Part shown: positions 1 through 64,000 of the stretch, one piece after another
How positions within the stretch are numbered: the first letter of the stretch is position 1
Layout: every line of letters starts with the position of its first letter
Assembly: GCF_016812035.1 (NCBI RefSeq)
Contig: NZ_CP069178.1
Span: 806,001 to 870,000 of the forward strand
Direction of reading: 5' to 3'
DNA length: 64,000 bases
Origin: Bulleidia sp. zg-1006
Lineage (GTDB): Bacteria > Bacillota_I > Bacilli_A > Erysipelotrichales > Erysipelotrichaceae
Made by a program: the position numbers and the translations under genes
Notes under the pieces: model-generated
What the model saw: the letters and a program-made list of their open reading frames with translations, nothing else
Told to the model about the DNA's origin: nothing
Database searches by the model: none

Positions 1-1645
1 AAAATTCTTGCCCTAATTTCGTTGAAAGGATTTTTTTGCCGTCCATTTCTAAGAAACCTTTTTTAATTAGATTGTCTACAACAATAGCCCTTGTGGCTAC
101 TGTTCCTATTGAGCCATGCTCACCTACTTTTCCCTTATCTTTATCTTTTAATACTTTTTTTAGAGCATCGTTTGTAACATATTTTGAAATGCTGCTCATA
201 TCTTTAATGAGTGTTTTTGGTGTATAAGCCTGTAATGGTTTTGTTTGTTTTTCATTGATAAAATACTGTTTAAATACACCTTTATGTGTTCCTTGCGGTA
301 AGTTTTGATTATTTTCTTTGATTTTTAAATAATCAAAATAAGCTATAAATCCTTTATCTAAAACTACAGAATCTTCGTAACTTAAAACACCTTGTTTTAA
401 AGGATATTGACAACTATGTATCTTTTTTCTTAATGGCGGTAAAAATTGCATAATATAGCGTTCACATATCGCAATATAAACATTTTTTTGTTTCTCGCTC
501 ATGGTTGCTAAATGAATAGGTATTGCCTGTGGAACAATACCATGGTGTGCTGATACCTTTTCATCGTTGAAACATTTCGATTGAATAGTATAATCAACCG
601 GAAAATTAGTACTGATATTTTTAAAAACAAGTGGCAACAACGATTTAGCATTTTTGAAATGTTCCATTTTTAAATATTGACAATCACTGCGATTATAAGT
701 AATCGCTTTGTATTTTTCTCTTAATTCTTGCGTGATTTTCATTGTTTCACTTAAAGAATAACCATAGCGTCCATTCATGTCAGCTTGTAATTCCGTTGCA
801 TTGTAAGGTAATGGTGGAGTGAGTATTTTTTCTTCTACCTTAAAATCAAATTGAAAAACATTTTGTTTTTGTATTTCTTCTAGGATAGGTAAAAAAACAT
901 CTTTATTTAAAATTTTAGTTTCTTCTTTGTTTTGCTTATAGGAAAAACACAACGCTTGATTTTGAATTTGAAACTCTACCTCTAACGTAAAATACGTTTG
1001 TTTTTGATGGTTTTTAATGGCTATATCACGATTGACAACTAAAGCTAATGTAGGAGTTTGAACACGTCCTATGGATAAGGGCTTGTGTAGACGATAGGAG
1101 GCTAATCTTGAATGATTGATTCCAAAACATTTATCCGCCATTTGTCTAGCATAAGCCATTCTACCCATAGATTGAAATTTTTGGTTATCTTCCATTTGTT
1201 CAAATGCTTTTCGGATGTTATTAGGCAAGTTATCATTGATTAACACTCGTTTCACTGTTCCTTTAAAATGATAGTGTTCTAAAATTTCATCAATTAATAG
1301 CTGTCCTTCTTCATCTGGGTCGCCACAATGAATTACCTCTTGTACATTTTTTAGTAACTTGCCTATCAAATGTAATCTATTTGTTGCATAGGCTTTTTCT
1401 TTATCTTTATAGGTTGTTTTTTTCCAATTTGGAAACGCAATTGGTAAAAGACTTATGTCAGACTTATTTTTATATTTTTCATCATAGTCTTCTGGTTCTG
1501 CCAAATTCAATAAATGTCCATAAGCCCATGTGATAACATATTCATCATTTTCAAATGTTCCATGTTTTTCTTTAGTGTGACCAATTAAAGCTTGGGCAAT
1601 GGCTACTCCTAATTCTGGTTTTTCAGCTATAACCAATTTTTTCAT
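1..1645 (-). CDS. topB: DNA topoisomerase III (type IA), 3' end outside window
   Basis: The reading frame is open from an ATG at 1645 to the window edge, so the C-terminus is missing. The N-terminus MKKLVIAEKP begins the TOPRIM domain typical of type IA topoisomerases. HCGDPDEEGQLLIDEIL carries the acidic metal-binding residues, GRVQTPTLALV is the conserved central motif, and the catalytic tyrosine is most likely the one in ITYNRSDCQ, matching the family pattern TYxRTD/SD. PLPYNATELQ is also family-typical. The start is set by an AAAAAGGAG site 7 bases upstream. Many conjugative elements of Firmicutes encode TopB, probably to handle single-stranded or topologically strained transfer intermediates. 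It is the most promoter-distal gene seen here. Confidence 0.93.
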   Translation of the reverse strand, partial: MKKLVIAEKPELGVAIAQALIGHTKEKHGTFENDEYVITWAYGHLLNLAEPEDYDEKYKNKSDISLLPIAFPNWKKTTYKDKEKAYATNRLHLIGKLLKNVQEVIHCGDPDEEGQLLIDEILEHYHFKGTVKRVLINDNLPNNIRKAFEQMEDNQKFQSMGRMAYARQMADKCFGINHSRLASYRLHKPLSIGRVQTPTLALVVNRDIAIKNHQKQTYFTLEVEFQIQNQALCFSYKQNKEETKILNKDVFLPILEEIQKQNVFQFDFKVEEKILTPPLPYNATELQADMNGRYGYSLSETMKITQELREKYKAITYNRSDCQYLKMEHFKNAKSLLPLVFKNISTNFPVDYTIQSKCFNDEKVSAHHGIVPQAIPIHLATMSEKQKNVYIAICERYIMQFLPPLRKKIHSCQYPLKQGVLSYEDSVVLDKGFIAYFDYLKIKENNQNLPQGTHKGVFKQYFINEKQTKPLQAYTPKTLIKDMSSISKYVTNDALKKVLKDKDKGKVGEHGSIGTVATRAIVVDNLIKKGFLEMDGKKILSTKLGQEF

Positions 1646-1671
1646 CTTTTTTCTCCTTTTTCATAAAAAAA

Positions 1672-1698
1672 GCAGTAAAAATCATCATGATTTTACCG
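1672..1698 (-). terminator. Hairpin plus T-run before topB ribosome binding site
   Basis: Stem GTAAAAATCA/TGATTTTAC followed, on the minus strand, by seven T residues and then directly by the topB RBS. It has the form of an intrinsic terminator placed in the leader of topB, so topB expression probably depends on read-through or antitermination. Confidence 0.65.
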
Positions 1699-2019
1699 CC
1701 AAAACTTTATTCCCTCGTATAATAGTGTTTTTAAGCGTTTCTAGGCACTTTATGTGTTGGATGATATATTTATCAAAAAAACTATTTATACCACCTTAAA
1801 CGTTAAATATGAGGGTCATTTTTTCTTAAATTCTTTAAAATATATGATTATATAATTTATGAAGCCTTATTACAAAAAAGCAGTCCTTTGATTGGATTGC
1901 TTTTTTTGACTAGATAGGTTCAATGTTTTCTAAAACTTGAGCCTAAATATAGTATGACACAATTTCCGATTAATTAAACCCTTTCAATTTCAAAGTTTAC
2001 ACTGTGTTTTTTACCATTG
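1699..2019. other. AT-rich intergenic region with bidirectional terminator
   Basis: No open frame with a believable start was found here. A hairpin at 1880-1900 (GCAGTCC/GGATTGC) has A-runs on one side and T-runs on the other, so it can terminate in both directions. It closes the transcript of the 2020-2277 gene. The remainder, 1699-1870, is AT-rich and probably holds the topB promoter, but I see no convincing -35/-10 pair. Confidence 0.5.
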
Positions 2020-2277
2020 TTAATTTCGTTGTTGTTTTGGTTCAATATGACTGGACAACAAAACTGACAACAATTCGTTTTTTACTAATAATTGACAATG
2101 GATTTTTTCTTCAGCCATCATTGCTTCATAGTCTTTAAAATTCATAGCGGCAATTCTCTCTGACAAGTGATACACCAATACGATTAGATCATCATAAATA
2201 TCTTCCATATCATTAGCATCGCATTCAAAATCATATCGTGTTCCGTATTCTGTTTCATTCGCCTCAATTTTTAACAT
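2020..2277 (-). CDS. Small acidic hypothetical protein
   Basis: 85 residues, rich in Glu/Asp in the first half (NETEYGTRYDFECDAND). No signal peptide or membrane segment. I do not recognise the family. It follows parA in the same direction, separated only by a hairpin and an RBS (AGAAAGGAAGAAAAGAAAA before the ATG), so it is probably cotranscribed with parA. The terminator at 1880-1900 closes the unit. Small acidic proteins in conjugative elements can be partition helpers or DNA mimics, but nothing in this sequence decides that. Confidence 0.6.
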   Translation of the reverse strand: MLKIEANETEYGTRYDFECDANDMEDIYDDLIVLVYHLSERIAAMNFKDYEAMMAEEKIHCQLLVKNELLSVLLSSHIEPKQQRN

Positions 2278-2307
2278 TTTTTCTTTTCTTCCTTTCTATT
2301 TAAAAGA

Positions 2308-2321
2308 AGGACAACTGTCCT
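2308..2321 (-). terminator. Intergenic hairpin AGGACA-AC-TGTCCT
   Basis: Perfect 6-bp stem with a 2-base loop between the parA stop and the RBS of the next gene. On the minus strand the T-run after it is short, so it may act as an attenuator, a processing site or an mRNA-stability element. It belongs to the repeated hairpin family described in the findings. Confidence 0.6.
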
Positions 2322-2325
2322 CTTT

Positions 2326-3225
2326 TTAATACTTAGTTCTAAATTCTCGAATAAAATTCTGATAGTCTTCAAATATCCCTGTTTTTGAAATATCGTTTCT
2401 TTGACTGGATAAGATGGCTTGATTTTCAAAACTGGATTTTTCGATTGGTGCTACTTGATTTCTAAGTTTTGTTTCAAATACTCTATCTCCAAATAACATC
2501 TTCAAATATTGATAGGCAATTTTCGATACTTTCGTTCGTGTTACCATATTGCTAATGATTGCCATATCACATTCTAAATCATAATCTTCAACACAGCCTA
2601 ATATCGTTTCAATCGTATGATTTAGTCCTTGGAAGGATTCATAATCTAATTTGGTTGGAATAATTACTAAATCTTCTTCGCTTTTGCAAGCACTAATCGA
2701 ATTGTAAGTCAGTGCTGATTCAAATGGGCTATTATCAATAATGGCATAATCATAGTCATTTTCGATAAATTGCAACGCTTTCTTTAGCCGTCCATCACGA
2801 TTATTTTCATTCTTTAATCGGTTTTCAATGTAACTTAGTTCGTGGCTAGCTGCTAATACGTCCATATTTTCATATTTTGTTTTAATAATATTGTTTTTGA
2901 CATCACTTGGATTTAAAAGCACGTTAGCTACTGTCTTTTTGTTTTCAACTTCAATAGCATAATTCATCATACTTTGAATTTCATTCTTTGCTTGTTGAAA
3001 ATTCATCGTTTCCTGCAAGGACTTATTTTCCATGTACTGAATGAATAACTTTTCTTTTTCCTGTTCTTGCTTGCGATTAATTACAATGCTCGACAAGTTA
3101 TGTTGTGGGTCTAAATCAATCAACAAAATCTTCCGTTTTTCTTTAGCTAAACCATAGGCTAAATTCAAGGTTATGGATGTTTTTCCGACACCCCCTTTTT
3201 CGTTAATAATACTAATTTTCCTCAT
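2326..3225 (-). CDS. ParA/MinD-type partition ATPase
   Basis: Deviant Walker A NEKGGVGKTS lies near residues 8-17, ILLIDLDPQHNLSS is the switch I/A' region, and YDYAIIDNSPFES is Walker B. Length (299 residues from this start) is normal for plasmid and ICE ParA. I chose the ATG at 3225 (MRKISII) because GAAAGGAAAAC precedes it at good spacing. An in-frame ATG at 3255 would add 10 residues but lies in the tail of a structured RNA. It is probably the partner of the ParB-like gene 27 kb upstream, and would work in segregation or localisation of the element. No parS cluster was found beside it. Confidence 0.9.
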   Translation of the reverse strand: MRKISIINEKGGVGKTSITLNLAYGLAKEKRKILLIDLDPQHNLSSIVINRKQEQEKEKLFIQYMENKSLQETMNFQQAKNEIQSMMNYAIEVENKKTVANVLLNPSDVKNNIIKTKYENMDVLAASHELSYIENRLKNENNRDGRLKKALQFIENDYDYAIIDNSPFESALTYNSISACKSEEDLVIIPTKLDYESFQGLNHTIETILGCVEDYDLECDMAIISNMVTRTKVSKIAYQYLKMLFGDRVFETKLRNQVAPIEKSSFENQAILSSQRNDISKTGIFEDYQNFIREFRTKY

Positions 3226-3252
3226 GTTTTTGTTTTCCTTTCTCGCCTCTTG

Positions 3253-3360
3253 CACTTTCTATCAGGGGCTTTTTATAAACGAAAACGAAAAGGTGGAGCT
3301 TCGTAGAAGACTACCTTGTAGTTGAAGTGGAAAAGCTCAATACTAAGATTGTTTATTACT
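3253..3360 (-). ncRNA. Structured RNA element, copy B
   Basis: One of four copies of a ~110-nt element, lying between the stop of the 3343-4248 gene, whose last bases it overlaps, and parA. On the minus strand the outer stem is GCUUUU/AAAAGC. The apical stem is CUUC/GAAG with a UAC loop, where copies A and D have AUUC/GAAU and copy C has UUUC/GAAA. The 3' end AUAGAAAGUG is shared by all copies. The compensating changes are seen directly; function is unknown. Confidence 0.75.
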
Positions 3361-4248
3361 CAATTGATTTAAAAAGTATTCTTTTTTCGTCATTTCTTTC
3401 AATTTCTGTAGCTTTAATTGTTCAATAGCAACTAAAGCGTTTTGTTGACGGAAAAAATCAACTTTTCTAATCCTTTCTTTTTCTTCGTCATACACCATTT
3501 CAATAAAACTTGGAAACAGTCTTAATAAATCAATCAACAAAATAAATGTTTTTAAAGTTTCCCCATCCACTTGATAGCCATACTCTTTTTCTTTGCTTTG
3601 TTCCTCTTTCTTTTCTTCTTGTTCTTTATTAAACTGTTCTTTATTAAACTGATTCGTCATATCCATCAATTTAAACAATATATTTTCAAAAAAAGAATGT
3701 TGTTTTAAATAGGTTTTTTCATTTAAAGTGATTTGCAAAAATTCTTTAATCAGGCATTCAATAAAGCCGATTTTAACACCATACCGTTGTTTAAAACTAA
3801 GCCATTGGTCTTCTTCTTGTATAGAACAAACAACTTGAAATAATTTAGATAATTCATTTTTCTTTTCGCTAAATTTACTAATGGAAACATTATCAAAATC
3901 GCTAATTTCATATATCTTTTCATCGATTTTCATTTGAATTTTTATCTCATTTTTAGCGTTCAAATGGGGTATGAAAAAATGCTTAGCATTTACTTGTTCT
4001 TTTAAATGGATTTCTTTTTTCTCGTCTTCAATGATGTCTATATTTTCAACAATTTTTTTCCATTCTCTTTCCTTTCGCAAAATGGGAACAGTGTTACTTT
4101 TTTTCAAAATTAGACTTGCGTTATACCAATCTAAAACTGGATTAAAAAAAAGTAATTCAATACATCGTTCTAATTCGCATTGTCTCGTTAATATATCTTT
4201 GAAATTATTTTCCAAAACAAGTGAATTAGAACTCTTTTTACCGTCCAA
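3343..4248 (-). CDS. Hypothetical cytoplasmic protein
   Basis: 301 residues, strongly charged, no signal peptide and no clear transmembrane segment. A Glu/Lys-rich stretch (KEQFNKEQEEKKEEQSKEK) near residues 205-225 looks like a flexible linker with a short duplication (FNKEQ repeated). I do not recognise the family. It lies in the distal part of the conjugation operon between the secreted 4301-4906 protein and parA. The RBS is preceded by the hairpin of the upstream gene. Confidence 0.6.
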   Translation of the reverse strand: MDGKKSSNSLVLENNFKDILTRQCELERCIELLFFNPVLDWYNASLILKKSNTVPILRKEREWKKIVENIDIIEDEKKEIHLKEQVNAKHFFIPHLNAKNEIKIQMKIDEKIYEISDFDNVSISKFSEKKNELSKLFQVVCSIQEEDQWLSFKQRYGVKIGFIECLIKEFLQITLNEKTYLKQHSFFENILFKLMDMTNQFNKEQFNKEQEEKKEEQSKEKEYGYQVDGETLKTFILLIDLLRLFPSFIEMVYDEEKERIRKVDFFRQQNALVAIEQLKLQKLKEMTKKEYFLNQLSNKQS

Positions 4249-4279
4249 AGCTATTCATCTCCTTTCTTACATAAAAAAG

Positions 4280-4293
4280 AGGACATCTGTCCT
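4280..4293 (-). terminator. Intergenic hairpin AGGACA-TC-TGTCCT
   Basis: Perfect 6-bp palindrome followed by TTTTTT on the minus strand. It sits between the stop of the 4301-4906 gene and the RBS of the 3343-4248 gene. Confidence 0.65.
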
Positions 4294-4300
4294 TCTTTTG

Positions 4301-4906
4301 CTAATTTTCCATAAATGGGCACGCCGAATGGTATGTTTCTGGATGTTTTTTCTCACATTCAACAAATTCTAAGTATTGCACTATCTTATCCGGTCTATCT
4401 CTCCATACTTCAGGAATTTCAACCCCATCTACATATTGAACTTTTTCTAAAATGTATTTTCCATTACCATAATCGGTCTTTACCCATTTGTTTTCCACTT
4501 TTTTTCCTACTAAATCATCCACATGAATTTCTTTTTTATCATTGCTAACCGTTATTCCAGCCTTTTCGGCTACCTTTTTATCATAGTGAACGCTTAGAGT
4601 AGTTGTATCCCCAATCTTTAACTTATAGTTATCTTTTGTAACGTATTTTAAAGTCTTTTCAAATTCCTCGATTTTTTTATTTTTTGTAGGATTGATTTTG
4701 TTTGAAAGCACCTTTATATACCCTTTTCCATTCCATCCTGTTACTTTGTATTCTAAGTTTTTTGTTAAATCAATCGTAAATATATCCTGTTGTACATTTG
4801 CTTGTTGAATGTTGCTGCCTTTGAAAAACACAAAAGCCATCATACCAATAATACCTAATAGAATAATCACAATAGATACTCTAATCATTACTTTATTTTT
4901 GTTCAT
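4301..4906 (-). CDS. Membrane-anchored extracellular protein, distal T4SS operon
   Basis: 201 residues. One hydrophobic segment at about residues 9-28 (IRVSIVIILLGIIGMMAFVFF) is followed by a polar extracellular part. The region LEYKVTGWNGKGYIKV resembles the F/V-x-G-x-x-G-x-G start of small secreted domains common in Gram-positive lipoproteins. Two Cys near the C-terminus (VECEKKHPETYHSACPF) could form a disulfide. The start overlaps the end of the CHAP hydrolase gene by 14 bases, so the two are translationally coupled. That position suggests a structural or accessory role at the cell surface channel. It is not clearly VirB8-like. Confidence 0.65.
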   Translation of the reverse strand: MNKNKVMIRVSIVIILLGIIGMMAFVFFKGSNIQQANVQQDIFTIDLTKNLEYKVTGWNGKGYIKVLSNKINPTKNKKIEEFEKTLKYVTKDNYKLKIGDTTTLSVHYDKKVAEKAGITVSNDKKEIHVDDLVGKKVENKWVKTDYGNGKYILEKVQYVDGVEIPEVWRDRPDKIVQYLEFVECEKKHPETYHSACPFMEN

Positions 4907-6812
4907 GTTTCACTCCCTCTTTTGGTGAGGCAAAACCGGTTATCTTTTTGCCTTGCCATCTTCCTTTGATAATGTTTTTTCCTTTCACAGTAATGTTTTC
5001 ATAGAAAACAATGCTTGAACCTAATGGATTGGGGGCTTGAAAATATACACCATTTTCATTTACTCGAATGTTGCCATGGGAACAAACCACCTCATAAGTA
5101 TCGTCTCCTAAATATTTTACTGAATCAATATAGGCTACATGACCAACGGCATCATTAAAGTCTAATGAGATAACTCCATTCTTGACTGGATAATCTGTTT
5201 CAGTAAATCTAGGATAAAAACGATTGACGTATTTATACATTTCATTCCCATTGCCTGTTTTTCCCTCAACCCCTTTTCCATATTTTTTTAAAAGTCTCCA
5301 ATTGACAAATTCAACACATTGATACTTATTTTGTCCTTTTAAATGAAACAAGTGATGTTCTTCTAAATCTTCGTAAATTTTTTTCCAGAGTTTAACAGCA
5401 TCACTCGTCTCCGTCCCATCTGCGTTATACCATTTCTTTTCAAAACATTTTCCCTTACCTTTTCCAGGATAAATTTTTATAACCTTGGCGTTCCATTTAT
5501 GTTGTTCATCCATATCTTTTTGAATTTTAAGATTTTCTTTTTCTCCAATTAATTTAAAAATATGCTTATGTTCTAATAAATTCTTTTTTGTATCACCATA
5601 AGCATTTTTTACATTGATAATCTTTATTTTTTCTTTATTATCTAATTCAACTTCCATCATATCACCGGCTTTTTTAGAATACGCTGGAGCAACTTCTGCC
5701 AAATACCATTCTTCATCAGAAAATTCGATAAAATGAAGCCCTAATTTATCCGTTTTCACTTCTGAAATCCTATTTTTGAAAATAATAGAATTTGCTGTAT
5801 ATTGCACATCTTTGTACTGCTGTTTATTCGCAACCACAAAATCTCCCTCGGCTTGTATTTGAATCCCATTGGTGGTGAATGCTAAACAAGCAGGCTCTTT
5901 CACTTTAGAATTGAAAAAGGATGTTACAATCAAAACAACCCACAAAACAGCCAATATGACAGAAAATACAGCTAGAAAAGTAACGATAATCACGGTTTTA
6001 GTAACGATAAAAACAATTAAATTAATGATTAGAGCAATCATTAATCTAACCAATTTTAAAGGATGTTTTAGATAGTAAAGGACAGTTTTTCGATTTTTCC
6101 ATAACTTTTTAATCAGTTTTTTACCTATTTTTGCACTACTTCTTCCCATTCTTATGGATTTATTAGTAGCTTTGTAGCCTAATTTTTGCGTTTGAGCACC
6201 AACTTTATTTTCAAGATTATTTCCTCTTGTCAGTTGATAACTTGCTTTTTTTATTTGGCTTTTTGTATTGTAAATAGCCTTTTTCCCTTGTCTTATTACT
6301 GTAGTTTTATCTCTACGAAAAGCCTTTAATAATTTATCCTTATGCTTTTTTGTGTCTAACTTCTTTTTTCGTAAAGCATATTTATTGTAGGTTAAGGAAA
6401 TGTCTTTCGCTTTCTCTTTATTTTTCATCGCCCTTTGTCGGGTTATTTTCATAGCCGCTGTATAATATTTTTTCTTAGCTATCACATAGCTTAAAGCTGC
6501 CACTCTTGAGCCATATTGAGCAATTTTTTTTACTTTGTAAGGATACATTACTGCCGAATACACTTGTTGTTGTACCAATCGATACGTCATATATTTAGTA
6601 GCTTGACTTTGAAAATTTACTTGGTTTACACGACTAAAATCAATTACATCTGGACGATAGGATTTGACTTGATAATATCCTTGTTTTATTAAGCTTTCAC
6701 CAGTATACACGCTTGTTTTAGATAATACTGTTGTTGCTTTAACGGCTGTATATGCCTTTTTTTGCAACAAATCTTTGGAAAATTGGGAATAATGCAATCC
6801 ACTTGTTTCCAT
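4893..6812 (-). CDS. CHAP-domain peptidoglycan hydrolase of the T4SS (PrgK/VirB1-like)
   Basis: 639 residues. Residues 1-255 are a long, very basic N-terminal region, probably cytoplasmic. A hydrophobic stretch at about 256-300 (IALIINLIVFIVTKTVIIVTFLAVF and following) anchors it. The exterior part ends in a CHAP-type amidase/endopeptidase domain with catalytic Cys499 (KYQCVEFVNW) and His558 (DAVGHVAYID). Conjugation systems need such an enzyme to open the cell wall for the channel. PrgK of pCF10 has additional lytic domains that I do not see here. Only 1 base separates it from the gene upstream (6814), and it overlaps 4301-4906 downstream. Confidence 0.82.
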   Translation of the reverse strand: METSGLHYSQFSKDLLQKKAYTAVKATTVLSKTSVYTGESLIKQGYYQVKSYRPDVIDFSRVNQVNFQSQATKYMTYRLVQQQVYSAVMYPYKVKKIAQYGSRVAALSYVIAKKKYYTAAMKITRQRAMKNKEKAKDISLTYNKYALRKKKLDTKKHKDKLLKAFRRDKTTVIRQGKKAIYNTKSQIKKASYQLTRGNNLENKVGAQTQKLGYKATNKSIRMGRSSAKIGKKLIKKLWKNRKTVLYYLKHPLKLVRLMIALIINLIVFIVTKTVIIVTFLAVFSVILAVLWVVLIVTSFFNSKVKEPACLAFTTNGIQIQAEGDFVVANKQQYKDVQYTANSIIFKNRISEVKTDKLGLHFIEFSDEEWYLAEVAPAYSKKAGDMMEVELDNKEKIKIINVKNAYGDTKKNLLEHKHIFKLIGEKENLKIQKDMDEQHKWNAKVIKIYPGKGKGKCFEKKWYNADGTETSDAVKLWKKIYEDLEEHHLFHLKGQNKYQCVEFVNWRLLKKYGKGVEGKTGNGNEMYKYVNRFYPRFTETDYPVKNGVISLDFNDAVGHVAYIDSVKYLGDDTYEVVCSHGNIRVNENGVYFQAPNPLGSSIVFYENITVKGKNIIKGRWQGKKITGFASPKEGVKHEQK

Positions 6813-6813
6813 A

Positions 6814-7416
6814 TTAACCCCTTACTATATCATCATTTTCTTTTGAAATCGTTAATGCTTTGTCTACTTCATGTCCTACTTGGTGAGCCACCAGTAAATC
6901 ATAGTAATGTTCAAACGCTCCTTCCAACATTGCCCCACTAACAATGCCCATTTCTAATAATTTAAAATCATCAATTAGTTGAAATACTTGTTTATCTGAT
7001 ATATGTTTAGCCAATTCTTCGATGAAATTTCCCAATTTTTCAAAATTGCTTGGTACAATCGTATCCTTTTTGATTTTTTCGTTTATATCCTCAATATATT
7101 CTTTCAACTTCATTTCTTTAACTAAACGTCTGAATGGCTCGTCTTCCTCTAATCTTCGCTTTAGCTGGTTCAAAAAAATCAAGCGTTGTGTTTCCGTTGA
7201 AACAGAATAAACTTGCATCATATAGCGTGCATTAGCTTTAGTTGTCATATCTTGGTCTTGATACAATTCCAACAAAATACGAATAGGAACATTCTTATTT
7301 AGTGCTAAACTTCTTCTAATCATTGAATTTTTTGATTTAGCCAATTCTTCTATTCTTTTTTCATCTTTCGCAAATAATGCTTCTTTTATTAGATTTTGTA
7401 ATTCTTGTTGTTCCAT
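6814..7416 (-). CDS. Hypothetical helical-repeat protein
   Basis: 200 residues, no signal peptide or membrane segment. Residues 28-60 (NSMIRRSLALNKNVPIRILLEL) resemble the leucine-rich-variant/HEAT-like pattern R-x-x-L-A-x-N-x-x-(I/T)P-x-x-x-L-x-x-L, so an all-helical repeat fold is likely, with a protein-protein interaction role. It is followed immediately by the CHAP hydrolase gene. The function is not known to me. Confidence 0.6.
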   Translation of the reverse strand: MEQQELQNLIKEALFAKDEKRIEELAKSKNSMIRRSLALNKNVPIRILLELYQDQDMTTKANARYMMQVYSVSTETQRLIFLNQLKRRLEEDEPFRRLVKEMKLKEYIEDINEKIKKDTIVPSNFEKLGNFIEELAKHISDKQVFQLIDDFKLLEMGIVSGAMLEGAFEHYYDLLVAHQVGHEVDKALTISKENDDIVRG

Positions 7417-7434
7417 GTTTTCTCCTTTCTAAAA

Positions 7435-7454
7435 AGGTGGTCAAATGACCACCT
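7435..7454 (-). terminator. Intergenic hairpin AGGTGGTCA-NN-TGACCACCT
   Basis: Perfect 9-bp stem with a 2-base loop directly at the stop codon of the 7454-8401 gene, followed by TTTTT and the next RBS. It is the strongest hairpin of the second sequence type; other copies are at 16736 and 23747. Confidence 0.7.
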
Positions 7455-8401
7455 TATCTTTCCATCTCTTTTTCTTTATTAGAAATATGACTATCTTTTC
7501 GGCTATATTCTTTTTTAGCCGCTGATTTTAAATCATTTAGATTTAATGATGAAGCCTCATATTCCTTTTTCAAAGGATGCCCTGCAACCAAAGCATTATC
7601 AGCAACCACGGCATCTCCTTCAACCCGACCGAACTCTTGTACAACGGCATTATCTTTGATCAAAACATTATCTTTAACCACCGCATAATTTCTGACTTTC
7701 GCATTACCTTTGACCCAAGCGTTTCCTTTAACCACGGCATTCCCTTCAACCAAAGCGTCATCTCCAACCCAAGCATTATCTTTAACCCAAGCCTTACCTG
7801 TAACCACAGCATGCCCTTTGATCATTGCGTTTCCTGTAACTTCGGCATAATTTCTGACCACGGCATCATCTTCAACCACGGCATTCCCTGTAACCACCGC
7901 TTCACCAAAGACCCAAGCCTTCCCTGTTTGGCTTAAATTTTCTTCCTTTTCTACAAAACCACCTAAATCCCCAGCCTTTACATCTCCAAAAGAAGTCAAA
8001 GCTTTGATTCTGTATACTTTCCTTCCCCCAACCATCTTAGTTTCGGATGTTAATTCATATTTCTTCTTTTCCTTTAAAGGTTCATTTTTTGTCACTTCTT
8101 GGATAAATTCATCTAACAACATTTCTACCGATGAAGCCAAACCAGAATATAAATATTTTTCGGCTTTAACTTCATATTTTCTGCAAGTGTCATAATCTGG
8201 GGTGATGTTGCCGAATGGTTTGTAGCCCATCACTATAGCTATGCCGTTAATATCGTATATATCAGCGTGCCAACCCTCACGACCACAAGTGTAGGCTATA
8301 GGATTTTTGTAATTTAGCAAACTTTGTAACCGGCAATAACCAACTTTAATAATTTTTCCATAATTCTTTTCGATTTCTTTTTTAGTTGTTTTTAATTTCA
8401 T
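7454..8401 (-). CDS. Hexapeptide-repeat (YdcK-like) paralogue A with extra N-terminal domain
   Basis: The ATG at 8401 is preferred because GAAAGGAGAAAAGAAAA precedes it. The longer frame would start inside the upstream hairpin. Residues 1-100 form a separate domain (GYCRLQSLLNYKNP, CGREGWHADIYDI, GIAIVMGYKPF) that the other paralogues lack. Then comes the common head (KKYELTSETKM, YRIKAL, GDVKAGDLGGFVEKEENLSQ) and about 19 six-residue repeats (VVxGNA, WVKDNA), which predict a left-handed parallel beta-helix. It ends with the shared tail SLNLNDLKSAAKKEY and KEKEMER. YdcK-like proteins have no firmly established function. Positions 7781-7975 are nearly identical in sequence to 12650-12845. Confidence 0.78.
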   Translation of the reverse strand: MKLKTTKKEIEKNYGKIIKVGYCRLQSLLNYKNPIAYTCGREGWHADIYDINGIAIVMGYKPFGNITPDYDTCRKYEVKAEKYLYSGLASSVEMLLDEFIQEVTKNEPLKEKKKYELTSETKMVGGRKVYRIKALTSFGDVKAGDLGGFVEKEENLSQTGKAWVFGEAVVTGNAVVEDDAVVRNYAEVTGNAMIKGHAVVTGKAWVKDNAWVGDDALVEGNAVVKGNAWVKGNAKVRNYAVVKDNVLIKDNAVVQEFGRVEGDAVVADNALVAGHPLKKEYEASSLNLNDLKSAAKKEYSRKDSHISNKEKEMER

Positions 8402-8430
8402 TTTTTCTTTTCTCCTTTCTACAAAAAAAG

Positions 8431-8444
8431 AGGACATCTGTCCT
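8431..8444 (-). terminator. Intergenic hairpin AGGACA-TC-TGTCCT
   Basis: 6-bp palindrome then seven T residues and GTAGAAAGGAG, the RBS of the 7454-8401 gene. The ATG within the palindrome is the false start of the longer frame of that gene. Confidence 0.7.
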
Positions 8445-8446
8445 TT

Positions 8447-9115
8447 TTATCTTTCCATCTCTTTTTCTTTTGTTGGAATTGGTTGTTTTTGAGAGTTATA
8501 TTTTTCTTTAGCCTTTTTCTTCAATTCAGCTAAATGCAATCTTTTTTTGTCCAACTTCTTTTTCCTTTTATTGGCTAATCTTTCCATTTCATCACAAATT
8601 CGTTTCACCTTGCTTACATCTTTAGAGTCAAAGGTAAATTTTAAAACATCCTTGCTTTTTAACATAACGACCGGTTTATTGTCTTCATCTTCGATAAGGT
8701 TACAAAAGTCTTGAACAAAACGCTTTTCTCGGTCAGTTAAATGAGTTATATCTTCATTTGCCTTTTCTAAAATATCCCCATAATCACTAGGCAATTTTGA
8801 AACAAGTAAATTGACCCCACTTTTTTTACAAAGTTTGAGAAAATCTTTGATTTCTATTTTTTGGTCTAAGGTTAATTCTGTTTCGGCTTGACGATGTGTT
8901 TCCTCTCCTAATTGATCCCATACAAAAGCGTTTTTCATCATCCTTCCTTGATGTTTTTTAAGGGCTGATTGCAGGCTTTTATCATCGTATACTCTCCAAT
9001 CGTGTATCCCTTTTCGTATTGCTGAAAAGATAGTGCCTGCTCCTGAATAGCCAATTCTAAGTAAATTCAATAATTTGTCTTTCGCTTCAAAATTATCATT
9101 TGCATCGAATATCAT
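8447..9115 (-). CDS. PcfB-like (DUF3801-type) T4SS accessory protein with shared tail
   Basis: 222 residues, soluble. IKDFLKLCKKSGVNLLVSKL and VVMLKSKDVLKFTFDSKDVSKV fit the pattern I know from DUF3801/PcfB proteins of Gram-positive conjugative elements, which act with the VirD4 coupling protein. The match is by memory of the pattern and is moderate. The basic C-terminus (KKKLDKKRLHLAELKKKAKEKY) merges into the element-wide tail ending IPTKEKEMER. This tail is also found on hexapeptide-repeat proteins and on the 27812-28615 protein, although their main bodies are unrelated. Hairpins lie on both sides. Confidence 0.55.
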   Translation of the reverse strand: MIFDANDNFEAKDKLLNLLRIGYSGAGTIFSAIRKGIHDWRVYDDKSLQSALKKHQGRMMKNAFVWDQLGEETHRQAETELTLDQKIEIKDFLKLCKKSGVNLLVSKLPSDYGDILEKANEDITHLTDREKRFVQDFCNLIEDEDNKPVVMLKSKDVLKFTFDSKDVSKVKRICDEMERLANKRKKKLDKKRLHLAELKKKAKEKYNSQKQPIPTKEKEMER

Positions 9116-9143
9116 TTTTCTTTTCTCCTTTCTACAAAAAAGG

Positions 9144-9157
9144 AGGACATCTGTCCT
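9144..9157 (-). terminator. Intergenic hairpin AGGACA-TC-TGTCCT
   Basis: 6-bp palindrome then T-run and GTAGAAAGGAG before the ATG at 9115. Confidence 0.65.
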
Positions 9158-9166
9158 TCTTTTAAT

Positions 9167-9424
9167 CTAATCTGTTTCTCCATAATGGTTTAGCAATTTC
9201 TTTTTTCTGAAATAGTCATGTGTTAATAAAGCAATCATAACCAAAATGAAATTAAATGTGTTTCTACCAATGATGTTTTGTATATAATAGAAAACACTGC
9301 TTTTATCAAAAACTTGGTACATTTTAATTATTTGGTTTATCATCATCAAAACTAAAATACCTATACAAATATAAATATTTTTTTTGGAAACTCTAACACG
9401 ACTTTGTTCTTCATTTTTTTTCAT
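9167..9424 (-). CDS. Small membrane protein after VirB4
   Basis: 85 residues with two hydrophobic segments (about residues 16-34, IYICIGILVLMMINQII, and 55-70, FNFILVMIALLTH) and basic ends. It overlaps the VirB4 stop by 4 bases (ATGA), so it is translationally coupled to VirB4. No family is recognised. A small channel or scaffold subunit of the T4SS is a reasonable guess from context. Confidence 0.65.
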   Translation of the reverse strand: MKKNEEQSRVRVSKKNIYICIGILVLMMINQIIKMYQVFDKSSVFYYIQNIIGRNTFNFILVMIALLTHDYFRKKKLLNHYGETD

Positions 9425-11823
9425 AGAAAATTCCTATCTAGTGCCACCCTTTCTTCTGGCGTAGATGTCATACAATTGTAAATCCGTGTTCCTTTTGGAA
9501 TGTTGTCAACAAAAGGGATAACCGTTTTATTTCCTACATAAATCAGTCCTTTTCCTATTTCTTTGTTAGACAAAAAACTTAGTTGTTCATCAGGAACATT
9601 CAATAAATTACCTAAAATTATTTTATCTTCTTCAGATTGGGCTAACATTACAATAAATTCAGAGTTTGACAACATGGTACTGGCGGTTTCTGACTTCGAT
9701 AAGTCCGTTATATTTTGCGTAATTCCTGTAATCAGTGCTCCATACTTTCTAGCTCGCTTGAACAATTCAAATAGGAAATTAGCTGTGTATTCATTTTTGA
9801 ACAACAAATAAATTTCATCAATCCATATCCACGTCCGTATACCCTTTGAATGGTTATAATTGATTCTATCCCAAAGATTTTCAAGAATAACTAGCATAGC
9901 TAAAGGCTGAATGGTGGATTCAGTTTCAGAAATATTGAATACCGTAAAACGATTGCTTAAATTAATATTTGTAAATCCAGAAAATAAATCGTATGTACCA
10001 TTAACATACATTTCTAATCCTGTAGCTAATCGTTGAGCATAGATAATATCCATATTTTCTAATGCTAGCAATAAATCTTTTAAGGTTGGTGTTTCCAGTG
10101 GTTTATCGGTTTTCAAAGATAGAAAATATTTAGTGTACATTTCTCTTACCGCTCTATCAATGACCGATTTTTCTTCAGCAGACATTTCTTGAGCAAATAT
10201 TTGAGCAATGAATGTTTGACAAAAATCGGCTTTATTTTTAACAAAACCCTCTAGGGTTCTTTTTTGGTCATATTCTAAAGGATTAATATGAATACCAGCT
10301 TTACTATCAATATTAATAATTGATCCACCCAATTCTCTGGCTAAATATTGATATTCATTCTCAGGGTCTATAACAATTAATTCATCATTATCGTTTTTAC
10401 ACATGACTTGAAACATTTCTCGTTTACAAGCCATTGATTTTCCAGACCCAGATTGTCCAAAATACCAAGCGTTTGAGTTCTTCATCTTCTTTCTATCAAT
10501 GGTAATTAGATTTTTACTAATGGAATTAACTCCATAATAAAGGCTATTCATTTTTTCTTGCATTTCCTGCACTGAAAAAGGAACAAAAATCGAACATCCG
10601 GCACTGGTTAATGTTCTATTTCTTTTTGGTACACGATAGCCTATGGGAAAACAAGCATTCATTCCTTCTTCTTGTTGACAACGTAAAATACGAATACCAA
10701 CCACTCTTTTATTAGCTATACCTTTAATTTTAGTTGTTAAGGTTTCTAATTCTTCTCTGCTTTCGCAATTTAAGAAAATTAGAAATTGTGATTCAAACAA
10801 ACGCTGATTATTTTTCTGTAAATCTTGCAACAAGTCTTGAGCTTCTTTTTCTGCTTCTTTCAAATTTAAAGGAACGTTTAACTCACCATCATAGCCACTT
10901 AAATTTCCTTTTTGTTGATAATTCGCAATCTCACTTTCGATATTCATGAGTTTGTTTTTCACCATGGCTATATCGTTACCTCTAGGAATTGCTCGCATAT
11001 TCAAAGCTATTGTTAAATTCTGTTTTATTTTACTTAATTGATTAAGTAACTCGTCGGATAATTCTGTTGAATAATCACTAATGTACAAAATTCTACAATA
11101 CCGTCCATTAACGATAAAATGGTCTTCTTTAAACGCTAATTGTTCAGGACTAATAGCATCTTTGGATGTCAAATAACGTGATATTTTATTGTAATTAAAC
11201 GTATATTTAACATTTGGAAACAAGGCTCTATGAATGATTTTCAATCTATTAGACCCATCCATTGGAGTTGCCTTAACACCATATTTACTCATCAATCGAC
11301 AATATTCATCACTTTGATTTATCGCAAACCGATTCGCCTTTTCAATACTATCTTCCATAAAGGTGAATGTTAGATATTTGTCGGTAACAATACGATTATT
11401 ACCAATCGCCAACTTCTGCTTCAATATATCATTCCATTCATTTCTTAATAATTGATATTTATCTTCTTTCTTTTCCAGGAAAAGACAATTTTGGAACTCC
11501 TCGTCATCGACTACATGATTTTGTAATATCAACTGTAGATTATATTCATTGCCCATCATATTTAGAGTTTCCATCCAATTATTAAAGATTTTTATTTGGT
11601 CTTCTTGCGTAGCTATCTGATAGTTAATATCTTCAAATTTAATGGTGGCGGAAAATGTACCGTTGTCATCTAAAATACATAATCCATTTTTCAACATTAA
11701 ATCATAGTAAATTGAATTTTGGATGGAACGTACTTTCTTTAAGGCTTTTTTAGTGTTCTCCAACTTTTTTATACCATCGTATTTCTCTTCTAAGTTTCGC
11801 TCTTTGTTTCTTTGAAATAACAT
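9421..11823 (-). CDS. VirB4/PrgJ-family conjugation ATPase
   Basis: 800 residues, the normal length. Walker A GQSGSGKS lies near residue 457, with FGQSGSGKSMACK typical of VirB4, and Walker B TWIWIDEIYLLF near residue 669. Motifs between and after them (DPENEYQYLARELGG, NISETES, ITQNITDLSKSE) are family-typical. It energises assembly and substrate passage of the type IV secretion channel at the inner face of the membrane. The start at 11823 has GAAAGGAAAGG upstream and overlaps the prgI gene by 74 bases in another frame. Confidence 0.95.
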   Translation of the reverse strand: MLFQRNKERNLEEKYDGIKKLENTKKALKKVRSIQNSIYYDLMLKNGLCILDDNGTFSATIKFEDINYQIATQEDQIKIFNNWMETLNMMGNEYNLQLILQNHVVDDEEFQNCLFLEKKEDKYQLLRNEWNDILKQKLAIGNNRIVTDKYLTFTFMEDSIEKANRFAINQSDEYCRLMSKYGVKATPMDGSNRLKIIHRALFPNVKYTFNYNKISRYLTSKDAISPEQLAFKEDHFIVNGRYCRILYISDYSTELSDELLNQLSKIKQNLTIALNMRAIPRGNDIAMVKNKLMNIESEIANYQQKGNLSGYDGELNVPLNLKEAEKEAQDLLQDLQKNNQRLFESQFLIFLNCESREELETLTTKIKGIANKRVVGIRILRCQQEEGMNACFPIGYRVPKRNRTLTSAGCSIFVPFSVQEMQEKMNSLYYGVNSISKNLITIDRKKMKNSNAWYFGQSGSGKSMACKREMFQVMCKNDNDELIVIDPENEYQYLARELGGSIINIDSKAGIHINPLEYDQKRTLEGFVKNKADFCQTFIAQIFAQEMSAEEKSVIDRAVREMYTKYFLSLKTDKPLETPTLKDLLLALENMDIIYAQRLATGLEMYVNGTYDLFSGFTNINLSNRFTVFNISETESTIQPLAMLVILENLWDRINYNHSKGIRTWIWIDEIYLLFKNEYTANFLFELFKRARKYGALITGITQNITDLSKSETASTMLSNSEFIVMLAQSEEDKIILGNLLNVPDEQLSFLSNKEIGKGLIYVGNKTVIPFVDNIPKGTRIYNCMTSTPEERVALDRNFL

Positions 11824-12142
11824 ATCCTTTCCTTTCTAATCCTTCTCCATCTTCATACATTAATGGTGTTCTAGTTTTGCGGTAATAATTTAACAAGATT
11901 TTAAAATATTCATCTGAGGGTAATCCTTCATAAGTGCAAAAACCTAACCATAGCGGTACAATAACCACCGCTACAATTAACAAAAACAGTATTGATTCTG
12001 GTAAAAAGAATTTTCCAAAATAATATATTGGAATGGCTAATAGGCAGCCAACCAGAAAAAACAATACTTGTTTGTCGGTCAAACCTAAAATGAATTTTTT
12101 TCGATAGGTTTGTATTTCCGCTGGAATTGGTTGAAATAACAT
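11750..12142 (-). CDS. PrgI-family T4SS membrane protein (VirB3-like position)
   Basis: 130 residues. N-terminus MLFQPIPAEIQTYRKKFILGLTDKQ is typical of PrgI proteins, followed by two hydrophobic segments (VLFFLVGCLLAIPIYYF and ILFLLIVAVVIVPLWLGF) and a basic C-terminal part. PrgI genes regularly precede VirB4 in Gram-positive conjugative elements, as here. The 74-base overlap with the VirB4 gene is long and suggests tight translational coupling. RBS GAAGGAGAAAAAT lies directly after the stop of the preceding gene. Confidence 0.88.
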   Translation of the reverse strand: MLFQPIPAEIQTYRKKFILGLTDKQVLFFLVGCLLAIPIYYFGKFFLPESILFLLIVAVVIVPLWLGFCTYEGLPSDEYFKILLNYYRKTRTPLMYEDGEGLERKGYVISKKQRAKLRREIRWYKKVGEH

Positions 12143-12155
12143 ATTTTTCTCCTTC

Positions 12156-12971
12156 TTATCTTTCTATTTGTTTTTCTTTTTTAGGAATATAATTTTCCTT
12201 TTGGCAATATTCTTCTTTAGCCGTTGATTTTAAATCATTTAGCTTTAATGATGAAGCCTCATATTCCTTTCTCTCCTTTATCAAAGGATTCTCTGTAAAC
12301 ACAGTATTATCAGCAACCACGGCATCTCCTTCAACCAGACCGAACTCTTGTACCACGGCGTAATCTTTAACCAAAGCATTATCTTTAACCACCGCATAAT
12401 TTCTGACTACAGCATTCCCTTTGACCCAAGCGTTATCTCTGACTTTCGCATTCCCTTCAACCAAAGCATTATCTTTGACCACGGCATCATCTTTGACCCA
12501 AGCATCGCCACTAACCACTGCGTTTCCATAGACCAAAGCGTTTTCACTAACCCTTGCGTTTCCATAGACCTTTGTATATCCACTAACCCTAGCGTTTCCA
12601 TAGACCACCGCATTCCCACCGACCCACGCACTGCCTGTAACCACAGCGTCATCTCCAACCCAAGCATTATCTTTGACCCAAGCCTTACCTGTAACCACAG
12701 CATGCCCTTTAATCATTGCGTTTCCTGTAACTTCGGCATAATTTCTGACCACGGCATCATCTTCAACCACGGCATTCCCTGTAACCACCGCTTCACCAAA
12801 GACCCAAGCCTTCCCTGTTTGGCTTAAATTTTCTTCCTTTTCTACAAAACCACCTAAATCCCCAGTCTTTACATCTCCAAAAGAAGTCAAAGCTTTGATT
12901 CTGTATACTTTCCTTCCCCCAGCCATCTTAGTTTCGGATGTTAATTCATATTTTTTCTTTTGTTCTTCCAT
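12156..12971 (-). CDS. Hexapeptide-repeat (YdcK-like) paralogue B, longest repeat array
   Basis: The start at 12971 (MEEQKKKYELT) has GGAAAGGAAGAAAGT before it. The longer frame from 13022 runs through a hairpin and is rejected. After the common head come about 29 hexapeptides, against 12-20 in the other copies. The first nine repeats match paralogue A almost exactly. The middle block (WVGGNA, VVYGNA, RVSGYT, KVYGNA, RVSENA) is unique. The tail is SLKLNDLKSTAKEEY, IPKKEKQIER. The 18-base periodicity is visible in the DNA. It is probably a soluble beta-helix; the binding partner is unknown. Its insertion between the 13022-13390 gene and prgI within the core T4SS operon is unusual. Confidence 0.78.
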   Translation of the reverse strand: MEEQKKKYELTSETKMAGGRKVYRIKALTSFGDVKTGDLGGFVEKEENLSQTGKAWVFGEAVVTGNAVVEDDAVVRNYAEVTGNAMIKGHAVVTGKAWVKDNAWVGDDAVVTGSAWVGGNAVVYGNARVSGYTKVYGNARVSENALVYGNAVVSGDAWVKDDAVVKDNALVEGNAKVRDNAWVKGNAVVRNYAVVKDNALVKDYAVVQEFGLVEGDAVVADNTVFTENPLIKERKEYEASSLKLNDLKSTAKEEYCQKENYIPKKEKQIER

Positions 12972-12995
12972 ACTTTCTTCCTTTCCACAAAAAGA

Positions 12996-13009
12996 AGGAC
13001 ATCTGTCCT
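12996..13009 (-). terminator. Intergenic hairpin AGGACA-TC-TGTCCT
   Basis: 6-bp palindrome then TTCTTTTTG and the RBS of the 12156-12971 gene. Confidence 0.65.
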
Positions 13010-13021
13010 TCTTATCTTTCA

Positions 13022-13390
13022 TTAACTCGCTTGATCCATGTGACTATACAACGCAATATTTTGTATCATTGTATCCCATATTCTTTTCTCTAAATTTCCT
13101 AATGTTAATTGGAAATGTTCTAGGGCTTTGTATTCGTTAAATTTATTGAATAACAAAAAATGATACCGTTCTTTGGCATTATTTGCTAAATAAACATCAT
13201 TTAATTCTTCTAAAAACTTAATTTTGTCATAGGTAATTAGTTTTCCATTCAATTTGTTTTTACAACAAATTAAGAGGTAATGTTGTGGTTTATGAATCCA
13301 TAAAGTTTGGTCTACAACATCTAATTTGTAGGTATTCATCAATTCCTTTACCTCTTTATTTTCAACAACCTCAATTTTCACATATAACAC
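13022..13390 (-). CDS. Hypothetical protein of T4SS operon
   Basis: 122 residues, no membrane segment and no signal peptide. The sequence around YKLDVVDQTLWIHKPQHYLLICCKNKLNGK suggests a beta-rich N-terminal half and a helical C-terminal half. No family recognised. It lies between the VirB6-like gene, 6 bases away, and paralogue B, so it is part of the core transfer operon. Confidence 0.6.
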   Translation of the reverse strand: MLYVKIEVVENKEVKELMNTYKLDVVDQTLWIHKPQHYLLICCKNKLNGKLITYDKIKFLEELNDVYLANNAKERYHFLLFNKFNEYKALEHFQLTLGNLEKRIWDTMIQNIALYSHMDQAS

Positions 13391-13396
13391 CCCTTT

Positions 13397-14239
13397 CTAT
13401 ACACCTAACAGGCTTTTTGCCCATCCACCAGTTTGAAACATTGACATGACTAACAAAATCTGACCGCCTATGATAATCCACATTCCATTAATATCACTTG
13501 GATAATCTATAACATTGATATATTGATAATAAACAAGAATACATACTGAAATGAGTATGACTTGCAAGGCTAAAGCCACTAATTTCTTAATCCAACGTTT
13601 AAAAATATCATTGTATTCTTTTGAAATAATGGTTGAAGAAATGATTGAACCTAAGGCTATATGGACGTAAATTTCAATATTACGTATTTGAATAACAATC
13701 TTTGCTAATACCTTCAAAATATCTGATCCTAATTTCATGATGGTCACTAACAAATAATTGATTAATTTATCACCTAAGCCTTTATTCCACCCATTATAGG
13801 TTTGTTCGATTTTATCCATGAATGTTTGCATTTTACTGGTGTCTTGACCAACCGTGACCAACGCTTTCCCCTTTTCTAAAGTTGTCACCATATTTTTACT
13901 AGTTGCAAAAATTAAATTAATAATATCTGCCACATTGTCGGCTATTAATTTAGCGATGGCTAATTTCACTAAAATCCACGTGATTTCATACATAGCCTCA
14001 TCTTGTTGCATATCTTTTTTCTTTAACTGTTCCATCAATTCTAATAGAAAAAACAAGATTAACAACGTCCATGCGATTGGTTTTAACAGTTCTGAGATAC
14101 TTTGTGTTGTTTTCCACATACCACCACCTAAAAATTCTTTAGGGGTAACTTTTAATTCATCCATTAAGCCCTCAAAGGCTTTAGTAATATCCAACAACAC
14201 GCCAACAATGGTTGTTCCAAAATTGTCTAAAAAATCCAT
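13397..14239 (-). CDS. VirB6/TrbL-like polytopic membrane protein (PrgH-like position)
   Basis: 280 residues with several hydrophobic segments: about 58-70 (PIAWTLLILFFLLEL), 90-115 (ITWILVKLAIAKLIADNVADIINLIF), 190-205, 218-240 (LVALALQVILISVCILVYY) and 250-270 (MWIIIGGQILLVMSMF). The arrangement resembles VirB6-like proteins that line the channel in Gram-positive T4SS. The call rests on topology and gene order, between the small pilin-like protein and prgI-virB4, not on sequence motifs. RBS AGAAAGGTTC precedes the ATG at 14239. Confidence 0.72.
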   Translation of the reverse strand: MDFLDNFGTTIVGVLLDITKAFEGLMDELKVTPKEFLGGGMWKTTQSISELLKPIAWTLLILFFLLELMEQLKKKDMQQDEAMYEITWILVKLAIAKLIADNVADIINLIFATSKNMVTTLEKGKALVTVGQDTSKMQTFMDKIEQTYNGWNKGLGDKLINYLLVTIMKLGSDILKVLAKIVIQIRNIEIYVHIALGSIISSTIISKEYNDIFKRWIKKLVALALQVILISVCILVYYQYINVIDYPSDINGMWIIIGGQILLVMSMFQTGGWAKSLLGV

Positions 14240-14250
14240 ATAGAACCTTT

Positions 14251-14538
14251 CTATCTAATTAAATCAATCAACATATCTAATAAGTATTTAATTCCATATC
14301 CACTACCTGCTGTAATAATCCCTCCGACAATCATTCCTATTCCTTGGCTCGTTTGTGGACCTGTTTTATCTTTCATTCCTGCAGCCGTTACCATTAAACC
14401 ATGAATTGCCAAAATACCACCTAAAACTAAAATACCAACCATCAAAATATTGCTTCCCTGATGCAATTGAACTTTAATTTCACCACTGCCAACTTGTCTA
14501 GCCATTACCTTAGCTAAACCAACAATACCTTTATTCAT
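14251..14538 (-). CDS. Small two-helix membrane protein (VirB2/TrbC/Maff2-like)
   Basis: 95 residues. Polar N-terminus, then hydrophobic segments at about 30-53 (ILMVGILVLGGILAIHGLMV) and 66-85 (GIGMIVGGIITAGSGYGIKYL), rich in Gly. This two-helix, Gly-rich plan and its place just before the VirB6-like gene match VirB2/TrbC-like subunits of other T4SS. A second protein of the same plan lies at 23534-23728. Confidence 0.65.
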   Translation of the reverse strand: MNKGIVGLAKVMARQVGSGEIKVQLHQGSNILMVGILVLGGILAIHGLMVTAAGMKDKTGPQTSQGIGMIVGGIITAGSGYGIKYLLDMLIDLIR

Positions 14539-14573
14539 TTTTTACCTCTTTCTTCTTTCTATTTTTTTGAGTA

Positions 14574-14679
14574 TGAAACACAAAAAGCAGCCATAACCCT
14601 GACTGCTTTGCTTTGAATTCCACACTATCATTTTGTCATAAGTGTTTTTGAAAAACACTATCGTTTTTACACTGGATTT
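14574..14679 (-). repeat. 106-bp repeat copy 1, with terminator
   Basis: Identical over 106 bases to 28751-28856. On the minus strand it starts 5 bases after the stop of the coupling-protein gene. It holds the palindrome AGTGTTTTTCAAAAACACT, two copies of GATAGTG, and a hairpin GCAG(N)CTGC followed by TTTTT that looks like a terminator for the upstream gene. A 58-bp part is present a third time at 31389-31446. Confidence 0.9.
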
Positions 14680-14684
14680 CTAAT

Positions 14685-16715
14685 CTAAAGTTGTACTTCT
14701 AAATTAGAAATTGCATTCATTTTTGTATTAACATAACCCTGACCATCAAATAATTGGTCTATTTCTTCTATTAGCTCCATAATTCCTTTCTTTTCCGCAA
14801 ATTCTTTGAATTTCGATGTATCAAATTCATTCTTCTTATCAAAATCTGCTGTATCAACAATATTCTCATGTTGGAATAAATCGAATTTCTTATCTCTGAA
14901 GATGTGTTGCCCACGAATATGAATTAAACATTCATCCGTTGGCAATCTTCCTATTTCATCCGGTGATAACAATGCTCGACTAACAATCTGATTAGACTTA
15001 GAATAGCTACCCCCACTAGATGAATAGCTTTCATTTATGCTTAGATGGTCAACGGTTGTATTACCGATAATTTTCGATAATCTTTCCAGTGTTGAATATT
15101 CTTTTCCCCCCAAAAATAAAGTAACATCACAATTTCCTTCAATGGTTTCCCATGTTTCTTTATACAAGTTTTTTAGTTGAGCTAGATTTTGTAAGATACA
15201 GTCAACACTGATTTCTCTTGAACGCATAGTTGCAATTTTCTTTTCAAAATCATTAATTTTAGAAATATTTGCGAATTCGTCTAAACAAAATCGTGTATGA
15301 ATAGGTAGCGTACCCCCAACTCGTGCATCCGCTTGTCTATATAACAAGTCAAATAATTGTTGATATATCATGGTTGCTAAAAAATTGAAACTACTATCAC
15401 TATCACTAATAGAAACAAACAGCACTGTCTTTTGAAGTGCAGGAGCCGTTTCCTCATGATTGCTACAGTTAATGTATTTACCATCTTCACAAATACAATC
15501 CTCACCATTCACATCTAAATAGACTAAATGACCATCGCTATCTTGACATTGTTGATGATTATCATCATATTTTGGTTGAATATGTGGATTTCCAATACTT
15601 TCTAAATTCAATTCATCGTACTTTAATAATTCGGCAAGTTGTGGCAGATTAAATACTGCCATACGTACACCAATGGAAATCAAAATGCTTTTAGCCGTTT
15701 TTCCAGCTGCTTTTTTGTAGATGTTATACTGTCTTAACGCTAAAAATTCATAGGATATTTTTGATAATTTTCTTAGTTTTAATTGGTTTTTAACGTATTC
15801 TTCTACATGATTAAATATTAAATCCAACTGGGATTGTTGATTTTCATCTTCTTCACTTGCACTCGCCATATCAATTAAATCCATTAATTCGTTCATGTTT
15901 CTCAAAGGGTCATCTTCACTTGTTGTAGCGAATATCAAAAAGATACAAGCTGTCAACAAGGCAATTTCGGCTTTTTCAAAAAAGCCATCTCCCCCACTGG
16001 TTTGTACTTCTTTATTTGTACTTGAAATTAGGTTATTAACAAATTTCAAAATATCCTCTGCACTATAAATATAATTGAAGGGATTGTAGTGCATTGATTT
16101 TGAAAATTCGATTAAATTCAAGTATTTCATATCATATCCTGCTTTGTAGAATACATTTCCTACTTCCTTACATAAGGTGTCTTTCGGGTCGGTAATAATA
16201 TAATTACAAGCTAAATTTAAAATGTTTGGCTTGACATGGAAACGTGTTTTACCGGACCCCGAACCACCAATCGTTAAGGTGTTATTATTCAAAAATGTTT
16301 TTCTCGTATCCATGGATACTTGTATATTTTGAGAATAAATCACATTATATTTTTCATCTTCTTCGTTTTTTAACGGGCTTCCCTCTTTTTCAATACGTCC
16401 ATAGCGTGCTGACCCATGTTCTTCTTTAGGACGATAATTCTTTCGATTCATTTCGATAATGGCTAAACCTAACCATGCTAAAGCCACAAATGAAGTACCT
16501 AAAATAATTGCAAGAGGATGAAATGATACCTCAATCCTTGTCAAAATTGATGGTAACAACTGCAAGGTTGCATTTATAATTGAAAATAGCAAAAATGTTC
16601 CCCTATTCAATTCTTCTAAAATCAATAAACCATACCTATTCCCTAAAATAAACAACAAGCCAAATATAAGAATTAATATCGGATTAACTGGATTGTTTTT
16701 AAAATAATCTTTCAT
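14685..16715 (-). CDS. VirD4/TraG/PcfC-family type IV coupling protein
   Basis: 676 residues. Two N-terminal hydrophobic segments (about 11-30 ILILIFGLLFILGNRYGLLI and 67-88) anchor it. Walker A IGGSGSGKTRFHVKPN lies near residue 153 and Walker B FCLDEFANI near residue 478. ITDPKDTL and the TraG-like IQNLAQLK are also present. It links the relaxase-DNA complex to the channel and selects substrates. RBS AGAAAGGAGAAGGA precedes the ATG at 16715, after a hairpin of the GGTGGTCA type. It is the likely reader of any C-terminal secretion signal on element proteins. Confidence 0.95.
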   Translation of the reverse strand: MKDYFKNNPVNPILILIFGLLFILGNRYGLLILEELNRGTFLLFSIINATLQLLPSILTRIEVSFHPLAIILGTSFVALAWLGLAIIEMNRKNYRPKEEHGSARYGRIEKEGSPLKNEEDEKYNVIYSQNIQVSMDTRKTFLNNNTLTIGGSGSGKTRFHVKPNILNLACNYIITDPKDTLCKEVGNVFYKAGYDMKYLNLIEFSKSMHYNPFNYIYSAEDILKFVNNLISSTNKEVQTSGGDGFFEKAEIALLTACIFLIFATTSEDDPLRNMNELMDLIDMASASEEDENQQSQLDLIFNHVEEYVKNQLKLRKLSKISYEFLALRQYNIYKKAAGKTAKSILISIGVRMAVFNLPQLAELLKYDELNLESIGNPHIQPKYDDNHQQCQDSDGHLVYLDVNGEDCICEDGKYINCSNHEETAPALQKTVLFVSISDSDSSFNFLATMIYQQLFDLLYRQADARVGGTLPIHTRFCLDEFANISKINDFEKKIATMRSREISVDCILQNLAQLKNLYKETWETIEGNCDVTLFLGGKEYSTLERLSKIIGNTTVDHLSINESYSSSGGSYSKSNQIVSRALLSPDEIGRLPTDECLIHIRGQHIFRDKKFDLFQHENIVDTADFDKKNEFDTSKFKEFAEKKGIMELIEEIDQLFDGQGYVNTKMNAISNLEVQL

Positions 16716-16735
16716 TCCTTCTCCTTTCTACAAAA

Positions 16736-16751
16736 GTGGTCATTTGACCAC
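16736..16751 (-). terminator. Intergenic hairpin GTGGTCA-TT-TGACCAC
   Basis: 7-bp palindrome directly after the orphan tail stop (16753), followed on the minus strand by TTTT and the coupling-protein RBS. Confidence 0.65.
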
Positions 16752-16752
16752 C

Positions 16753-16935
16753 CTATCTTTCAATTTCTTTTTCTTTTTTAGGAATATAATTTTCCTTTCG
16801 GCTATATTCTTTTTTAGCCGTTTCTTTTAAATAATTTAGATTTAATGATTTTTCATCTTTTGAATATCCTTTACTTGTTGCATAAAGATAACTCCTTTTT
16901 GCCCTTTCCACTTTTAAAATATTGTCATTTTCACG
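16753..16935 (-). pseudogene. Orphan C-terminal tail and upstream gene remnant
   Basis: An open frame of 60 codons without a convincing start ends in the shared tail SLNLNYLKETAKKEYSRK, IPKKEKEIER, stop, hairpin, RBS. The bases at about 16862-16900 are strikingly similar to the 3' end of the primase-like gene (24480-24515), but there they are read in a different frame. This looks like the scar of a lost or recombined gene of which only the 3' cassette end remains. A short translated protein from GTG or TTG cannot be excluded. Confidence 0.6.
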
Positions 16936-16947
16936 AAAAGGAAAAAG

Positions 16948-16961
16948 AGGACAGATGTCCT
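16948..16961 (-). terminator. Intergenic hairpin AGGACA-GA-TGTCCT
   Basis: 6-bp palindrome after the adhesin gene, with TTTTT following on the minus strand. Confidence 0.65.
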
Positions 16962-16981
16962 CTTTTCTCTTGTCCTAATTT

Positions 16982-19486
16982 TTATTGGCTTTTTTTCTTA
17001 TAAATAACGATAGAAATACCTGCTAAGCCAATCAATAAGCCAACTAACCATACTGTTAAACTGGTTGAATCCCCAGTATGTACTGTCTTTTTAATGATAG
17101 GCAAGGCTTCATCATTCACTACAATCTTGACTGGATTTTCTTTTGCAAAATTGTAATCTTCGGATAAGACAACTTTATGATGTTTGGAATTGATACGGTA
17201 GCCTAGAGGTGCTTTGGTTTCTTTAGCGTAATAGCCACCCATATCCTCGTTATACTCAACCTCAAAAACAACCATTCCTTTTTCATCTGTTAAGGCGACA
17301 CAATCTTTACCATTCACATCTTTAGCAATCTTGCCATCTTTCGTGAATAAAGTAATTTCAGCTCCTTTTAGCTTTTTGTTTGGATTTTGAGCATCTACTT
17401 TCTCCACCGCCACATAATACTTCTTTCGTCCATCAACAGCCTTAATCACTTGTGGCTGTTCTTGTGTTCCTTTCGCTTCGAACTCTACATCTTTCATGGT
17501 TTCATAACCAAATGGAGCTTCTTTTTCATGAAGTGTATATTTCTTTCCATCTTCTAGGTATTTAGAAATATCCATTGCCTTTCCTTCTGTCTTAAATTCC
17601 GTCACGACTTTTTTGTGCTCATCTAAAACTTGAAGAACAGCTCCAGAGACTGGTTTTCCATGGTTGTCCACCTTATCGACCAATACCTTCATGGTTTTAT
17701 CCACCATGGTGACTGTAACATTCATCGTCTTATCACCGGCTTTAGGAGCTGTAAACATCACATCTTTAGCCTTATAAACACCGGCTACCACTTCTGTTTC
17801 TCTTAGGATGTACTTTTTACCTTCTTGTAGATACTTACCGGCTTGCCAATCTGTATCAGCTTTGGTCTTATAGATAGCTTTATTTCCATCTTTATCCATT
17901 GCGACTGAACCATCTTCATTCAAGATAGTTAAGGTTACATCAGCGACACGATCTCCCTTTTCTGTTACCTTTTTAACGATGACATCTATTTCTTTATCGA
18001 CCATAGTTACCGTAACACTCAAAGTCTTATCTCCCTTTTTAGGAGCTGTAAACATCACATCTTTTGCCATATGAACACCGGCAACCACTTCTGTTTCTCT
18101 TAGAATATATTTCTTTCCTTCTTCCAGGTATTTAGAAACATTCCAATCTGTATCAGCTTTGGTCTTATAGATAGCTTTATTTCCATCTTTATCCGTTGCG
18201 ACAGAGCCATCTTCATTTAAGATAGTTAAGGTTACATCAGCGACTTTATCGCCCTTATCCGTTACCTTTTTAACGACGACATCCATGGCTTTATCTACCA
18301 TGTTTACTGTCACATCTTTGTCCTTAACCGTAAAAGATATATCATCAGCGGATACATATCCCTTAGCAGCTTTTAATTCATGTAAAACATACTTTTTACC
18401 CGGTACTAAGCCTTCAATTGCAGTGGCTTTTTCTGTGGTCGTAAACTCTTTGACCTTTGGTTCTCCGACATCATACTTTCCATTCTTGTTTACATCTTCA
18501 TACAAAGCTAATTTAGCTCCAGCTAAAGCAAGCTTTCCTTCTGTGAGTTTTTGGATTTTAGCTGTACGTCCAATGGCTTTCATCGTGATACTTCCACCTT
18601 CAGGGTCAGGTAAGTCTCCTCTCACAATGACGTTTTGAGCAGAACCATATAGGATGATAGGTCTTTTACCTATTTTAACTAATGATTTATTTGGAAGAAA
18701 TTTCATTTCTCGATTTACATTTAAATCTTTCTCCGTTAAAGAAATCATGACTTGATTTCCTTTGACTTTCGCATTAGAAAAAGTATTAGTAACTACTTTT
18801 TTAGTGGATAAAATACCATTCTGATCCACTACCTTATAAGTCTTACCAACAATACCTTGATTATAAGATGCATTCGCTCCAGACTTACCAACCTTTTTTC
18901 CATTTTCATCATAGATTTGGAAATTAGGGGCTTTTAAAGTAGCTTCATAACGATTTACATCCTTTAAAATGGCTGCTTTAATCGTTTTAACTTTATCCGT
19001 TACTTTATTTGCGTTCGATAAATGACCATATTGCGGATTATTTGGTAAATAATGAACCTCTAACTTCTGATACTCTGAAGATATTGTTTCCCAAATCAAA
19101 GCTTGTGTTGCAATATAATGAATTGGATCTTTTCTTCCTGAATAACCATAGCCAAAGTAAGAGATTTCTGAAATTTTCTGTTTAGTTGATGCGGATAAGG
19201 CTTCATAATCTTTTAAACTGGAAGTGTTATACACATCAGCACCCAGCTTAATCATTTTCTTTGGTTCTACACAATAAGCTGGTATCCCATTATAGAAATG
19301 AAGTCGTTGAGGTACCAGCTTCATTCCATTAGCCAAGCCTCCATTTTTAGAATGAAACCAATATCCTGAATAGCCGCCATCTGATACCGTAGCGGCTTGT
19401 ACGGTGGTCTTGACTGTCCACATGGTTGTAATCATCATCATGGTCGCAAAAATTAAACTGAATAGTTTTTTAAATTTATTTTTCAT
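16982..19486 (-). CDS. Thioester-domain surface adhesin with Cna-B/SpaA-type repeats
   Basis: 834 residues. A signal peptide covers residues 1-31 (ending TTVQA-A). The N-terminal thioester domain has Cys72 (IPAYCVEP) and Gln128 (IATQALIW), the pair that forms the internal thioester in Gram-positive adhesins. Residues from about 300 on are a row of Cna-B/SpaA-like domains with E-box motifs such as YVLHELKAAKGY and YILRETEVVAGV. Two of these are a 99-residue tandem duplication. The C-terminus has a hydrophobic segment and KKKSQ, but the sorting motif is VHTGD at about 802-806, with His instead of the usual Pro. In pCF10 the surface adhesins likewise precede the channel genes. It may promote mating contact or host binding. 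Confidence 0.88.
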   Translation of the reverse strand: MKNKFKKLFSLIFATMMMITTMWTVKTTVQAATVSDGGYSGYWFHSKNGGLANGMKLVPQRLHFYNGIPAYCVEPKKMIKLGADVYNTSSLKDYEALSASTKQKISEISYFGYGYSGRKDPIHYIATQALIWETISSEYQKLEVHYLPNNPQYGHLSNANKVTDKVKTIKAAILKDVNRYEATLKAPNFQIYDENGKKVGKSGANASYNQGIVGKTYKVVDQNGILSTKKVVTNTFSNAKVKGNQVMISLTEKDLNVNREMKFLPNKSLVKIGKRPIILYGSAQNVIVRGDLPDPEGGSITMKAIGRTAKIQKLTEGKLALAGAKLALYEDVNKNGKYDVGEPKVKEFTTTEKATAIEGLVPGKKYVLHELKAAKGYVSADDISFTVKDKDVTVNMVDKAMDVVVKKVTDKGDKVADVTLTILNEDGSVATDKDGNKAIYKTKADTDWNVSKYLEEGKKYILRETEVVAGVHMAKDVMFTAPKKGDKTLSVTVTMVDKEIDVIVKKVTEKGDRVADVTLTILNEDGSVAMDKDGNKAIYKTKADTDWQAGKYLQEGKKYILRETEVVAGVYKAKDVMFTAPKAGDKTMNVTVTMVDKTMKVLVDKVDNHGKPVSGAVLQVLDEHKKVVTEFKTEGKAMDISKYLEDGKKYTLHEKEAPFGYETMKDVEFEAKGTQEQPQVIKAVDGRKKYYVAVEKVDAQNPNKKLKGAEITLFTKDGKIAKDVNGKDCVALTDEKGMVVFEVEYNEDMGGYYAKETKAPLGYRINSKHHKVVLSEDYNFAKENPVKIVVNDEALPIIKKTVHTGDSTSLTVWLVGLLIGLAGISIVIYKKKSQ
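17708..18301 (-). repeat. Two tandem 297-bp repeats inside the adhesin gene
   Basis: Blocks 17708-18004 and 18005-18301 each begin at an MVDK codon group and encode nearly the same 99-residue Cna-B-like domain. The high DNA similarity suggests recent duplication, so copy number may vary between strains. Confidence 0.85.
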
Positions 19487-19512
19487 CTTTTTTCTCCTTT
19501 TTCATCAAAAAA

Positions 19513-19529
19513 GACGGAAGCTTTCCGTC
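19513..19529 (-). terminator. Hairpin GACGGAA-NNN-TTCCGTC in adhesin leader
   Basis: 7-bp stem followed by TTTTTT on the minus strand and the adhesin RBS AAAAAGGAG. The bases between hairpin and ATG are almost identical to those before topB. Confidence 0.7.
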
Positions 19530-19568
19530 TTATATATTCTTTATTGTTTATCTCTTTTTCTCTTTTTC

Positions 19569-19607
19569 CTATGGTGGTACTTTCCATAAGATTCCTTTAT
19601 CTCTCAT
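19569..19607 (-). CDS. Possible 12-residue leader peptide upstream of the adhesin
   Basis: MRDKGILWKVPP with a strong RBS (AGAAAGGAGAGTCT). It sits between the hairpins at 19660 and 19513. A short well-initiated frame in front of a terminator-like hairpin suggests translation-coupled attenuation of the adhesin gene. Expression is unproven. Confidence 0.35.
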   Translation of the reverse strand: MRDKGILWKVPP

Positions 19608-19659
19608 AGACTCTCCTTTCTTGGGGACGTTTCGCCCCCACCACTCCGATACAAAAAAA

Positions 19660-19675
19660 GACGGAAAAGTCCGCC
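19660..19675 (-). terminator. Hairpin after lipoprotein gene
   Basis: GGCGGA/TCCGTC stem with one G-U pair, then TTTTTTT on the minus strand. It probably ends or attenuates the transcript of the lipoprotein gene. A second GC-rich hairpin without a T-run lies at 19623-19638. Confidence 0.65.
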
Positions 19676-19729
19676 TTCAAGAAGTAAAAATTCTTTCACT
19701 CTTTTAGTTGTTAAAAAAGGAACTAGCAA

Positions 19730-20410
19730 CTAATCTTCTCCAACTCTAAATGAGCCATCATTTAGATACAATACATGGCAATCATCGAAGTCGGAATCAC
19801 CCACATGAAAAGGTTTAGATGGGTCTCCCCCTGCAACCACCCAAGCTTCGTATTTATTCCATACTTGATCATAGGTTAAGCACATTCTTTTATTACAGCT
19901 TCCATCTACACCTAATTTATATTTACAAGCCTTTGGTTTTGTTGCGCTATTGGATGGCTTGGTTGCACTACTGGAACTACCTTTAGCACTACTCGTCTTT
20001 CCCTTTGAGGAAGTCTTCTTACTGCTTGAATTAGAAGTAGACTTCTTGCTGGAAGTTAAATTAGAAGTAGACTTCTTCGTTTGAACATTGGATTTAGAAC
20101 TTTTCACTTTAGCTACTGTGCTATTGTTCTTCTTAGTTGAAGTTGAAGTGGATACTTTAGAGACTTCCTCTTTTTTCGTGGAAACTTCCTTTTGAGCCGG
20201 AGCTGTTTCCTTAGCTTCCACTTTCTTTTCTTCTTGTTTCACTTCTTCCTTTTTCGTTATTTCCGGTTGTGGTTTTGAATTTGAAGTGGTGATGGTCTCC
20301 TTTTGTCCATCATTCTTTTCCGCAACAGTTGCACTTTGTTTCGGACCGCAACCATTCAGTAACATGACCGCCACTAAAGCACTCATTCCTAACGCATTTA
20401 TCTTTTTCAT
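19730..20410 (-). CDS. Ser/Thr/Lys-rich surface lipoprotein
   Basis: 226 residues. Signal peptide with lipobox LLNGC (Cys21). Residues 30-160 are a low-complexity stalk of Lys, Ser, Thr and Glu (wall-spanning type). The C-terminal 60 residues form a small domain with four Cys (KACKYKLGVDGSCNKRMCLTYDQV and a later DDCHVLY). Family not recognised. It is likely to be exposed outside the wall near the adhesin, perhaps in mating or in surface exclusion; that is inference from position. Confidence 0.75.
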   Translation of the reverse strand: MKKINALGMSALVAVMLLNGCGPKQSATVAEKNDGQKETITTSNSKPQPEITKKEEVKQEEKKVEAKETAPAQKEVSTKKEEVSKVSTSTSTKKNNSTVAKVKSSKSNVQTKKSTSNLTSSKKSTSNSSSKKTSSKGKTSSAKGSSSSATKPSNSATKPKACKYKLGVDGSCNKRMCLTYDQVWNKYEAWVVAGGDPSKPFHVGDSDFDDCHVLYLNDGSFRVGED

Positions 20411-20425
20411 ATTAACCTCTCCTTT

Positions 20426-20498
20426 TTATCTTTCAATCTCTTTATCCTTGTTTCCACTAATATTCTAACAAATAGCCTATGTACATTCCATCCTTATT
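20426..20498 (-). pseudogene. Orphan 3' ends: copy of the 21717 gene end and a short tail
   Basis: Bases 20457-20498 encode NKDGMYIGYLLEY-stop, the last 13 residues of the 21717-22646 protein (NKDGIYIGYLLEY) with one change, and overlap the stop of paralogue C. Bases 20426-20456 continue with NKDKEIER-stop, the end of the shared tail, followed directly by the lipoprotein RBS. No gene body belongs to either piece. Confidence 0.6.
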
Positions 20499-20877
20499 TT
20501 TTTTGAGGCTGTCCTTCAATAGTTGCATTTCCTTCAACCCTTGCGGCACCACCAACCCAAGCGTTACCTTTAACCACTACTGCACCACAAACCATTGCGA
20601 AATCACTAACCACAGCGTTTCCACAGACCGTTGCGGCACCAGTAACCCATGCGCTTTCTTCAACCACGGCGTTATCATTAACTACTGCATTATCTTTGAC
20701 CACGGCATCATCTTTGACCCATGCGTTATCTGTTTGGCTTAAATTTTCTTCCTTTTCTACAAAACCACCTAAATCCCCAGCTTTTACATCTCCAAAAGAA
20801 GTCAAAGCTTTGATTCTGTATACTTTAGTTCCCTCAACCATTTTAGTTTCTGTTGTTAATTCGTATTTTTTGTTCAT
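20494..20877 (-). CDS. Hexapeptide-repeat (YdcK-like) paralogue C, short form
   Basis: The start at 20877 (MNKKYELT) has ATGGAGGATAAAACC upstream. 127 residues: common head (YRIKALTSFGDVKAGDLGGFV), about 12 hexapeptides and the end IEGQPQKK without the shared tail. Ten consecutive repeats (VVKDDA through VVKGNA-WVG) are the same as in paralogue D, including the rare WVTGAA-TVCGNA-VVSDFA-MVCGAV block. It looks like a version shortened by recombination, because a foreign 3' end (NKDGMYIGYLLEY) begins exactly at its stop codon. Confidence 0.75.
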   Translation of the reverse strand: MNKKYELTTETKMVEGTKVYRIKALTSFGDVKAGDLGGFVEKEENLSQTDNAWVKDDAVVKDNAVVNDNAVVEESAWVTGAATVCGNAVVSDFAMVCGAVVVKGNAWVGGAARVEGNATIEGQPQKK

Positions 20878-20939
20878 GGTTTTATCCTCCATAATATTAT
20901 ATAATTCTTTCATAATTACCGAGATTACTCCCTTGTGGT

Positions 20940-21050
20940 GTTGTGTTGCATTCTGCATTATTACGGGCTTGTTACCCGTCTACGGCTACATTACAGCACC
21001 CCGGACGGCGAACCGTGCCGGGGCTTTGCGGTAAAAGTGGCTGGTTTAGA
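20940..21050. other. GC-rich island with two hairpins (possible second oriT, RNA or recombination site)
   Basis: About 100 bases clearly richer in GC than all surroundings. Hairpins: ACGGG/CCCGT at 20963-20979, and CCCCGG-A-CGG/CCG-TG-CCGGGG with a CGAA loop at 20999-21023. No open frame explains it. The composition suggests import from a higher-GC donor. The function is undecided. Confidence 0.5.
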
Positions 21051-21090
21051 GACTTCTTTTTTTGTTTGTTTTGTTTTATTTACATCATTT

Positions 21091-21348
21091 TTAATGAAGA
21101 ATATAATTTTCCCAATAATCAATTTTTCCATCTTCAAAGGAAATGCATACTTGAAATTCTAGGGTTGCATTTTTATCTTCGTGAGTGCACGCCATGCCAC
21201 TTCCATCGACCCAATAGAATTTTTCGCTTGGAATCCACCAGAAATCCAAATCTTCATAGAATTTATCTAAGTTTTCTTCTTTAATATAGTTTAATGCTTC
21301 TTGAAGTTGTAATTCAATAGCGTTCTTTTTGATTGTTTTTTTGTTCAT
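21091..21348 (-). CDS. Hypothetical acidic protein
   Basis: 85 residues, acidic and aromatic (FYEDLDFWWIPSEKFYWVDG). No signal or membrane segment. Family not recognised. It is cotranscribed with 21377-21661. RBS GGAGAGGTCAAT precedes the ATG. Short acidic proteins of this sort are frequent accessory genes in conjugative elements; no role can be assigned. Confidence 0.6.
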   Translation of the reverse strand: MNKKTIKKNAIELQLQEALNYIKEENLDKFYEDLDFWWIPSEKFYWVDGSGMACTHEDKNATLEFQVCISFEDGKIDYWENYILH

Positions 21349-21376
21349 ATTGACCTCTCCTCTATCTCTTTATTCT

Positions 21377-21661
21377 CTAAATATCTATATCTTCCCACTC
21401 GGTCTTTTCACCAGTGAAAATAGAATAATATTCAAATTCTTCATCTGGTACATCTTTTTCATCACTAATCATCAAATATCCATTTTCATCTAACTTGATA
21501 GCAATTTCTGTCACTGGGAAAAAGTTGATAATGGTTGTCCATTTATCACTTTTCGCTTGTGGGTATAATAAATCATAATCCTTTTGGTCTAATTCTTCTA
21601 AATTAAATAAACTGCGGTAAAAACTCTTTCTAATCTTGAAACATTCTTTATTCGTCATCAT
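21377..21661 (-). CDS. Hypothetical acidic protein
   Basis: 94 residues, acidic C-terminus (DVPDEEFEYYSIFTGEKTEWEDIDI), no membrane segment. Family not recognised. RBS AAAAAGGAGTAAAAAT precedes the ATG. Confidence 0.6.
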   Translation of the reverse strand: MMTNKECFKIRKSFYRSLFNLEELDQKDYDLLYPQAKSDKWTTIINFFPVTEIAIKLDENGYLMISDEKDVPDEEFEYYSIFTGEKTEWEDIDI

Positions 21662-21716
21662 ATTTTTACTCCTTTTTCTCTCTTTTTTTAGTTAATACTT
21701 CTACTTCTTGTCTTCA

Positions 21717-22646
21717 CTAATATTCTAACAGGTATCCTATATATATTCCGTCCTTATTTTTCATAGGTGTACAGGAATAATTGCTGTAGTGGTCTCCTTT
21801 TGCTGTACAGGCTTTATAGCCGGTATCCATATTGTAGCCATTAGAAAACAAGAAACGTTGACTGCCATGGATATGGTTATTGGATGGACTTACTTTAGCT
21901 TTAGTCGTAGATTGACTTAATTTGGGTTTAATAGTGGTTTGGCTTTTAGAGGGACTTGTTGTGGGTTTGTAAATAATTCGGTCTTTATAGATAATTTCTT
22001 TTTCAATCTTTTTTTCTGGAACGGGATCTTCTTTAATTTCCACCAAAAAGCTATATTCTTTCTGATTTCCACTTCTATCATTCGCCACAACAACAAATTC
22101 CTTTTCTCCGATACTATCAATAATAGATAATTGACTTCTAGCTTCCACAACAATACCATCCTTACCCTCATAATCATCTGAAATTTCAGCAATATTATCG
22201 CTATATTTAAAATCCTTTAATTGGCTTTTTAATAGCGTTATTTTGGTTTTTTTAAACACTACCATTGGTGGTGTCACATCTTTCACCTCAATTACTTTTT
22301 CAAAGATTCTCGGATTTTTTTCGTTGGTGGTAAACACAACGCTTGTTTTTCCTACCTTAGACAAGTCAACCCGTCTATTGGCAACTAATTTCCATCGTCC
22401 AATAAACAAAGTATCTTCTTTGATTTCATACTCCTTAATTGCTTTTCCATCAATTTTTTCAACTACATCAAACGGATAAATTTCTTTTTGTTGAAAAGGT
22501 AATACCAAGGATTTTTTAAATGTAATCTGCTTGTGGAAAAACATATCATAGTATTTGTAGCCTAAGAAGGCTAATAGAACAATAGCAACAATCAATAATG
22601 CTTTTTTCCAATGTTCATAAAATAAATCCAAAACAATATCTAGCAC
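21717..22646 (-). CDS. Membrane-anchored surface protein with Ig-like domains
   Basis: 309 residues. One hydrophobic anchor at about residues 15-32 (KALLIVAIVLLAFLGYKYY), outside part beta-rich. VKDVTPPMVVF and VVANDRSGNQKEYSFLVEI are typical of bacterial Ig-like (HYR/BIg) domains. A Ser/Thr/Lys linker (residues 225-260) leads to a small Cys-containing C-terminal domain (GYKACTAKGDHYSNYSCTP) ending DGIYIGYLLEY. A copy of this end without its gene lies at 20457-20498. It is probably exposed on the surface as part of the mating apparatus or as an adhesin; inference from domains and context. Confidence 0.72.
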   Translation of the reverse strand: MLDIVLDLFYEHWKKALLIVAIVLLAFLGYKYYDMFFHKQITFKKSLVLPFQQKEIYPFDVVEKIDGKAIKEYEIKEDTLFIGRWKLVANRRVDLSKVGKTSVVFTTNEKNPRIFEKVIEVKDVTPPMVVFKKTKITLLKSQLKDFKYSDNIAEISDDYEGKDGIVVEARSQLSIIDSIGEKEFVVVANDRSGNQKEYSFLVEIKEDPVPEKKIEKEIIYKDRIIYKPTTSPSKSQTTIKPKLSQSTTKAKVSPSNNHIHGSQRFLFSNGYNMDTGYKACTAKGDHYSNYSCTPMKNKDGIYIGYLLEY

Positions 22647-22703
22647 ACTTTATTCCACCCCCTTTCCTTTCTGCAAGTAAATCGGACTAGCTTTCTAGGA
22701 TAA

Positions 22704-23153
22704 TCATTCATCCATCCATTCCTCGAAATCAAAACTTTCTTCAACTACAGTATCATCAGGTTCATCCTTTTCTTCTTGTTTATCTTCATCATCTTTATTT
22801 CCATCTTCCTCTTTATTTTCAAGCTTAGTTTCTAATTTGGTTTTCATGCTAGGAATGAACTTGTAGCTATCGACCGTAACGGTAAAGACTGTCATATTTT
22901 TGTCATTTTTCATATAGGTAGACATCCTTCCTGTTCCTCTAACTAGCAATAAATCCCCTTTCTTAATAAAGTGATGTAAATTTTCTGCTGTTTTCCCATA
23001 GGCTACCATTCGATAAAAACTTGTCATTGTATTGTTATTTTTATCTTTTCCATCCTTTTCAGCAATACTAAAATTCACCACATGATTTCCATTTGCAGTT
23101 TGTTCCAACTGCATATCTTGACATACACGTCCAAAAATCGTAATCCAACTCAT
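22704..23153 (-). CDS. ssb: Single-stranded DNA-binding protein (PrgE-like position)
   Basis: 149 residues. N-terminal OB-fold typical of SSB: ITIFGRVCQDMQLEQTANGNHVVNFSIAE, FYRMVAYGKTAENLHHFIKKGDLLLVRG. Long acidic linker. The C-terminus EESFDFEEWMDE is acidic but lacks the usual DDDIPF tip, so recruitment of host replication proteins may differ. pCF10 carries an SSB (PrgE) in its T4SS operon, and the place here is similar. It could protect transferred or replicating single strands. Confidence 0.88.
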   Translation of the reverse strand: MSWITIFGRVCQDMQLEQTANGNHVVNFSIAEKDGKDKNNNTMTSFYRMVAYGKTAENLHHFIKKGDLLLVRGTGRMSTYMKNDKNMTVFTVTVDSYKFIPSMKTKLETKLENKEEDGNKDDEDKQEEKDEPDDTVVEESFDFEEWMDE

Positions 23154-23157
23154 TTTT

Positions 23158-23346
23158 TTACCTCTTTCTTTCTATTCTTTTTGTGATTTCACTGTATAAG
23201 TTAAACGTTCCTTGTTTCCTTTTTTGACTTGAATGAATTTCAAGTCCGTGTTTTGTACATATAACAAATAAAAATCCAATTGTTATTAGCAAAATCAAAG
23301 CGTAAGGAAGTTTATATGAACAAATAAACATTTTTGGAATTTTCAT
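23158..23346 (-). CDS. Small membrane protein
   Basis: 62 residues from the ATG at 23346 (MKIPKMF); a TTG at 23376 would add 10. One hydrophobic segment (YALILLITIGFLFVICT), then a basic tail ending EITKRIERKR, which resembles the end of the shared KEKEIER tail. No family recognised. A well-initiated 11-codon frame lies just before it. Confidence 0.5.
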   Translation of the reverse strand: MKIPKMFICSYKLPYALILLITIGFLFVICTKHGLEIHSSQKRKQGTFNLYSEITKRIERKR

Positions 23347-23353
23347 TAGCACT

Positions 23354-23389
23354 TTAATTATCGTTAAATAACTCAATCTTAATTTTCAT
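23354..23389 (-). CDS. Possible 11-residue leader peptide
   Basis: MKIKIELFNDN with a good RBS (CGGAAAGAGAAT). It starts right after structured RNA copy C and ends 8 bases before the ATG of the small membrane protein. It may couple translation to that gene. Confidence 0.3.
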   Translation of the reverse strand: MKIKIELFNDN

Positions 23390-23409
23390 ATTCTCTTTCC
23401 GTCCCCTCA

Positions 23410-23520
23410 CACTTTCTATAAGCTGCTTTTTATAAACGAAAACGAAAAGGTGGAGTTTCGTTAGAAAACTACCTTGTAGTTGGAGTGGAAAAGCAGAATA
23501 CAAAAGTTGAATTTATTACT
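23410..23520 (-). ncRNA. Structured RNA element, copy C
   Basis: On the minus strand: outer stem CUGCUUUU/AAAAGCAG and apical stem UUUC-UAAC-GAAA. The first apical pair is U-A here against A-U in copies A and D and C-G in copy B. It begins 14 bases after the stop of the small pilin-like gene and ends before the leader of the ssb unit. Confidence 0.75.
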
Positions 23521-23533
23521 TAAACATCTGCTA

Positions 23534-23728
23534 TTAAAATAAAATTTCAATAACTGCAATGACCATGCTTGACATAATGCATCGTTTGATACCTTTTTGT
23601 TTGGATACACCATGGTGATCATGAAGTCCTTGAGCTATTTGCATAATCCCATAAAGGAAATTAATACCCCAGCCAATCATAACAATTTTCGTAAAAACCT
23701 GTGTGACTTCACCTAAATCACTAAACAT
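23534..23728 (-). CDS. Small two-helix membrane protein (TrbC/Maff2-like)
   Basis: 64 residues, two hydrophobic segments (about 15-32 IVMIGWGINFLYGIMQIA and 50-63). Similar in plan to the 14251-14538 protein. Candidate small channel or pilin-like subunit. RBS AAAGGAGAAGGA precedes the ATG. Confidence 0.6.
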   Translation of the reverse strand: MFSDLGEVTQVFTKIVMIGWGINFLYGIMQIAQGLHDHHGVSKQKGIKRCIMSSMVIAVIEILF

Positions 23729-23746
23729 TCCTTCTCCTTTCTAAAA

Positions 23747-23764
23747 AGGTGGTCATTTGACCAC
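23747..23764 (-). terminator. Intergenic hairpin GGTGGTCA-TT-TGACCACC
   Basis: 8-bp perfect stem then TTTTT and the RBS of the 23534-23728 gene. It lies directly after the stop of paralogue D. Confidence 0.7.
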
Positions 23765-23765
23765 C

Positions 23766-24404
23766 CTATCTTTCTATTTGTTTTTCTTTTTTAGGAATAT
23801 AATTTTCCTTTTGGCTATATTCTTTTTTAGCCGTTGATTTTAAATCATTTAGCTTTAATGATGAAGCCTCATATTCCTTTTTCAAAGGATTCTCTGTAAC
23901 CACAGCATTATCTTCAACCACGGCATCTCCTTCAAGCCTTGCGGCACCACCAACCCAAGCATTATCTTTGACCCAAGCCTTACCTGTAACCAAAGCATTC
24001 CCTGTAACCAAAGCATTCCCTGTAACCACAGCGTCATCTCCAACCCAAGCGTTACCTTTAACCACTACTGCACCACAAACCATTGCGAAATCACTAACCA
24101 CAGCGTTTCCACAGACCGTTGCGGCACCAGTAACCCATGCGCTTTCTTCAACCACGGCGTTATCATTAACTACTGCATTATCTTTAACCACGGCATCATC
24201 TTTGACCACTGCGTTTCCATAGACCTTTGCATTACCTTTGACCCATGCGTTATCTGTTTGACTTAAATTTCTTTCGTTTTGAATATAGCCGCCGTATTCT
24301 CCAGCCTTTACATCTCCAAAATCAATTAAAGCTTTGATTCTGTATACTTTAGTTCCCTCAACCATCTTAGTTTCTGTTGTTAATTCATATTTTTTCTTTT
24401 TCAT
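23766..24404 (-). CDS. Hexapeptide-repeat (YdcK-like) paralogue D
   Basis: The start at 24404 (MKKKKYELT) has AGAAAGGAGAAGGA upstream; the longer frame begins inside a hairpin. 212 residues: head with GDVKAGEYGGYIQNERNLSQ (the GGYIQ form, as in paralogue E), about 20 hexapeptides and the tail SLKLNDLKSTAKKEY, IPKKEKQIER. The array is a mosaic: the first half is shared with C, later repeats (VVTGNA-LVTGNA-LVTGKA-WVKDNA) resemble A/B, and the C-terminal 45 residues equal those of B. A direct 18-base duplication (LVTGNA twice) is visible at 23988-24025. Confidence 0.78.
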   Translation of the reverse strand: MKKKKYELTTETKMVEGTKVYRIKALIDFGDVKAGEYGGYIQNERNLSQTDNAWVKGNAKVYGNAVVKDDAVVKDNAVVNDNAVVEESAWVTGAATVCGNAVVSDFAMVCGAVVVKGNAWVGDDAVVTGNALVTGNALVTGKAWVKDNAWVGGAARLEGDAVVEDNAVVTENPLKKEYEASSLKLNDLKSTAKKEYSQKENYIPKKEKQIER

Positions 24405-24427
24405 TCCTTCTCCTTTCTGCAAAAAAG

Positions 24428-24441
24428 AGGACATCTGTCCT
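24428..24441 (-). terminator. Intergenic hairpin AGGACA-TC-TGTCCT
   Basis: 6-bp palindrome between the primase-like gene and paralogue D, followed by TTTTTT and GCAGAAAGGAG. Confidence 0.65.
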
Positions 24442-24443
24442 TC

Positions 24444-25769
24444 TTATCGTTCGATTTCTTCAATCTCTTTCGTTTTCTTTTTATCCTTTACTTGTTGCAT
24501 AAAGATAACTCCTTTTTGCCTGTCTTCGTTCCAATCTTTATATTGACTTTTAATTCGTTTGATTGGATATTTTCCCTCGTATTTCTCCATCATTTTTTCA
24601 GCAAATAAATCGCCTTTATCATCATTATCAACTGCTAAAACAAGACTTGTGTATTTTGCCTCGTTGTCTTGTAGAATGTTTTCCAACACCTTTTTCTTTA
24701 AACCACCTAAGGCTAAATACGCATATTTATCCATCTGATTTCTTTCTTTCATGTAGGACATGAAGGATAACATATCAATTACAGCTTCAAATATGATTAA
24801 TGGTTTTTCTTCACTTGAAATACCGTGATAGCCATCTTTTTTATTAATTGAATTTAGATGTTTATCTAATAACCATCCGTTTCCAGCGTTATAGGGGCTT
24901 TCATATTTTTGAATAGTGGCTTGAGAATTAGAAGAACAAATACGGCTCATAATAGAATCAATATTTCCCTTTTTATCTAAATTAGTGAAGGAAACATATC
25001 TATTTTGATAGGTGATTCCATCTTCTAATGTAACTGTTCGGTTACTTTGATGGATAAATCCTTTAGCCAATAAGTCAAATACTAAATCCGCATTAATCTT
25101 TCTTTCTTTAATTAAATAAGCAATCGCATTTTTATGAGTATTTTGGAATTGTTTGGTTTCTAAATTTTTTAAAACAATTTGTTTTAAATGTTTATATATT
25201 TCATTGTATTTTTTTGGATATTGAAATTTAGTTTTATCCTTTCCATACTCTTTATAAATATGTTCCCACGTTATTGCTTTTTCTGTTTCATATAGGTGCT
25301 GTAATTTTGGATTGTTTTCTGATTCTTCACGAATAATTTTCAACAAGTTGGTAATTGGCAAAAAAACTTCAACTTTCATTTCCTCATATTTTTTCTCTAT
25401 GTTTTCTTGTGAATGATATTGCCTTTGTTCTTCTACATCATCCATTGTCTGTTCTTCTAAATGAGCTACTTGTTCAAAGCAATAATTAAATGCTTTTTTA
25501 AATGACATTTTGATTTCTGGCATGACTTGTAAAAATTTGACAATATCTCCACCCTCTTGCGTTGAATATCGATAAAAAGAATTTGTTCTTGAGAAAATAA
25601 TGACACTATCATGTTTTGGTATTGTGTAATTTTTTTTCGATTCTGAATATCCCCTTGTAATTGGTGTTAATTGATAAAAACGCTGTGCTACTTCTACAAA
25701 GTCAAGTTTTTCCCTTATTAATTGCATTCGACTGGGGGTAAATTTATACACTTTTTCTTTAGCCATCAT
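24444..25769 (-). CDS. TOPRIM-domain primase-like protein (DUF3991/PcfD-like)
   Basis: 441 residues. The N-terminal part (VEVAQRFYQLTPITRGYSE and IIFSRTNSFYRYSTQEGGDIVKFL) resembles DUF3991 proteins that precede TOPRIM in mobile-element primases. The TOPRIM motifs are IIFEAVIDMLSF near residue 330 (catalytic Glu) and LVLAVDNDDKGDLFAEK near 385 (D-x-D). It could synthesise primers on transferred single strands or act in element replication; catalysis is inferred. It ends KKTKEIEEIER, a short form of the shared tail. It overlaps the 25759-26001 gene by 11 bases. Confidence 0.78.
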   Translation of the reverse strand: MMAKEKVYKFTPSRMQLIREKLDFVEVAQRFYQLTPITRGYSESKKNYTIPKHDSVIIFSRTNSFYRYSTQEGGDIVKFLQVMPEIKMSFKKAFNYCFEQVAHLEEQTMDDVEEQRQYHSQENIEKKYEEMKVEVFLPITNLLKIIREESENNPKLQHLYETEKAITWEHIYKEYGKDKTKFQYPKKYNEIYKHLKQIVLKNLETKQFQNTHKNAIAYLIKERKINADLVFDLLAKGFIHQSNRTVTLEDGITYQNRYVSFTNLDKKGNIDSIMSRICSSNSQATIQKYESPYNAGNGWLLDKHLNSINKKDGYHGISSEEKPLIIFEAVIDMLSFMSYMKERNQMDKYAYLALGGLKKKVLENILQDNEAKYTSLVLAVDNDDKGDLFAEKMMEKYEGKYPIKRIKSQYKDWNEDRQKGVIFMQQVKDKKKTKEIEEIER

Positions 25770-26001
25770 AAGCCCTTTCTAAGCGTTTTGATTGTTCAAA
25801 AATAATCAACCAATCTTCTTGATCTAATCGTTTTACTTTATTGAGTAAATATTTTCCAAAATAATAGCTAAAACGTTGTTTATTTTTTTCATTTTGCATA
25901 AAGTATTGAATATACTCAAACAACGATTCTAAAGATTGAATATCGTATTTTCTAATTAATTCTTGGATGAACAAAATATCGTTATCGCTTAATAATTTCA
26001 T
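25759..26001 (-). CDS. Hypothetical helical protein
   Basis: 80 residues, predicted mostly helical (DILFIQELIRKYDIQSLESLFEYIQYFM), soluble. It overlaps the primase-like gene, so the two are translationally coupled and probably act together. Family not recognised. Confidence 0.6.
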   Translation of the reverse strand: MKLLSDNDILFIQELIRKYDIQSLESLFEYIQYFMQNEKNKQRFSYYFGKYLLNKVKRLDQEDWLIIFEQSKRLERAYDG

Positions 26002-26025
26002 TCCTTCTCCTTTCTACAAAAAAAG

Positions 26026-26039
26026 AGGACATCTGTCCT
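26026..26039 (-). terminator. Intergenic hairpin AGGACA-TC-TGTCCT
   Basis: 6-bp palindrome then seven T residues and GTAGAAAGGAGAAGGA before the ATG at 26001. Confidence 0.65.
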
Positions 26040-26042
26040 TCT

Positions 26043-26213
26043 TTAAATAAAATTTTTAATTTTGTTTTCAGATTTATTTTCTTGTTTTGGTTTTAGGAAA
26101 TACTTTTTACGATCATTTTTATAACATTGAAAATAACCTAAACCATAAGCAACTACCATCGGCAATATAAATGTGAAAACACCTTTGACTACATCTAAAA
26201 CTGTGTTATTCAT
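26043..26213 (-). CDS. Short membrane protein after relaxase
   Basis: 56 residues: MNNTVLDVVKGVFTFILPMVV begins a single hydrophobic segment, followed by a Lys-rich cytoplasmic tail ending NKIKNFI. It starts 2 bases after the relaxase stop, with GAGGAATTGG as RBS, so it is very probably translated. No family recognised; perhaps a membrane anchor for the relaxosome. Confidence 0.6.
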   Translation of the reverse strand: MNNTVLDVVKGVFTFILPMVVAYGLGYFQCYKNDRKKYFLKPKQENKSENKIKNFI

Positions 26214-26215
26214 AA

Positions 26216-27766
26216 TTAAATATCCAATTCCTCTTTCTTCTTTTCTAACGTTGTCTTTCCATAAACTTCTTGCAGCTTCTTTTCAATTTCTTTACATCCT
26301 TTTTTAATTTCACCTAATTTATCCGTTATAGTACGTTTTTGTTGCACCAAAGGTTCTCGATGTGTTTTCGCCCATATAGCCATTTCTTCTTGATTCATTT
26401 CTAACATTCCTATCGCAACATCTTTCATCATCCTTTTCAAAATGGCATCCACATGATTTAGTTCTTTACTGATTTTTGAAAAATCTTTTTTTATCTGTTC
26501 TTCTTCAATACTAAGTTCTTTTAATTTTTTTTCTAAATCAGGGGATTGGTAAATCAAAGAAATTCTATTGAAACGTCTTTGCAGGTTTTCTTGCATATAT
26601 AACGCATACTTTTGATACCCTGTCATATTCGCATATTCACTTTCAGAATAACGAAAACTAATCTTGTTATCTTTAAGAAATGCTTTGGTGATGTCATCCT
26701 GTACCTTTTGTTCACCATTTTGATATTCTTTAATTCGATTCAAGATTTCCACATCTGTTTTTTTGTTAGTAATCCTCTTTTTTAATCCTTCGAGGCTATA
26801 GTTTTCATCTTTTAGACGATTCAATCTTAAATATCTTTTCCCTTTAGGTAATTTAACGGATATTTGGCGGTTGTTTTTTTGCGTCTTATCTTCAACCAGC
26901 CCCTTTAAATAATCAAAGCTAATCTTTCTTGTCCCATTTTCATCTTCTAATTGAATTACTTTATTAGGGTCTTTTATACTAAATTCCGCTATTTGAATAC
27001 CTTTTTTTGTGGTTGAAATAACCACATCATTTCTATCGACTGTAACGATTGATTTAGTGTAGGGAACTCGAAAAGCAAACGTATTTTCGTCTACTTTGCG
27101 AAACAATTTTTGATGAATTGTAAAAGCTAAATCATTTTTTCCCTTAATATCTCCCTTAACATCATAGCCTACTGCCTGAAGGTAGTTAAATAAATCCTCT
27201 ACATTGCTAATTCTCGGCAATATTGCATCGATTGTTTTCATGAGTATTTCTCGGTCGGATAAACGATTATTCAACCAACTATAATAATGTTTAGCTTCAT
27301 AATCTTTTGTTTCTTCCAAGAAAGGTAATCCCATTTGTTCACATACCCGATCGGATATTTCTTTTAGTTTGGGTAAGTCTTTTTTGTAATTCATCCGCAA
27401 GGTTTTCCCTGTAATATTAGAAATTGAATTAACAACAATATGAGCATGAATGTGGGTTTTGTCGGTATGAACAGCGATACAATGGTCATATTCACCATTA
27501 AAAGCTTGTTTCATATATTCCTCGGCAGCTTCATAACACTCCTCGGGCGAAACAGTGTCAGGTGGAAAACTCATAATCATATGAAATCCTGTTATTTTGT
27601 TTTTCTTCAAATTTGATTGTTTACTTCGCCATTGTAAGCCAACAATAGACGTATCTATGGTGGATGTTGTTGATGTCAAAAAATCTTCAACTTTATCTGG
27701 GTTTAGGATGTAATCAATCGTACTTTGAACATTACCATGTAAATGTTTGATTTTTAGTGTTGCCAC
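26216..27766 (-). CDS. MobP/VirD2-type relaxase
   Basis: The GTG at 27766 is preferred (RBS AGAAAGGGTGG); the longer TTG frame would start in a hairpin. 516 residues. Relaxase/mobilisation domain with the histidine motif HTDKTHIHAHIVVNS at about residues 100-114 and the probable catalytic Tyr19 (TIDYIL). The C-terminal half is long, charged and coiled-coil-like (LEKKLKELSIEEEQIKKDF). It nicks oriT and leads the strand through the channel. The neighbours (ribbon-helix-helix protein, candidate oriT 2 kb upstream, coupling protein downstream) fit. Confidence 0.92.
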   Translation of the reverse strand: MATLKIKHLHGNVQSTIDYILNPDKVEDFLTSTTSTIDTSIVGLQWRSKQSNLKKNKITGFHMIMSFPPDTVSPEECYEAAEEYMKQAFNGEYDHCIAVHTDKTHIHAHIVVNSISNITGKTLRMNYKKDLPKLKEISDRVCEQMGLPFLEETKDYEAKHYYSWLNNRLSDREILMKTIDAILPRISNVEDLFNYLQAVGYDVKGDIKGKNDLAFTIHQKLFRKVDENTFAFRVPYTKSIVTVDRNDVVISTTKKGIQIAEFSIKDPNKVIQLEDENGTRKISFDYLKGLVEDKTQKNNRQISVKLPKGKRYLRLNRLKDENYSLEGLKKRITNKKTDVEILNRIKEYQNGEQKVQDDITKAFLKDNKISFRYSESEYANMTGYQKYALYMQENLQRRFNRISLIYQSPDLEKKLKELSIEEEQIKKDFSKISKELNHVDAILKRMMKDVAIGMLEMNQEEMAIWAKTHREPLVQQKRTITDKLGEIKKGCKEIEKKLQEVYGKTTLEKKKEELDI

Positions 27767-27795
27767 AAGTTTTCCACCCTTTCTGTTCGATAAGA

Positions 27796-27809
27796 AGGAC
27801 AACTGTCCT
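27796..27809 (-). terminator. Intergenic hairpin AGGACA-AC-TGTCCT
   Basis: 6-bp palindrome between the 27812-28615 stop and the relaxase start. Confidence 0.65.
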
Positions 27810-27811
27810 TT

Positions 27812-28615
27812 TTATCTTTCAATTTCTTTTTCTTTTTTAGGAATAGGACTTTCTTTTTGTTTGTATTCTTTTTTCGTTATTTCTTTTAGTTTGCTTAATT
27901 TTAAACTTTCCTTCTTAGTCTTAGCACGTTTACTTCCATCTTCAGCTTCGAGTTGTTCTTCTTTTTGAATACGATCTGCTTTGCGGATGCCTTTATTTTC
28001 TTTTGCTAATTTTGAGATTTCTAAGGCTTCATCATACATGCGGATTAGCTTATCACCCTTGATTGTTACCTTATCAATTTTTTCATATTCTCCATTTTCT
28101 TTTTTTCTACCAATAAAATGAATATTAACATCTCTTTCTTTGAGCATATAGAAGTAACAACCTTTTATATAGAATTTATTAGTAACGTCCTTTCCGGTTT
28201 CAACGTTATACAACGTAAATTTCTGATTCGGGAATTTCGGTTTTTCCAAAATGATATTTTCGGCAATTTCCGTCTTGACTGGATATGTCGTCCCATCTGA
28301 ACGTCTGCCAACTAAATTCAATCCGATTCTTGATGCTGGTAAATTAACATAGCCAACACGTTGATTTAAGTTAATATTGTTTTCATCATATCCAAAATCT
28401 AAATTTCTAAAGTTATCTTTTGGAATGAAAACTTCAGCCATCATCATTCTTCTATTCGTTTCAATATTATTACGGTTTTTTAATTCATAATTTTTCACTT
28501 CTTTAATCATTCCTACCGTAAAATGGAATGGAGCAACTGGTTTATTCGGGTCATCAATAGCCTTTATTAATGATTTTTCCTCTTGCACTTGTTCTTGTTT
28601 TTTAATTTCACTCAT
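27812..28615 (-). CDS. Hypothetical relaxosome-region protein with shared tail
   Basis: 267 residues, soluble. The body contains FHFTVGMIKEVKNYELKN, RRMMMAEVFIPKDNF and beta-rich stretches; family not recognised. The C-terminal 60 residues are highly charged and end in the element-wide tail SLKLSKLKEITKKEYKQK, IPKKEKEIER, the same tail as on hexapeptide proteins and the PcfB-like protein. It is placed between the ribbon-helix-helix gene and the relaxase, so a relaxosome or transfer-substrate role is likely. Confidence 0.6.
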   Translation of the reverse strand: MSEIKKQEQVQEEKSLIKAIDDPNKPVAPFHFTVGMIKEVKNYELKNRNNIETNRRMMMAEVFIPKDNFRNLDFGYDENNINLNQRVGYVNLPASRIGLNLVGRRSDGTTYPVKTEIAENIILEKPKFPNQKFTLYNVETGKDVTNKFYIKGCYFYMLKERDVNIHFIGRKKENGEYEKIDKVTIKGDKLIRMYDEALEISKLAKENKGIRKADRIQKEEQLEAEDGSKRAKTKKESLKLSKLKEITKKEYKQKESPIPKKEKEIER

Positions 28616-28750
28616 ATATTTTTTCTCCTTTTATTTTTTGAATTTACGAACAATGAATAATTAGATTTCTTTTTATGGTGGTTGATATTGATATGCACAA
28701 AACATTCTCTTCTCCTTTCTATCTTTCCAACTCTTTTTCTTTTTTAGGAA
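28616..28750 (-). other. Leader with 10-codon frame and orphan tail
   Basis: Contains an orphan tail IPKKEKELER-stop (28719-28751) without a gene body, directly followed by a strong RBS (AGAAAGGAGAAGAGA) and a 10-residue frame MFCAYQYQPP (28673-28705). Then comes the RBS of the 27812-28615 gene. The short frame may be a leader peptide; it may equally be what is left of a deleted gene. Confidence 0.4.
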
Positions 28751-28856
28751 TGAAACACAAAAAGCAGCCATAACCCTGACTGCTTTGCTTTGAATTCCAC
28801 ACTATCATTTTGTCATAAGTGTTTTTGAAAAACACTATCGTTTTTACACTGGATTT
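28751..28856 (-). repeat. 106-bp repeat copy 2, with terminator
   Basis: Identical to 14574-14679. Its first 13 bases on the minus strand encode the last residues (ENPV, stop) of the 28844-29650 protein, so the repeat has supplied the end of that gene. The two copies are direct repeats 14.2 kb apart. Confidence 0.9.
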
Positions 28857-29650
28857 TCATCGAGAAATTCGTCATGTTCTTCTTCAATTCCATCAAAAAA
28901 CCATTCTTCAGTTTTGATAGGATAGCTTTTTCGTTTGTAAAAAAGCATTCGTTTACCTTCGTAAAAATCAAAACCTGTAATAATAACATCAGGGTCTTTG
29001 AATAATGCTAAATATTTAGCATTATCTTTGAATTGTTCATCACTCATGTATCGGTCAAAATCTTCAATGGTCATTTCTTGTCCGCTTGGTAAAATCATTT
29101 TTTGTTCGGCTATTGCTTGTGTATCAATTTCATCAACAATATTTTTATAATTTTCTAAATTGTTATATCTATTTTTTAATTCATCATTAGATAAAGAAAC
29201 AACGGAAATAGTCATCAGTTTTCTTTCTGTTAATAATTTAAGATTTTCTTTTTTTAATATGTCGAAAATTTCCTTGCTCTTGGTTTTCATCATGCTAATA
29301 TTTGAAACGCCAATTTCCAATGATTCTTTTATTTCATCTAATTTATTTTTTAAGAAGTCTTGATTATAAAAATATTTTAATTTGGTTAATTCATTAATTT
29401 TCTTGATTCCTTGATTCAAATTTCTTCCTACTTGATTTAGTTCTCTATAATAGTTGACTAAATTTTTATTGAACCGATCTAATATTTTTATATCCTCTAT
29501 CAAATTTACATTTAACATTTTCCCGTCCAAACAAGTTAATAGTAAGTCTGAAATGGAAATATCTAATTTATTGGATATTTTTTTAATAGTTTCATATTCA
29601 TGTTTCGTACAACGAAAATGAATTTGCCTATTTTTCTTTTGTTCTTCCAT
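28844..29650 (-). CDS. Ribbon-helix-helix-like relaxosome accessory protein (MobC/PcfF-like)
   Basis: The start at 29650 (MEEQKKNRQIHFRC) has AAGGAGAGAAAAAA upstream; the TTG upstream is rejected. 268 residues. The N-terminus (RQIHFRCTKHEYETIKKISNKLDISISDLLL) resembles relaxosome DNA-binding proteins of MobP systems. The middle is coiled-coil and the C-terminal part (GFDFYEGKRMLFYKRKSYPIKTEEWFF) is an extra domain, so the protein is longer than usual MobC. It probably binds the repeats of the candidate oriT just upstream. Its last codons come from the 106-bp repeat. Confidence 0.7.
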   Translation of the reverse strand: MEEQKKNRQIHFRCTKHEYETIKKISNKLDISISDLLLTCLDGKMLNVNLIEDIKILDRFNKNLVNYYRELNQVGRNLNQGIKKINELTKLKYFYNQDFLKNKLDEIKESLEIGVSNISMMKTKSKEIFDILKKENLKLLTERKLMTISVVSLSNDELKNRYNNLENYKNIVDEIDTQAIAEQKMILPSGQEMTIEDFDRYMSDEQFKDNAKYLALFKDPDVIITGFDFYEGKRMLFYKRKSYPIKTEEWFFDGIEEEHDEFLDENPV

Positions 29651-29717
29651 TTTTTTCTCTCCTTCTTTTTGCAAAATAAAAATTAAATTTATTTTGCTAC
29701 TTAAAAAATACTAAGGG

Positions 29718-29845
29718 TTTGGGAATGTCCCAAAAAGCTCATTGTGGTACACAAAGTGGTACACAATGGCACGTGTACACAAAACCTTGTGTACACAGGT
29801 GCTTAGCTTGCGAAAATGTTAGAGGGGAAAAATTTCCCCCTAACA
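29718..29845 (-). other. Candidate origin of transfer (oriT)
   Basis: Intergenic region just upstream of the relaxosome gene. It has direct repeats GTGGTACACAAA (29744, 29756), a perfect inverted repeat GTGTACACAA/TTGTGTACAC (29773-29796), then GGTGCTTAGCTTGCG and a long hairpin TGTTAG-A-GGGGAAA/TTTCCCC-CTAACA at 29817-29845. A further hairpin TTTGGGA/TCCCAAA lies at 29718-29734. Iterons, inverted repeats and adjacency to relaxosome genes are the usual make-up of oriT; the nick site cannot be named. Confidence 0.6.
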
Positions 29846-29866
29846 TGGCTGATAGAAAAATCTTTA

Positions 29867-30256
29867 TTACAAAGGATTTTTATTACTTGCTTCATTTGGT
29901 GATACATCAATTTCATCACTTTCCTCAATTTTTTTAACCACACTATCAAAAATTTTTTGTATTTTTTCTTCCTGTTTTAAGGAAAAAGCTAATTTTTCTT
30001 TTTCAATTTTTAGTTGCCTTTTTAGATTTTCTAAATTGGAACTTTCAAAAATTTTTTTGTTTTTTTGTTCATTTTGCTCTTTCAATCGCTTTACTTTTTG
30101 CTCAAAAACTTCTTTGTTTTTGATGTTTTCTCTTTCAATTCTTTTCTCTAATTCTTCATTATTTTTTAAAATTGCTTGTTCATTTTTTGAAATTTTTTGT
30201 TCTAAATTTCTGACTTTTCGATTCTGTTTTTCTATCATTCCTAAAAAATAATTCAT
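29867..30256 (-). CDS. Coiled-coil protein
   Basis: 129 residues, almost entirely coiled-coil (RKVRNLEQKISKNEQAILKN and onward), Lys/Glu-rich, no membrane segment. Family not recognised. A partial duplicate of its first codons lies directly upstream at 30278-30376 with the same RBS region. Confidence 0.65.
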   Translation of the reverse strand: MNYFLGMIEKQNRKVRNLEQKISKNEQAILKNNEELEKRIERENIKNKEVFEQKVKRLKEQNEQKNKKIFESSNLENLKRQLKIEKEKLAFSLKQEEKIQKIFDSVVKKIEESDEIDVSPNEASNKNPL

Positions 30257-30277
30257 ACTTTTTGATTATCTCCTTTC

Positions 30278-30376
30278 TTATTTTTCAAAATTTTTTTGTT
30301 GATTTTTTAAAAATTTTTCTCCTAAGTTTCTAACTTTTTGATTCTGTTTTTCTATCATTCCTAAAAAATAATTCAT
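30278..30376 (-). pseudogene. Truncated duplicate of the coiled-coil gene start
   Basis: 32 codons beginning MNYFLGMIEKQNQKVRNL, the same as the start of the 29867-30256 gene, then diverging to a stop. RBS and upstream bases (TAAGAAAGGAGATAATC) are also duplicated, so a ~115-bp tandem duplication is clear. Confidence 0.7.
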
Positions 30377-30433
30377 GCTTTTTGATTATCTCCTTTCTTA
30401 TTTTTTTGAAATTTTCAAACGAAAAAAGCGGAA

Positions 30434-31141
30434 TTACTCCACTTTATTTTTCAAAATATTAATTAGTTCAATCATAGAATTTATTTCATCAACATTAAAT
30501 TCTCTTTCTATTTCATCCTCATTCTTTCTTATTTTTTCTAAAATTTTAATCGCTTTTTTGATTAATTTTTTCATGTCTACTTCATTACTTGTTATTGAAT
30601 TAGATTGATTATCGTTTGCATCTTGATTAAAATGATGTCTCCTTCTTCTAACCGTTCTGGATGATATACCTAATTTTTTAGCAATCCAATCATCTTTTTT
30701 TCCCTCAGGTCTTCGATTTTCTTGTACCAATTTTTCATACTCTTTTTCAAAAAAATCAAATTCGATTTTATTGGTTTCTTCATTTTTTTGTCGCTGTATG
30801 TTACTTTCGATAATTTGTTTCAAATGACTTTCTTCGTCGAAATTTTCTTGAATGATACATTCAATTTTGCTGTCAATTAATCCGCTTTCGCTTAATTGCA
30901 ACACAGCGTTATATCGTGTATGTCCACTGATTATTTCGTATTTCCCATTTTCTTTTTTGAAAACGGTAATTGGATTAATCAATCCAATTTCCAGGATTGA
31001 TTCCTTGATTGCTTCGACTTTCAAATTATAATCTTCTTCGTTGACTGCTTCGTAAAAATTCTTGTTAGACTTTTCGATTTCATTTAAATCTAACTTGTGT
31101 ATTTTTCTTTTTTCGCCATTTATTAATTCTCTTAAACTCAT
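30434..31141 (-). CDS. ParB/Spo0J-family DNA-binding protein
   Basis: 235 residues. N-terminal ParB/sulfiredoxin-like domain: IGLINPITVFKKENGKYEII and SGHTRYNAVLQL. Helix-turn-helix WIAKKLGISSRTVRRRRHH at about residues 150-168. The C-terminal part is Lys/Glu-rich and probably dimerises. It is a likely partner of the ParA ATPase encoded 27 kb downstream. Alternatively it is a transcription regulator of the operon, as some ICE ParB-like proteins are. Preceded by structured RNA copy D and RBS AAAAAGGAGAAAAAGA. Confidence 0.88.
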   Translation of the reverse strand: MSLRELINGEKRKIHKLDLNEIEKSNKNFYEAVNEEDYNLKVEAIKESILEIGLINPITVFKKENGKYEIISGHTRYNAVLQLSESGLIDSKIECIIQENFDEESHLKQIIESNIQRQKNEETNKIEFDFFEKEYEKLVQENRRPEGKKDDWIAKKLGISSRTVRRRRHHFNQDANDNQSNSITSNEVDMKKLIKKAIKILEKIRKNEDEIEREFNVDEINSMIELINILKNKVE

Positions 31142-31169
31142 ATTCTTTTTCTCCTTTTTCGATGTTTGA

Positions 31170-31284
31170 CACTTTCTATAAGCACGTCCACCAAAGCCAA
31201 AGTGGGTAACACAAGGTGGAGATTCGTTAGAATACTACCTTGTGTTGTTGGCTGGTGGACTGAATACTGAACATTTCTATTACT
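31170..31284 (-). ncRNA. Structured RNA element, copy D (most divergent)
   Basis: Outer stem GUCCACCA/UGGUGGAC, middle GCCAA/UUGGC, inner AACACAAGGU/ACCUUGUGUU, apical AUUC-UAAC-GAAU. Copies A-C have CUGCUUUU/AAAAGCAG-type outer stems in the same place, so both arms changed together. The conserved parts (apical loop, CUCCACCUU, CUUAUAGAAAGUG) are unchanged. Confidence 0.8.
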
Positions 31285-31327
31285 GAAATACTCTATTACT
31301 TTTATTGTTTGTTACTAAAAGTAGATA

Positions 31328-31356
31328 AAAAGTTGGTAATTTTTTTACCAACTTTT
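31328..31356 (-). terminator. Strong intrinsic terminator upstream of RNA copy D
   Basis: 12-bp stem AAAAGTTGGTAA/TTACCAACTTTT followed by a T-run on the minus strand. It separates the ParB unit from genes upstream. Confidence 0.75.
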
Positions 31357-31388
31357 GAGAAGAGAGTAGCCAATTTTTTATCTTGACT

Positions 31389-31446
31389 ACACTATCATTT
31401 TGTCATAAATGTTTTTGAAAAACACTATCGTTTTTACACTGGATTT
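31389..31446 (-). repeat. Partial third copy of the 106-bp repeat
   Basis: 58 bases with one mismatch to the 5' part (minus strand) of the 106-bp repeats at 14574 and 28751, including the near-palindrome around GTTTTTCAAAAAC and two GATAGTG motifs. Confidence 0.85.
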
Positions 31447-31550
31447 AACAATAATTTAACAAATTATTGCCCAGCCAATTAAGGTTACTAAATAGATACC
31501 CCTCGTAATTATGAAACTTTCTAAGAATCAAACTGGTTAATATAAATAAA

Positions 31551-31576
31551 GATAGGGAGTTATCTTTCTCCCTATC
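31551..31576 (-). terminator. Intrinsic terminator
   Basis: 9-bp stem GATAGGGAG/CTCCCTATC followed by TTTATTT on the minus strand, closing the transcript of the degraded frame at 31700-31892. From 31447 to 31550 I see only AT-rich sequence with a small hairpin (AATAATTT/AAATTATT). Confidence 0.7.
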
Positions 31577-31699
31577 TTTGCTTAAACTCAATCACTTCTA
31601 CTTCTAATGTAAGAAACAATAATCTCTAAAAATTTGCTCAATCAACCTCACTTCTTCTTTTGATAATCGACGATGGGTAATTTTTTCCAATATACCCAC

Positions 31700-31892
31700 T
31701 CATTTATTGTTTGCCTTTTCTACATCATCAAATTCATCGTAGTACATTCCCCACGTATGATTAAAAGGTCTAATTTTTTCAGAATCTTTCTCTATATCAC
31801 TTTTTTTCAAATTTGTGTTGCTTGGCTCATTTGGCAATAAGCCTTTCCTGCTATTTACCCATGATGTTTCTCCAGAATTGTTAAATGTTTCA
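31700..31892 (-). pseudogene. Degraded reading frame downstream of paralogue E
   Basis: A frame of about 60 codons without a start encodes NNSGETSWVNSRKGLLPNEP, SDIEKDSEKIRPFNHTWGMYY, DEFDDVEKANNK-stop. An ATG overlapping the paralogue E stop opens a different frame that stops after 12 codons. A frameshift early in a small gene is likely. Downstream to 31577 there are further short open pieces. Family not recognised. Confidence 0.4.
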
Positions 31893-32591
31893 TTTGTTCT
31901 CCTTGTTGAAATGAAATTCTATTAAATTCGCTAACATTAAGTATTCTTCTGCGAATTTAGTATTTTTATGAGTTTCTTTAACTTTTTTTCTAAATTCTTC
32001 TAAAGTTCCACAGAAGCATCCGCACACAACGCCTATAGACCCATCTTTCTGCTTAAAAAAGCTTGTATATCTACCTCGCAAACCGAGGCTTTTAACATAT
32101 ACATAATCTGCCTCACTACTAACCACTGCTTCACCTTCAACCCTTGCGTTTCCATCGATCCATGCGGCACTTTCAACCACTGCGTTGCCATCGACCTTTG
32201 TGTCACTTTCAACCACTGCGTTGCCACTAATCCATGCGTTATCTGTTACCACTGCGTTACCTTTGACCACGGCATCATCTTTGACCCATGCGTCGCCACT
32301 AACCACTGCGTTATCATAGACCGTTGCGTTACCTTCAACCCAAGCATTACCTGTAACCACAGCATTATCTCTGACCACGGCATTTCCACCAACCACGGCG
32401 TTATCATTAACTAAGGCGTTACCTTTGACCCAAGCCTTACCTGTTTGGCTTAAATTTCTTTCGTCTTGAATATAGCCACCTAAGTCTCCAGCCTTTACAT
32501 CTCCAAAATCAATTAAAGCTTTGATTCTATGCAATTTAATTCCATTAAATGTCTTTATTTCTGATGTTAATTCGTATTTTTTGTTCTCCAT
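31890..32591 (-). CDS. Hexapeptide-repeat (YdcK-like) paralogue E with C-terminal domain
   Basis: 233 residues. Head (KKYELTSEIKTFNGIKLHRIKAL, GDVKAGDLGGYIQDERNLSQ) and about 18 hexapeptides, many with Asp/Ser (VVESDT, WIDGNA). Then, instead of the shared tail, a ~70-residue domain (DYVYVKSLGLRGRYTSFFKQK, GVVCGCFCGTLEEFRKKVKE, HKNTKFAEEYLMLANLI). This C-terminal domain occurs with such repeats in phage and plasmid proteins that I know only as hypothetical. This copy is probably closest to the ancestral arrangement. RBS AAAGGAGATTAAAAAAAC. Confidence 0.75.
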   Translation of the reverse strand: MENKKYELTSEIKTFNGIKLHRIKALIDFGDVKAGDLGGYIQDERNLSQTGKAWVKGNALVNDNAVVGGNAVVRDNAVVTGNAWVEGNATVYDNAVVSGDAWVKDDAVVKGNAVVTDNAWISGNAVVESDTKVDGNAVVESAAWIDGNARVEGEAVVSSEADYVYVKSLGLRGRYTSFFKQKDGSIGVVCGCFCGTLEEFRKKVKETHKNTKFAEEYLMLANLIEFHFNKENK

Positions 32592-32608
32592 GTTTTTTTA
32601 ATCTCCTT

Positions 32609-33394
32609 TCAAAACAAACTTAAAACTTCATCCTGCCCATAATTCATATAAATAGCTTCTGTACGCTTTATGCTATTTTCCGCAGTAGTTACTTTAATTT
32701 CTTTTCTCCAACCAACTAAATACTCATCATATAAATTATTTTCATAACTGCTTATCATCACTTTTCCTTTATGCCCCTTCAAAGCTTCCAGGAGCTTAAT
32801 ATGTTGTTTATCCGTCATTTCATATTCATATAAATAATTCTTTCTTAAAATCAAAGGGTATGGTGGATCTGCATAAATAAATACTTCTTTTTTGTTATAT
32901 CTTTCAATCAAAGTTAAAGCGTCTTGATTTTCAATTTGTGCTTCTTGAAGCCTTTTAGAAGCCATTTGCAGAATTTTTGGAAATTCATTCCACAACGAAG
33001 TAGTTCTAGGGCTTAAATGACCAATGCTAGATCGAAAACCATTCTTATATTTGTTGCTACATCCAAAACCTTGGCAGCATCGAACAGCGAACCGTCTAGC
33101 ATTCTCAACATCGTCATCCGTTTTCTGAAAAGATTCTTCATATTCTTGTCGACAATATGGTGTTAATTCTAATAGTTTAATCAACTCTTCAGGTCTATCT
33201 CTTAAAACCTTAAAATAATTAAACACTTCCAAGCTTAAGTCATTAATCGTCTCAATCCTTGATGGCTTTTTGTTAAAAAACACTGCTCCACCACCAAAGA
33301 ACGGTTCTAAATACACATCATGTTCAGGAATATAGCTCACTATCCAGCCCGCTATCCTGGTTTTACTTCCGGGATATTTCAAAACATTTTTCAT
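32609..33394 (-). CDS. D12-class N6-adenine DNA methyltransferase (Dam-like)
   Basis: The start at 33394 (MKNVLKYPGSK) has ACAGGAGAAAAGA upstream; a longer frame to 33454 overlaps the helicase gene and is rejected. 261 residues. SAM-binding motif EPFFGGGAVFF, catalytic DPPYP near residue 175, N-terminal KYPGSK typical of the D12 class. No restriction enzyme gene is adjacent, so it is an orphan methylase, as commonly carried by mobile elements for protection against host restriction. Confidence 0.9.
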   Translation of the reverse strand: MKNVLKYPGSKTRIAGWIVSYIPEHDVYLEPFFGGGAVFFNKKPSRIETINDLSLEVFNYFKVLRDRPEELIKLLELTPYCRQEYEESFQKTDDDVENARRFAVRCCQGFGCSNKYKNGFRSSIGHLSPRTTSLWNEFPKILQMASKRLQEAQIENQDALTLIERYNKKEVFIYADPPYPLILRKNYLYEYEMTDKQHIKLLEALKGHKGKVMISSYENNLYDEYLVGWRKEIKVTTAENSIKRTEAIYMNYGQDEVLSLF

Positions 33395-33407
33395 TCTTTT
33401 CTCCTGT

Positions 33408-35267
33408 CTAATGGATTGTTTTACAAATATGTTTATTGTCTGCAATTTCATCAATGAATTCTGATGAAAATCCAGTGTATGAAATAAATAATTTTTCTTT
33501 CGATCTCGTCAAAGCCACATAAGCTAAACGTCTTTCTTCCTCTTTTCCTTTCCTTCCCCCTAAGGCTTTTTTGTTAGGAAAAACACCATCATCCATGTCA
33601 ACCACAAATACTGTGTGAAATTCTAACCCTTTAGCTGAATGAACACTCATCAGCTTAACTTTATCAACGTTTTCATCGTACTTTTGGCTTCTCAAAAATA
33701 CTTGCTCTAGGTATACAAACAGTGATTCATTTGGATATTCACTTTCAAAGGAATCTAAATCTTTGAAAAACTCAATAATATTTTCTTTTCTTTCGCCGGT
33801 TCCATCATAATTTAATAGTTCAAAGTAACCTAAATCGGATAATAAACCATTAGTAAACTCTGAAAATTTTATTTTTTGCGTCTGTAATAATTCTCTCCAT
33901 TTAAGAATAATCGCTTTGAAATTTTCTATACTTTTTTTTGTTTTTTCGGTTGTTTCAAGTTTTGACAAGGCTGTGAAAAGACTAATTTTTTCTTCTCCTG
34001 CTAATTCTAAGCCTTTTTCAATCGTTGTTTTACCAATAAAACGTTTTGGTTTATTAATAATTCTCATTAAAGATAAATCATCTTCTAACACGATTACTCT
34101 TAAAAAAGCTAATACATCCTTAATTTCCATTCGGTCAAAGAAACGATAACCACCATATATTCCATAAGGAATATCGTATACATCCATTTGATTCTCCACT
34201 TCTCTTGACAAATAGTTTGCTCGATATAATACAGCAATATCTCTATACTTCACCCCTTTTTCATGAAGATTGATTATTTTCTTTGCCACAAAAGCACATT
34301 CTCGTTTTCTATTTTTGAACCAGTTTACCTGAACCTTTTCACCACTTTTTTTAGTGAAAAGATTTTTTTCAATTCGTTCTTTGTTGTTTTTAATCAGTTG
34401 GTTTGCTACTTCTAAAATACTTTTACTTGAACGATAATTCTGCTCTAGCAGAACTGTTTTCAAACTAGGATAAGCTTCTTCTAAATTGTCAATAATTTCA
34501 ACCTCTGCCCCACGCCATGTATAAATGCTTTGGTCAGGGTCGCCTACAACAAACAAGTTATTCTTTTCTCCAACCAATAAACGTATTAATTGAAATTGTT
34601 GCTTGTCTATATCTTGAAATTCATCTACTAAAATATGGGTAAATTTTTCTTGCCAATACTTCAAAAAATCCTCGTTTTTTTCTAAGAGTTCAACGCTTTT
34701 AATGATAAAGTCATCAAAATCATAAACATACAATTTTTCTTGTTTTTTTAGATATTCTTCATATATTTGCACTAATTTTTTCTTCGCATTTTGACTATAC
34801 AATTCCTGTGCCCTTTGTTTCTTGGTTTTAGCGTTAGAAATAAATGTTTTAGCAGAAGTATACGGAATTTCTTGTTTGTAAAACCCAAAGGTTTCATAAA
34901 TTTCTTCCAAAATATTATCTTGGTCTTTTGAATCTAAAATACCAAAATTTCTAAAATCATCATTGAACTCACTTTCACTGCGTAAAATTTTTAAGCCCAA
35001 AGAATGCACTGTACAAATGGTTGGAGAATGACCCATTTCCCCAATCATTTTAAAAACTCTATTTCGCATTTCATTCGCCGCCTTATTCGTAAAAGTAATC
35101 GCTAGAATTTGGCTGGGACTTTCTTTCTTTTCTTCCATCAAATATACAATTCTACTTGTTAGTACTTTTGTCTTCCCTGAACCTGCTCCAGCAACAACTC
35201 TTAGATATTTTTCTTCACTGACAACCGCTTCTTTTTGTTGCTCGTTAAATTCTTCTAAATTAATCAT
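33408..35267 (-). CDS. UvrD/PcrA/Rep-family superfamily 1 DNA helicase
   Basis: 619 residues. Q-motif FNEQQKEAV, Walker A VVAGAGSGKTKV (24-35), motif Ia ITFTNKAANEM, motif II VDEFQDID, motif III VVGDPDQSIYTWRGA, motif IV VLLEQNYRSS, motif V SVHSAKGLEFHTVFV, motif VI RLAYVALTRSKEKL. All SF1A motifs are present; it is shorter than host PcrA (about 720-740) because the C-terminal tail is missing. An element-borne helicase of this type probably unwinds relaxase-nicked DNA. Structured RNA copy A is in its leader. Confidence 0.93.
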   Translation of the reverse strand: MINLEEFNEQQKEAVVSEEKYLRVVAGAGSGKTKVLTSRIVYLMEEKKESPSQILAITFTNKAANEMRNRVFKMIGEMGHSPTICTVHSLGLKILRSESEFNDDFRNFGILDSKDQDNILEEIYETFGFYKQEIPYTSAKTFISNAKTKKQRAQELYSQNAKKKLVQIYEEYLKKQEKLYVYDFDDFIIKSVELLEKNEDFLKYWQEKFTHILVDEFQDIDKQQFQLIRLLVGEKNNLFVVGDPDQSIYTWRGAEVEIIDNLEEAYPSLKTVLLEQNYRSSKSILEVANQLIKNNKERIEKNLFTKKSGEKVQVNWFKNRKRECAFVAKKIINLHEKGVKYRDIAVLYRANYLSREVENQMDVYDIPYGIYGGYRFFDRMEIKDVLAFLRVIVLEDDLSLMRIINKPKRFIGKTTIEKGLELAGEEKISLFTALSKLETTEKTKKSIENFKAIILKWRELLQTQKIKFSEFTNGLLSDLGYFELLNYDGTGERKENIIEFFKDLDSFESEYPNESLFVYLEQVFLRSQKYDENVDKVKLMSVHSAKGLEFHTVFVVDMDDGVFPNKKALGGRKGKEEERRLAYVALTRSKEKLFISYTGFSSEFIDEIADNKHICKTIH

Positions 35268-35296
35268 CGTCTTTTTCCTTTCATTCAGATTACTTT

Positions 35297-35405
35297 CACT
35301 TTCTATAAGCTGCTTTTAACAAACGAAAACGAAAAGGTGGAGATTCGTTAGAATACTACCTTGTAGTTGAAGTGGAAAAGCAGAATACTAAGATTTTTTA
35401 TTACC
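35297..35405 (-). ncRNA. Structured RNA element, copy A
   Basis: Outer stem CUGCUUUU/AAAAGCAG, inner AAGGU/ACCUU, apical AUUC-UAAC-GAAU, 3' end CUUAUAGAAAGUG. It fills the space between the stop of the 35419-36267 gene and the helicase RBS. Confidence 0.75.
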
Positions 35406-35418
35406 GAAAAGTTTTAAT

Positions 35419-36267
35419 TTAACTCAACTCGGCTATTTTTTTAATCATTCTTTTTTTATAATTAATTCCACAATTATCTTGAATTGCATAATTGATAATT
35501 TCTTCATCTTTTATATTGCCAATTGTTCCTAAGTTTTCTAAAAAGCCAATTTTTGAAAACTTGTCAGGATAAATTAGTCTATAAAAGATAAATAAGGTAT
35601 AAATAGCACGTTTTAGATAGATATAGAATTGTTGCCCATGGTAAGATGTAAAATTTGGGTCTGCATACCTATATTCATTTAAGGTTTCTAATTCTTTTTT
35701 CAATAGAAATTTTTCTACTTTTTTAGTATTTACGGATAATACAAAGGTTTTTATTTTTTGGTATAAATCATCTTTTATGTCTTCTTGGAACAAATGAATT
35801 TGAATGATTCTCTCAACCTTATCTTTAAAATCAGGTATAAAAATGTAAGCGAATTGGTACATTACATTTCTAAAAATTAGCTCATTCTTCTTAATTTTCT
35901 TAAACTTTTTTCTTTGAATAATATATTCATCGAAGAATACTTGTTCCTGTGGAAGTAATTTAGGAATGATTTTTTCCACTTTCTTTTTTAAAGTTTTATA
36001 TTCTTCCACTTTTGAAATGAGATGGATTAGATTTTTGTCTGCATCGACAAAGGAAGAATGGTCTGGTGGCAATTTATCAAAGGAATTACCATTAAAATGA
36101 ACATAATCCATTATTTCCGTTGAAATTTCATGAAATAGAATTTGACGATACGTATCTAATATTTTTTTCACTTGTTCAAAACAGTCAATTTCGTATTGTT
36201 TTAATTGCTGTATATCATCAAAATCGAATTGCATTTGTATATGTTTTTTAATCTTCAATCTTGTCAT
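35419..36267 (-). CDS. Hypothetical protein, possible DNA-binding
   Basis: 282 residues, basic, no signal peptide. The region EEYKTLKKKVEKIIPKLLPQEQ and FFDEYIIQRKKFKKIKKNEL faintly resembles the helix-turn-helix part of phage ArpU/RinA-type late activators; this is weak. C-terminal half aromatic (YIYLKRAIYTLFIFYRLIYPDK). It immediately follows the 36269-37315 gene and probably works with it. Function unknown. Confidence 0.6.
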   Translation of the reverse strand: MTRLKIKKHIQMQFDFDDIQQLKQYEIDCFEQVKKILDTYRQILFHEISTEIMDYVHFNGNSFDKLPPDHSSFVDADKNLIHLISKVEEYKTLKKKVEKIIPKLLPQEQVFFDEYIIQRKKFKKIKKNELIFRNVMYQFAYIFIPDFKDKVERIIQIHLFQEDIKDDLYQKIKTFVLSVNTKKVEKFLLKKELETLNEYRYADPNFTSYHGQQFYIYLKRAIYTLFIFYRLIYPDKFSKIGFLENLGTIGNIKDEEIINYAIQDNCGINYKKRMIKKIAELS

Positions 36268-36268
36268 C

Positions 36269-37315
36269 TTAATTCACCCCTTCTCTAATTTCATCAAGCA
36301 ATTCATCAAAATAATTTCGTAAAATCACACATGAATTTTCGGCTATGTCACATCTTGTTGCTTTCAATGCATGCCACTGATTGTTGATTTGAAATTTTCC
36401 CACTTTAAAAACATCTTTGAATTGATTTAATAACGCTATTAGTCGTTTTCTTACGCTTTCTTCCTTGTTTTTTGCGTATAAATAATTAATTTCATTTTCT
36501 ACGTATCGAATTAGTGCATTATTAGCTATGTAAATACGCTTAATCCATCTATTAAATGCTTTGTGGATGTTATTTCTTCGTATAATGAATTTCTTTTTAA
36601 TCTTGAAATTAGCGAATGTTGCCTTTAAAGCATTTATAAAAAATTCAAAAAATATCTTCATTTTGTTAATGAAATCATCAGATTTATCTTTAAAACAGAA
36701 TATCCTTGTTTTTGTTGGGCAAAAAATCTCCCTTATTGGATTACCATCTTTATCCAATACGGATTCACCTTTTTTGTGGACTACTATTGCATCAGGGTCA
36801 TCTTTTTTTGTTAATTTTCCTGTTTTTTTATTGATGATATGGTCTTTTTTATACACTTTTTTATAAAAATTAAGTCCATCGGCTAAAGAAGCTCTATCGT
36901 AAATGAAAATATGGATATATTTAGCTTTCTTTTTGTATGAAAACCACGATATGAATGGTAAACTTCTCTCCATTGTTTCAATGCTTCTAATGAATTCTTC
37001 AACTATCTTTTCTCGACTAGCTTTTGTGACTGTTCCTTGCGGCAAAAGTAAATCAAAAATGACACCATATCTTGGTTTTTGATTCATTAAATATTTTCTT
37101 CGCCTTTTTAATTCAAATTCTTTCATCAATCCAATTAATTTTTTCGTACATTTCAAAAATGTTGGCTCGATAATATCCATATCTCCGAATCCAAAGAGAA
37201 CATCTGAACAATAAAGATTTAATATTTCCTTTTCTAAAGTATCTAAATTTCTAACTACTCGAAAATGCAAATAACCATTTAATTCATTTGTTGATTTATC
37301 AAGAAACAATTCCAT
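36269..37315 (-). CDS. Hypothetical protein, possible replication initiator
   Basis: The start at 37315 (MELFLDKST) has GAGGAGAGAGT upstream; a longer frame to 37393 is less likely. 348 residues, basic. RYGVIFDLLLPQGTVTKASR, PFISWFSYKKKAKYIHIFIYDR and DDPDAIVVHKKG suggest an alpha/beta core with a beta-strand containing His (YIHIFIYD), loosely like HUH-type Rep or Mob proteins, but a clear HUH pair is missing. It is the first gene of the element's long operon, a common place for Rep-like or regulatory genes. Not recognised with certainty. Confidence 0.55.
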   Translation of the reverse strand: MELFLDKSTNELNGYLHFRVVRNLDTLEKEILNLYCSDVLFGFGDMDIIEPTFLKCTKKLIGLMKEFELKRRRKYLMNQKPRYGVIFDLLLPQGTVTKASREKIVEEFIRSIETMERSLPFISWFSYKKKAKYIHIFIYDRASLADGLNFYKKVYKKDHIINKKTGKLTKKDDPDAIVVHKKGESVLDKDGNPIREIFCPTKTRIFCFKDKSDDFINKMKIFFEFFINALKATFANFKIKKKFIIRRNNIHKAFNRWIKRIYIANNALIRYVENEINYLYAKNKEESVRKRLIALLNQFKDVFKVGKFQINNQWHALKATRCDIAENSCVILRNYFDELLDEIREGVN

Positions 37316-37395
37316 ACTCTCTCTCCTCTCTTTTTCTATTAGTGATTTATGGTTTGTGAAAAATTGTGAAAAAAATACATTCCATATATTCACTA

Positions 37396-37425
37396 ATAAG
37401 GTGCTTATTCGTTAGAAAGGATTTT
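37396..37425 (-). promoter_or_regulatory. Possible minimal fifth copy of the RNA element
   Basis: On the minus strand TTTCTAACGAATAAGCACCTT resembles the apical part of the four RNA copies (TTCTAACGAAT, then CACCTT). It lies upstream of the first gene. Only the short core is conserved, so this is tentative. Confidence 0.3.
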
Positions 37426-37437
37426 TTTAAAGAAAAA

Positions 37438-37467
37438 ACATCAAGTTATTTTCTTTTAACTTGATGT
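37438..37467. terminator. Bidirectional terminator at the element's right end
   Basis: 11-bp stem ACATCAAGTTA/TAACTTGATGT flanked by A-runs and T-runs on both sides. It insulates the element operon from the IS and chromosome. Confidence 0.75.
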
Positions 37468-37536
37468 TTTTAACTTATATATTCTTTGTTTTCCTACTCT
37501 TATTTAAGGTTTTTTGCATTTACTTTTCGATTTACA

Positions 37537-37549
37537 CTATCGAACCGCT
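37537..37549. repeat. Direct repeat CTATCGAACCGCT, left of IS
   Basis: 13-bp perfect direct repeat with 39187-39199. It is not immediately adjacent to the IS ends (8-33 bp away), so it is either an imprecise target duplication or related to the attachment site of the element. Confidence 0.7.
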
Positions 37550-37582
37550 ATTATGAATGTTCAGTGATAATGTCTTAATAGA

Positions 37583-39167
37583 TGTTCAGTGAAAATGTCC
37601 CGATTATTGATTAAAGATAGTGAGGCATTGTTTTACATCTCTTTCTCCATTTTATTATTTTCTAGTCATTGGAGGAACAAATGAAGAGGATACGATTATC
37701 TATGAAAGAACAAGAAAAATATTTAACAATCAAAGATTTAATTGACCATCACGGCAATAAGAAACGAGCAGCTTTAAAACTTGGTGTTTCTATTCGTACA
37801 ATCAATCGTTTAATTATTGTCTATCGGAATAAAGGAAAAGCCGGTTTCGTTCACGGAAACAGAAACCGACCATCTGCTCATTGCCTCACACAAGAATTAA
37901 GCTCTCACATCATACATCTTTATCAATCGATTTATCAAGATGCGGGCTTTAATTTTTCTCATTTCACCCAATTCTTAAGTGAAAAACATGATATCCATGT
38001 CAGTCTTTCTTCGGTTAGAAGAATTTTAAATGAAGTAGGTATCTTCTCCCCTAATGAACACCGCTGTTCAAAAAAGAAAAGAAGTATCATGTCTTTAAAA
38101 CAAACGAAACCGACTCTCACGGATACGGAACTAAATGTGGCTGTCAATCATGAATTAAGTTTACAACTAGCTCATCCAAGAAAAGCTCGATGTAAGAATT
38201 TTGGGGAAGAAATACAAATGGATGGCTCTATTCATAATTGGTTTGGTGAAAATAAGGCAACACTACATCTAGCGATTGATAATGCCACAGGCGTGATTGT
38301 AGGTGCTTATTTTGACAAGCAAGAAACACTTCACGGCTATTATCACTGTTTTCACCAAATCCTTTCTAACTATGGCGTACCCTATCAATTTCTTACCGAT
38401 AGACGAACTGTTTTTGAGTATGAAAGACGCACGAATAAATCGGCTGAAAATGATGTCTTAACGCAATTCGGTTATGCCTGTAACACTCTTGGCGTTACCA
38501 TTGAAACTTCCGGTGTTAGCCAATACAAGGGGCAAATAGAAAGAGCGAATAGAACCTTTCAAGACCGCTTAGTTAGTGAGTTAAAAATGGAGAATATAAC
38601 AACCATAGAAAAAGCCAACCAATATCTTATTGAAACCTTCGTACCTAATTTTAATAGGCGTTTTGCTCAAGATTATACGAAATACCCTTCGGTAATAGAA
38701 AGTAGTCCCGGCGAAGAGACAATCAATCTAACATTATCAGTTATATGCGAAAGAAAATTCGATAATGGCTCCTGTATAAGCTATAAAAACAAATATTACC
38801 AAGCCTATAATCAAAATAATCAATTAATCGCCTTTAAGCCTAAGACAAAAGCCTTAGTCATTAAAACCCTAAACAATACCCTATACGTAACGGTAGATGA
38901 TTGTGTGTATGCTCTATTTGAATTAGAAAAGAACAAGAAAGTCTCTGCAAATTTTGACACTGATGACACAAAAGAAAAAAAGCCGAAACAGGTACATATA
39001 CCGCCAATGAGTCATCCTTGGAAAAGAGATTCATTTATTCGTCAACAACAAAGAGCACATCAACACAAGCAATTTACACGATGATAGTAAGCTTTAAAAT
39101 AGCGAGAAATCTCTAATCAAGATTCCCCGCTTATATTACAAATTTTTTGGGACATTTTCACTGAACA
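37583..39167 (+). mobile_element. Insertion sequence, ISNCY/IS1202-like
   Basis: 1585 bp, bounded by perfect 19-bp inverted repeats TGTTCAGTGAAAATGTCCC (37583-37601 and complement at 39149-39167). A degenerate extra copy of the left repeat (TGTTCAGTGATAATGTCTTA) precedes it at 37558-37577. One transposase gene fills it. It sits between the element and deoC. Confidence 0.85.
37681..39084 (+). CDS. DDE transposase (ISNCY/IS1202-like, HTH plus rve core)
   Basis: The ATG at 37681 (MKRIRLSMKEQEKY) is preceded by GGAGGAACAA; the TTG at 37669 is rejected. 467 residues. N-terminal helix-turn-helix (AALKLGVSIRTINRLIIVY, then GFVHGNRNRPSAH). DDE core: EIQMDGSIHNWFG (first Asp), FLTDRRTVFEY (second Asp) and YKGQIERANRTFQDRLVSEL (Glu). 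The frame is intact and the IS ends are intact, so it may be active. The only plus-strand gene in the first 47 kb. Confidence 0.9.
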   Translation: MKRIRLSMKEQEKYLTIKDLIDHHGNKKRAALKLGVSIRTINRLIIVYRNKGKAGFVHGNRNRPSAHCLTQELSSHIIHLYQSIYQDAGFNFSHFTQFLSEKHDIHVSLSSVRRILNEVGIFSPNEHRCSKKKRSIMSLKQTKPTLTDTELNVAVNHELSLQLAHPRKARCKNFGEEIQMDGSIHNWFGENKATLHLAIDNATGVIVGAYFDKQETLHGYYHCFHQILSNYGVPYQFLTDRRTVFEYERRTNKSAENDVLTQFGYACNTLGVTIETSGVSQYKGQIERANRTFQDRLVSELKMENITTIEKANQYLIETFVPNFNRRFAQDYTKYPSVIESSPGEETINLTLSVICERKFDNGSCISYKNKYYQAYNQNNQLIAFKPKTKALVIKTLNNTLYVTVDDCVYALFELEKNKKVSANFDTDDTKEKKPKQVHIPPMSHPWKRDSFIRQQQRAHQHKQFTR

Positions 39168-39186
39168 TTGACATAGAAAAACGATT

Positions 39187-39199
39187 CTATCGAACCGCT
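39187..39199. repeat. Direct repeat CTATCGAACCGCT, right of IS
   Basis: Matches 37537-37549 exactly; in both places CGATT precedes within a few bases. It lies 11 bp after the deoC stop codon, so the chromosomal junction is here. Confidence 0.7.
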
Positions 39200-39209
39200 T
39201 TCCTGCTCA

Positions 39210-39851
39210 TTATTCTTCCATTAACTTCACGCCTGAAGAAGTTCCGATACGTTCTGCTCCAGCTTCAATCATTGCATGTAAATCAGCTTTTGAACGAACA
39301 CCTCCAGCAGCCTTTACTTTAATCGCTTCACCAGCAGCAACTTTCAAAATCTTCACATCTTCTACAGTTGCTCCATGAGTTGAAAAACCGGTGCTTGTCT
39401 TAACGAAATCAGCACCACCTAAGATAACATCCTTAGTTGCTCTTGTCTTTTCTTCATCTGTTAATAAACAAGTTTCAATGATGACCTTTAAACAATGATT
39501 ACCACAAGCTTCCTTAACTGCCTTTATTTCATCAATCACATATTGATCATTGCCATCCTTTAATTGACCAATGTTTAAAACCATATCAATTTCATCAGCA
39601 CCCATTTCAAGGGCATTCTTTGTTTCAAAAACCTTTGTAGCGCAAGTCATTGCACCCAATGGAAAACCAATGACACAAGCTGTTAAAACATCCGAACCTT
39701 TTAAAGCTTCCTTAACAGTTGGAATCCAACTTGGATTTACCATGCAAGTCATAAAGCTATATTTTTTCGCTTCCTCGCATAATTGAAGAATTTGTGCCTT
39801 CGTTGCGTCTGGTTTTAATAGTGTATGATCAATATATTTGTTCAAATTCAT
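39210..39851 (-). CDS. deoC: Deoxyribose-phosphate aldolase
   Basis: 213 residues, class I aldolase. IDHTLLKPDATKAQI at the N-terminus, EIDMVLNIGQLKDG, VKVIIETCLLT with the preceding lysine region, VKTSTGFSTHGATVEDV with the Schiff-base Lys, and VKAAGGVRSKADLHAMIEAGAERIGTSSG. It splits deoxyribose-5-phosphate into glyceraldehyde-3-phosphate and acetaldehyde in nucleoside catabolism. The usual deo partners are absent; it instead overlaps the end of the MurE-like gene by 23 bases. It is the last chromosomal gene before the IS and the element. Confidence 0.95.
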   Translation of the reverse strand: MNLNKYIDHTLLKPDATKAQILQLCEEAKKYSFMTCMVNPSWIPTVKEALKGSDVLTACVIGFPLGAMTCATKVFETKNALEMGADEIDMVLNIGQLKDGNDQYVIDEIKAVKEACGNHCLKVIIETCLLTDEEKTRATKDVILGGADFVKTSTGFSTHGATVEDVKILKVAAGEAIKVKAAGGVRSKADLHAMIEAGAERIGTSSGVKLMEE

Positions 39852-41307
39852 AATCTTCTCCTTCCTTGATCAAAACGTATTTTTTCAATACTTCTTTGAT
39901 AATTATAACATCTCCTTGATAAGAATAACGACCAATATCACGTTCCATAAACTTTTGATTGCCTTTACCAAGAACTAAGACTGTATCTTCCGGATCAGCC
40001 AACTCCAAAGCTTGGCGTATCGCATCATAACGATCAGAAATAATCAAATAGGGCTTCTCTTTAATTCCTTTCGCAATTTCCTCTGCTATGGCTCTTGGAC
40101 TTTCATTACGAGGATCATCTTCTGTCAGAATAATCATATCGCAATACTGATCCATCAATTCACCAACTTTTTCTCGCTTGCTCTTATCTTTTTTGCCGGC
40201 TGAACCATTGACTATAATAATGCGACATTTCTTTGGGGTAATCGAAGTAGCGTATTCCAACACTCTTGATAAGCCTTCTACTGTATTTGCCATATCGACT
40301 AAAATATTAAAGTTTTGTCCCTCATCAATGACTTCCATACGCCCTTCAATGCGACTTAAAGATTTAATTCTTTCTTGAATAACTTCCATATCTAAGCCAG
40401 CCTCATGCAAAGCCGCAATCGCAGCTGCTACATTCATTAAGTTAAAGCAAGAAACCAAATTCGTTTCCATAGCGTATTCTTGATCATACACTCTCAAGTG
40501 AAAACTAGTGCCATCATTTTTAATACGATATTGACGGATAGAGTACATCGCTTCTTCACTCATACCATAAGTAACCACCCGAGCATCACTATCTTCCACC
40601 ATCTTCAAACCATAAGGATCATCTATATTCATAATGGCGCAAGCCTTATCATCCAAATCATCAAAGAACTTCTTCTTAGCTTCAAAATAATTTTTCATAC
40701 TACCATGAAAATCTAGGTGGTCATGATTTAAATTTGTAAAAATTGCATAATCAAAGTGGACACCTTGCACACGTTTTTGTTCAATGCCAACAGAGGTAAC
40801 TTCCAAAGTCGCCGCCTTCATATCCGCATCCACCATTTCTTTTAGAATGGAATGCAAATCAATAATCGTTGGGGTAGTCAATAATGGCTGTAATTTTACT
40901 GCTCCATAGGTAATTGAAATACTACCAATATTCCCGGTCGGTATGATTGGATTTAAAATCTCTTGAATGATTTTAGCCGTTGTACTCTTTCCATTTGTAC
41001 CGGTCACCCCAAACATTTGTAAGTGATGGGATGGTTCGCCATAAAACACATTCGCAACCGCATTGAAAGTATCCACAACATCATCTACACGAAAATAAAG
41101 AATGCCCTCTTCATAATGGGATAATTCTTCACTATGGACAACCGCAATCGCACCATTTAAAATTGCATCCTGAACGAATTGATGCCCATCAAAACGCATT
41201 CCCTTAACACAAAAGAATAAACTATTCGCTCTCTTTTTACGGGAATCATCGTTAATAGACTGAATCTCAATTTCTGGAGCCTGTTTAAATAATTGATTTA
41301 ATAGCAC
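39829..41307 (-). CDS. murE: MurE-like Mur ligase with altered active-site motifs
   Basis: GTG start with AAGGAGATATAAAA upstream. 492 residues. P-loop VTGTNGKSTTAK, FTNLNHDHLDFHGSM and AKKKFF (site of the carbamylated Lys) identify the family, which adds the third amino acid to UDP-MurNAc-dipeptide in wall synthesis. DDPRNE at 397-402 corresponds to the DNPR-type amino-acid selectivity motif. Odd: the usual EVSSHAL is EVTSVGI, DYAHxPD is DMANTVE, and GKGHE is GKGNQ. All the expected His are replaced. Either a divergent MurE of this lineage or a paralogue with a shifted role. Confidence 0.78.
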   Translation of the reverse strand: MLLNQLFKQAPEIEIQSINDDSRKKRANSLFFCVKGMRFDGHQFVQDAILNGAIAVVHSEELSHYEEGILYFRVDDVVDTFNAVANVFYGEPSHHLQMFGVTGTNGKSTTAKIIQEILNPIIPTGNIGSISITYGAVKLQPLLTTPTIIDLHSILKEMVDADMKAATLEVTSVGIEQKRVQGVHFDYAIFTNLNHDHLDFHGSMKNYFEAKKKFFDDLDDKACAIMNIDDPYGLKMVEDSDARVVTYGMSEEAMYSIRQYRIKNDGTSFHLRVYDQEYAMETNLVSCFNLMNVAAAIAALHEAGLDMEVIQERIKSLSRIEGRMEVIDEGQNFNILVDMANTVEGLSRVLEYATSITPKKCRIIIVNGSAGKKDKSKREKVGELMDQYCDMIILTEDDPRNESPRAIAEEIAKGIKEKPYLIISDRYDAIRQALELADPEDTVLVLGKGNQKFMERDIGRYSYQGDVIIIKEVLKKYVLIKEGEDYEFEQIY

Positions 41308-41309
41308 TT

Positions 41310-42017
41310 TTATATCTCCTTCATAGCCAGAACAGATAGCGCAAAAATAGCGGCTGTTTCTGCCCTTAAGATACGCTTTCCTAAACTAATCGATTGAAAT
41401 CCCATTTCTTCCAATACTTGAATTTCTTCTAAACTAAAGCCACCTTCAGCACCAATCACAATCGTCGTATCCTTTTTAGAATTTAAATCAAAGAAAGAAT
41501 GATCTTGCTTTTTAGCTTCATAGGCAACTACATTTTCTTCACTTTGGTAATTCTTTAAATCTTGAAGTCGAACAGCTTCTGTTACTTCTGGAAGGCAATT
41601 TCGCTTGCATTGTTGGCTGGCCGCCAAAACGATTTGTTTATAACGTTCTCGTACCTTTTTTTCTTTTTCTTTTTGAACCTTCACTATTGTTCGTGAGCTT
41701 GTAAAAGGAACAATTCTTTTCACACCCAATTCCGTTGCTTTTTGAAGAATCCATTCAAACTTCTCTTTTCGGATTAAAGCCATGCACAAAGTAATGTTTT
41801 GTTCTAACTCATTTACACAAGAATCTTCTCTTTCAACATAACATTGAAACTTACCATTCATCACTTCTGCTTTCGCAAAGTAAGCCTTTCCTTCATAAAC
41901 CAGACGAATAAGCTCTTGGTTTAGACGGAGCACATGATGGGCATGGTGTTCTTGTTCCTTGGATAAAGTGTAGATTTGGTCTACTTCCGGTTTTGTTTGA
42001 CAAAAATATTGATACAT
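41310..42017 (-). CDS. rsmE: 16S rRNA (uracil1498-N3)-methyltransferase
   Basis: The start at 42017 (MYQYFC) is preferred because the family begins here; the longer frame runs into the upstream gene. 235 residues. HHAHHVLRL at the N-terminal PUA-like domain, ALIRKEKFEWILQKATELGV, VIGAEGGFSLEEI and LGKRILRAETAAIFAL (knot with SAM site) are signature motifs. Methylates U1498 of 16S rRNA. 2 bases separate it from murE. Confidence 0.92.
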   Translation of the reverse strand: MYQYFCQTKPEVDQIYTLSKEQEHHAHHVLRLNQELIRLVYEGKAYFAKAEVMNGKFQCYVEREDSCVNELEQNITLCMALIRKEKFEWILQKATELGVKRIVPFTSSRTIVKVQKEKEKKVRERYKQIVLAASQQCKRNCLPEVTEAVRLQDLKNYQSEENVVAYEAKKQDHSFFDLNSKKDTTIVIGAEGGFSLEEIQVLEEMGFQSISLGKRILRAETAAIFALSVLAMKEI

Positions 42018-42030
42018 GACACAAAAAGGA

Positions 42031-43311
42031 TTATTCCTCTTCCTCCTGTTGTTTTTCTTCCACACGGATACGAACTTCATTAACCTTACGACTATCTGCT
42101 TTCGTAATTTGAACAAATAAATTCTCAAATTGGAAAGATTCATTCACTTGAGGAATGTGTTCTAATTGAGCAATTGCCCAACCAGATACCGAGTTATAGT
42201 CATCCTCTTCCTCTTCATTCACTTGAATATCAAAGCGTTCAAATAAATCATCCACTTCCGCTTCGCCTTTAACTAAATATTCGTTTTCCGAAATTTTGGT
42301 ATAGAATTCTTCGACAACGTCATGCTCATCCCAGATTTCCCCAACCAACTCTTCGACAATATCTTCCAATGTAATCAAGCCATCGGTGCCACCCCATTCA
42401 TCCAAGACGACAGCCATATGGAGCTTTTCTCTTTGTAAAAGCTGTAACAGTTCATAAATATGAGTGTTTGGACTGGTATTAATCACTTTTGTGATGATGG
42501 AATGTAAATTAGATTTCTTATGATATAAAAGGTCATAAAAGTCTTTTTCATGAATAACGCCAATAATGTTATCAATGGTTTCTTCATAGACTGGTAAACG
42601 GCTATAAGAATTCATGCGGAAAGTTTCTTCGATTTCTTTTAAATCTGCGTTCACATCTACAGCCACAATATCCACACGTGGTGTTAAAACATCTTTTACT
42701 TCTAATTCATTAAATTCAATGGCGGCTGAAATTAAAGAAGATTCATGCTCTTGAAGATCACCTTCTTTTTCAGCTTCATCGACCATCGTAATTAAATCAT
42801 CCGTAATATCACCGTCTTCTTCTTCAATTGGAATCATCTTATTCGTTAACCATTTCCAACCCGATAATAACCAAGTAAATGGTGCAAAAAGGAATATCAT
42901 TCCTTGGACAAAGCCAACCATAGCACAACTAGAGCGCTCCGGTATCATCTTAGCAATAGATTTCGGTGTAATTTCACCAAACAATAAAACCACCGTGGTA
43001 ATCACGATTGTCGAAATGGTTGGTCCTTTATCTTGAAAGTAACGAGTAAATAATAAAGTCCCAATGGTTGCTGAAGCAATATTCACAATATTATTTCCAA
43101 TTAAAACCGTCATTAAAAAGCGATCAAAATCATCGACTATTTTTAAAACTTTCTTGGCATTTTCATTGCCATCGTTCACCATCGAACGCAAACGGATTTT
43201 ATTGGCGGAGCTAAAACTTGTTTCAATGGCTGAAAAAATACCGGAAAAAAGGATTAAGACTATTAAACTAAATAGATAAACAGAATTGGGAGTCATCGTA
43301 TATTCTCCCAT
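42031..43311 (-). CDS. CNNM/CBS-domain protein (HlyC/CorC family)
   Basis: 426 residues. N-terminal CNNM membrane domain with about four hydrophobic segments (SVYLFSLIVLILFSGIFSAIE; FLMTVLIGNNIVNIASATIG; TIVITTVVLLFGEITPKSIA). Two CBS domains follow (VLTPRVDIVAVDV to GVIHEKDF, and INTSPNTHIYELL to GLITLEDIVEELVGEI). The C-terminal CorC_HlyC domain is about 340-415. Members are linked to Mg2+ or Co2+ transport. A start at 43296 (MTPNSV) is also possible. C-terminus very acidic (EEKQQEEEE). Confidence 0.9.
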   Translation of the reverse strand: MGEYTMTPNSVYLFSLIVLILFSGIFSAIETSFSSANKIRLRSMVNDGNENAKKVLKIVDDFDRFLMTVLIGNNIVNIASATIGTLLFTRYFQDKGPTISTIVITTVVLLFGEITPKSIAKMIPERSSCAMVGFVQGMIFLFAPFTWLLSGWKWLTNKMIPIEEEDGDITDDLITMVDEAEKEGDLQEHESSLISAAIEFNELEVKDVLTPRVDIVAVDVNADLKEIEETFRMNSYSRLPVYEETIDNIIGVIHEKDFYDLLYHKKSNLHSIITKVINTSPNTHIYELLQLLQREKLHMAVVLDEWGGTDGLITLEDIVEELVGEIWDEHDVVEEFYTKISENEYLVKGEAEVDDLFERFDIQVNEEEEDDYNSVSGWAIAQLEHIPQVNESFQFENLFVQITKADSRKVNEVRIRVEEKQQEEEE

Positions 43312-43402
43312 CTTGTTAGAATTGATATAGGTATTTCAAGGTCCTCCAAAATAGACACATCCTTTCATTGATGGTATTGATTATACCATAGTTTCAAAAA
43401 AT

Positions 43403-43430
43403 AAAAAAAACCACTATTTCTAGCGGCTAT
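43403..43430 (-). terminator. Terminator after ftsZ
   Basis: Stem CCGCTA/TAGTGG with one G-U pair, GAAA loop and eight T residues on the minus strand. It ends the ftsA-ftsZ transcript. Confidence 0.75.
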
Positions 43431-43435
43431 TTGTC

Positions 43436-44488
43436 TTAACGGAAGAAAGTGGGAATACTTTCATCTTCATCTGCATCAATACCGAAATCACTTGTTGCTG
43501 ATTCAATACCAATTTGAGGCGCGTATTCTTCTTTCTTTTCTACTTCATGACCCGGTAAGTCAAATCCAGTTGCGATAACTGAAACGATAATCGCATCTCC
43601 TAACTTATCATTAATAGCAACCCCAAAGATTGTATCAATTTCTGTACCGGCCGCATCTTCAATCGTTTCAACCGCTTGACTAGCTTCTTGTAAAGTAACA
43701 CTAGGGCCACCTGTCACATTGATAATAGCGTTCTTAGCACCTTGAATTTGAGCTTCTAACAATGGTGATTGAATAGCACGTAAAGCCGCTTCTTCAGCCT
43801 TATTGTCACCTTCTGCCATACCAATACCAAATAAAGCAGTACCTTGACCTTCCATAACAGACTTAATATCCGCAAAGTCCAGGTTTACCATAGCTTGTAC
43901 CGCAATTAAATCCGTAATGGTTTGAACACCTTGACGTAAGATATTATCTGCTTCTCTAAAGGCTTGATCAAATGGTACAGAACCTAAGACATCTAAGACT
44001 TTATTATTCGATATAATAATCAAAGAATCCACGTATTCACGTAAGTTTGAAATACCTTGATTGGCTTGATTGGAACGCTTCTTACCTTCAAATCTAAATG
44101 GTGTTGTCACAACACCAATGGTTAAGCAACCCAATTCTTTAGCAACTTTAGCAAACAACGGCGAAGCACCCGTGCCGGTTCCTCCACCCATACCGGCGGT
44201 GATGAAGACCATATCAGCGCCTTCCATCTCACGACGGATTTCTTCTTCGCTTTCATCAGCAGCACGGCGCCCATTGTCCGGATTACCACCGGCTCCTAAT
44301 CCTTCTTTGCCCAATTGAATTTTATTCGCAACTGGAGACATTTCCATTGCTTGTAAGTCTGTGTTAGCAATGTAGAACTCAACGCCTTTAACACCGTCTT
44401 GAACCATGCGGTTTACCGCATTGCCACCAGCACCACCAACACCAAAGACTTTAATCTTCGCAACCTGATTGTAAGTTAATTCTGCCAT
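43436..44488 (-). CDS. ftsZ: Cell division GTPase FtsZ
   Basis: 350 residues. [12 protein letters not shown], tubulin signature [12 protein letters not shown], and the T7 region [22 protein letters not shown]. The short linker leads to the C-terminal peptide ESIPTFFR, which binds FtsA and other partners. Polymerises into the Z-ring at midcell. It follows ftsA with 18 bases between, the usual order. Confidence 0.97.
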
Positions 44489-44506
44489 AACGACCCCTCT
44501 TTACAC

Positions 44507-45766
44507 TTATTTACTCATAAACATACTCTTTAGACGATTTGTCAGAGTATCTTCCTTTCTCTTCTCTTCACTATTTTTTCGGAAAGAAATCTGGCGGATG
44601 AATTCATCCACATCCACACTATCTTGCATTTCTCCATAAATAGGAAGTTTATCTTGATAAGCGTAGAACAAACCCAAACAAGTCGTTAACGCCGCATCTC
44701 TTCCCCCTAAAGATTCAGGAATATAATTACGAGTTTCCACTTGGAGGCTCTTATTTAAGAGTTTCACAAAACCCTCTTGTTCTCCACCCTCACCATTAAC
44801 TATAACAGTACTTTCACCTGTTTTCAATATTGGTGAGCAAGTATTTACAACAGTTTCTATCCACTGGTTCACTCGATTTAAAATAGATTTCATGAAATCT
44901 TCTTCACTTAGAAGAACCAACTCTTCATTTTTTAACTTCCACATATGAATTGGATTTTTCGAAAAGACTTCCTTATCAATTTGTGTACCATATTTCAGCA
45001 ATTCGACTGCCATTTCTTTGCTTAGACCATATTCATCCATAATCGGTTGAACCATATCCACTAAGCCACCTTGGAATAAGACAGAATTTTGTAACTTGCC
45101 TCTATAAATTTGATTTAAAGTTGTCGAATCATATTCTAAATCAATAGAAATAATTTGACGATTTAAGGAAGCCTCAATCAACGCGGCCTCTTTAGCAATC
45201 GCAAAGCCTGATACAAATAAATCCATTAAATTTAAACCGGCTTTTTGAATAACTGTTGCAATATCATAAGCCAACTTCTTATCCACAAAATACAAATCCA
45301 CATCCACGGTTAATTGTGAACAACGATCACCAATAGGCACTTTTCTAGTGCTAATACCATTCACTGTAAAACGCGAGGCTGTGCATTGAACCCGAACGTA
45401 TTTATCGCCATATTTTAGTGTTTCCGCCTTTTGGATTGCGTTTTGAATATCTTTAACCGTTATCACTCCATCAAAGCCCTCAATATCCACCTTTTGTTTG
45501 GAATTCAAATGTTTGAAATGATACGAAGGAACTGCCGCAATAACACCCCTGATATTCATCTTTAATTTTTCTTTTACTTGTTGTAGTGCTTTATGAATTC
45601 CTGCCACTAAAGCATCTTGGTTTTCAACGCCTTTATAGTTTATTCCTTGGCAAGGAATACGAACCACTTGCAGAATATGAAACCGAGTATTAAAAAATTC
45701 TCCAACCACTAAACGGATTTCATGACTCGCTAACTCTAGGCTTGCGTATATTTGTTTCTGATTCAC
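44507..45766 (-). CDS. ftsA: Cell division protein FtsA
   Basis: 419 residues, actin-like fold. IYASLELASHEIRLVVGEF (phosphate 1), the 1C domain, IISIDLEYDSTTLNQIYRG (phosphate 2) and IPESLGGRDAALTTCLGLFY near the end. The C-terminus NRLKSMFMSK is a basic amphipathic helix that would tether the Z-ring to the membrane. The sequence is more divergent than typical FtsA (the usual DxGT region is DLEYDST). Confidence 0.88.
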   Translation of the reverse strand: MNQKQIYASLELASHEIRLVVGEFFNTRFHILQVVRIPCQGINYKGVENQDALVAGIHKALQQVKEKLKMNIRGVIAAVPSYHFKHLNSKQKVDIEGFDGVITVKDIQNAIQKAETLKYGDKYVRVQCTASRFTVNGISTRKVPIGDRCSQLTVDVDLYFVDKKLAYDIATVIQKAGLNLMDLFVSGFAIAKEAALIEASLNRQIISIDLEYDSTTLNQIYRGKLQNSVLFQGGLVDMVQPIMDEYGLSKEMAVELLKYGTQIDKEVFSKNPIHMWKLKNEELVLLSEEDFMKSILNRVNQWIETVVNTCSPILKTGESTVIVNGEGGEQEGFVKLLNKSLQVETRNYIPESLGGRDAALTTCLGLFYAYQDKLPIYGEMQDSVDVDEFIRQISFRKNSEEKRKEDTLTNRLKSMFMSK

Positions 45767-45817
45767 TGAAAGACTCCTTTCACCGTTTCTATATTACCAT
45801 AGCCTTTCTATTTTAGA

Positions 45818-47185
45818 CTACTTTTCCAACGCAATTGCAATTCTTTCGTTTTCCAATAAATGATGAATTTGTTTCAAAGTGATGATAAGAGCTGGAAACA
45901 AGAACAAATCCGCTCCTAACCACGCTACTTGGTCCGCCCAAGTAATGGCATGATAACCAAAATCTTTTACAAAAGCCACACTCACAACCACACGACCAAT
46001 CATTTCAATTATCCCACAGAAGATAGCACGATTCGCATAACCTAAGCCTTGAATACTCATTCGGATAACATTTAAGAAACCAAGTAACCACCAACCGTAG
46101 CCCATTCTTCTTAAATACAAAGCCGAAGCTTCTAAAACTGCATAACGATTAGCATTTACAAATAATAAACTTAACTTCCTACCAAAGAAAATCATAATAA
46201 TACCCGATAGAATGGAATAAGATAGCGCAAGCTGTACGCCTTTGCGAATTCCTTCATGAATACGATGTTCTTCCTTGGCTCCATAGTTTTGCGAAACATA
46301 TGTGGATACAGCCGTACCAAAAGCATCAAAAGGACTCAGCATAAATTGTTTAATCTTTAAACCGGCTGTAAAACCGGACACATATAAAGTTCCTAAGCCA
46401 TTGTTTGCCGCCTGAAGAACCATTGAGCCTATCGCCGTAATAGAATATTGAAGTCCCATTGGTACGCCCATACCCAACACTTTCTTTGACATCGACCGGT
46501 GAAACCTTCTTTCTTGTTCACTCATATGTAAAATAGTGAGTTTTTTACGAATCAATAGAAAACATAAGATACCTGAGATGGCTTGTGAAACGACCGTCGC
46601 AAAAGCGGCCCCAAAGACCCCCATTTTTAATATCACAATACAAAAAATATCTAAGAAAATATTCAAGATGGCTGATAAGGTTAAAAAGTAAAATGGTGTT
46701 TTAGAATCCCCTACAGCTCTTAAAAGGCTTGATAAAAAGTTGTATAGAAGTGTAAATGGAATACCAATGAAAATCATATTGATGTATTGATAGGTATCTT
46801 GATAGATTTCACTTGGGACTTGTAAAGTATGCAAGATAGGATGGCATAATAAGATAGTTAAACCAGTTACGACCACTGAAAAAATAGTCGTCCAAAAAAT
46901 ACCTTGATATTCATATTGACGCATTCTTGAAAGTCGGTTTGCCCCAAACTCTTGAGCAATGGGAATCGCAAAGCCAACCATACTACCTATACAAAAACCA
47001 AGCACAAGAAATTGAACTGAGCTCGTCGCTCCTACCGCAGCCAGAGCATTCGGTCCTAAAATTTGACCAACAATAGCCGCATCCGCCATGTTGTACGTTT
47101 GTTGAAATAAATTTCCCAACAATAAAGGAATACTAAACTCCAATATCAATCGAAAAGGATTTCCCTTCGTCATACTTTTTGTCAT
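45818..47185 (-). CDS. MATE-family multidrug/Na+ efflux protein
   Basis: 455 residues, about 12 hydrophobic segments. PFRLILEFSIPLLLGNLFQQTYNMADAAIVGQ at the N-terminus and the internal half-repeat VLGMGVPMGLQYSITAIGSMVLQ are characteristic of MATE transporters. Uses an H+ or Na+ gradient to export organic cations. The gene stands alone between ftsA and the divergent rpmB. Confidence 0.9.
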   Translation of the reverse strand: MTKSMTKGNPFRLILEFSIPLLLGNLFQQTYNMADAAIVGQILGPNALAAVGATSSVQFLVLGFCIGSMVGFAIPIAQEFGANRLSRMRQYEYQGIFWTTIFSVVVTGLTILLCHPILHTLQVPSEIYQDTYQYINMIFIGIPFTLLYNFLSSLLRAVGDSKTPFYFLTLSAILNIFLDIFCIVILKMGVFGAAFATVVSQAISGILCFLLIRKKLTILHMSEQERRFHRSMSKKVLGMGVPMGLQYSITAIGSMVLQAANNGLGTLYVSGFTAGLKIKQFMLSPFDAFGTAVSTYVSQNYGAKEEHRIHEGIRKGVQLALSYSILSGIIMIFFGRKLSLLFVNANRYAVLEASALYLRRMGYGWWLLGFLNVIRMSIQGLGYANRAIFCGIIEMIGRVVVSVAFVKDFGYHAITWADQVAWLGADLFLFPALIITLKQIHHLLENERIAIALEK

Positions 47186-47263
47186 AGATTTACCACTTTT
47201 TCTAACTTCTATTTAGTATAAGCCAAAGTACCGTTGCTTTTCCAAGCATTCTCTGTTTCATGC

Positions 47264-47292
47264 TTGCAAAGATTTCTTTTTTTTGATAATAT
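47264..47292 (+). promoter_or_regulatory. Promoter of rpmB
   Basis: TTGCAA at 47264-47269, 17-base spacer, TAATAT at 47287-47292. RBS AAGGAGG follows at 47314-47320, 8 bases before the ATG at 47329. Confidence 0.65.
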
Positions 47293-47328
47293 TGTCAGGC
47301 ATTCAAAAACAGGTAAGGAGGTTATGGT

Positions 47329-47532
47329 ATGTCTAGAGTTTGCGCTATATCCGGTAAGAAAGCTTTATATGGAAACAAACGTTCTCACTCATTACGTGCT
47401 ACACGCCGTAAGTGGAATGTTAACTTACAAAAAGTTCATATGATTGTGGATGGCAAGCCACAAACACTACGCATTTCTGCTCGTGCCCTTAAGACCTTAA
47501 AGGCAGAACAAAGATTTAGTGAAGCTGAATAA
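47329..47532 (+). CDS. rpmB: Ribosomal protein bL28
   Basis: 67 residues, starting [20 protein letters not shown]. Typical order of the L28 family: the N-terminal C-x-(I/V)-(T/S)-[18 protein letters not shown] and C-terminal [11 protein letters not shown]. Only one Cys remains (CAIS), so this is the non-zinc form. It is transcribed against the thiN cluster, as in many Firmicutes. Confidence 0.96.
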
Positions 47533-47547
47533 ACCTCTTTCGAGGTT
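47532..47547 (+). terminator. Terminator after rpmB
   Basis: AACCTC-TTTC-GAGGTT followed by TTTTATTTT, convergent to thiN. Confidence 0.8.
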
Positions 47548-47572
47548 TTTTATTTTGCCTAAAAAAGGACTT

Positions 47573-48181
47573 TTAGACACCCTCTTCATCTTCACATTGC
47601 ATACACAACACCAAACCTTTTTCGACAATAAGTTTAATCTCATCTTGAAGAAATTGGTTGGATGTCGCAAATAAATCCTCTTTTGTTAAGCACAATTTTC
47701 TTAATGGATATAATAATCCTTCTGCACTTAGCTCACAACTATCATTGGTTAAAAAAGAAAGGTATTTATATTCTTTTTGAATACAATACTTACCGACCGG
47801 TAATACTTTTAACACTTGATGTTTACTCCGTATTTCAACTCCGGGATAACGATATAAAAGACCAATATTGACTAACTCATGATCCATTCTACCGCCCAGT
47901 GCTCCCCAAAGAACAATCGATGTGTATCCTTTTTCATGTAAGAGTTTTAGGGCTGCTGAACTATCGGTATCCTCTTTTAGAACTGGCAATACAATGGTTT
48001 CTTTGGCATACTTTCGTATCGTATCTAGCTCTTCCGTTGAATCAAAATCACCAATCGCTAATTCCATTGAAATGTGATGACTCGCTAGAAAAGAAGCCCC
48101 ATAATCCACACCAATCCAATCTACCTCTTTATATTCCGGCAGTTCTTGAACTCTTCCTAAGACAACTATGGCTTTTCTCAT
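47573..48181 (-). CDS. thiN: Thiamine pyrophosphokinase
   Basis: 202 residues. WIGVDYGASFL, AIGDFDSTEELD, LPVLKEDTDSSAALKLL and VLWGALGGRMDHELVNIGLL are the family motifs (substrate and Mg2+ binding). Converts thiamine to thiamine diphosphate. Overlaps rpe by 4 bases. Confidence 0.92.
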   Translation of the reverse strand: MRKAIVVLGRVQELPEYKEVDWIGVDYGASFLASHHISMELAIGDFDSTEELDTIRKYAKETIVLPVLKEDTDSSAALKLLHEKGYTSIVLWGALGGRMDHELVNIGLLYRYPGVEIRSKHQVLKVLPVGKYCIQKEYKYLSFLTNDSCELSAEGLLYPLRKLCLTKEDLFATSNQFLQDEIKLIVEKGLVLCMQCEDEEGV

Positions 48182-48807
48182 CGTAGACTTTGAACTCTTT
48201 CTTCAATATTCCCTTTAAAGACATAAGAACCAGCCACCAACACCGTTGCCCCTTTTTCTTTACAAAGACGAGCTGTTTCTGGATTGATTCCTCCATCTAC
48301 TTCAATTTCAAATTTACCATTATGCTTCGATAATTGGTCAATTTTATCTAAAGCACTCGGCATAAAGGATTGACCACCAAAGCCCGGCTCTACCGACATC
48401 ACCAACACAATATCCACTTTATCTAAGTAAGCCTCAATAGCGGAAACGGGGGTCTTTGGTTTAATGGATATACCAACCTTAACCCCTTGTTTATGTAAGG
48501 TATCAATAAACGGTTCTATTTCTTCTTTCTTTAGTGCTTCTACATGAAAAGTAATCGCATCCGCACCAGCTTCAATAAAAGCTTTGGCATAAAAGATAGG
48601 ATCACTCACCATTAAATGCACATCAAAAAATTTATTACTGCTAGAACGCAAGCCTTTCACCACATGGGGTCCATAACTTAGGTTTGGCACAAAATGACCA
48701 TCCATGATATCCATGTGAATCCATTCGGCACTGGATTGATTTAATTCATCCATTTGTTGGGAAAAATCATTCATTTGAATAGCTAAAATAGATGGCGCAA
48801 TAATCAT
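48178..48807 (-). CDS. rpe: Ribulose-phosphate 3-epimerase
   Basis: 209 residues. IIAPSILAIQMNDF, WIHMDIMDGHFVPNLSYG, DVHLMVSDP, VLVMSVEPGFGGQSFM and EIEVDGGINPETA are signature motifs with the metal-binding His and Asp. Interconverts ribulose-5-P and xylulose-5-P. Overlaps both neighbours by 4 bases (ATGA type). Confidence 0.96.
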   Translation of the reverse strand: MIIAPSILAIQMNDFSQQMDELNQSSAEWIHMDIMDGHFVPNLSYGPHVVKGLRSSSNKFFDVHLMVSDPIFYAKAFIEAGADAITFHVEALKKEEIEPFIDTLHKQGVKVGISIKPKTPVSAIEAYLDKVDIVLVMSVEPGFGGQSFMPSALDKIDQLSKHNGKFEIEVDGGINPETARLCKEKGATVLVAGSYVFKGNIEERVQSLR

Positions 48808-49673
48808 CGTTTCATCCTCCTTGTTTCCTCTATCATGAGAGTTAATACTTGTAAATACGATTGATAACGTGTTTTAGAAATACAACCTTGGGCAACCGCT
48901 TCTTTGATGGCACAATCGGGTTCATTTTCATGTAAGCAATCATTAAAGCGACATTGATGAACATAAGGCTCAAAGTCCGGAATATAACCAGCAATATTTT
49001 TTATTTCTAAATGGGCAAAGCTTAAAGAACTAAAACCCGGTGTATCAGCGACTAGACCACCCGCCACTTCATGTAACTCCGTATGCCTTGTGGTGTGTTT
49101 TCCTCGACCTAAAGCTTTGGAAATTTCTTGTGTTTCAAGTTGAAAATTAGGATCCAATGTGTTTAATAAAGTCGATTTGCCAGCTCCACTTTGACCCGTT
49201 AAAACGGTTATTTTTCCTGCTAAAGTATGTTGAATGGCCGGATTAATAAATCCCTTTTCACAGCGGATTACCAACATTCTTCCTGTTTCATATTCCTTAA
49301 TTTCTTTTTCAACATAATTTGGATATTCCAAATCTGTTTTTGTGATTACAAGAATCGGTTCAATGCCCGCCGCTTTAATAAGTATGGATAAACGGTCAAT
49401 TAAGGCTGTAGAAAAATTAGGATCCACCACCGACATTACAATAAAAGCTTGATCCACATTCGCAATAGCTGGGCGAATTAAAGAATTACGCCTAGCCAAA
49501 ATAGATACAATCACATAACAATCAGCTTGTTGAATAACCTCAACCATATCGCCAACCACAGGTGAAAACTGAAGACGTACCTTCCCTGCTACACGAGCTG
49601 AGACTTTTTCTTTTGTGTCTTCTAAAAATACACCATAATTTTTTGAAACAATTTTAATAATTTTCGCTTTCAT
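48804..49673 (-). CDS. rsgA: Ribosome small-subunit GTPase RsgA
   Basis: 289 residues, circularly permuted GTPase. N-terminal OB-fold, then ITKTDLEYPN (G4), LTGQSGAGKSTLLN (G1), GRGKHTTRH (G2 region), VADTPGFSSL (G3), and a zinc motif HQCRFNDCLHENEPDC. Acts late in 30S maturation. Part of the prkC-PP2C cluster. Confidence 0.96.
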   Translation of the reverse strand: MKAKIIKIVSKNYGVFLEDTKEKVSARVAGKVRLQFSPVVGDMVEVIQQADCYVIVSILARRNSLIRPAIANVDQAFIVMSVVDPNFSTALIDRLSILIKAAGIEPILVITKTDLEYPNYVEKEIKEYETGRMLVIRCEKGFINPAIQHTLAGKITVLTGQSGAGKSTLLNTLDPNFQLETQEISKALGRGKHTTRHTELHEVAGGLVADTPGFSSLSFAHLEIKNIAGYIPDFEPYVHQCRFNDCLHENEPDCAIKEAVAQGCISKTRYQSYLQVLTLMIEETRRMKR

Positions 49674-49680
49674 TTCTCAC

Positions 49681-51294
49681 CTAATAAAAGAATAAGGTCA
49701 CATAATTATTTTTCTTTTGAACAAACTTCGTTCCTACTTTTGGATTCGTATCGACCACAATACCGACTTGAATTTTATCCAATTCCCCTTGTGTCATTTG
49801 ACTTGTATCGCGATTAGAGCGACGAACATTAAAGCCCATTGCCTCCAATTCTTTCGCCGCTTCATCCACCGTTTTACCAATAATATCCCTCGGAATAACC
49901 TTGGTTAAATACGCTATATAATCCAAGCTAATTTCTGTTTCTTTTGTTGGATCGAAGAGACTGTCGGCACTTAAGCCCGATTGAGCAATGATTGTTCCTG
50001 GTGTTCCTTTCCCTTTTTTGGCATTCATCCGAATTTTTAGTTTTGGATAAACCGATAGCTTCTTTTGCACGTCCTCCACATCTTGACCAAGGTAGTTTTC
50101 AATCAGCACCCCTTTACCACTAGATACAACCAAAGTTACTTTTGTTCCTTTACGGACTTCATGACCGCTTTCAATATCAGCCCCACTAACTTGGTCAGCT
50201 TCATAATCACCGGATAGGGCTCGTTTTATCTTTGTTTCATCAACACTTAATCCAGCTTCTTTTAATCTTTGTCTGGCTTGATTAAGTTCTAAGCCAACAA
50301 TATTTGGCATCGTTGTTTTCACAAAGTAACGATGATAGATAAAGCCCGTTAAAACAAGTAGACTAAGTACAACTAGACCAATACAAACAGCTTTTGTAAA
50401 AAAGGAATTCTTTTTCTTTTCTTTTTCTTTTTTTGGAAATGATTTTGGTACATAAGGTTCCACATCTGAATCCTTTGTGTATAAACAAGTTCCTAAATCA
50501 GCCAATAGTTCCTCACAATTCGCATAACGATTCTTACGATCTTTCGCCATGGCTTTTAAGCAGATATTATCAATTGCCAATGGAATTTTATTGTTACGAC
50601 TACGAAGCGATGGCACCGGTTCACGTAAGTGCTTCATCGCAATTTGAATGGCTTGTTCCGCCTTATAAGGAACATCCCCTGTTAACATCTCATAGAAAAC
50701 AACCCCTAAAGCATAGATGTCGGATTGGGGTGTAGCCGGATCTCCCTTCGCTAATTCGGGGGCTAAATAATGAACAGAACCCATCACATTATTAGCTCTC
50801 GTTAATTGTAAATTCCCTTTCGCAATCGCAATCCCAAAGTCTAATACTTTAATTGTTCCATCACTTTTTACAATGACATTTTGTGGTTTAATATCACGAT
50901 GAATAATTCCTTTCGCATGCGCACAAGCCAATGCGAAGGCCAATTGCTTTAAAATATCGACAGCTTCTTCCAGAAACAAAGGCGCTCTTTGGCGAATAAT
51001 TTCTTTTAAGTTTTGTCCTTTTAAGTATTCCATCACAATGTAATGATGACCTCGATATTCCCCTACATCATAGATTTCAACAATATTACTATGAGCCAAA
51101 GAGGCGGCCGCTTGAGCCTCTCTTTCAAAACGAACAATGCTTAAAGCATCCTTGCTTAAATCACTGTGTAAAATTTTAATCGCAACCTGACGGTTCAAAA
51201 TCATATCAACAGCTAAAAAGACATCTGCCATTCCCCCTTTACCAATGTGTTGAATGACTTCATAACGATTCGCAATGACATTCTTTTGGTTCAT
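49681..51294 (-). CDS. prkC: Serine/threonine kinase with PASTA domains
   Basis: 537 residues. N-terminal kinase: GKGGMADVFLAVD (Gly loop), VAIKIL (Lys), HRDIKPQNVIV (catalytic loop), DFGIA, APEL. One transmembrane segment at about 308-327 (AVCIGLVVLSLLVLTGFIYH). Outside are three PASTA domains (starting MPNIVGLEL, LIENYLGQD, VIPRDIIGK), which bind muropeptides. Controls growth, division and dormancy exit in relatives. The start overlaps the phosphatase gene by 4 bases. Confidence 0.95.
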   Translation of the reverse strand: MNQKNVIANRYEVIQHIGKGGMADVFLAVDMILNRQVAIKILHSDLSKDALSIVRFEREAQAAASLAHSNIVEIYDVGEYRGHHYIVMEYLKGQNLKEIIRQRAPLFLEEAVDILKQLAFALACAHAKGIIHRDIKPQNVIVKSDGTIKVLDFGIAIAKGNLQLTRANNVMGSVHYLAPELAKGDPATPQSDIYALGVVFYEMLTGDVPYKAEQAIQIAMKHLREPVPSLRSRNNKIPLAIDNICLKAMAKDRKNRYANCEELLADLGTCLYTKDSDVEPYVPKSFPKKEKEKKKNSFFTKAVCIGLVVLSLLVLTGFIYHRYFVKTTMPNIVGLELNQARQRLKEAGLSVDETKIKRALSGDYEADQVSGADIESGHEVRKGTKVTLVVSSGKGVLIENYLGQDVEDVQKKLSVYPKLKIRMNAKKGKGTPGTIIAQSGLSADSLFDPTKETEISLDYIAYLTKVIPRDIIGKTVDEAAKELEAMGFNVRRSNRDTSQMTQGELDKIQVGIVVDTNPKVGTKFVQKKNNYVTLFFY

Positions 51295-52037
51295 AAATCA
51301 TCACCTCGTAAATCCACAATAATCGCTGTCACATTATCAAAGCCACCCACTTGGTTCGCCGCATCAATTAAACGTCGTGCTTTCTTAGCTACAGGAATAG
51401 TGTTTGAAAATAAGATCGATTGGATGATTTTTTGGTCCACATAGGAATGCAAACCGTCGGAACAAAGAAGAACCCCTTGAACACCCGAGAAACCGTGAAA
51501 CTCATCAAAGCGAACATCCCGCCAAACACCTAAAGCATTCGTCAACATGTTCTTCTGCTGAGAATGTTTCGCTTCTTCAACCGTCATTTCGCCTTTACGC
51601 ACTAAATCATTCACATAAGAATGATCTTGCGTAATTTGTTTAAAACGACCATCCGCAAACCAGGCATACGCTCTCGAATCACCAATATTCACAAACCAAC
51701 ATCCCAACTCACAAACCAAAAGAGCACAAAGCGTTGTTCCCATACCTTGATAATTGAGATTACTTTGTGCATAGTGAAAAATTTGGGCATTCGCATGACC
51801 GATGGTTGTACGAAACCATTCATGAATTTGATTAGCGTCATTGAATTTTGAAGACGACGAAAAAGCTTCACACATCATAGATACCGCAATGCGTGAGGCA
51901 ATATCTCCTCCTCTATTTCCACCAATACCATCAGCCACAACCGCTAGAACGTCTTTACTCTCATTGGTCGCAATCGCATAGGAATCTTGGTTACTTTTAC
52001 GGACGAAACCTTTGTCTGTTATTCCATAGTACTTCAT
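51291..52037 (-). CDS. prpC: PP2C-family Ser/Thr phosphatase, partner of PrkC
   Basis: 248 residues. GFVRKSNQDSYAI, AVVADGIGGNRGGDIAS, GMGTTLCALL, NIGDSRAYAW, LLCSDGL and GGFDNVTAIIVDL are PP2C metal-binding motifs in order. Removes phosphates set by PrkC. Overlaps rlmN by 4 bases and prkC by 4 bases. Confidence 0.94.
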   Translation of the reverse strand: MKYYGITDKGFVRKSNQDSYAIATNESKDVLAVVADGIGGNRGGDIASRIAVSMMCEAFSSSSKFNDANQIHEWFRTTIGHANAQIFHYAQSNLNYQGMGTTLCALLVCELGCWFVNIGDSRAYAWFADGRFKQITQDHSYVNDLVRKGEMTVEEAKHSQQKNMLTNALGVWRDVRFDEFHGFSGVQGVLLCSDGLHSYVDQKIIQSILFSNTIPVAKKARRLIDAANQVGGFDNVTAIIVDLRGDDL

Positions 52038-53080
52038 ACCCGTATTTTACCCTTTTCATGTTTCGCTCTTAATTGACCACAAGCCGCGTCAATGTCATCC
52101 CCATGTTTCTGACGAAGGGTTGCTTTGACACCATGCTTCATAATGACATCATAAAAATGCAAGGCTGTTTTATCATCGGTCGATTCATAACCTTTTTCAT
52201 CTACTTTATTATAAGGAATTAAGTTCACATAAGCATTCATTCCTCGCACTAAGTTCGCTAATTCAATCGCATGTTTATCCAAATCATTCACTCCATGTAA
52301 TAAAATATATTCAAAAGTGATACGACGATTATTACTTTCACTATATTCCCTTAAAGAGTCCATAAGTTCAGCCAGTGGATAACGATGATTGATGGGCATT
52401 AATTGATCACGTAAAGCTTGATTTGGTGCATGCAAAGAAATAGCTAAATTATATTGGTAATGTCCCTTTGAAAATGCACGAATTTTCGGTACAATACCGC
52501 AAGTCGAAATCGTAATGTGACGAGCACCAATACCTAAACCAATATCCTGATTCGCTGTTTCGCAAAAACCTAAGACATTATCGTAGTTATCAAACGGTTC
52601 CCCCGTTCCCATCACAACAACATTACTAATCCGAAGATTTTCTTTATCCAATTCTTTTTGAACGTACATTAACTGCCCCAGAATTTCTCCTTGGCTTAAA
52701 TCCCTTTGTTTCTTAAGAAGTCCCGATGCACAAAAAGTACAGCCCATATTACAACCCAATTGTGAAGTCACACAAAGACTTTCACCAAAATTAAAGTGCA
52801 TTAAAACCGTTTCGACACAACTACCATCTTCTAAAGCAAATAAATACTTTCGCGTTCCATCTTTTGCGACCTGACACATCAATTTTTTGATTGGCATAAG
52901 GATAAAACGAGTCTTAAGTTCCGCAATAAATGAAGCTGGTAAATCACTCATTTCTTCAAAATCCAATACTCTTTTACGATACAACCAGGTGAATAATTGT
53001 TTGGCCCGATATTTCTTTTGTCCTAGTTCTAAAACCAATTCCTCTAATTGACTAAGTGTTAAATCATATATTGTTTGCAT
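52034..53080 (-). CDS. rlmN: 23S rRNA/tRNA adenine-C2 methyltransferase (radical SAM)
   Basis: 348 residues. The radical-SAM cluster motif is CNMGCTFCASG (three Cys). FTWLYRKRVLDFEEMSDLP at the N-terminus, NVVMGTGEPFDNYDN, and the conserved second-methyl Cys in DIDAACGQL near the C-terminus. Methylates A2503 of 23S rRNA and some tRNAs. Overlaps rsmB by 22 bases. Confidence 0.96.
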   Translation of the reverse strand: MQTIYDLTLSQLEELVLELGQKKYRAKQLFTWLYRKRVLDFEEMSDLPASFIAELKTRFILMPIKKLMCQVAKDGTRKYLFALEDGSCVETVLMHFNFGESLCVTSQLGCNMGCTFCASGLLKKQRDLSQGEILGQLMYVQKELDKENLRISNVVVMGTGEPFDNYDNVLGFCETANQDIGLGIGARHITISTCGIVPKIRAFSKGHYQYNLAISLHAPNQALRDQLMPINHRYPLAELMDSLREYSESNNRRITFEYILLHGVNDLDKHAIELANLVRGMNAYVNLIPYNKVDEKGYESTDDKTALHFYDVIMKHGVKATLRQKHGDDIDAACGQLRAKHEKGKIRV

Positions 53081-54300
53081 AACTTTGATTTTACCATATC
53101 TTTCTTCTTTCTTCTTAGCTTTGCATAATAAAAACCATCGCTTCCTTCTTTCGGAAAAAGTGTTTTTTCACTCACTAATTGAACTTCTTCATGTTTATCT
53201 AAAAAATTTTGGATTTGTTTATGATTTTCCTTTTGATTTAAAGTACAAGTGCTATACACCAAAATACCATCTTCTTTAAGATATTGTACATTGATTTCTA
53301 ATATTTTGGCTTGTAATTGTTGTATTTCATCCAGAGAATTTGGACTAATGTGATAGCGTATTTCCGGTTTATGACTTAAGTCTCCTAGTCCTGAACATGG
53401 TACATCCAGTAAAATACGATCGAAATGGTTCAGCCAATCGCTTCTTAAACAACCGGCATCTTGTTTTAGGGTATGAATAATCTTAGTACCTGTTTGTTGG
53501 GATAATTGATTAATAAGCTCTAAGCGATGTGGGTAAATATCACAACTAATAATCTCGCCTTCATTATCCATATAAGTAGCGATTTGTTGAGACTTAGTAC
53601 CCGGGGAAGCACAAGCATCTAATACCGATAGTCCACTTCGCAAATCTAATTCCGGTACAACCAATTGGGAATGACGGTCTTGAATTAACACTTGGTGGGA
53701 TTGAAAAGCTTTGGTACTAAGGATATTACCTTCATAAGAAACACATTCATTCTCATAGAAAGTAAAGTCTTTTAAATCCTCTTTCTTGTCTGAAAAAGGA
53801 TTGATACGACCATAGACTTTCGATGGTTTTTGATTTTCTTCAAGGATTTCTAAGGTTTTTTCTAAACCATATTGGGCTAACCATAAGCGAATTAACCATT
53901 CCGGATGGGAATAACGAAGCGCCAAGTCTTTGGGCTCATTACCTCTTGGTTCAATCCAATCGGCTTGAAAAACTTTACGCAACACGGCATTCACAAAAGA
54001 TTTTTCTTGTGGCTTAACAAGCTCTACACTGGTATTAACAATCGCATAGTCCGGCACTTTCATGAAATGGTGCTGATAAATTGCCATCACGAATAAAACA
54101 TCGATTTTCTTCTTTACTTTTTTCACAAAAGCTTTGTATTGTTCTTGTAATAAAAAGTAATGGCGTAAGGTACCATACACCACTTCTGTCACAAAGCCTA
54201 TACTACCATCCACTTTTAGCTTCTTTAAACTCAAAGAGGCATAAGCATGGTCATAGAGCACTTTTTCTAAGATTTGAACAATCACTTCTCTTTCTTTCAT
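53059..54300 (-). CDS. rsmB: 16S rRNA (cytosine967-C5)-methyltransferase
   Basis: 413 residues. N-terminal NusB-like helical domain, then the SAM domain: LDACASPGTKSQQIATYM (motif I), ISCDIYPHRLELI, RILLDVPCSGLGDL (PCSG with catalytic Cys) and LVYSTCTLNQKENHKQI (second Cys). Methylates C967 of 16S rRNA. In many Firmicutes def and fmt precede it; here priA precedes it directly. Confidence 0.95.
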   Translation of the reverse strand: MKEREVIVQILEKVLYDHAYASLSLKKLKVDGSIGFVTEVVYGTLRHYFLLQEQYKAFVKKVKKKIDVLFVMAIYQHHFMKVPDYAIVNTSVELVKPQEKSFVNAVLRKVFQADWIEPRGNEPKDLALRYSHPEWLIRLWLAQYGLEKTLEILEENQKPSKVYGRINPFSDKKEDLKDFTFYENECVSYEGNILSTKAFQSHQVLIQDRHSQLVVPELDLRSGLSVLDACASPGTKSQQIATYMDNEGEIISCDIYPHRLELINQLSQQTGTKIIHTLKQDAGCLRSDWLNHFDRILLDVPCSGLGDLSHKPEIRYHISPNSLDEIQQLQAKILEINVQYLKEDGILVYSTCTLNQKENHKQIQNFLDKHEEVQLVSEKTLFPKEGSDGFYYAKLRRKKKDMVKSKLCKQYMI

Positions 54301-54302
54301 AT

Positions 54303-56465
54303 CTACTCCAAATACAAAGGATTAACATCAATCTTCATCCCCTGTAGCTTTAAATCTGTTTGTTCTAAAAACGATTTTAACTTTTCTAATAAATCATCTA
54401 AATATTTTTCTTTAACAACAATGCGATAGCGGTATAAATCCTGTTTCTTTAATAAAGCGGCAATCCCCAAGCTGAAACAAATTTGACTGATTTCATAATT
54501 GAATTTTTCTACTAGTCTACGTACTTTTTCTTCTTTTTTTCCTTCAAAAACAAAGCTGATGAAAGAGGTATAAGGTGGATATTTCGCTAGATGGCGATAT
54601 TTCATTTCTTGTCTAAAGAAGCTTTCATAGTCTTGTTGAATAGCAGATTGGATTGCGAAATGGTTTGGGTTATACACTTGGAAAATGACTTTTCCTTTTT
54701 TCGCTCCACGACCACTTCTTCCCGCCGCTTGCATCAACAAATTAAAAGTATATTCACTACTTCGATAATCACTTCTTTGTAGACCGTCGTCCGCATTTAT
54801 AACACCCACTAACGTTACATTTGGAAAATCCAAGCCCTTCGCAATCATTTGGGTACCAACTAGAATATCGGCTTTTTGTTCACCAAAGGTCTCTAAGATT
54901 TCTTTATGGGCATTTTTTCTTTGTGTACTATCAAAATCCATACGCAATAATTTCGCTTCTGGAAATTCTTCCTGTATGCGCTCGCATAAACGTTGTGTAC
55001 CAAAGCCATAACCACTAAACCCATCTTCACTGTAACAGTGAGGACATCTTCTTGGTATCATCATTTCAAATCCACAACTATGGCATTTCATTTTTCGACT
55101 ATCTGAATGATACGATAAAGCTAAATCACAATGTGGACAGGTCAATACTTCTTGGCAAGATTTGCATCTCAACAAACGATTATATCCGCGTTTATTTAAT
55201 AAAAGAATGGCTTGTTCTTTTTTCTTGAAAACTTCTTTTAAAGATTGTTTCAAATCATCGGATAAGATATAGTCTTTTCCCTTACGGATTTCTTGGCTCA
55301 TATCCACTAGATTTACTTGAGCCATTTCTTGCCCAAACCGATTTTTTAAAGGGACTAGTTGATAAACAGCTTTTAGTGCTTTCGCATAGCTTTCTAAAGC
55401 AGGCGTAGCAGAGCCTAAAACCACCGGGCAGTGATGGATTTTAGCTCTTTCAATTGCCACATCACGACAATGATAGCTTGGTTGGACATCTTGTTTATAG
55501 GAAGGATCGTGTTCCTCATCTAAAACAATTAAACCTAAGTTTTGAAATGGTAAAAAAATAGCTGAACGAGTTCCTACAATGACTTTTAAAGCACCTTGTT
55601 TTACAAGTTGGTATTGTTCATAGCGCTCTTGTTCATTTAAACCAGAATGGTATACACCCAATTGTTGTCCGAAAACACGAGAAACACGTTGAATCATTTG
55701 CGGTGTCAAACCAATTTCCGGCACTAATATTAAAACTTGTTTATCATCTTGGATAACATCTTTCGCTAAATGAAGGTAAACTTCGGTTTTACCCGAGCCG
55801 GTTTGACCATATAAAAGATGGACACCCTCTTTTTTTTGTATTAAACGATAGGCTCTTTCTTGTTCATCATTCAAAGGATATAAGGCTTCTACTTCTTTAT
55901 CAGCTTGTAAAAAGGATAAGCGTTCACGACTTTTTTTCACAAGAACAGCTTTATCCATTAATGTTTTGACAATAGATGGATATTGTTTCCGAAGGTTTGT
56001 ATACAAAATAGAGGGATGTTCTCTAACGTATTCAACACATTGACTTTGTTTTGGAGTTAAGGAAAGAGATGTATCTCCTATTTCAACAATTTGTTCTAAA
56101 ACAACCGATTTCCATTTTCCTTTCACTCTTTTTTTATTAGTCATCATCACTTGAAAACAAGCAATGGTGGTGGATAAAGTTCTCTCTTTTAGCCATAAAG
56201 CTAACTCATAAAGTTCTTCGTTTAAAACTGGCTCTTCATCTAAAATCTGTTCAATTTCTTTGACTTGATAACCAAGTTCTTGGCTTAATTCCTCGATAGT
56301 CCCATCATATTCTTCACTATGATCCACAAAAGCCATCCGTCTTGAGAAATTGCCAAAAGGCACATAACAACGTATTCCCCTTTCAATTGGTACTTCTGAA
56401 CCATATGTAAATAAAAAATCTAAAGAATGTACCGCATTTTCAATCCAACATTCAACTTTATACAT
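54303..56465 (-). CDS. priA: Primosomal replication-restart helicase PriA
   Basis: The ATG at 56465 (MYKVECW) is preferred; the 10 residues upstream are not family-like. 720 residues. Walker A LYGQTGSGKTEVYLHL, DEEH box VLDEEHDPSYKQD, GSATPALESY, zinc-binding cysteines (CKSCQEVLTCPHCD, CHSCGFEMMIPRRCPHC), and motif GTQMIAKGLDFPNVTLV. Reloads the replisome at stalled forks. Confidence 0.96.
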   Translation of the reverse strand: MYKVECWIENAVHSLDFLFTYGSEVPIERGIRCYVPFGNFSRRMAFVDHSEEYDGTIEELSQELGYQVKEIEQILDEEPVLNEELYELALWLKERTLSTTIACFQVMMTNKKRVKGKWKSVVLEQIVEIGDTSLSLTPKQSQCVEYVREHPSILYTNLRKQYPSIVKTLMDKAVLVKKSRERLSFLQADKEVEALYPLNDEQERAYRLIQKKEGVHLLYGQTGSGKTEVYLHLAKDVIQDDKQVLILVPEIGLTPQMIQRVSRVFGQQLGVYHSGLNEQERYEQYQLVKQGALKVIVGTRSAIFLPFQNLGLIVLDEEHDPSYKQDVQPSYHCRDVAIERAKIHHCPVVLGSATPALESYAKALKAVYQLVPLKNRFGQEMAQVNLVDMSQEIRKGKDYILSDDLKQSLKEVFKKKEQAILLLNKRGYNRLLRCKSCQEVLTCPHCDLALSYHSDSRKMKCHSCGFEMMIPRRCPHCYSEDGFSGYGFGTQRLCERIQEEFPEAKLLRMDFDSTQRKNAHKEILETFGEQKADILVGTQMIAKGLDFPNVTLVGVINADDGLQRSDYRSSEYTFNLLMQAAGRSGRGAKKGKVIFQVYNPNHFAIQSAIQQDYESFFRQEMKYRHLAKYPPYTSFISFVFEGKKEEKVRRLVEKFNYEISQICFSLGIAALLKKQDLYRYRIVVKEKYLDDLLEKLKSFLEQTDLKLQGMKIDVNPLYLE

Positions 56466-56623
56466 AATCCTATTATAACAAATAAGCGCCCTCACCTCAT
56501 CGGTAATCCTAAAGTCATTGACGAGTTATAAATATGAATTGAATCTCTGCAATTGGATTTCTTCTTTTCATTTGTGTACAAAAAAGCGTTCCGGTGCTTA
56601 AAACTCCCCCATCAACAAAAAAA
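56466..56623. other. Intergenic region between priA and the folate gene
   Basis: No reading frame of note. A weak hairpin AAGC/GCTT at about 56583-56600 with TTTTTT on the minus strand may be an extra terminator. The priA promoter should lie here, but I see no clear pair of boxes. Confidence 0.35.
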
Positions 56624-56646
56624 AATCCTACTAGGTTAGTAGGATT
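56624..56646 (-). terminator. Terminator of the suf-folate operon
   Basis: 10-bp stem AATCCTACTA/TAGTAGGATT followed by a run of T residues on the minus strand, overlapping the stop codon of the cyclo-ligase gene. Confidence 0.85.
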
Positions 56647-57160
56647 CAGTTAAAACATCATCTAAAGGAATATCTTGGCTTTCACAAGCAATGAAGTCCA
56701 CTTCTTGTGCTTGAAAAGCTAGACCTATTTTTAATTTAGCTTCTTTTAAGACACAATCATAATAGCCTTTACCATAACCACAACGATTTCCATGACAATC
56801 AAAAGCACTCAATGGCACCAACACCACATCCATATCAGCGATAGAAACTTCTTTGCCGGGAATTGGTTCTAAAACACCGAAATCACTTTTTCCAAGTTGC
56901 TTTGAACAATAAGGATAAAAATGAAGTGTTCCGTTTTCCACTCTAGGTACGTATAAATCCAAGTCCTTTTGTTTTAAAAGAAAACTCGTATCCACCTCAT
57001 TTCCCATTGAAATATAGAGTGCTACTTTTTTCTTTCCTTGCAACAAAGTCAACGCTTTTTCTTGAATAATTTGGCTATATAATTGCCTATCTTTAGCACT
57101 AAGAAGATTTCTTCTAGCTTGTCCTAATTGTCTAGCTGTTTTCTTATCCAATGGAACCAC
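56636..57160 (-). CDS. 5-formyltetrahydrofolate cyclo-ligase
   Basis: 174 residues. [62 protein letters not shown] (the GYGKGYYD signature) are diagnostic. Converts 5-formyl-THF to 5,10-methenyl-THF. The start overlaps the sufB end by 17 bases, so it is cotranscribed with the suf genes. Confidence 0.93.
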
Positions 57161-58559
57161 TCATATCTAGTTTCAATAACTGATTTAATTCCACCGCATA
57201 TTCCATTGGCAGCTCTCTTGTGAATGGTTCTAAAAAGCCCATTACAATCATTTCTGTGGCTTGTTCTTCATTTAAACCACGTGACATCAAATAAAACAAT
57301 TGATCTTCTGAAATCTTAGAAACTTTAGCTTCATGTTCAATGGTTGAAGTGTTATTTAAATTAATATCCACTGGAATAGTATCTGACTTAGAACGATTAT
57401 CTACTAGTAAAGTATCGCATTCAATATGCGATTTCGCATGATTTGCCTTTGGCAAAATTTTAATTTCATCGCGGAAATTCGTTACTCCACCATTTCTGGA
57501 AACCGACTTAGAGATAATGGAAGACTTCGTGTATGGTGCCGCATGAATCATTTTCGCTCCTGAATCTTGAACTTGATTCTTAGAACCCACCGCAATTGAG
57601 ATACAAAGACCGCTTGCTCTAGCTCCTGCCAGAATACAAGAGGGATACTTCATGGTAATACGAGAACCAATATTACCATCAATCCATTCCATCGCTCCAT
57701 CTTCTTCCACCTTAGCTCGTTTTGTGACTAAGTTAAGAATATTACCGGACCAGTTTTGCACCGATGAATAGCGACATTTAGCTCCTTTACCAACAAACAC
57801 TTCTACTACCGCCGCATGTAAAGAATCCTTGGAATACTGTGGGGCTGTACAGCCTTCCACATAAGAAATTTCAGCCCCATCATCAACGATAATAATAGAA
57901 CGCTCAAATTGACCCATCGATTCCGAATTGATACGGAAATACGATTGTAAAGGCTTTTCAAGCTTCACTCCTGGAGGCACGTAGATAAAACTTCCTCCTG
58001 ACCAAACCGCTGAATTCAAAGCTGCTAACTTATTATCCCCGGGCGAGACAATCGTAGCAAAATATTTTTTAAAAAGAGCAGGATATTCTTTTAAAGCGGA
58101 ATCAATATCTAAGAAAATAACGCCCTTTTCTTCCACCTCTTTTAACATGGAGTGGTATACCGCTTCCGATTCATATTGCGTTGTGACACCTGCTAAGAAA
58201 TCTCTTTCAGCCTGTGGTATACCCAATTTTTCAAAGGTGTTCTTTACCTCTTCCGGTACATCATCCCAAGATTTTTTAATTTCCTCTGAAACCTTTCTAA
58301 AATAAGTAAAATCCTGAAAATCAATGTCCTGTAAATCCGGTCCCCATTTGGGTAATTTTAATTCTTCAAAAACATGAAAGGCTTGCACTCTTTTCTCACA
58401 CATCCATTCCGGTTCATTCTTCGCTTTTGAAATTTGCCGAACCACGTCCTCGTTGATGCCTTTTCCTGTGTCAAGGATGCTTGTAACTTCATCATGAAAA
58501 CCATATTTATAGTTATCTTGGGATGATAAGACTTCTTCATTATTTTCTACCATTCTCAT
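57144..58559 (-). CDS. sufB: Fe-S cluster scaffold subunit SufB
   Basis: 471 residues. [20 protein letters not shown] at the N-terminus, [50 protein letters not shown] and [17 protein letters not shown] are family motifs of the SufBCD scaffold. Works with SufC and SufD. Overlaps sufU by 20 bases. Confidence 0.97.
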
Positions 58560-58998
58560 CCTCCTTTTCTAATAATTTTTGAATCGCTGTCCAACCAATG
58601 GTGGCACACTTAATTCGGTTGGCTTGGCGATACACATTTTTTAACGCTATCGCTTCTTCAAGTGTATCCGGATTATATTCTTCTTCATGTACCATATGTA
58701 AAAAATTCGTAATCAAAGCTTGGGCTTCTTCTTTTGTTTTGCCAATCAATAAATCCGACATCATCGAAGTAGAAGCGGTCGAAATAGCACAAGCCGCTCC
58801 TTCAAAATTAATATCTAAAATCTTACCATCGGCAATCCTAGCTTCGACTGTTATATCATCAATACAACTATCACTGGCCATATGAACCGATTGATAAGTT
58901 TCTGCGCGCACTAATTTATGATGATGCGGGTATTGGTAATGATCTAAAATCAATTCTCTTAACACATTCGGCTGATCCCGATATTCTGAATTTCCCAT
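58540..58998 (-). CDS. sufU: Fe-S assembly protein SufU
   Basis: 152 residues. Three conserved Cys with neighbours: [28 protein letters not shown] and [12 protein letters not shown], which bind zinc and accept sulfur from SufS. The insertion between the second and third Cys is typical of SufU rather than IscU. Confidence 0.94.
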
Positions 58999-59007
58999 AC
59001 TTCCTCC

Positions 59008-60222
59008 TTAAAAAAAGATATCAATTGCCTTTTCCAGACTAATTTCATGAATTATTTTGACAAATTGGTCAATATCTTCTCTATTGTTATAAATCGCTAA
59101 TGAAGCTCGTACCGATTGGTCTGTACCAATAATATGGTGCAATAGCTTGGCACAATGATTACCGGAGCGAACCGCAATATGATGGTGGGCTAAATAACCA
59201 GCCACATCCTGAGAAAAAATTCCCTTTACATTAAACGTAATTGGTCCAAACGCATTTTCTCGGTTATAAATCTCAAGAAAGTCAAAATCCTTCACTTGTT
59301 CATAAAAGTAAGCTCTTATGTCTTTTTCATACGCTTCAATTTCATCCAAGCCTATGTTTAATAAGAAATCACACGCCGCTCCTAAGCCGATTACCCCTTC
59401 AATATTTGGTGTACCGGCTTCAAACTTATGTGGAGCTTCTTTTAATTCCACTCGCCCCTCACGATAAAAACGAGCATTCATTCCCCCACCAAGACCAATT
59501 GGTTCTAATGCATCTAAAAGCGGCTTCTTACCATATAAAATGCCAACTCCATTTGGTCCATACATTTTATGACTCGAAAAACAAAGATAATCCACATTTA
59601 AATCCTGTACATCCACTTTATGATGAGCGATAGTTTGGGCTGCATCGACAACCATAATGGCGCCGGCCTCATGAGCTAATTGGCTCAATTCTCGGATGGG
59701 CTGAATCGTCCCTAATACATTCGTTACTTCCGCAATGGAAATCACCTTGGTGTTTTCTTTTAACGATACTTTATCTAATAATACTCTTCCCACTTCATCA
59801 ACAGGTAAATATTCCACTTCAATTCCTAATTCTTCTTGTAAACGAAACCAAGGAAGCACATTAGAGGCGTGCTCTCCTTCGGTAATATAGACAACATCTT
59901 TTGTTTTTAATTGTTTACGAAGTCCATAAACAATTTGATTTAAAGAAGATGTTACATTGGCTGTAAAGACAATTTCTTGACTCGATTGAGCATGAATTAA
60001 GTCAGCCATCTTTTGACGCACTGCCTCAAAAGCATAATCTGCCTTGACGGCTGTTTCATAGTCACCTCTTTCTACATTAGATGTAAAGTCATTGTAATAA
60101 GAAAGAATCGCTTGAATAACTGAATTTGGTTTATAAGTCGTCGCTCCATTATCCAAATAAATTAATTCCGGATGATTTTGAAGCATGGGAAATTGTGAGC
60201 GTATTTCGGAAGGATTGATCAT
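59008..60222 (-). CDS. sufS: Cysteine desulfurase SufS
   Basis: 404 residues. IYLDNGATTYKP at the start, VDAAQTIAHHKVDV, CFSSHKMYGPNGVGILYG with PLP-binding Lys, and AVRSGNHCAKLLH with the active-site Cys. Provides sulfur to SufU. Overlaps sufD by 4 bases. Confidence 0.96.
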   Translation of the reverse strand: MINPSEIRSQFPMLQNHPELIYLDNGATTYKPNSVIQAILSYYNDFTSNVERGDYETAVKADYAFEAVRQKMADLIHAQSSQEIVFTANVTSSLNQIVYGLRKQLKTKDVVYITEGEHASNVLPWFRLQEELGIEVEYLPVDEVGRVLLDKVSLKENTKVISIAEVTNVLGTIQPIRELSQLAHEAGAIMVVDAAQTIAHHKVDVQDLNVDYLCFSSHKMYGPNGVGILYGKKPLLDALEPIGLGGGMNARFYREGRVELKEAPHKFEAGTPNIEGVIGLGAACDFLLNIGLDEIEAYEKDIRAYFYEQVKDFDFLEIYNRENAFGPITFNVKGIFSQDVAGYLAHHHIAVRSGNHCAKLLHHIIGTDQSVRASLAIYNNREDIDQFVKIIHEISLEKAIDIFF

Positions 60223-61019
60223 AAATTTCTTAGCTCACTTTCTAATTCCTCGCTTAATTTCTTTTCTAAGCCATCGTCTTGTAAAAAGTTGGTAATTGGT
60301 TGTAAATAACCATGGGCAATTAAAGCCGTAGCCTGTTTCACACTTAAACCACGTGTTTGCATATAGAACAAAGTTTCAGCATCCAAACGACCGATGGTCA
60401 TTGCGTGTGAAGCTTGTACATCGTCTTCATCAATAATCAATTCAGGAATAATGGTACTCTTTTGTCCCTCTTCGAAACACATGACTCGAGATTGTTGGTG
60501 AGATTGGGATTTAGAAGCTCCATTCACAATTTTACCAATCGCATCGATATACAAATCGCCACCCTTTAAAATAACCGCAAAATTTTGAATTTCTCCTAAA
60601 GTATGGGGAGCGAAATTAACCACATCTTGAACTAAATGATACTGGTTGGACACCAGAGATGAACTAGCTAGCAATCCATGCGCTTCCGGTTCACGCAATG
60701 CCATCCATACCTTTCTCTTCACTTCTTGCTTGGATAACTCCGCATATAAGACACGAGCATCGGCTTTCGCTAGTACTTCATGATGTTCTTGTGTTTCTAA
60801 AGCAGACTTAGAAGCATTCCACAACAAATAACGAGCTGAGCTATTTTCCGCATTAAATGTCCTAAAATGAAACTTACCGACGTTTTCAATACGAATTAAG
60901 ACTTGTGCAACATCGCAACGATTTTCCAAAGAAAGTTCAATATCACGGTCCGTATCCACCACAATTTCCGTTAAGCCTTCTTCTAAACGGATTTCCGCAT
61001 TGGAACGAATGAGAATCAT
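60219..61019 (-). CDS. sufD: Fe-S scaffold subunit SufD
   Basis: 266 residues, shorter than typical SufD (about 400) and lacking much of the N-terminal helical part. VWMALREPEAHGLLASSSLV, GASKSQSHQQSRVMCFEEGQKS, IIDEDDVQASHAMTIGRLDAETLFYMQTRGLS are the SufB/D core. The length is odd but the conserved C-terminal half is complete. Confidence 0.88.
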   Translation of the reverse strand: MILIRSNAEIRLEEGLTEIVVDTDRDIELSLENRCDVAQVLIRIENVGKFHFRTFNAENSSARYLLWNASKSALETQEHHEVLAKADARVLYAELSKQEVKRKVWMALREPEAHGLLASSSLVSNQYHLVQDVVNFAPHTLGEIQNFAVILKGGDLYIDAIGKIVNGASKSQSHQQSRVMCFEEGQKSTIIPELIIDEDDVQASHAMTIGRLDAETLFYMQTRGLSVKQATALIAHGYLQPITNFLQDDGLEKKLSEELESELRNL

Positions 61020-61858
61020 TTTTCTTCTCCCTTAGACACCATATCTTTTACAGCACAACTACCAAGGGTGGATCTTGGTTTTACTTTTGGTTTTACATTT
61101 TCCGGTGGGATAATACCATATTCTTCATACACCCAATCATAGCCCTCTTGATCAATACGACGCGCTAAATCACCATCACCATGAAGGGCAATCTTGCCAT
61201 CTACTAACACATGCGTAAATTGTGGCTCAATCATTGTAAAGAAACGGTCATAATGAGAAACGATAATCAAAGACATTTTTGTTTCTTGACGCAATTGATT
61301 GATTGCCTTAGCCACCACATGCATTGCGTCTACATCCAAACCAGAATCAATTTCATCCAGCATCGATAAACTTGGTCGTAACATTTCCATTTGTACGATT
61401 TCATTACGCTTCTTTTCCCCACCTGAGAAGCCTTCGTTCAAGAAACGATGAGCCAAATCTTCTTTCATTTGTAAGTCTTGAATCGTTTTTTCCATGCTCT
61501 TAATAAAGGTAAATAAAGGCACCGGTTTATCCCGACGAGCATTCATCGCTGCTCGTAAGAAATCTGAATTCGTTACTCCAGGTACCTCTTGCGGGTATTG
61601 CATCGCTAAAAATAAGCCGGCAATCGAACGTTTATTAACCGGCATTGCTAATACGTCTTTATCATCATAGAAAATCGATCCTTCTGTAACCGTATAGGTA
61701 GGATTACCCATAATCGCAGCCAATAAAGTTGACTTTCCATTTCCATTAGGACCCATGAGAGCATGTACTTCATTCTCGCCAATTGTCAGATTAATTCCTT
61801 TTAATATTTCTTTATCACCAACTGAAACATGTAGGTTCTTAATTTCTAATTTTTTCAT
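61016..61858 (-). CDS. sufC: Fe-S assembly ATPase SufC
   Basis: 280 residues, ABC-type ATPase. Walker A LMGPNGNGKSTLL, signature FSGGEKKRNEI, Walker B region LSMLDEIDSGLD, and VSHYDRFF. The C-terminal ~30 residues (PKVKPRSTLGSCAVKDMVSK) extend beyond usual SufC. First gene of the suf operon; a -10-like TATAAT lies 26 bases upstream. Confidence 0.96.
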   Translation of the reverse strand: MKKLEIKNLHVSVGDKEILKGINLTIGENEVHALMGPNGNGKSTLLAAIMGNPTYTVTEGSIFYDDKDVLAMPVNKRSIAGLFLAMQYPQEVPGVTNSDFLRAAMNARRDKPVPLFTFIKSMEKTIQDLQMKEDLAHRFLNEGFSGGEKKRNEIVQMEMLRPSLSMLDEIDSGLDVDAMHVVAKAINQLRQETKMSLIIVSHYDRFFTMIEPQFTHVLVDGKIALHGDGDLARRIDQEGYDWVYEEYGIIPPENVKPKVKPRSTLGSCAVKDMVSKGEEK

Positions 61859-61878
61859 AATTCTCCTCGTTGAAAAAA

Positions 61879-61884
61879 ATTATA
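61879..61884 (-). promoter_or_regulatory. -10 box of suf operon promoter
   Basis: TATAAT on the minus strand, 21 bases before the sufC ATG. No good -35 box at the usual distance, so activation by a regulator is possible. Confidence 0.5.
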
Positions 61885-61920
61885 GCATTCTTCCCTTATT
61901 TTGCCTTGTTAGATGATTAT

Positions 61921-61949
61921 TTGATAAGTGACTTTTTTTACCTTATAAT
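61921..61949 (+). promoter_or_regulatory. Promoter of the prsA-like genes
   Basis: TTGATA at 61921-61926, 17-base spacer, TATAAT at 61944-61949, followed by AAAGGAGGTCCCG before the ATG. Near consensus for a vegetative sigma factor. Confidence 0.8.
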
Positions 61950-61975
61950 TTTACATAATTGCAAAGGAGGTCCCG

Positions 61976-62956
61976 ATGGGCAAATTTTTAAAGAAAAATT
62001 GGTTCGTAATGCTAATCGTGATTATTTTTATTGGTATTTCTGTCTATTACATCTACGACACCAACAAAGGTAAATTAAAAGGAAAGAAAATAAATGGTGA
62101 AGATGTCGTCTTTACAGTTGATAATAACAATGTGACTGCGAATAATCTTTACGATGAACTTTATCGTTTATCTGGCAAATCAGCTCTTACAACTTTTTTT
62201 AAACAAAAAGTCGCCGATATGGCAATAAGTACTACCAATACGATGAAGGATACTTCAGCGGCACAGAAGAAAACCATTATTGCTCGTTATGAACAAAAAT
62301 TTGGTACAAACTATGAAGCCAAACTAAGAACAGATTTACAACCAACCGGTTATACCGATTTAGAAGAATACTTACTCAACCAACAAAAGATTTCACAAAT
62401 TGCGGCAGATTATGCTAAGAAACATTTTGATGAACTTAAGATTCGACAAATCTCTTACATTTTGGTGAAGTTTGAAAATGCTAAAAAAGCAAGTAAGACA
62501 CCTACTGAAAAAGAAAAAGCGAAGATGGATGCGGTTGATAAAGAATTAAAAGCCGGTACTGCTTTCTCTAAAGTTGCCGCCAAACACACAGAAGATACAT
62601 CCGCTGTCGCAAACGGTGGTAAATTAGGTATTATTGATAAAAATACTTCTAAGTTAGATTCTTCCTTTAAAGAAGCCGCTTTAGCTTTAAATGAAGGTGA
62701 AGTTAGCCAATGGATTTATTCCTCTAACTTTGGTTTCTTTAAAATTAAAGCCGATGCAACAACGGCGAATACCCTTGGCGCTTTAAATGCGAAAAGTAAT
62801 CCATTCCTACAATTAGTCAACAGCTATGACAACACTTTAGGTAACCCGGCCATTTGGGAAAAAGCGAAAGAATTAGGCGTTGACTTCAAAGGCAATAAAG
62901 AATTGGAAAATACCCTCAAGGCTTCTCTTGGGGTAAAAGAAAGTGAGGCTAAATAA
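61976..62956 (+). CDS. PrsA-like foldase with parvulin domain, membrane-anchored
   Basis: 326 residues. A single uncleaved-looking membrane segment at about 9-27 (WFVMLIVIIFIGISVYYIY) takes the place of the lipobox usual in PrsA. SurA-like N-terminal domain, then a parvulin PPIase domain at about 150-260 (LKIRQISYILVKF, FSKVAAKHTEDTSAVANGGKLG, FKEAALALNEGEVSQWI). Helps fold secreted proteins at the membrane-wall interface. It ends 1 base into the next gene. Confidence 0.88.
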   Translation: MGKFLKKNWFVMLIVIIFIGISVYYIYDTNKGKLKGKKINGEDVVFTVDNNNVTANNLYDELYRLSGKSALTTFFKQKVADMAISTTNTMKDTSAAQKKTIIARYEQKFGTNYEAKLRTDLQPTGYTDLEEYLLNQQKISQIAADYAKKHFDELKIRQISYILVKFENAKKASKTPTEKEKAKMDAVDKELKAGTAFSKVAAKHTEDTSAVANGGKLGIIDKNTSKLDSSFKEAALALNEGEVSQWIYSSNFGFFKIKADATTANTLGALNAKSNPFLQLVNSYDNTLGNPAIWEKAKELGVDFKGNKELENTLKASLGVKESEAK

Positions 62957-63828
62957 TGATGAAATCTATGAAAAAGGTAGCTATCGCTTTCGTGGTAGCC
63001 TTAGCCCTAGCAGGATGTAGTGATGCCGTTACGAAAGTAAAGGATGCGAAAGATACTTTAGTTAGTATTGGCGGTGAAAATATCACAAAAGGGTCTCTTT
63101 ATAATTTCATGAAGAAATCCTCTGGTGCCAGTACGGTTAACTCTATGGCCATTAAGAAAATTTCTGAAAAAGAAGTCCCTGTCAATGATGAAATGAGAAA
63201 AAACGCTCAAGAAACATTAGCGAACTATAAAAAATTGTATGGTGATAACTTCTTTGCTTATTTGAAAAGAGTAAATTTAAGTGAAGAACAATACGTCAAA
63301 GAGTATTTAATTCCATCGCAACAAGCCAAAAAACTAGCCGAAAAATATATCAATGAAAACTACGATACGATTGTTAAAAAGTACCAACCAGTACAAGCGA
63401 CGGTCTTAAGATTCTCTTCCAAGAAAGATTCTGAAGAAGCTTTAGCGAAAATTAAAAAAGGTGAAGATCCATTAAAAGTAGCCAATGCTCATAAAGCCTC
63501 TGGTAAATTCATTAAACAAATCTTCACATTAGATTCCAAGCAAATCGATGCTTTAGTTCGTAATGCAGTACAATCCCAAAATGAAAAATTAGGTTGGACA
63601 ACTGTTACAAGCTCTAATGGATCTAGTTATAACTTAGTTCGTGTTCATTCTAAAAACACGAAAGAGTTAAAGGATTCCGTTGTTCAATATTTAAGGCGAA
63701 ACGATAAAATCACTTCTGACTCTAACACATATTTCTTTAAGAAGTATAAATTCCATGTTTATGATAAGGGAATTTATGATGCGATGAAGTCTGATTATCC
63801 TCAATCATTAGTTCAGGACGCTAAGTAA
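62956..63828 (+). CDS. PrsA-like lipoprotein without clear PPIase domain
   Basis: 290 residues. Signal peptide with lipobox LALAGC (Cys21). SurA-like N-domain (LVSIGGENITKGSLYNFM) as in PrsA. The middle region (VQATVLRFSSKKDSEEALAK) aligns roughly with a parvulin start but lacks the GG-x-LG turn of the first gene. Probably a chaperone without isomerase activity. Start MMKSMKKV; the second Met is also possible. Confidence 0.8.
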   Translation: MMKSMKKVAIAFVVALALAGCSDAVTKVKDAKDTLVSIGGENITKGSLYNFMKKSSGASTVNSMAIKKISEKEVPVNDEMRKNAQETLANYKKLYGDNFFAYLKRVNLSEEQYVKEYLIPSQQAKKLAEKYINENYDTIVKKYQPVQATVLRFSSKKDSEEALAKIKKGEDPLKVANAHKASGKFIKQIFTLDSKQIDALVRNAVQSQNEKLGWTTVTSSNGSSYNLVRVHSKNTKELKDSVVQYLRRNDKITSDSNTYFFKKYKFHVYDKGIYDAMKSDYPQSLVQDAK

Positions 63829-63829
63829 T

Positions 63830-64000
63830 ATGTGTTTATTTTGTGATATTGTGGCTGGTAAAATTCCCACCTACAACGTTTATGAGGATGAAGATATTTT
63901 AGCTTTCTTAGATATTTCTCAAGCAACGAAGGGACATACCCTTGTTATTCCTAAGAAACATTATAGTTCTTTATTAGATTGTCCAAAGCAAGAAGCTATA
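63830..64000 (+). CDS. HIT-family hydrolase, 3' end outside window
   Basis: Begins MCLFCDIVAGKIPTYNVYED and continues ILAFLDISQATKGHTLVIPKKHY to the window edge. This is the N-terminal half of a histidine-triad nucleotide-binding protein; the HxHxH motif would lie beyond the edge. Start ATG overlaps the end of the preceding gene region by 2 bases of spacing. Confidence 0.88.
   Translation, partial: MCLFCDIVAGKIPTYNVYEDEDILAFLDISQATKGHTLVIPKKHYSSLLDCPKQEAI

Follow-up and report, generated by a model that had tools for sequence, protein, structure and literature searches.

Short, positively charged C-terminal T4SS signals are said to have been described by Vergunst in 2005 on substrates of the Agrobacterium VirB/D4 system. 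These signals resemble the tails reported here in being short, C-terminal, net basic and present on unrelated substrates. The present tail is longer, however, begins with an amphipathic block, ends in an acidic-hydrophobic motif and belongs to a different T4SS class. In alphaproteobacteria, the BID domain together with a positively charged tail forms a bipartite T4S signal (PMC6509941). Like the tail here, this signal is C-terminal and bipartite, occurs on relaxases as well as on unrelated toxins such as Fic, and has the coupling protein as its proposed reader (PMC6509941). In contrast, BID is globular, with about 100 residues, whereas the Bacillota tail spans about 32-45 residues; the BID family was absent among the Pfam matches of the tail proteins. 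Cargo of the F-type T4SS includes ParA, ParB, SSB, PsiA and PsiB (PMC8406263). Maintenance proteins are co-transferred there, and in Bacillota elements some SSB and some ParB proteins had ends resembling the terminal part of the tail (block 2). The F-type system is Gram-negative, however, and the accessible text of that paper mentions no shared C-terminal motif of the cargo. Polyvalent proteins (ArdC, YodL, LPD, MPTase class) were proposed by Iyer et al. 2017 to accompany DNA in transfer (PMC5512222). Carriers found here belong to the same class; a common C-terminal signal is not mentioned in the accessible portion of that work. In the literature we found no description of such a signal for a Gram-positive T4SS. 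A 2025 review calls the evidence on recruitment limited and, by term search of its accessible text, does not name a Gram-positive signal (PMC12857230).

A common tail in the window's element

The DNA analysed was a stretch of 64,000 nucleotides from Bulleidia sp. zg-1006 (the window). Here a C-terminal tail of 32 residues stands at the extreme end of five proteins: hexA, a PcfB-like protein, hexB, hexD and the 27812-28615 protein (Table 1). All five genes lie on the minus strand. The common tail had been claimed in an earlier note on this DNA and was borne out by the open reading frames, the DNA ends, an alignment and a pattern scan. HexA lies slightly outside the start coordinate (8447) given in that note. 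Twelve columns were invariant in six aligned tails (L5 L7 L10 K11 K15 Y18 I25 K28 E29 K30 E33 R34). The first block reads SLxLxxLKxx[AT]KKEY, and the short, extreme C-terminal tails are net basic with a charge of about +4, as counted by hand. The short version claimed for the primase (KEIEEIER) was likewise found, with only the last residues in common with the tail.

Table 1. Tails, partial tails and reference genes (window positions unless stated otherwise).
Feature	Position	Strand	Remarks
First tail half only	3376..3417	-	near C-terminus of 301-aa protein 3343-4248; second half absent
CHAP-domain cell-wall hydrolase	4893..6812	-	tail absent
hexA tail	7454..7552	-	hexapeptide-solenoid gene 7454-8437; ends SSLNLNDLKSAAKKEYSRKDSHISNKEKEMER, stop
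PcfB-like protein tail	8447..8545	-	gene 8447-9115; ends KRLHLAELKKKAKEKYNSQKQPIPTKEKEMER, stop; PcfB assignment weak
VirB4-type ATPase	9421..11823	-	tail absent
hexB tail	12156..12254	-	gene 12156-13022
VirB6/TrbL-like channel protein	13397..14239	-	tail absent
VirD4-type coupling protein	14685..16715	-	T4SS-DNA_transf, TraG-D_C; proposed receptor
Orphan full tail	16753..16851	-	ORF fragment immediately upstream of VirD4
hexD tail	23766..23864	-	gene 23766-24434
Primase/Toprim gene end	24444..24467	-	gene 24444-25769; terminal block only (EIEEIER, stop); terminal-block score 5.4
Relaxase end	26216..26245	-	gene 26216-27802, Pfam Relaxase; KKKEELDI, stop; terminal-block score 5.0
27812-28615 protein tail	27812..27910	-	267 aa, putative product without assigned family
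Orphan second tail half	28719..28742	-	IPKKEKELER, stop; short frame upstream of 27812-28615
Full tail copy outside window	G000:C1:204661-204759		solenoid protein in second T4SS element, same genome

A profile search of the whole 1.55 Mb genome, a check the earlier note had suggested, returned seven full-length tail matches (E 5e-16 to 5e-21). All of them (7/7) fell in T4SS elements, spread over two elements of the genome; the second element also encodes a VirB4-like ATPase, a MobL relaxase and VirD4. Among 271 other genomes of the family the best E was not below 0.01, with chance-level matches only, and at E<=0.1 the profile matched 12 of 272 genomes, the own genome counted. Sharing of the tail is therefore beyond chance.

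The bodies are unrelated across families, but hexA, hexB and hexD, which match Pfam Hexapep or B_solenoid_ydck, are paralogues. Independent body families therefore number three (solenoid, PcfB-like and 27812), plus the primase end. The hexapeptide ORFs 20494-20958 (hexC) and 31890-32591 are without the tail, and hexD had no match in viral contigs. The 27812-28615 protein had no Pfam or NCBIfam match and no relatives in genome contigs, viral contigs or the 271 family genomes. As a query it gave five further matches in its own genome, covering the tail and its approach; its single-sequence structure prediction was too low for use (pLDDT 36.9). The PcfB-like protein had no Pfam match to PF12687 (PcfB/DUF3801) at E<=2 and none among plasmids. 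Two distant relatives were found within the family. With these relatives, hhalign against PcfB alignments gave E of 6e-4 and 5e-4, at probabilities of only 29 and 31%.

Ends of solenoid homologues were also read, and all 11 of 11 lacked the tail: four phage proteins, five encoded on one S. salivarius plasmid, the own-genome homologue at 1168845 and window 31890. Since the phage homologues have different ends without the tail, the tail is an added module. Phage ArdC/primase homologues lacked it as well, in two annotated cases and in two more phage contigs.

The tail might be a functionless by-product of gene-cassette duplication or recombination, with a 3' end copied between genes. Such copying is visible, and tails without a body occur. 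The tails of hexA, hexB, hexD, the orphan and the 204 kb copy are recent copies with 0-2 synonymous changes between them, a copy of the primase gene 3' end precedes the orphan full tail, and copying of the solenoid gene carried the primase 3' end and hairpins along. Cross-family tails, in contrast, differ at 4-7 synonymous codons (5-7 among the PcfB-like, 27812 and hexD tails, with 12 residues fixed), and therefore do not derive from a single recent DNA copy. As comparable tails also recur on unrelated bodies in distant elements, and PcfB retains its tail (below), we regard a mere by-product as improbable. A hairpin and tail moving as a single unit was rejected, because the AGGACAgaTGTCCT hairpin also lies 3' of untailed genes.

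Comparable tails in other Bacillota elements

The PcfB proteins of other Bacillota conjugative elements end in a comparable tail with two parts, PS[IV]xxxLxxxK and a basic end closing with [DE]x[DE][RLV]. PcfB/DUF3801 (PF12687) is the most constant instance of the tail, whereas the PcfB-like protein of the window gave no match to that model. Block 1 was present in 83 of 88 PcfB-family ORFs and stood exactly 22 aa from the end in 66 of these 83; its S, V, L and K were invariant in the tails of nine long PcfB proteins. A profile built from PcfB alone reached a score of at least 16 on 20 of 607 C-termini in ArdC-centred loci, but on 0/1821 shuffled tails and 0/3030 internal windows. The ArdC regions were 40 chosen among the 83 matches listed. 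Throughout, Tn1549-like loci are often near copies of each other, so that counts are not independent. General block-1 carriers included ArdC/MPTase, YodL, LPD34, LPD1 and DUF6674 proteins. On pMG2200, three of the 16 proteins examined had block 1, none of them a channel protein. No clear tail was seen on pSK41. On pCF10 another motif, noted by eye only, is common to PcfB, PcfD and a related Fic. Relaxases as block-1 carriers were mostly rejected, with scores not above those of their own internal windows.

The greater constancy of the tail on PcfB than on any other carrier, and the position of pcfB next to virD4 in those annotated plasmids that were read, would also suit a tag that gathers proteins at the relaxosome, PcfB or the coupling protein of the donor without export. 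In precedents, ArdC-type and primase carriers act on DNA inside the recipient (PMC5512222), which speaks, by precedent only, against a purely donor-side role; we consider such a role rather unlikely.

The window's block 1 showed no sequence match to the general PS[IV]xxxLxxxK; its score was low and the middle leucine is shifted by one residue. None of the window's full-tail proteins appeared among the best 140 rows on the PcfB-trained block-1 profile. In local alignment to 42 general tails, only the window's PcfB-like protein scored above shuffles (z 2.4), as against 0.8 for hexD and 1.2 for 27812. In sequence the two first blocks correspond only loosely, and they may not be one motif. An element-specific dialect read by its own receptor was rejected as a general rule, the own PcfB tail ranking first for 48 of 1230 ORFs with 47 expected. 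The window does have a dialect of its own, as does pCF10 when judged by eye.

The terminal block on relaxases and channel proteins

For the terminal block, a C-terminal profile was trained on other elements, with L143|1963 and L160|2882 left out by eye; the latter, one of eight body clusters, is a spurious ORF. An ORF was counted if it had 100 aa or more (relaxases >250 aa) and each set of last ten residues was counted once, which left 52 of 60 relaxase-like ORFs. The block was found on 17/52 relaxases vs 5.9% of their own shuffles. Channel-type proteins carried it in at most 3% (VirD4 2/73, VirB4 1/44, VirB6 0/21, CHAP 0/17) and control loci in 3/198. Among 30 ends from the window, the six best scores belonged to the tailed proteins, the primase and the relaxase, with hexD merged with hexB for identical last ten residues. 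The window tails match the general terminal block with scores of 8.4-9.8 (P 0.0015-0.012 vs shuffles of the last ten residues).

Scores higher than for composition-matched shuffled tails, and confinement to cargo-type genes, make it highly improbable that the tail merely serves degradation or solubility or is a generic coiled end with no specific partner. Such an end would suit a tail that is charged and predicted to be disordered: a single-sequence AlphaFold2 model of hexD was confident for the solenoid (60-182) and disordered for residues 183-222.

A K/E/R-rich end could also be imposed by the Shine-Dalgarno sequence that the following gene requires. A motif of this kind lies in the last 33 bases of 22/27 general block-1 carriers. 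It also lies there in 42/60 VirB4 genes, yet only 1/44 distinct VirB4 ends scored >=4. For the window this explanation is contradicted, as 0/7 genes had the motif, because their ribosome sites sit downstream of the stop codon. Block 1 would moreover be left unexplained, and we give this origin next to no credence.

A candidate recruitment signal

The tail is common to unrelated bodies, and similar tails are found in many elements on proteins likely to travel but not on channel parts; it may therefore be a shipping label that directs proteins into the recipient. The address tag proposed in the earlier note is partly supported and withstood such refutation as sequence allows: in this genome the tail occurs in T4SS elements only, it is absent from phage homologues, and a comparable tail is found on PcfB, on ArdC/YodL proteins and in the last residues of many relaxases, but not on channel proteins. 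A T4SS recruitment signal is the best-fitting explanation, and we think it probably correct. The tail would be a bipartite C-terminal signal for recruitment to the element's type IV secretion system, with a short amphipathic stretch as block 1 (SLxLxxLKxx[AT]KKEY in the window, PS[IV]xxxLxxxK elsewhere). Block 2 would be a basic linker followed by an acidic-hydrophobic-acidic-basic end (KEKEIER and relatives). As a flexible extension from the folded body, the tail may dock either on VirD4, the coupling protein, or on PcfB as an adaptor. Docking would lead the cargo to the channel, and it would probably pass into the recipient along with the DNA.

More broadly, Bacillota conjugative elements with PcfB and VirD4 might share one bipartite C-terminal export signal through which PcfB, ArdC-type antirestriction proteins, primases, Fic toxins, some SSB/ParB and beta-solenoids would be injected into recipients, with the window's element having spread its own version over several genes. 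This wider proposal is tentative, and we would put it at somewhat below even. Little is known about the selection of protein cargo in Gram-positive conjugation. With a tail that is readable from sequence, candidate cargo could be listed for a large group of elements that carry resistance; such a tail would also point to a role for PcfB and permit a direct reporter test.

Tail copies in the elements of one genome

The genome of Bulleidia sp. zg-1006 is a single contig of 1.545 Mb, of which the window covers bases 806001-870000. The first 37 kb of the window are a conjugative element with genes for VirD4, VirB4, a VirB6-like protein, PrgI, a CHAP protein, a relaxase, a NikA-like protein, a primase, SSB, ParA and ParB. 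The earlier note had placed one C-terminal tail on the PcfB-like protein, the hexapeptide proteins A, B and D (hexA, hexB, hexD) and the 27812-28615 protein, and we found it at all five C-termini. A genome search with a profile built from six tails revealed seven full copies (E 5e-16 to 5e-21), six in the window element and one at 204.7 kb, inside a second element that encodes a VirB4-like ATPase, a MobL relaxase and a VirD4 of its own. Among 271 further genomes of the family, the best match of the same profile was chance-like (E 0.01). All full copies (7/7) lie in two T4SS elements.

Further tail copies and hairpin sites of the window
Feature	Position
Orphan tail copy	16753-16851
Half tail copy	28719-28742
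Hairpin AGGACAnnTGTCCT	2307-2322, 4279-4294, 8430-8445, 9143-9158, 12995-13010, 16947-16962, 24427-24442, 26025-26040, 27795-27810

Among the tails of the hexapeptide paralogues, the orphan copy and the 204 kb copy there are 0-2 synonymous codon differences; these are recent copies. Where the bodies differ (hexD, PcfB-like, 27812-28615), the tails have 14-22 of 32 residues in common, with 5-7 synonymous codon changes. Therefore duplication explains the hexapeptide family, and older kinship at the protein level explains the rest.

Solenoids with this type of hexapeptide body are present in 64 phage and 14 plasmid records. None of the 11 homologue ends inspected carried the tail (phage Sfi19 orf229, phiRM10 gp34, Bp8p-C gp209 and Javan318; five S. 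salivarius plasmid ORFs; own-genome 1168845; window 31890). Instead, a related cap, GCFxG[ST]xxE[FL], closes the four phage solenoids, 1168845 and 31890. In an AlphaFold2 model of hexD the solenoid (60-182) was confident and the tail (183-222) disordered. The tail is an add-on to the solenoid body.

Copies of the primase gene 3' end precede the orphan tail (about 16850-16900) and the solenoid gene of the second element (L037, about 13950-14090); the solenoid gene apparently spreads as a cassette, together with primase sequence and hairpins on its flanks. The second element also encodes a fusion of a hexapeptide solenoid with ArdC-N and a zincin peptidase (L037:14895-16838; G000:C1, the genome's contig, about 204.9-206.8 kb), and a degraded stretch resembling the tail lies at the junction. 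The palindromic hairpin occupies nine intergenic sites of the window element, followed in most by a T run (18 strand matches against 0.06 expected, one mismatch allowed). It sits behind tailed and untailed genes alike and is possibly an attenuator, processing or regulator site.

The first tail block on PcfB and other carriers

PcfB (PF12687) was present in 24 of 395 genomes of the class, and a scan with PcfB of other species added 80 loci. The first half of the tail (block 1), as [RK]PS[IV]xxxLxx[FAI]K or a close form, was found in 83 of 88 PcfB-family ORFs, with 66 of the 83 placing it exactly 22 residues before the C-terminus; its S, V, L and K are invariant across nine long PcfB proteins. 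Many PcfB ends are RNKRKELER- or VKNKDRGIER-like, close to KEKEIER of the window.

A 12-column block-1 profile, trained on PcfB only, was applied to other proteins. Scores of at least 12 in PcfB-centred loci were reached by 10/1642 C-termini, at least two of which look spurious, compared with 0/199 control-locus C-termini, 3/5523 shuffled tails and 4/6940 internal windows. In 40 ArdC-centred regions 20/607 C-termini, 0/1821 shuffles and 0/3030 internal windows scored at least 16; at 12 or more the counts were 27, 3 and 5. By BLAST the carriers form eight mutually unrelated body clusters, including one spurious cluster, and by Pfam they include ArdC-N/MPTase, DUF3846-YodL, LPD34, LPD1, DUF6674 and a TTRAP-like protein. 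On pMG2200, block 1 was carried by PcfB, a YodL/ArdC protein and a 314-aa protein and was absent from the other 13 proteins examined. By eye, looser versions end a Toprim and an ArdC-like protein of one locus (L034).

Block 1 of the window is shifted by one residue relative to the general form and scores low on the PcfB-trained profile. The window PcfB tail was nearer to the general tails than its shuffles (6/300); the hexD and 27812-28615 tails were no closer than shuffles (62/300 and 40/300). A rank test in each element's own dialect was negative (48/1230, 47 expected), and block 1 was absent from relaxases. A ribosome-binding motif often overlaps the end in general carriers (22/27); it does likewise in 42/60 VirB4 genes, yet the signature is absent there, and 0/7 window genes have the motif within the tail.

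On pSK41 no clear tail was seen. A motif common to PcfB, PcfD and Fic of pCF10 and its relative, [KT]F[ED]ERL, was seen by eye and is missed by our profiles. An OG1RF pheromone-type plasmid encodes a Fic-family protein (L275:10949-11704) whose end, KNKFEERLVEAKEK..., is similar to PcfD of that plasmid (NKFEERLLNAKKK) and which is possibly an interbacterial T4SS effector. OR846606.1 (L270) carries the label Enterococcus phage Efs 1-1-1. One of its products, 719 aa long, has the C-terminus of pCF10 PcfD, and the contig is therefore probably a plasmid rather than a phage.

The terminal block on relaxases

For the last ten residues, we used a C-terminus-anchored profile. Its training set was 71 PcfB and block-1 proteins from other elements and contained neither window sequences nor relaxases. 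Scores of at least 4 were obtained for 17/52 relaxases (relaxase shuffles 5.9%), 2/73 VirD4, 1/44 VirB4, 0/21 VirB6, 0/17 CHAP proteins, 3/198 control-locus ORFs and 71/1697 other ORFs (shuffles 1.7%). Clustering the relaxases at 60% body identity gave 28 clusters, of which 10 contained a positive member. Passage through a conjugative T4SS is certain for one protein, the relaxase, and for this reason its terminal block is the main link between the tail and export. Among 30 window-element ORFs the top six were hexA (9.8), PcfB-like (8.8), 27812-28615 (8.8), hexB (8.4), primase (5.4) and relaxase (5.0), followed by VirD4 (2.9); hexD, with the same last ten residues as hexB, was not counted apart.

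Two further T4SS-element proteins have similar ends: an SSB (L101:8156-8497) closes with KEHDNKEMER where an acidic DDDLPF-type end is usual, and a ParB (L096:9438-10364) with KKRQKNMER. For an F-type T4SS, both ParB and SSB have been proven to be cargo (PMC8406263).

Relation to known signals

A description of the tail was not found in the available text of the open-access literature, including PMC8406263, PMC5512222, PMC6509941, PMC12857230 and PMC7117660. The BID-plus-basic-tail signal of alphaproteobacteria, common to relaxases and Fic toxins (PMC6509941), works like the signal proposed here, but the tail is not a BID domain. We infer that the tailed proteins are themselves exported, and the tail is most likely a bipartite C-terminal T4SS recruitment signal read by VirD4 or PcfB.
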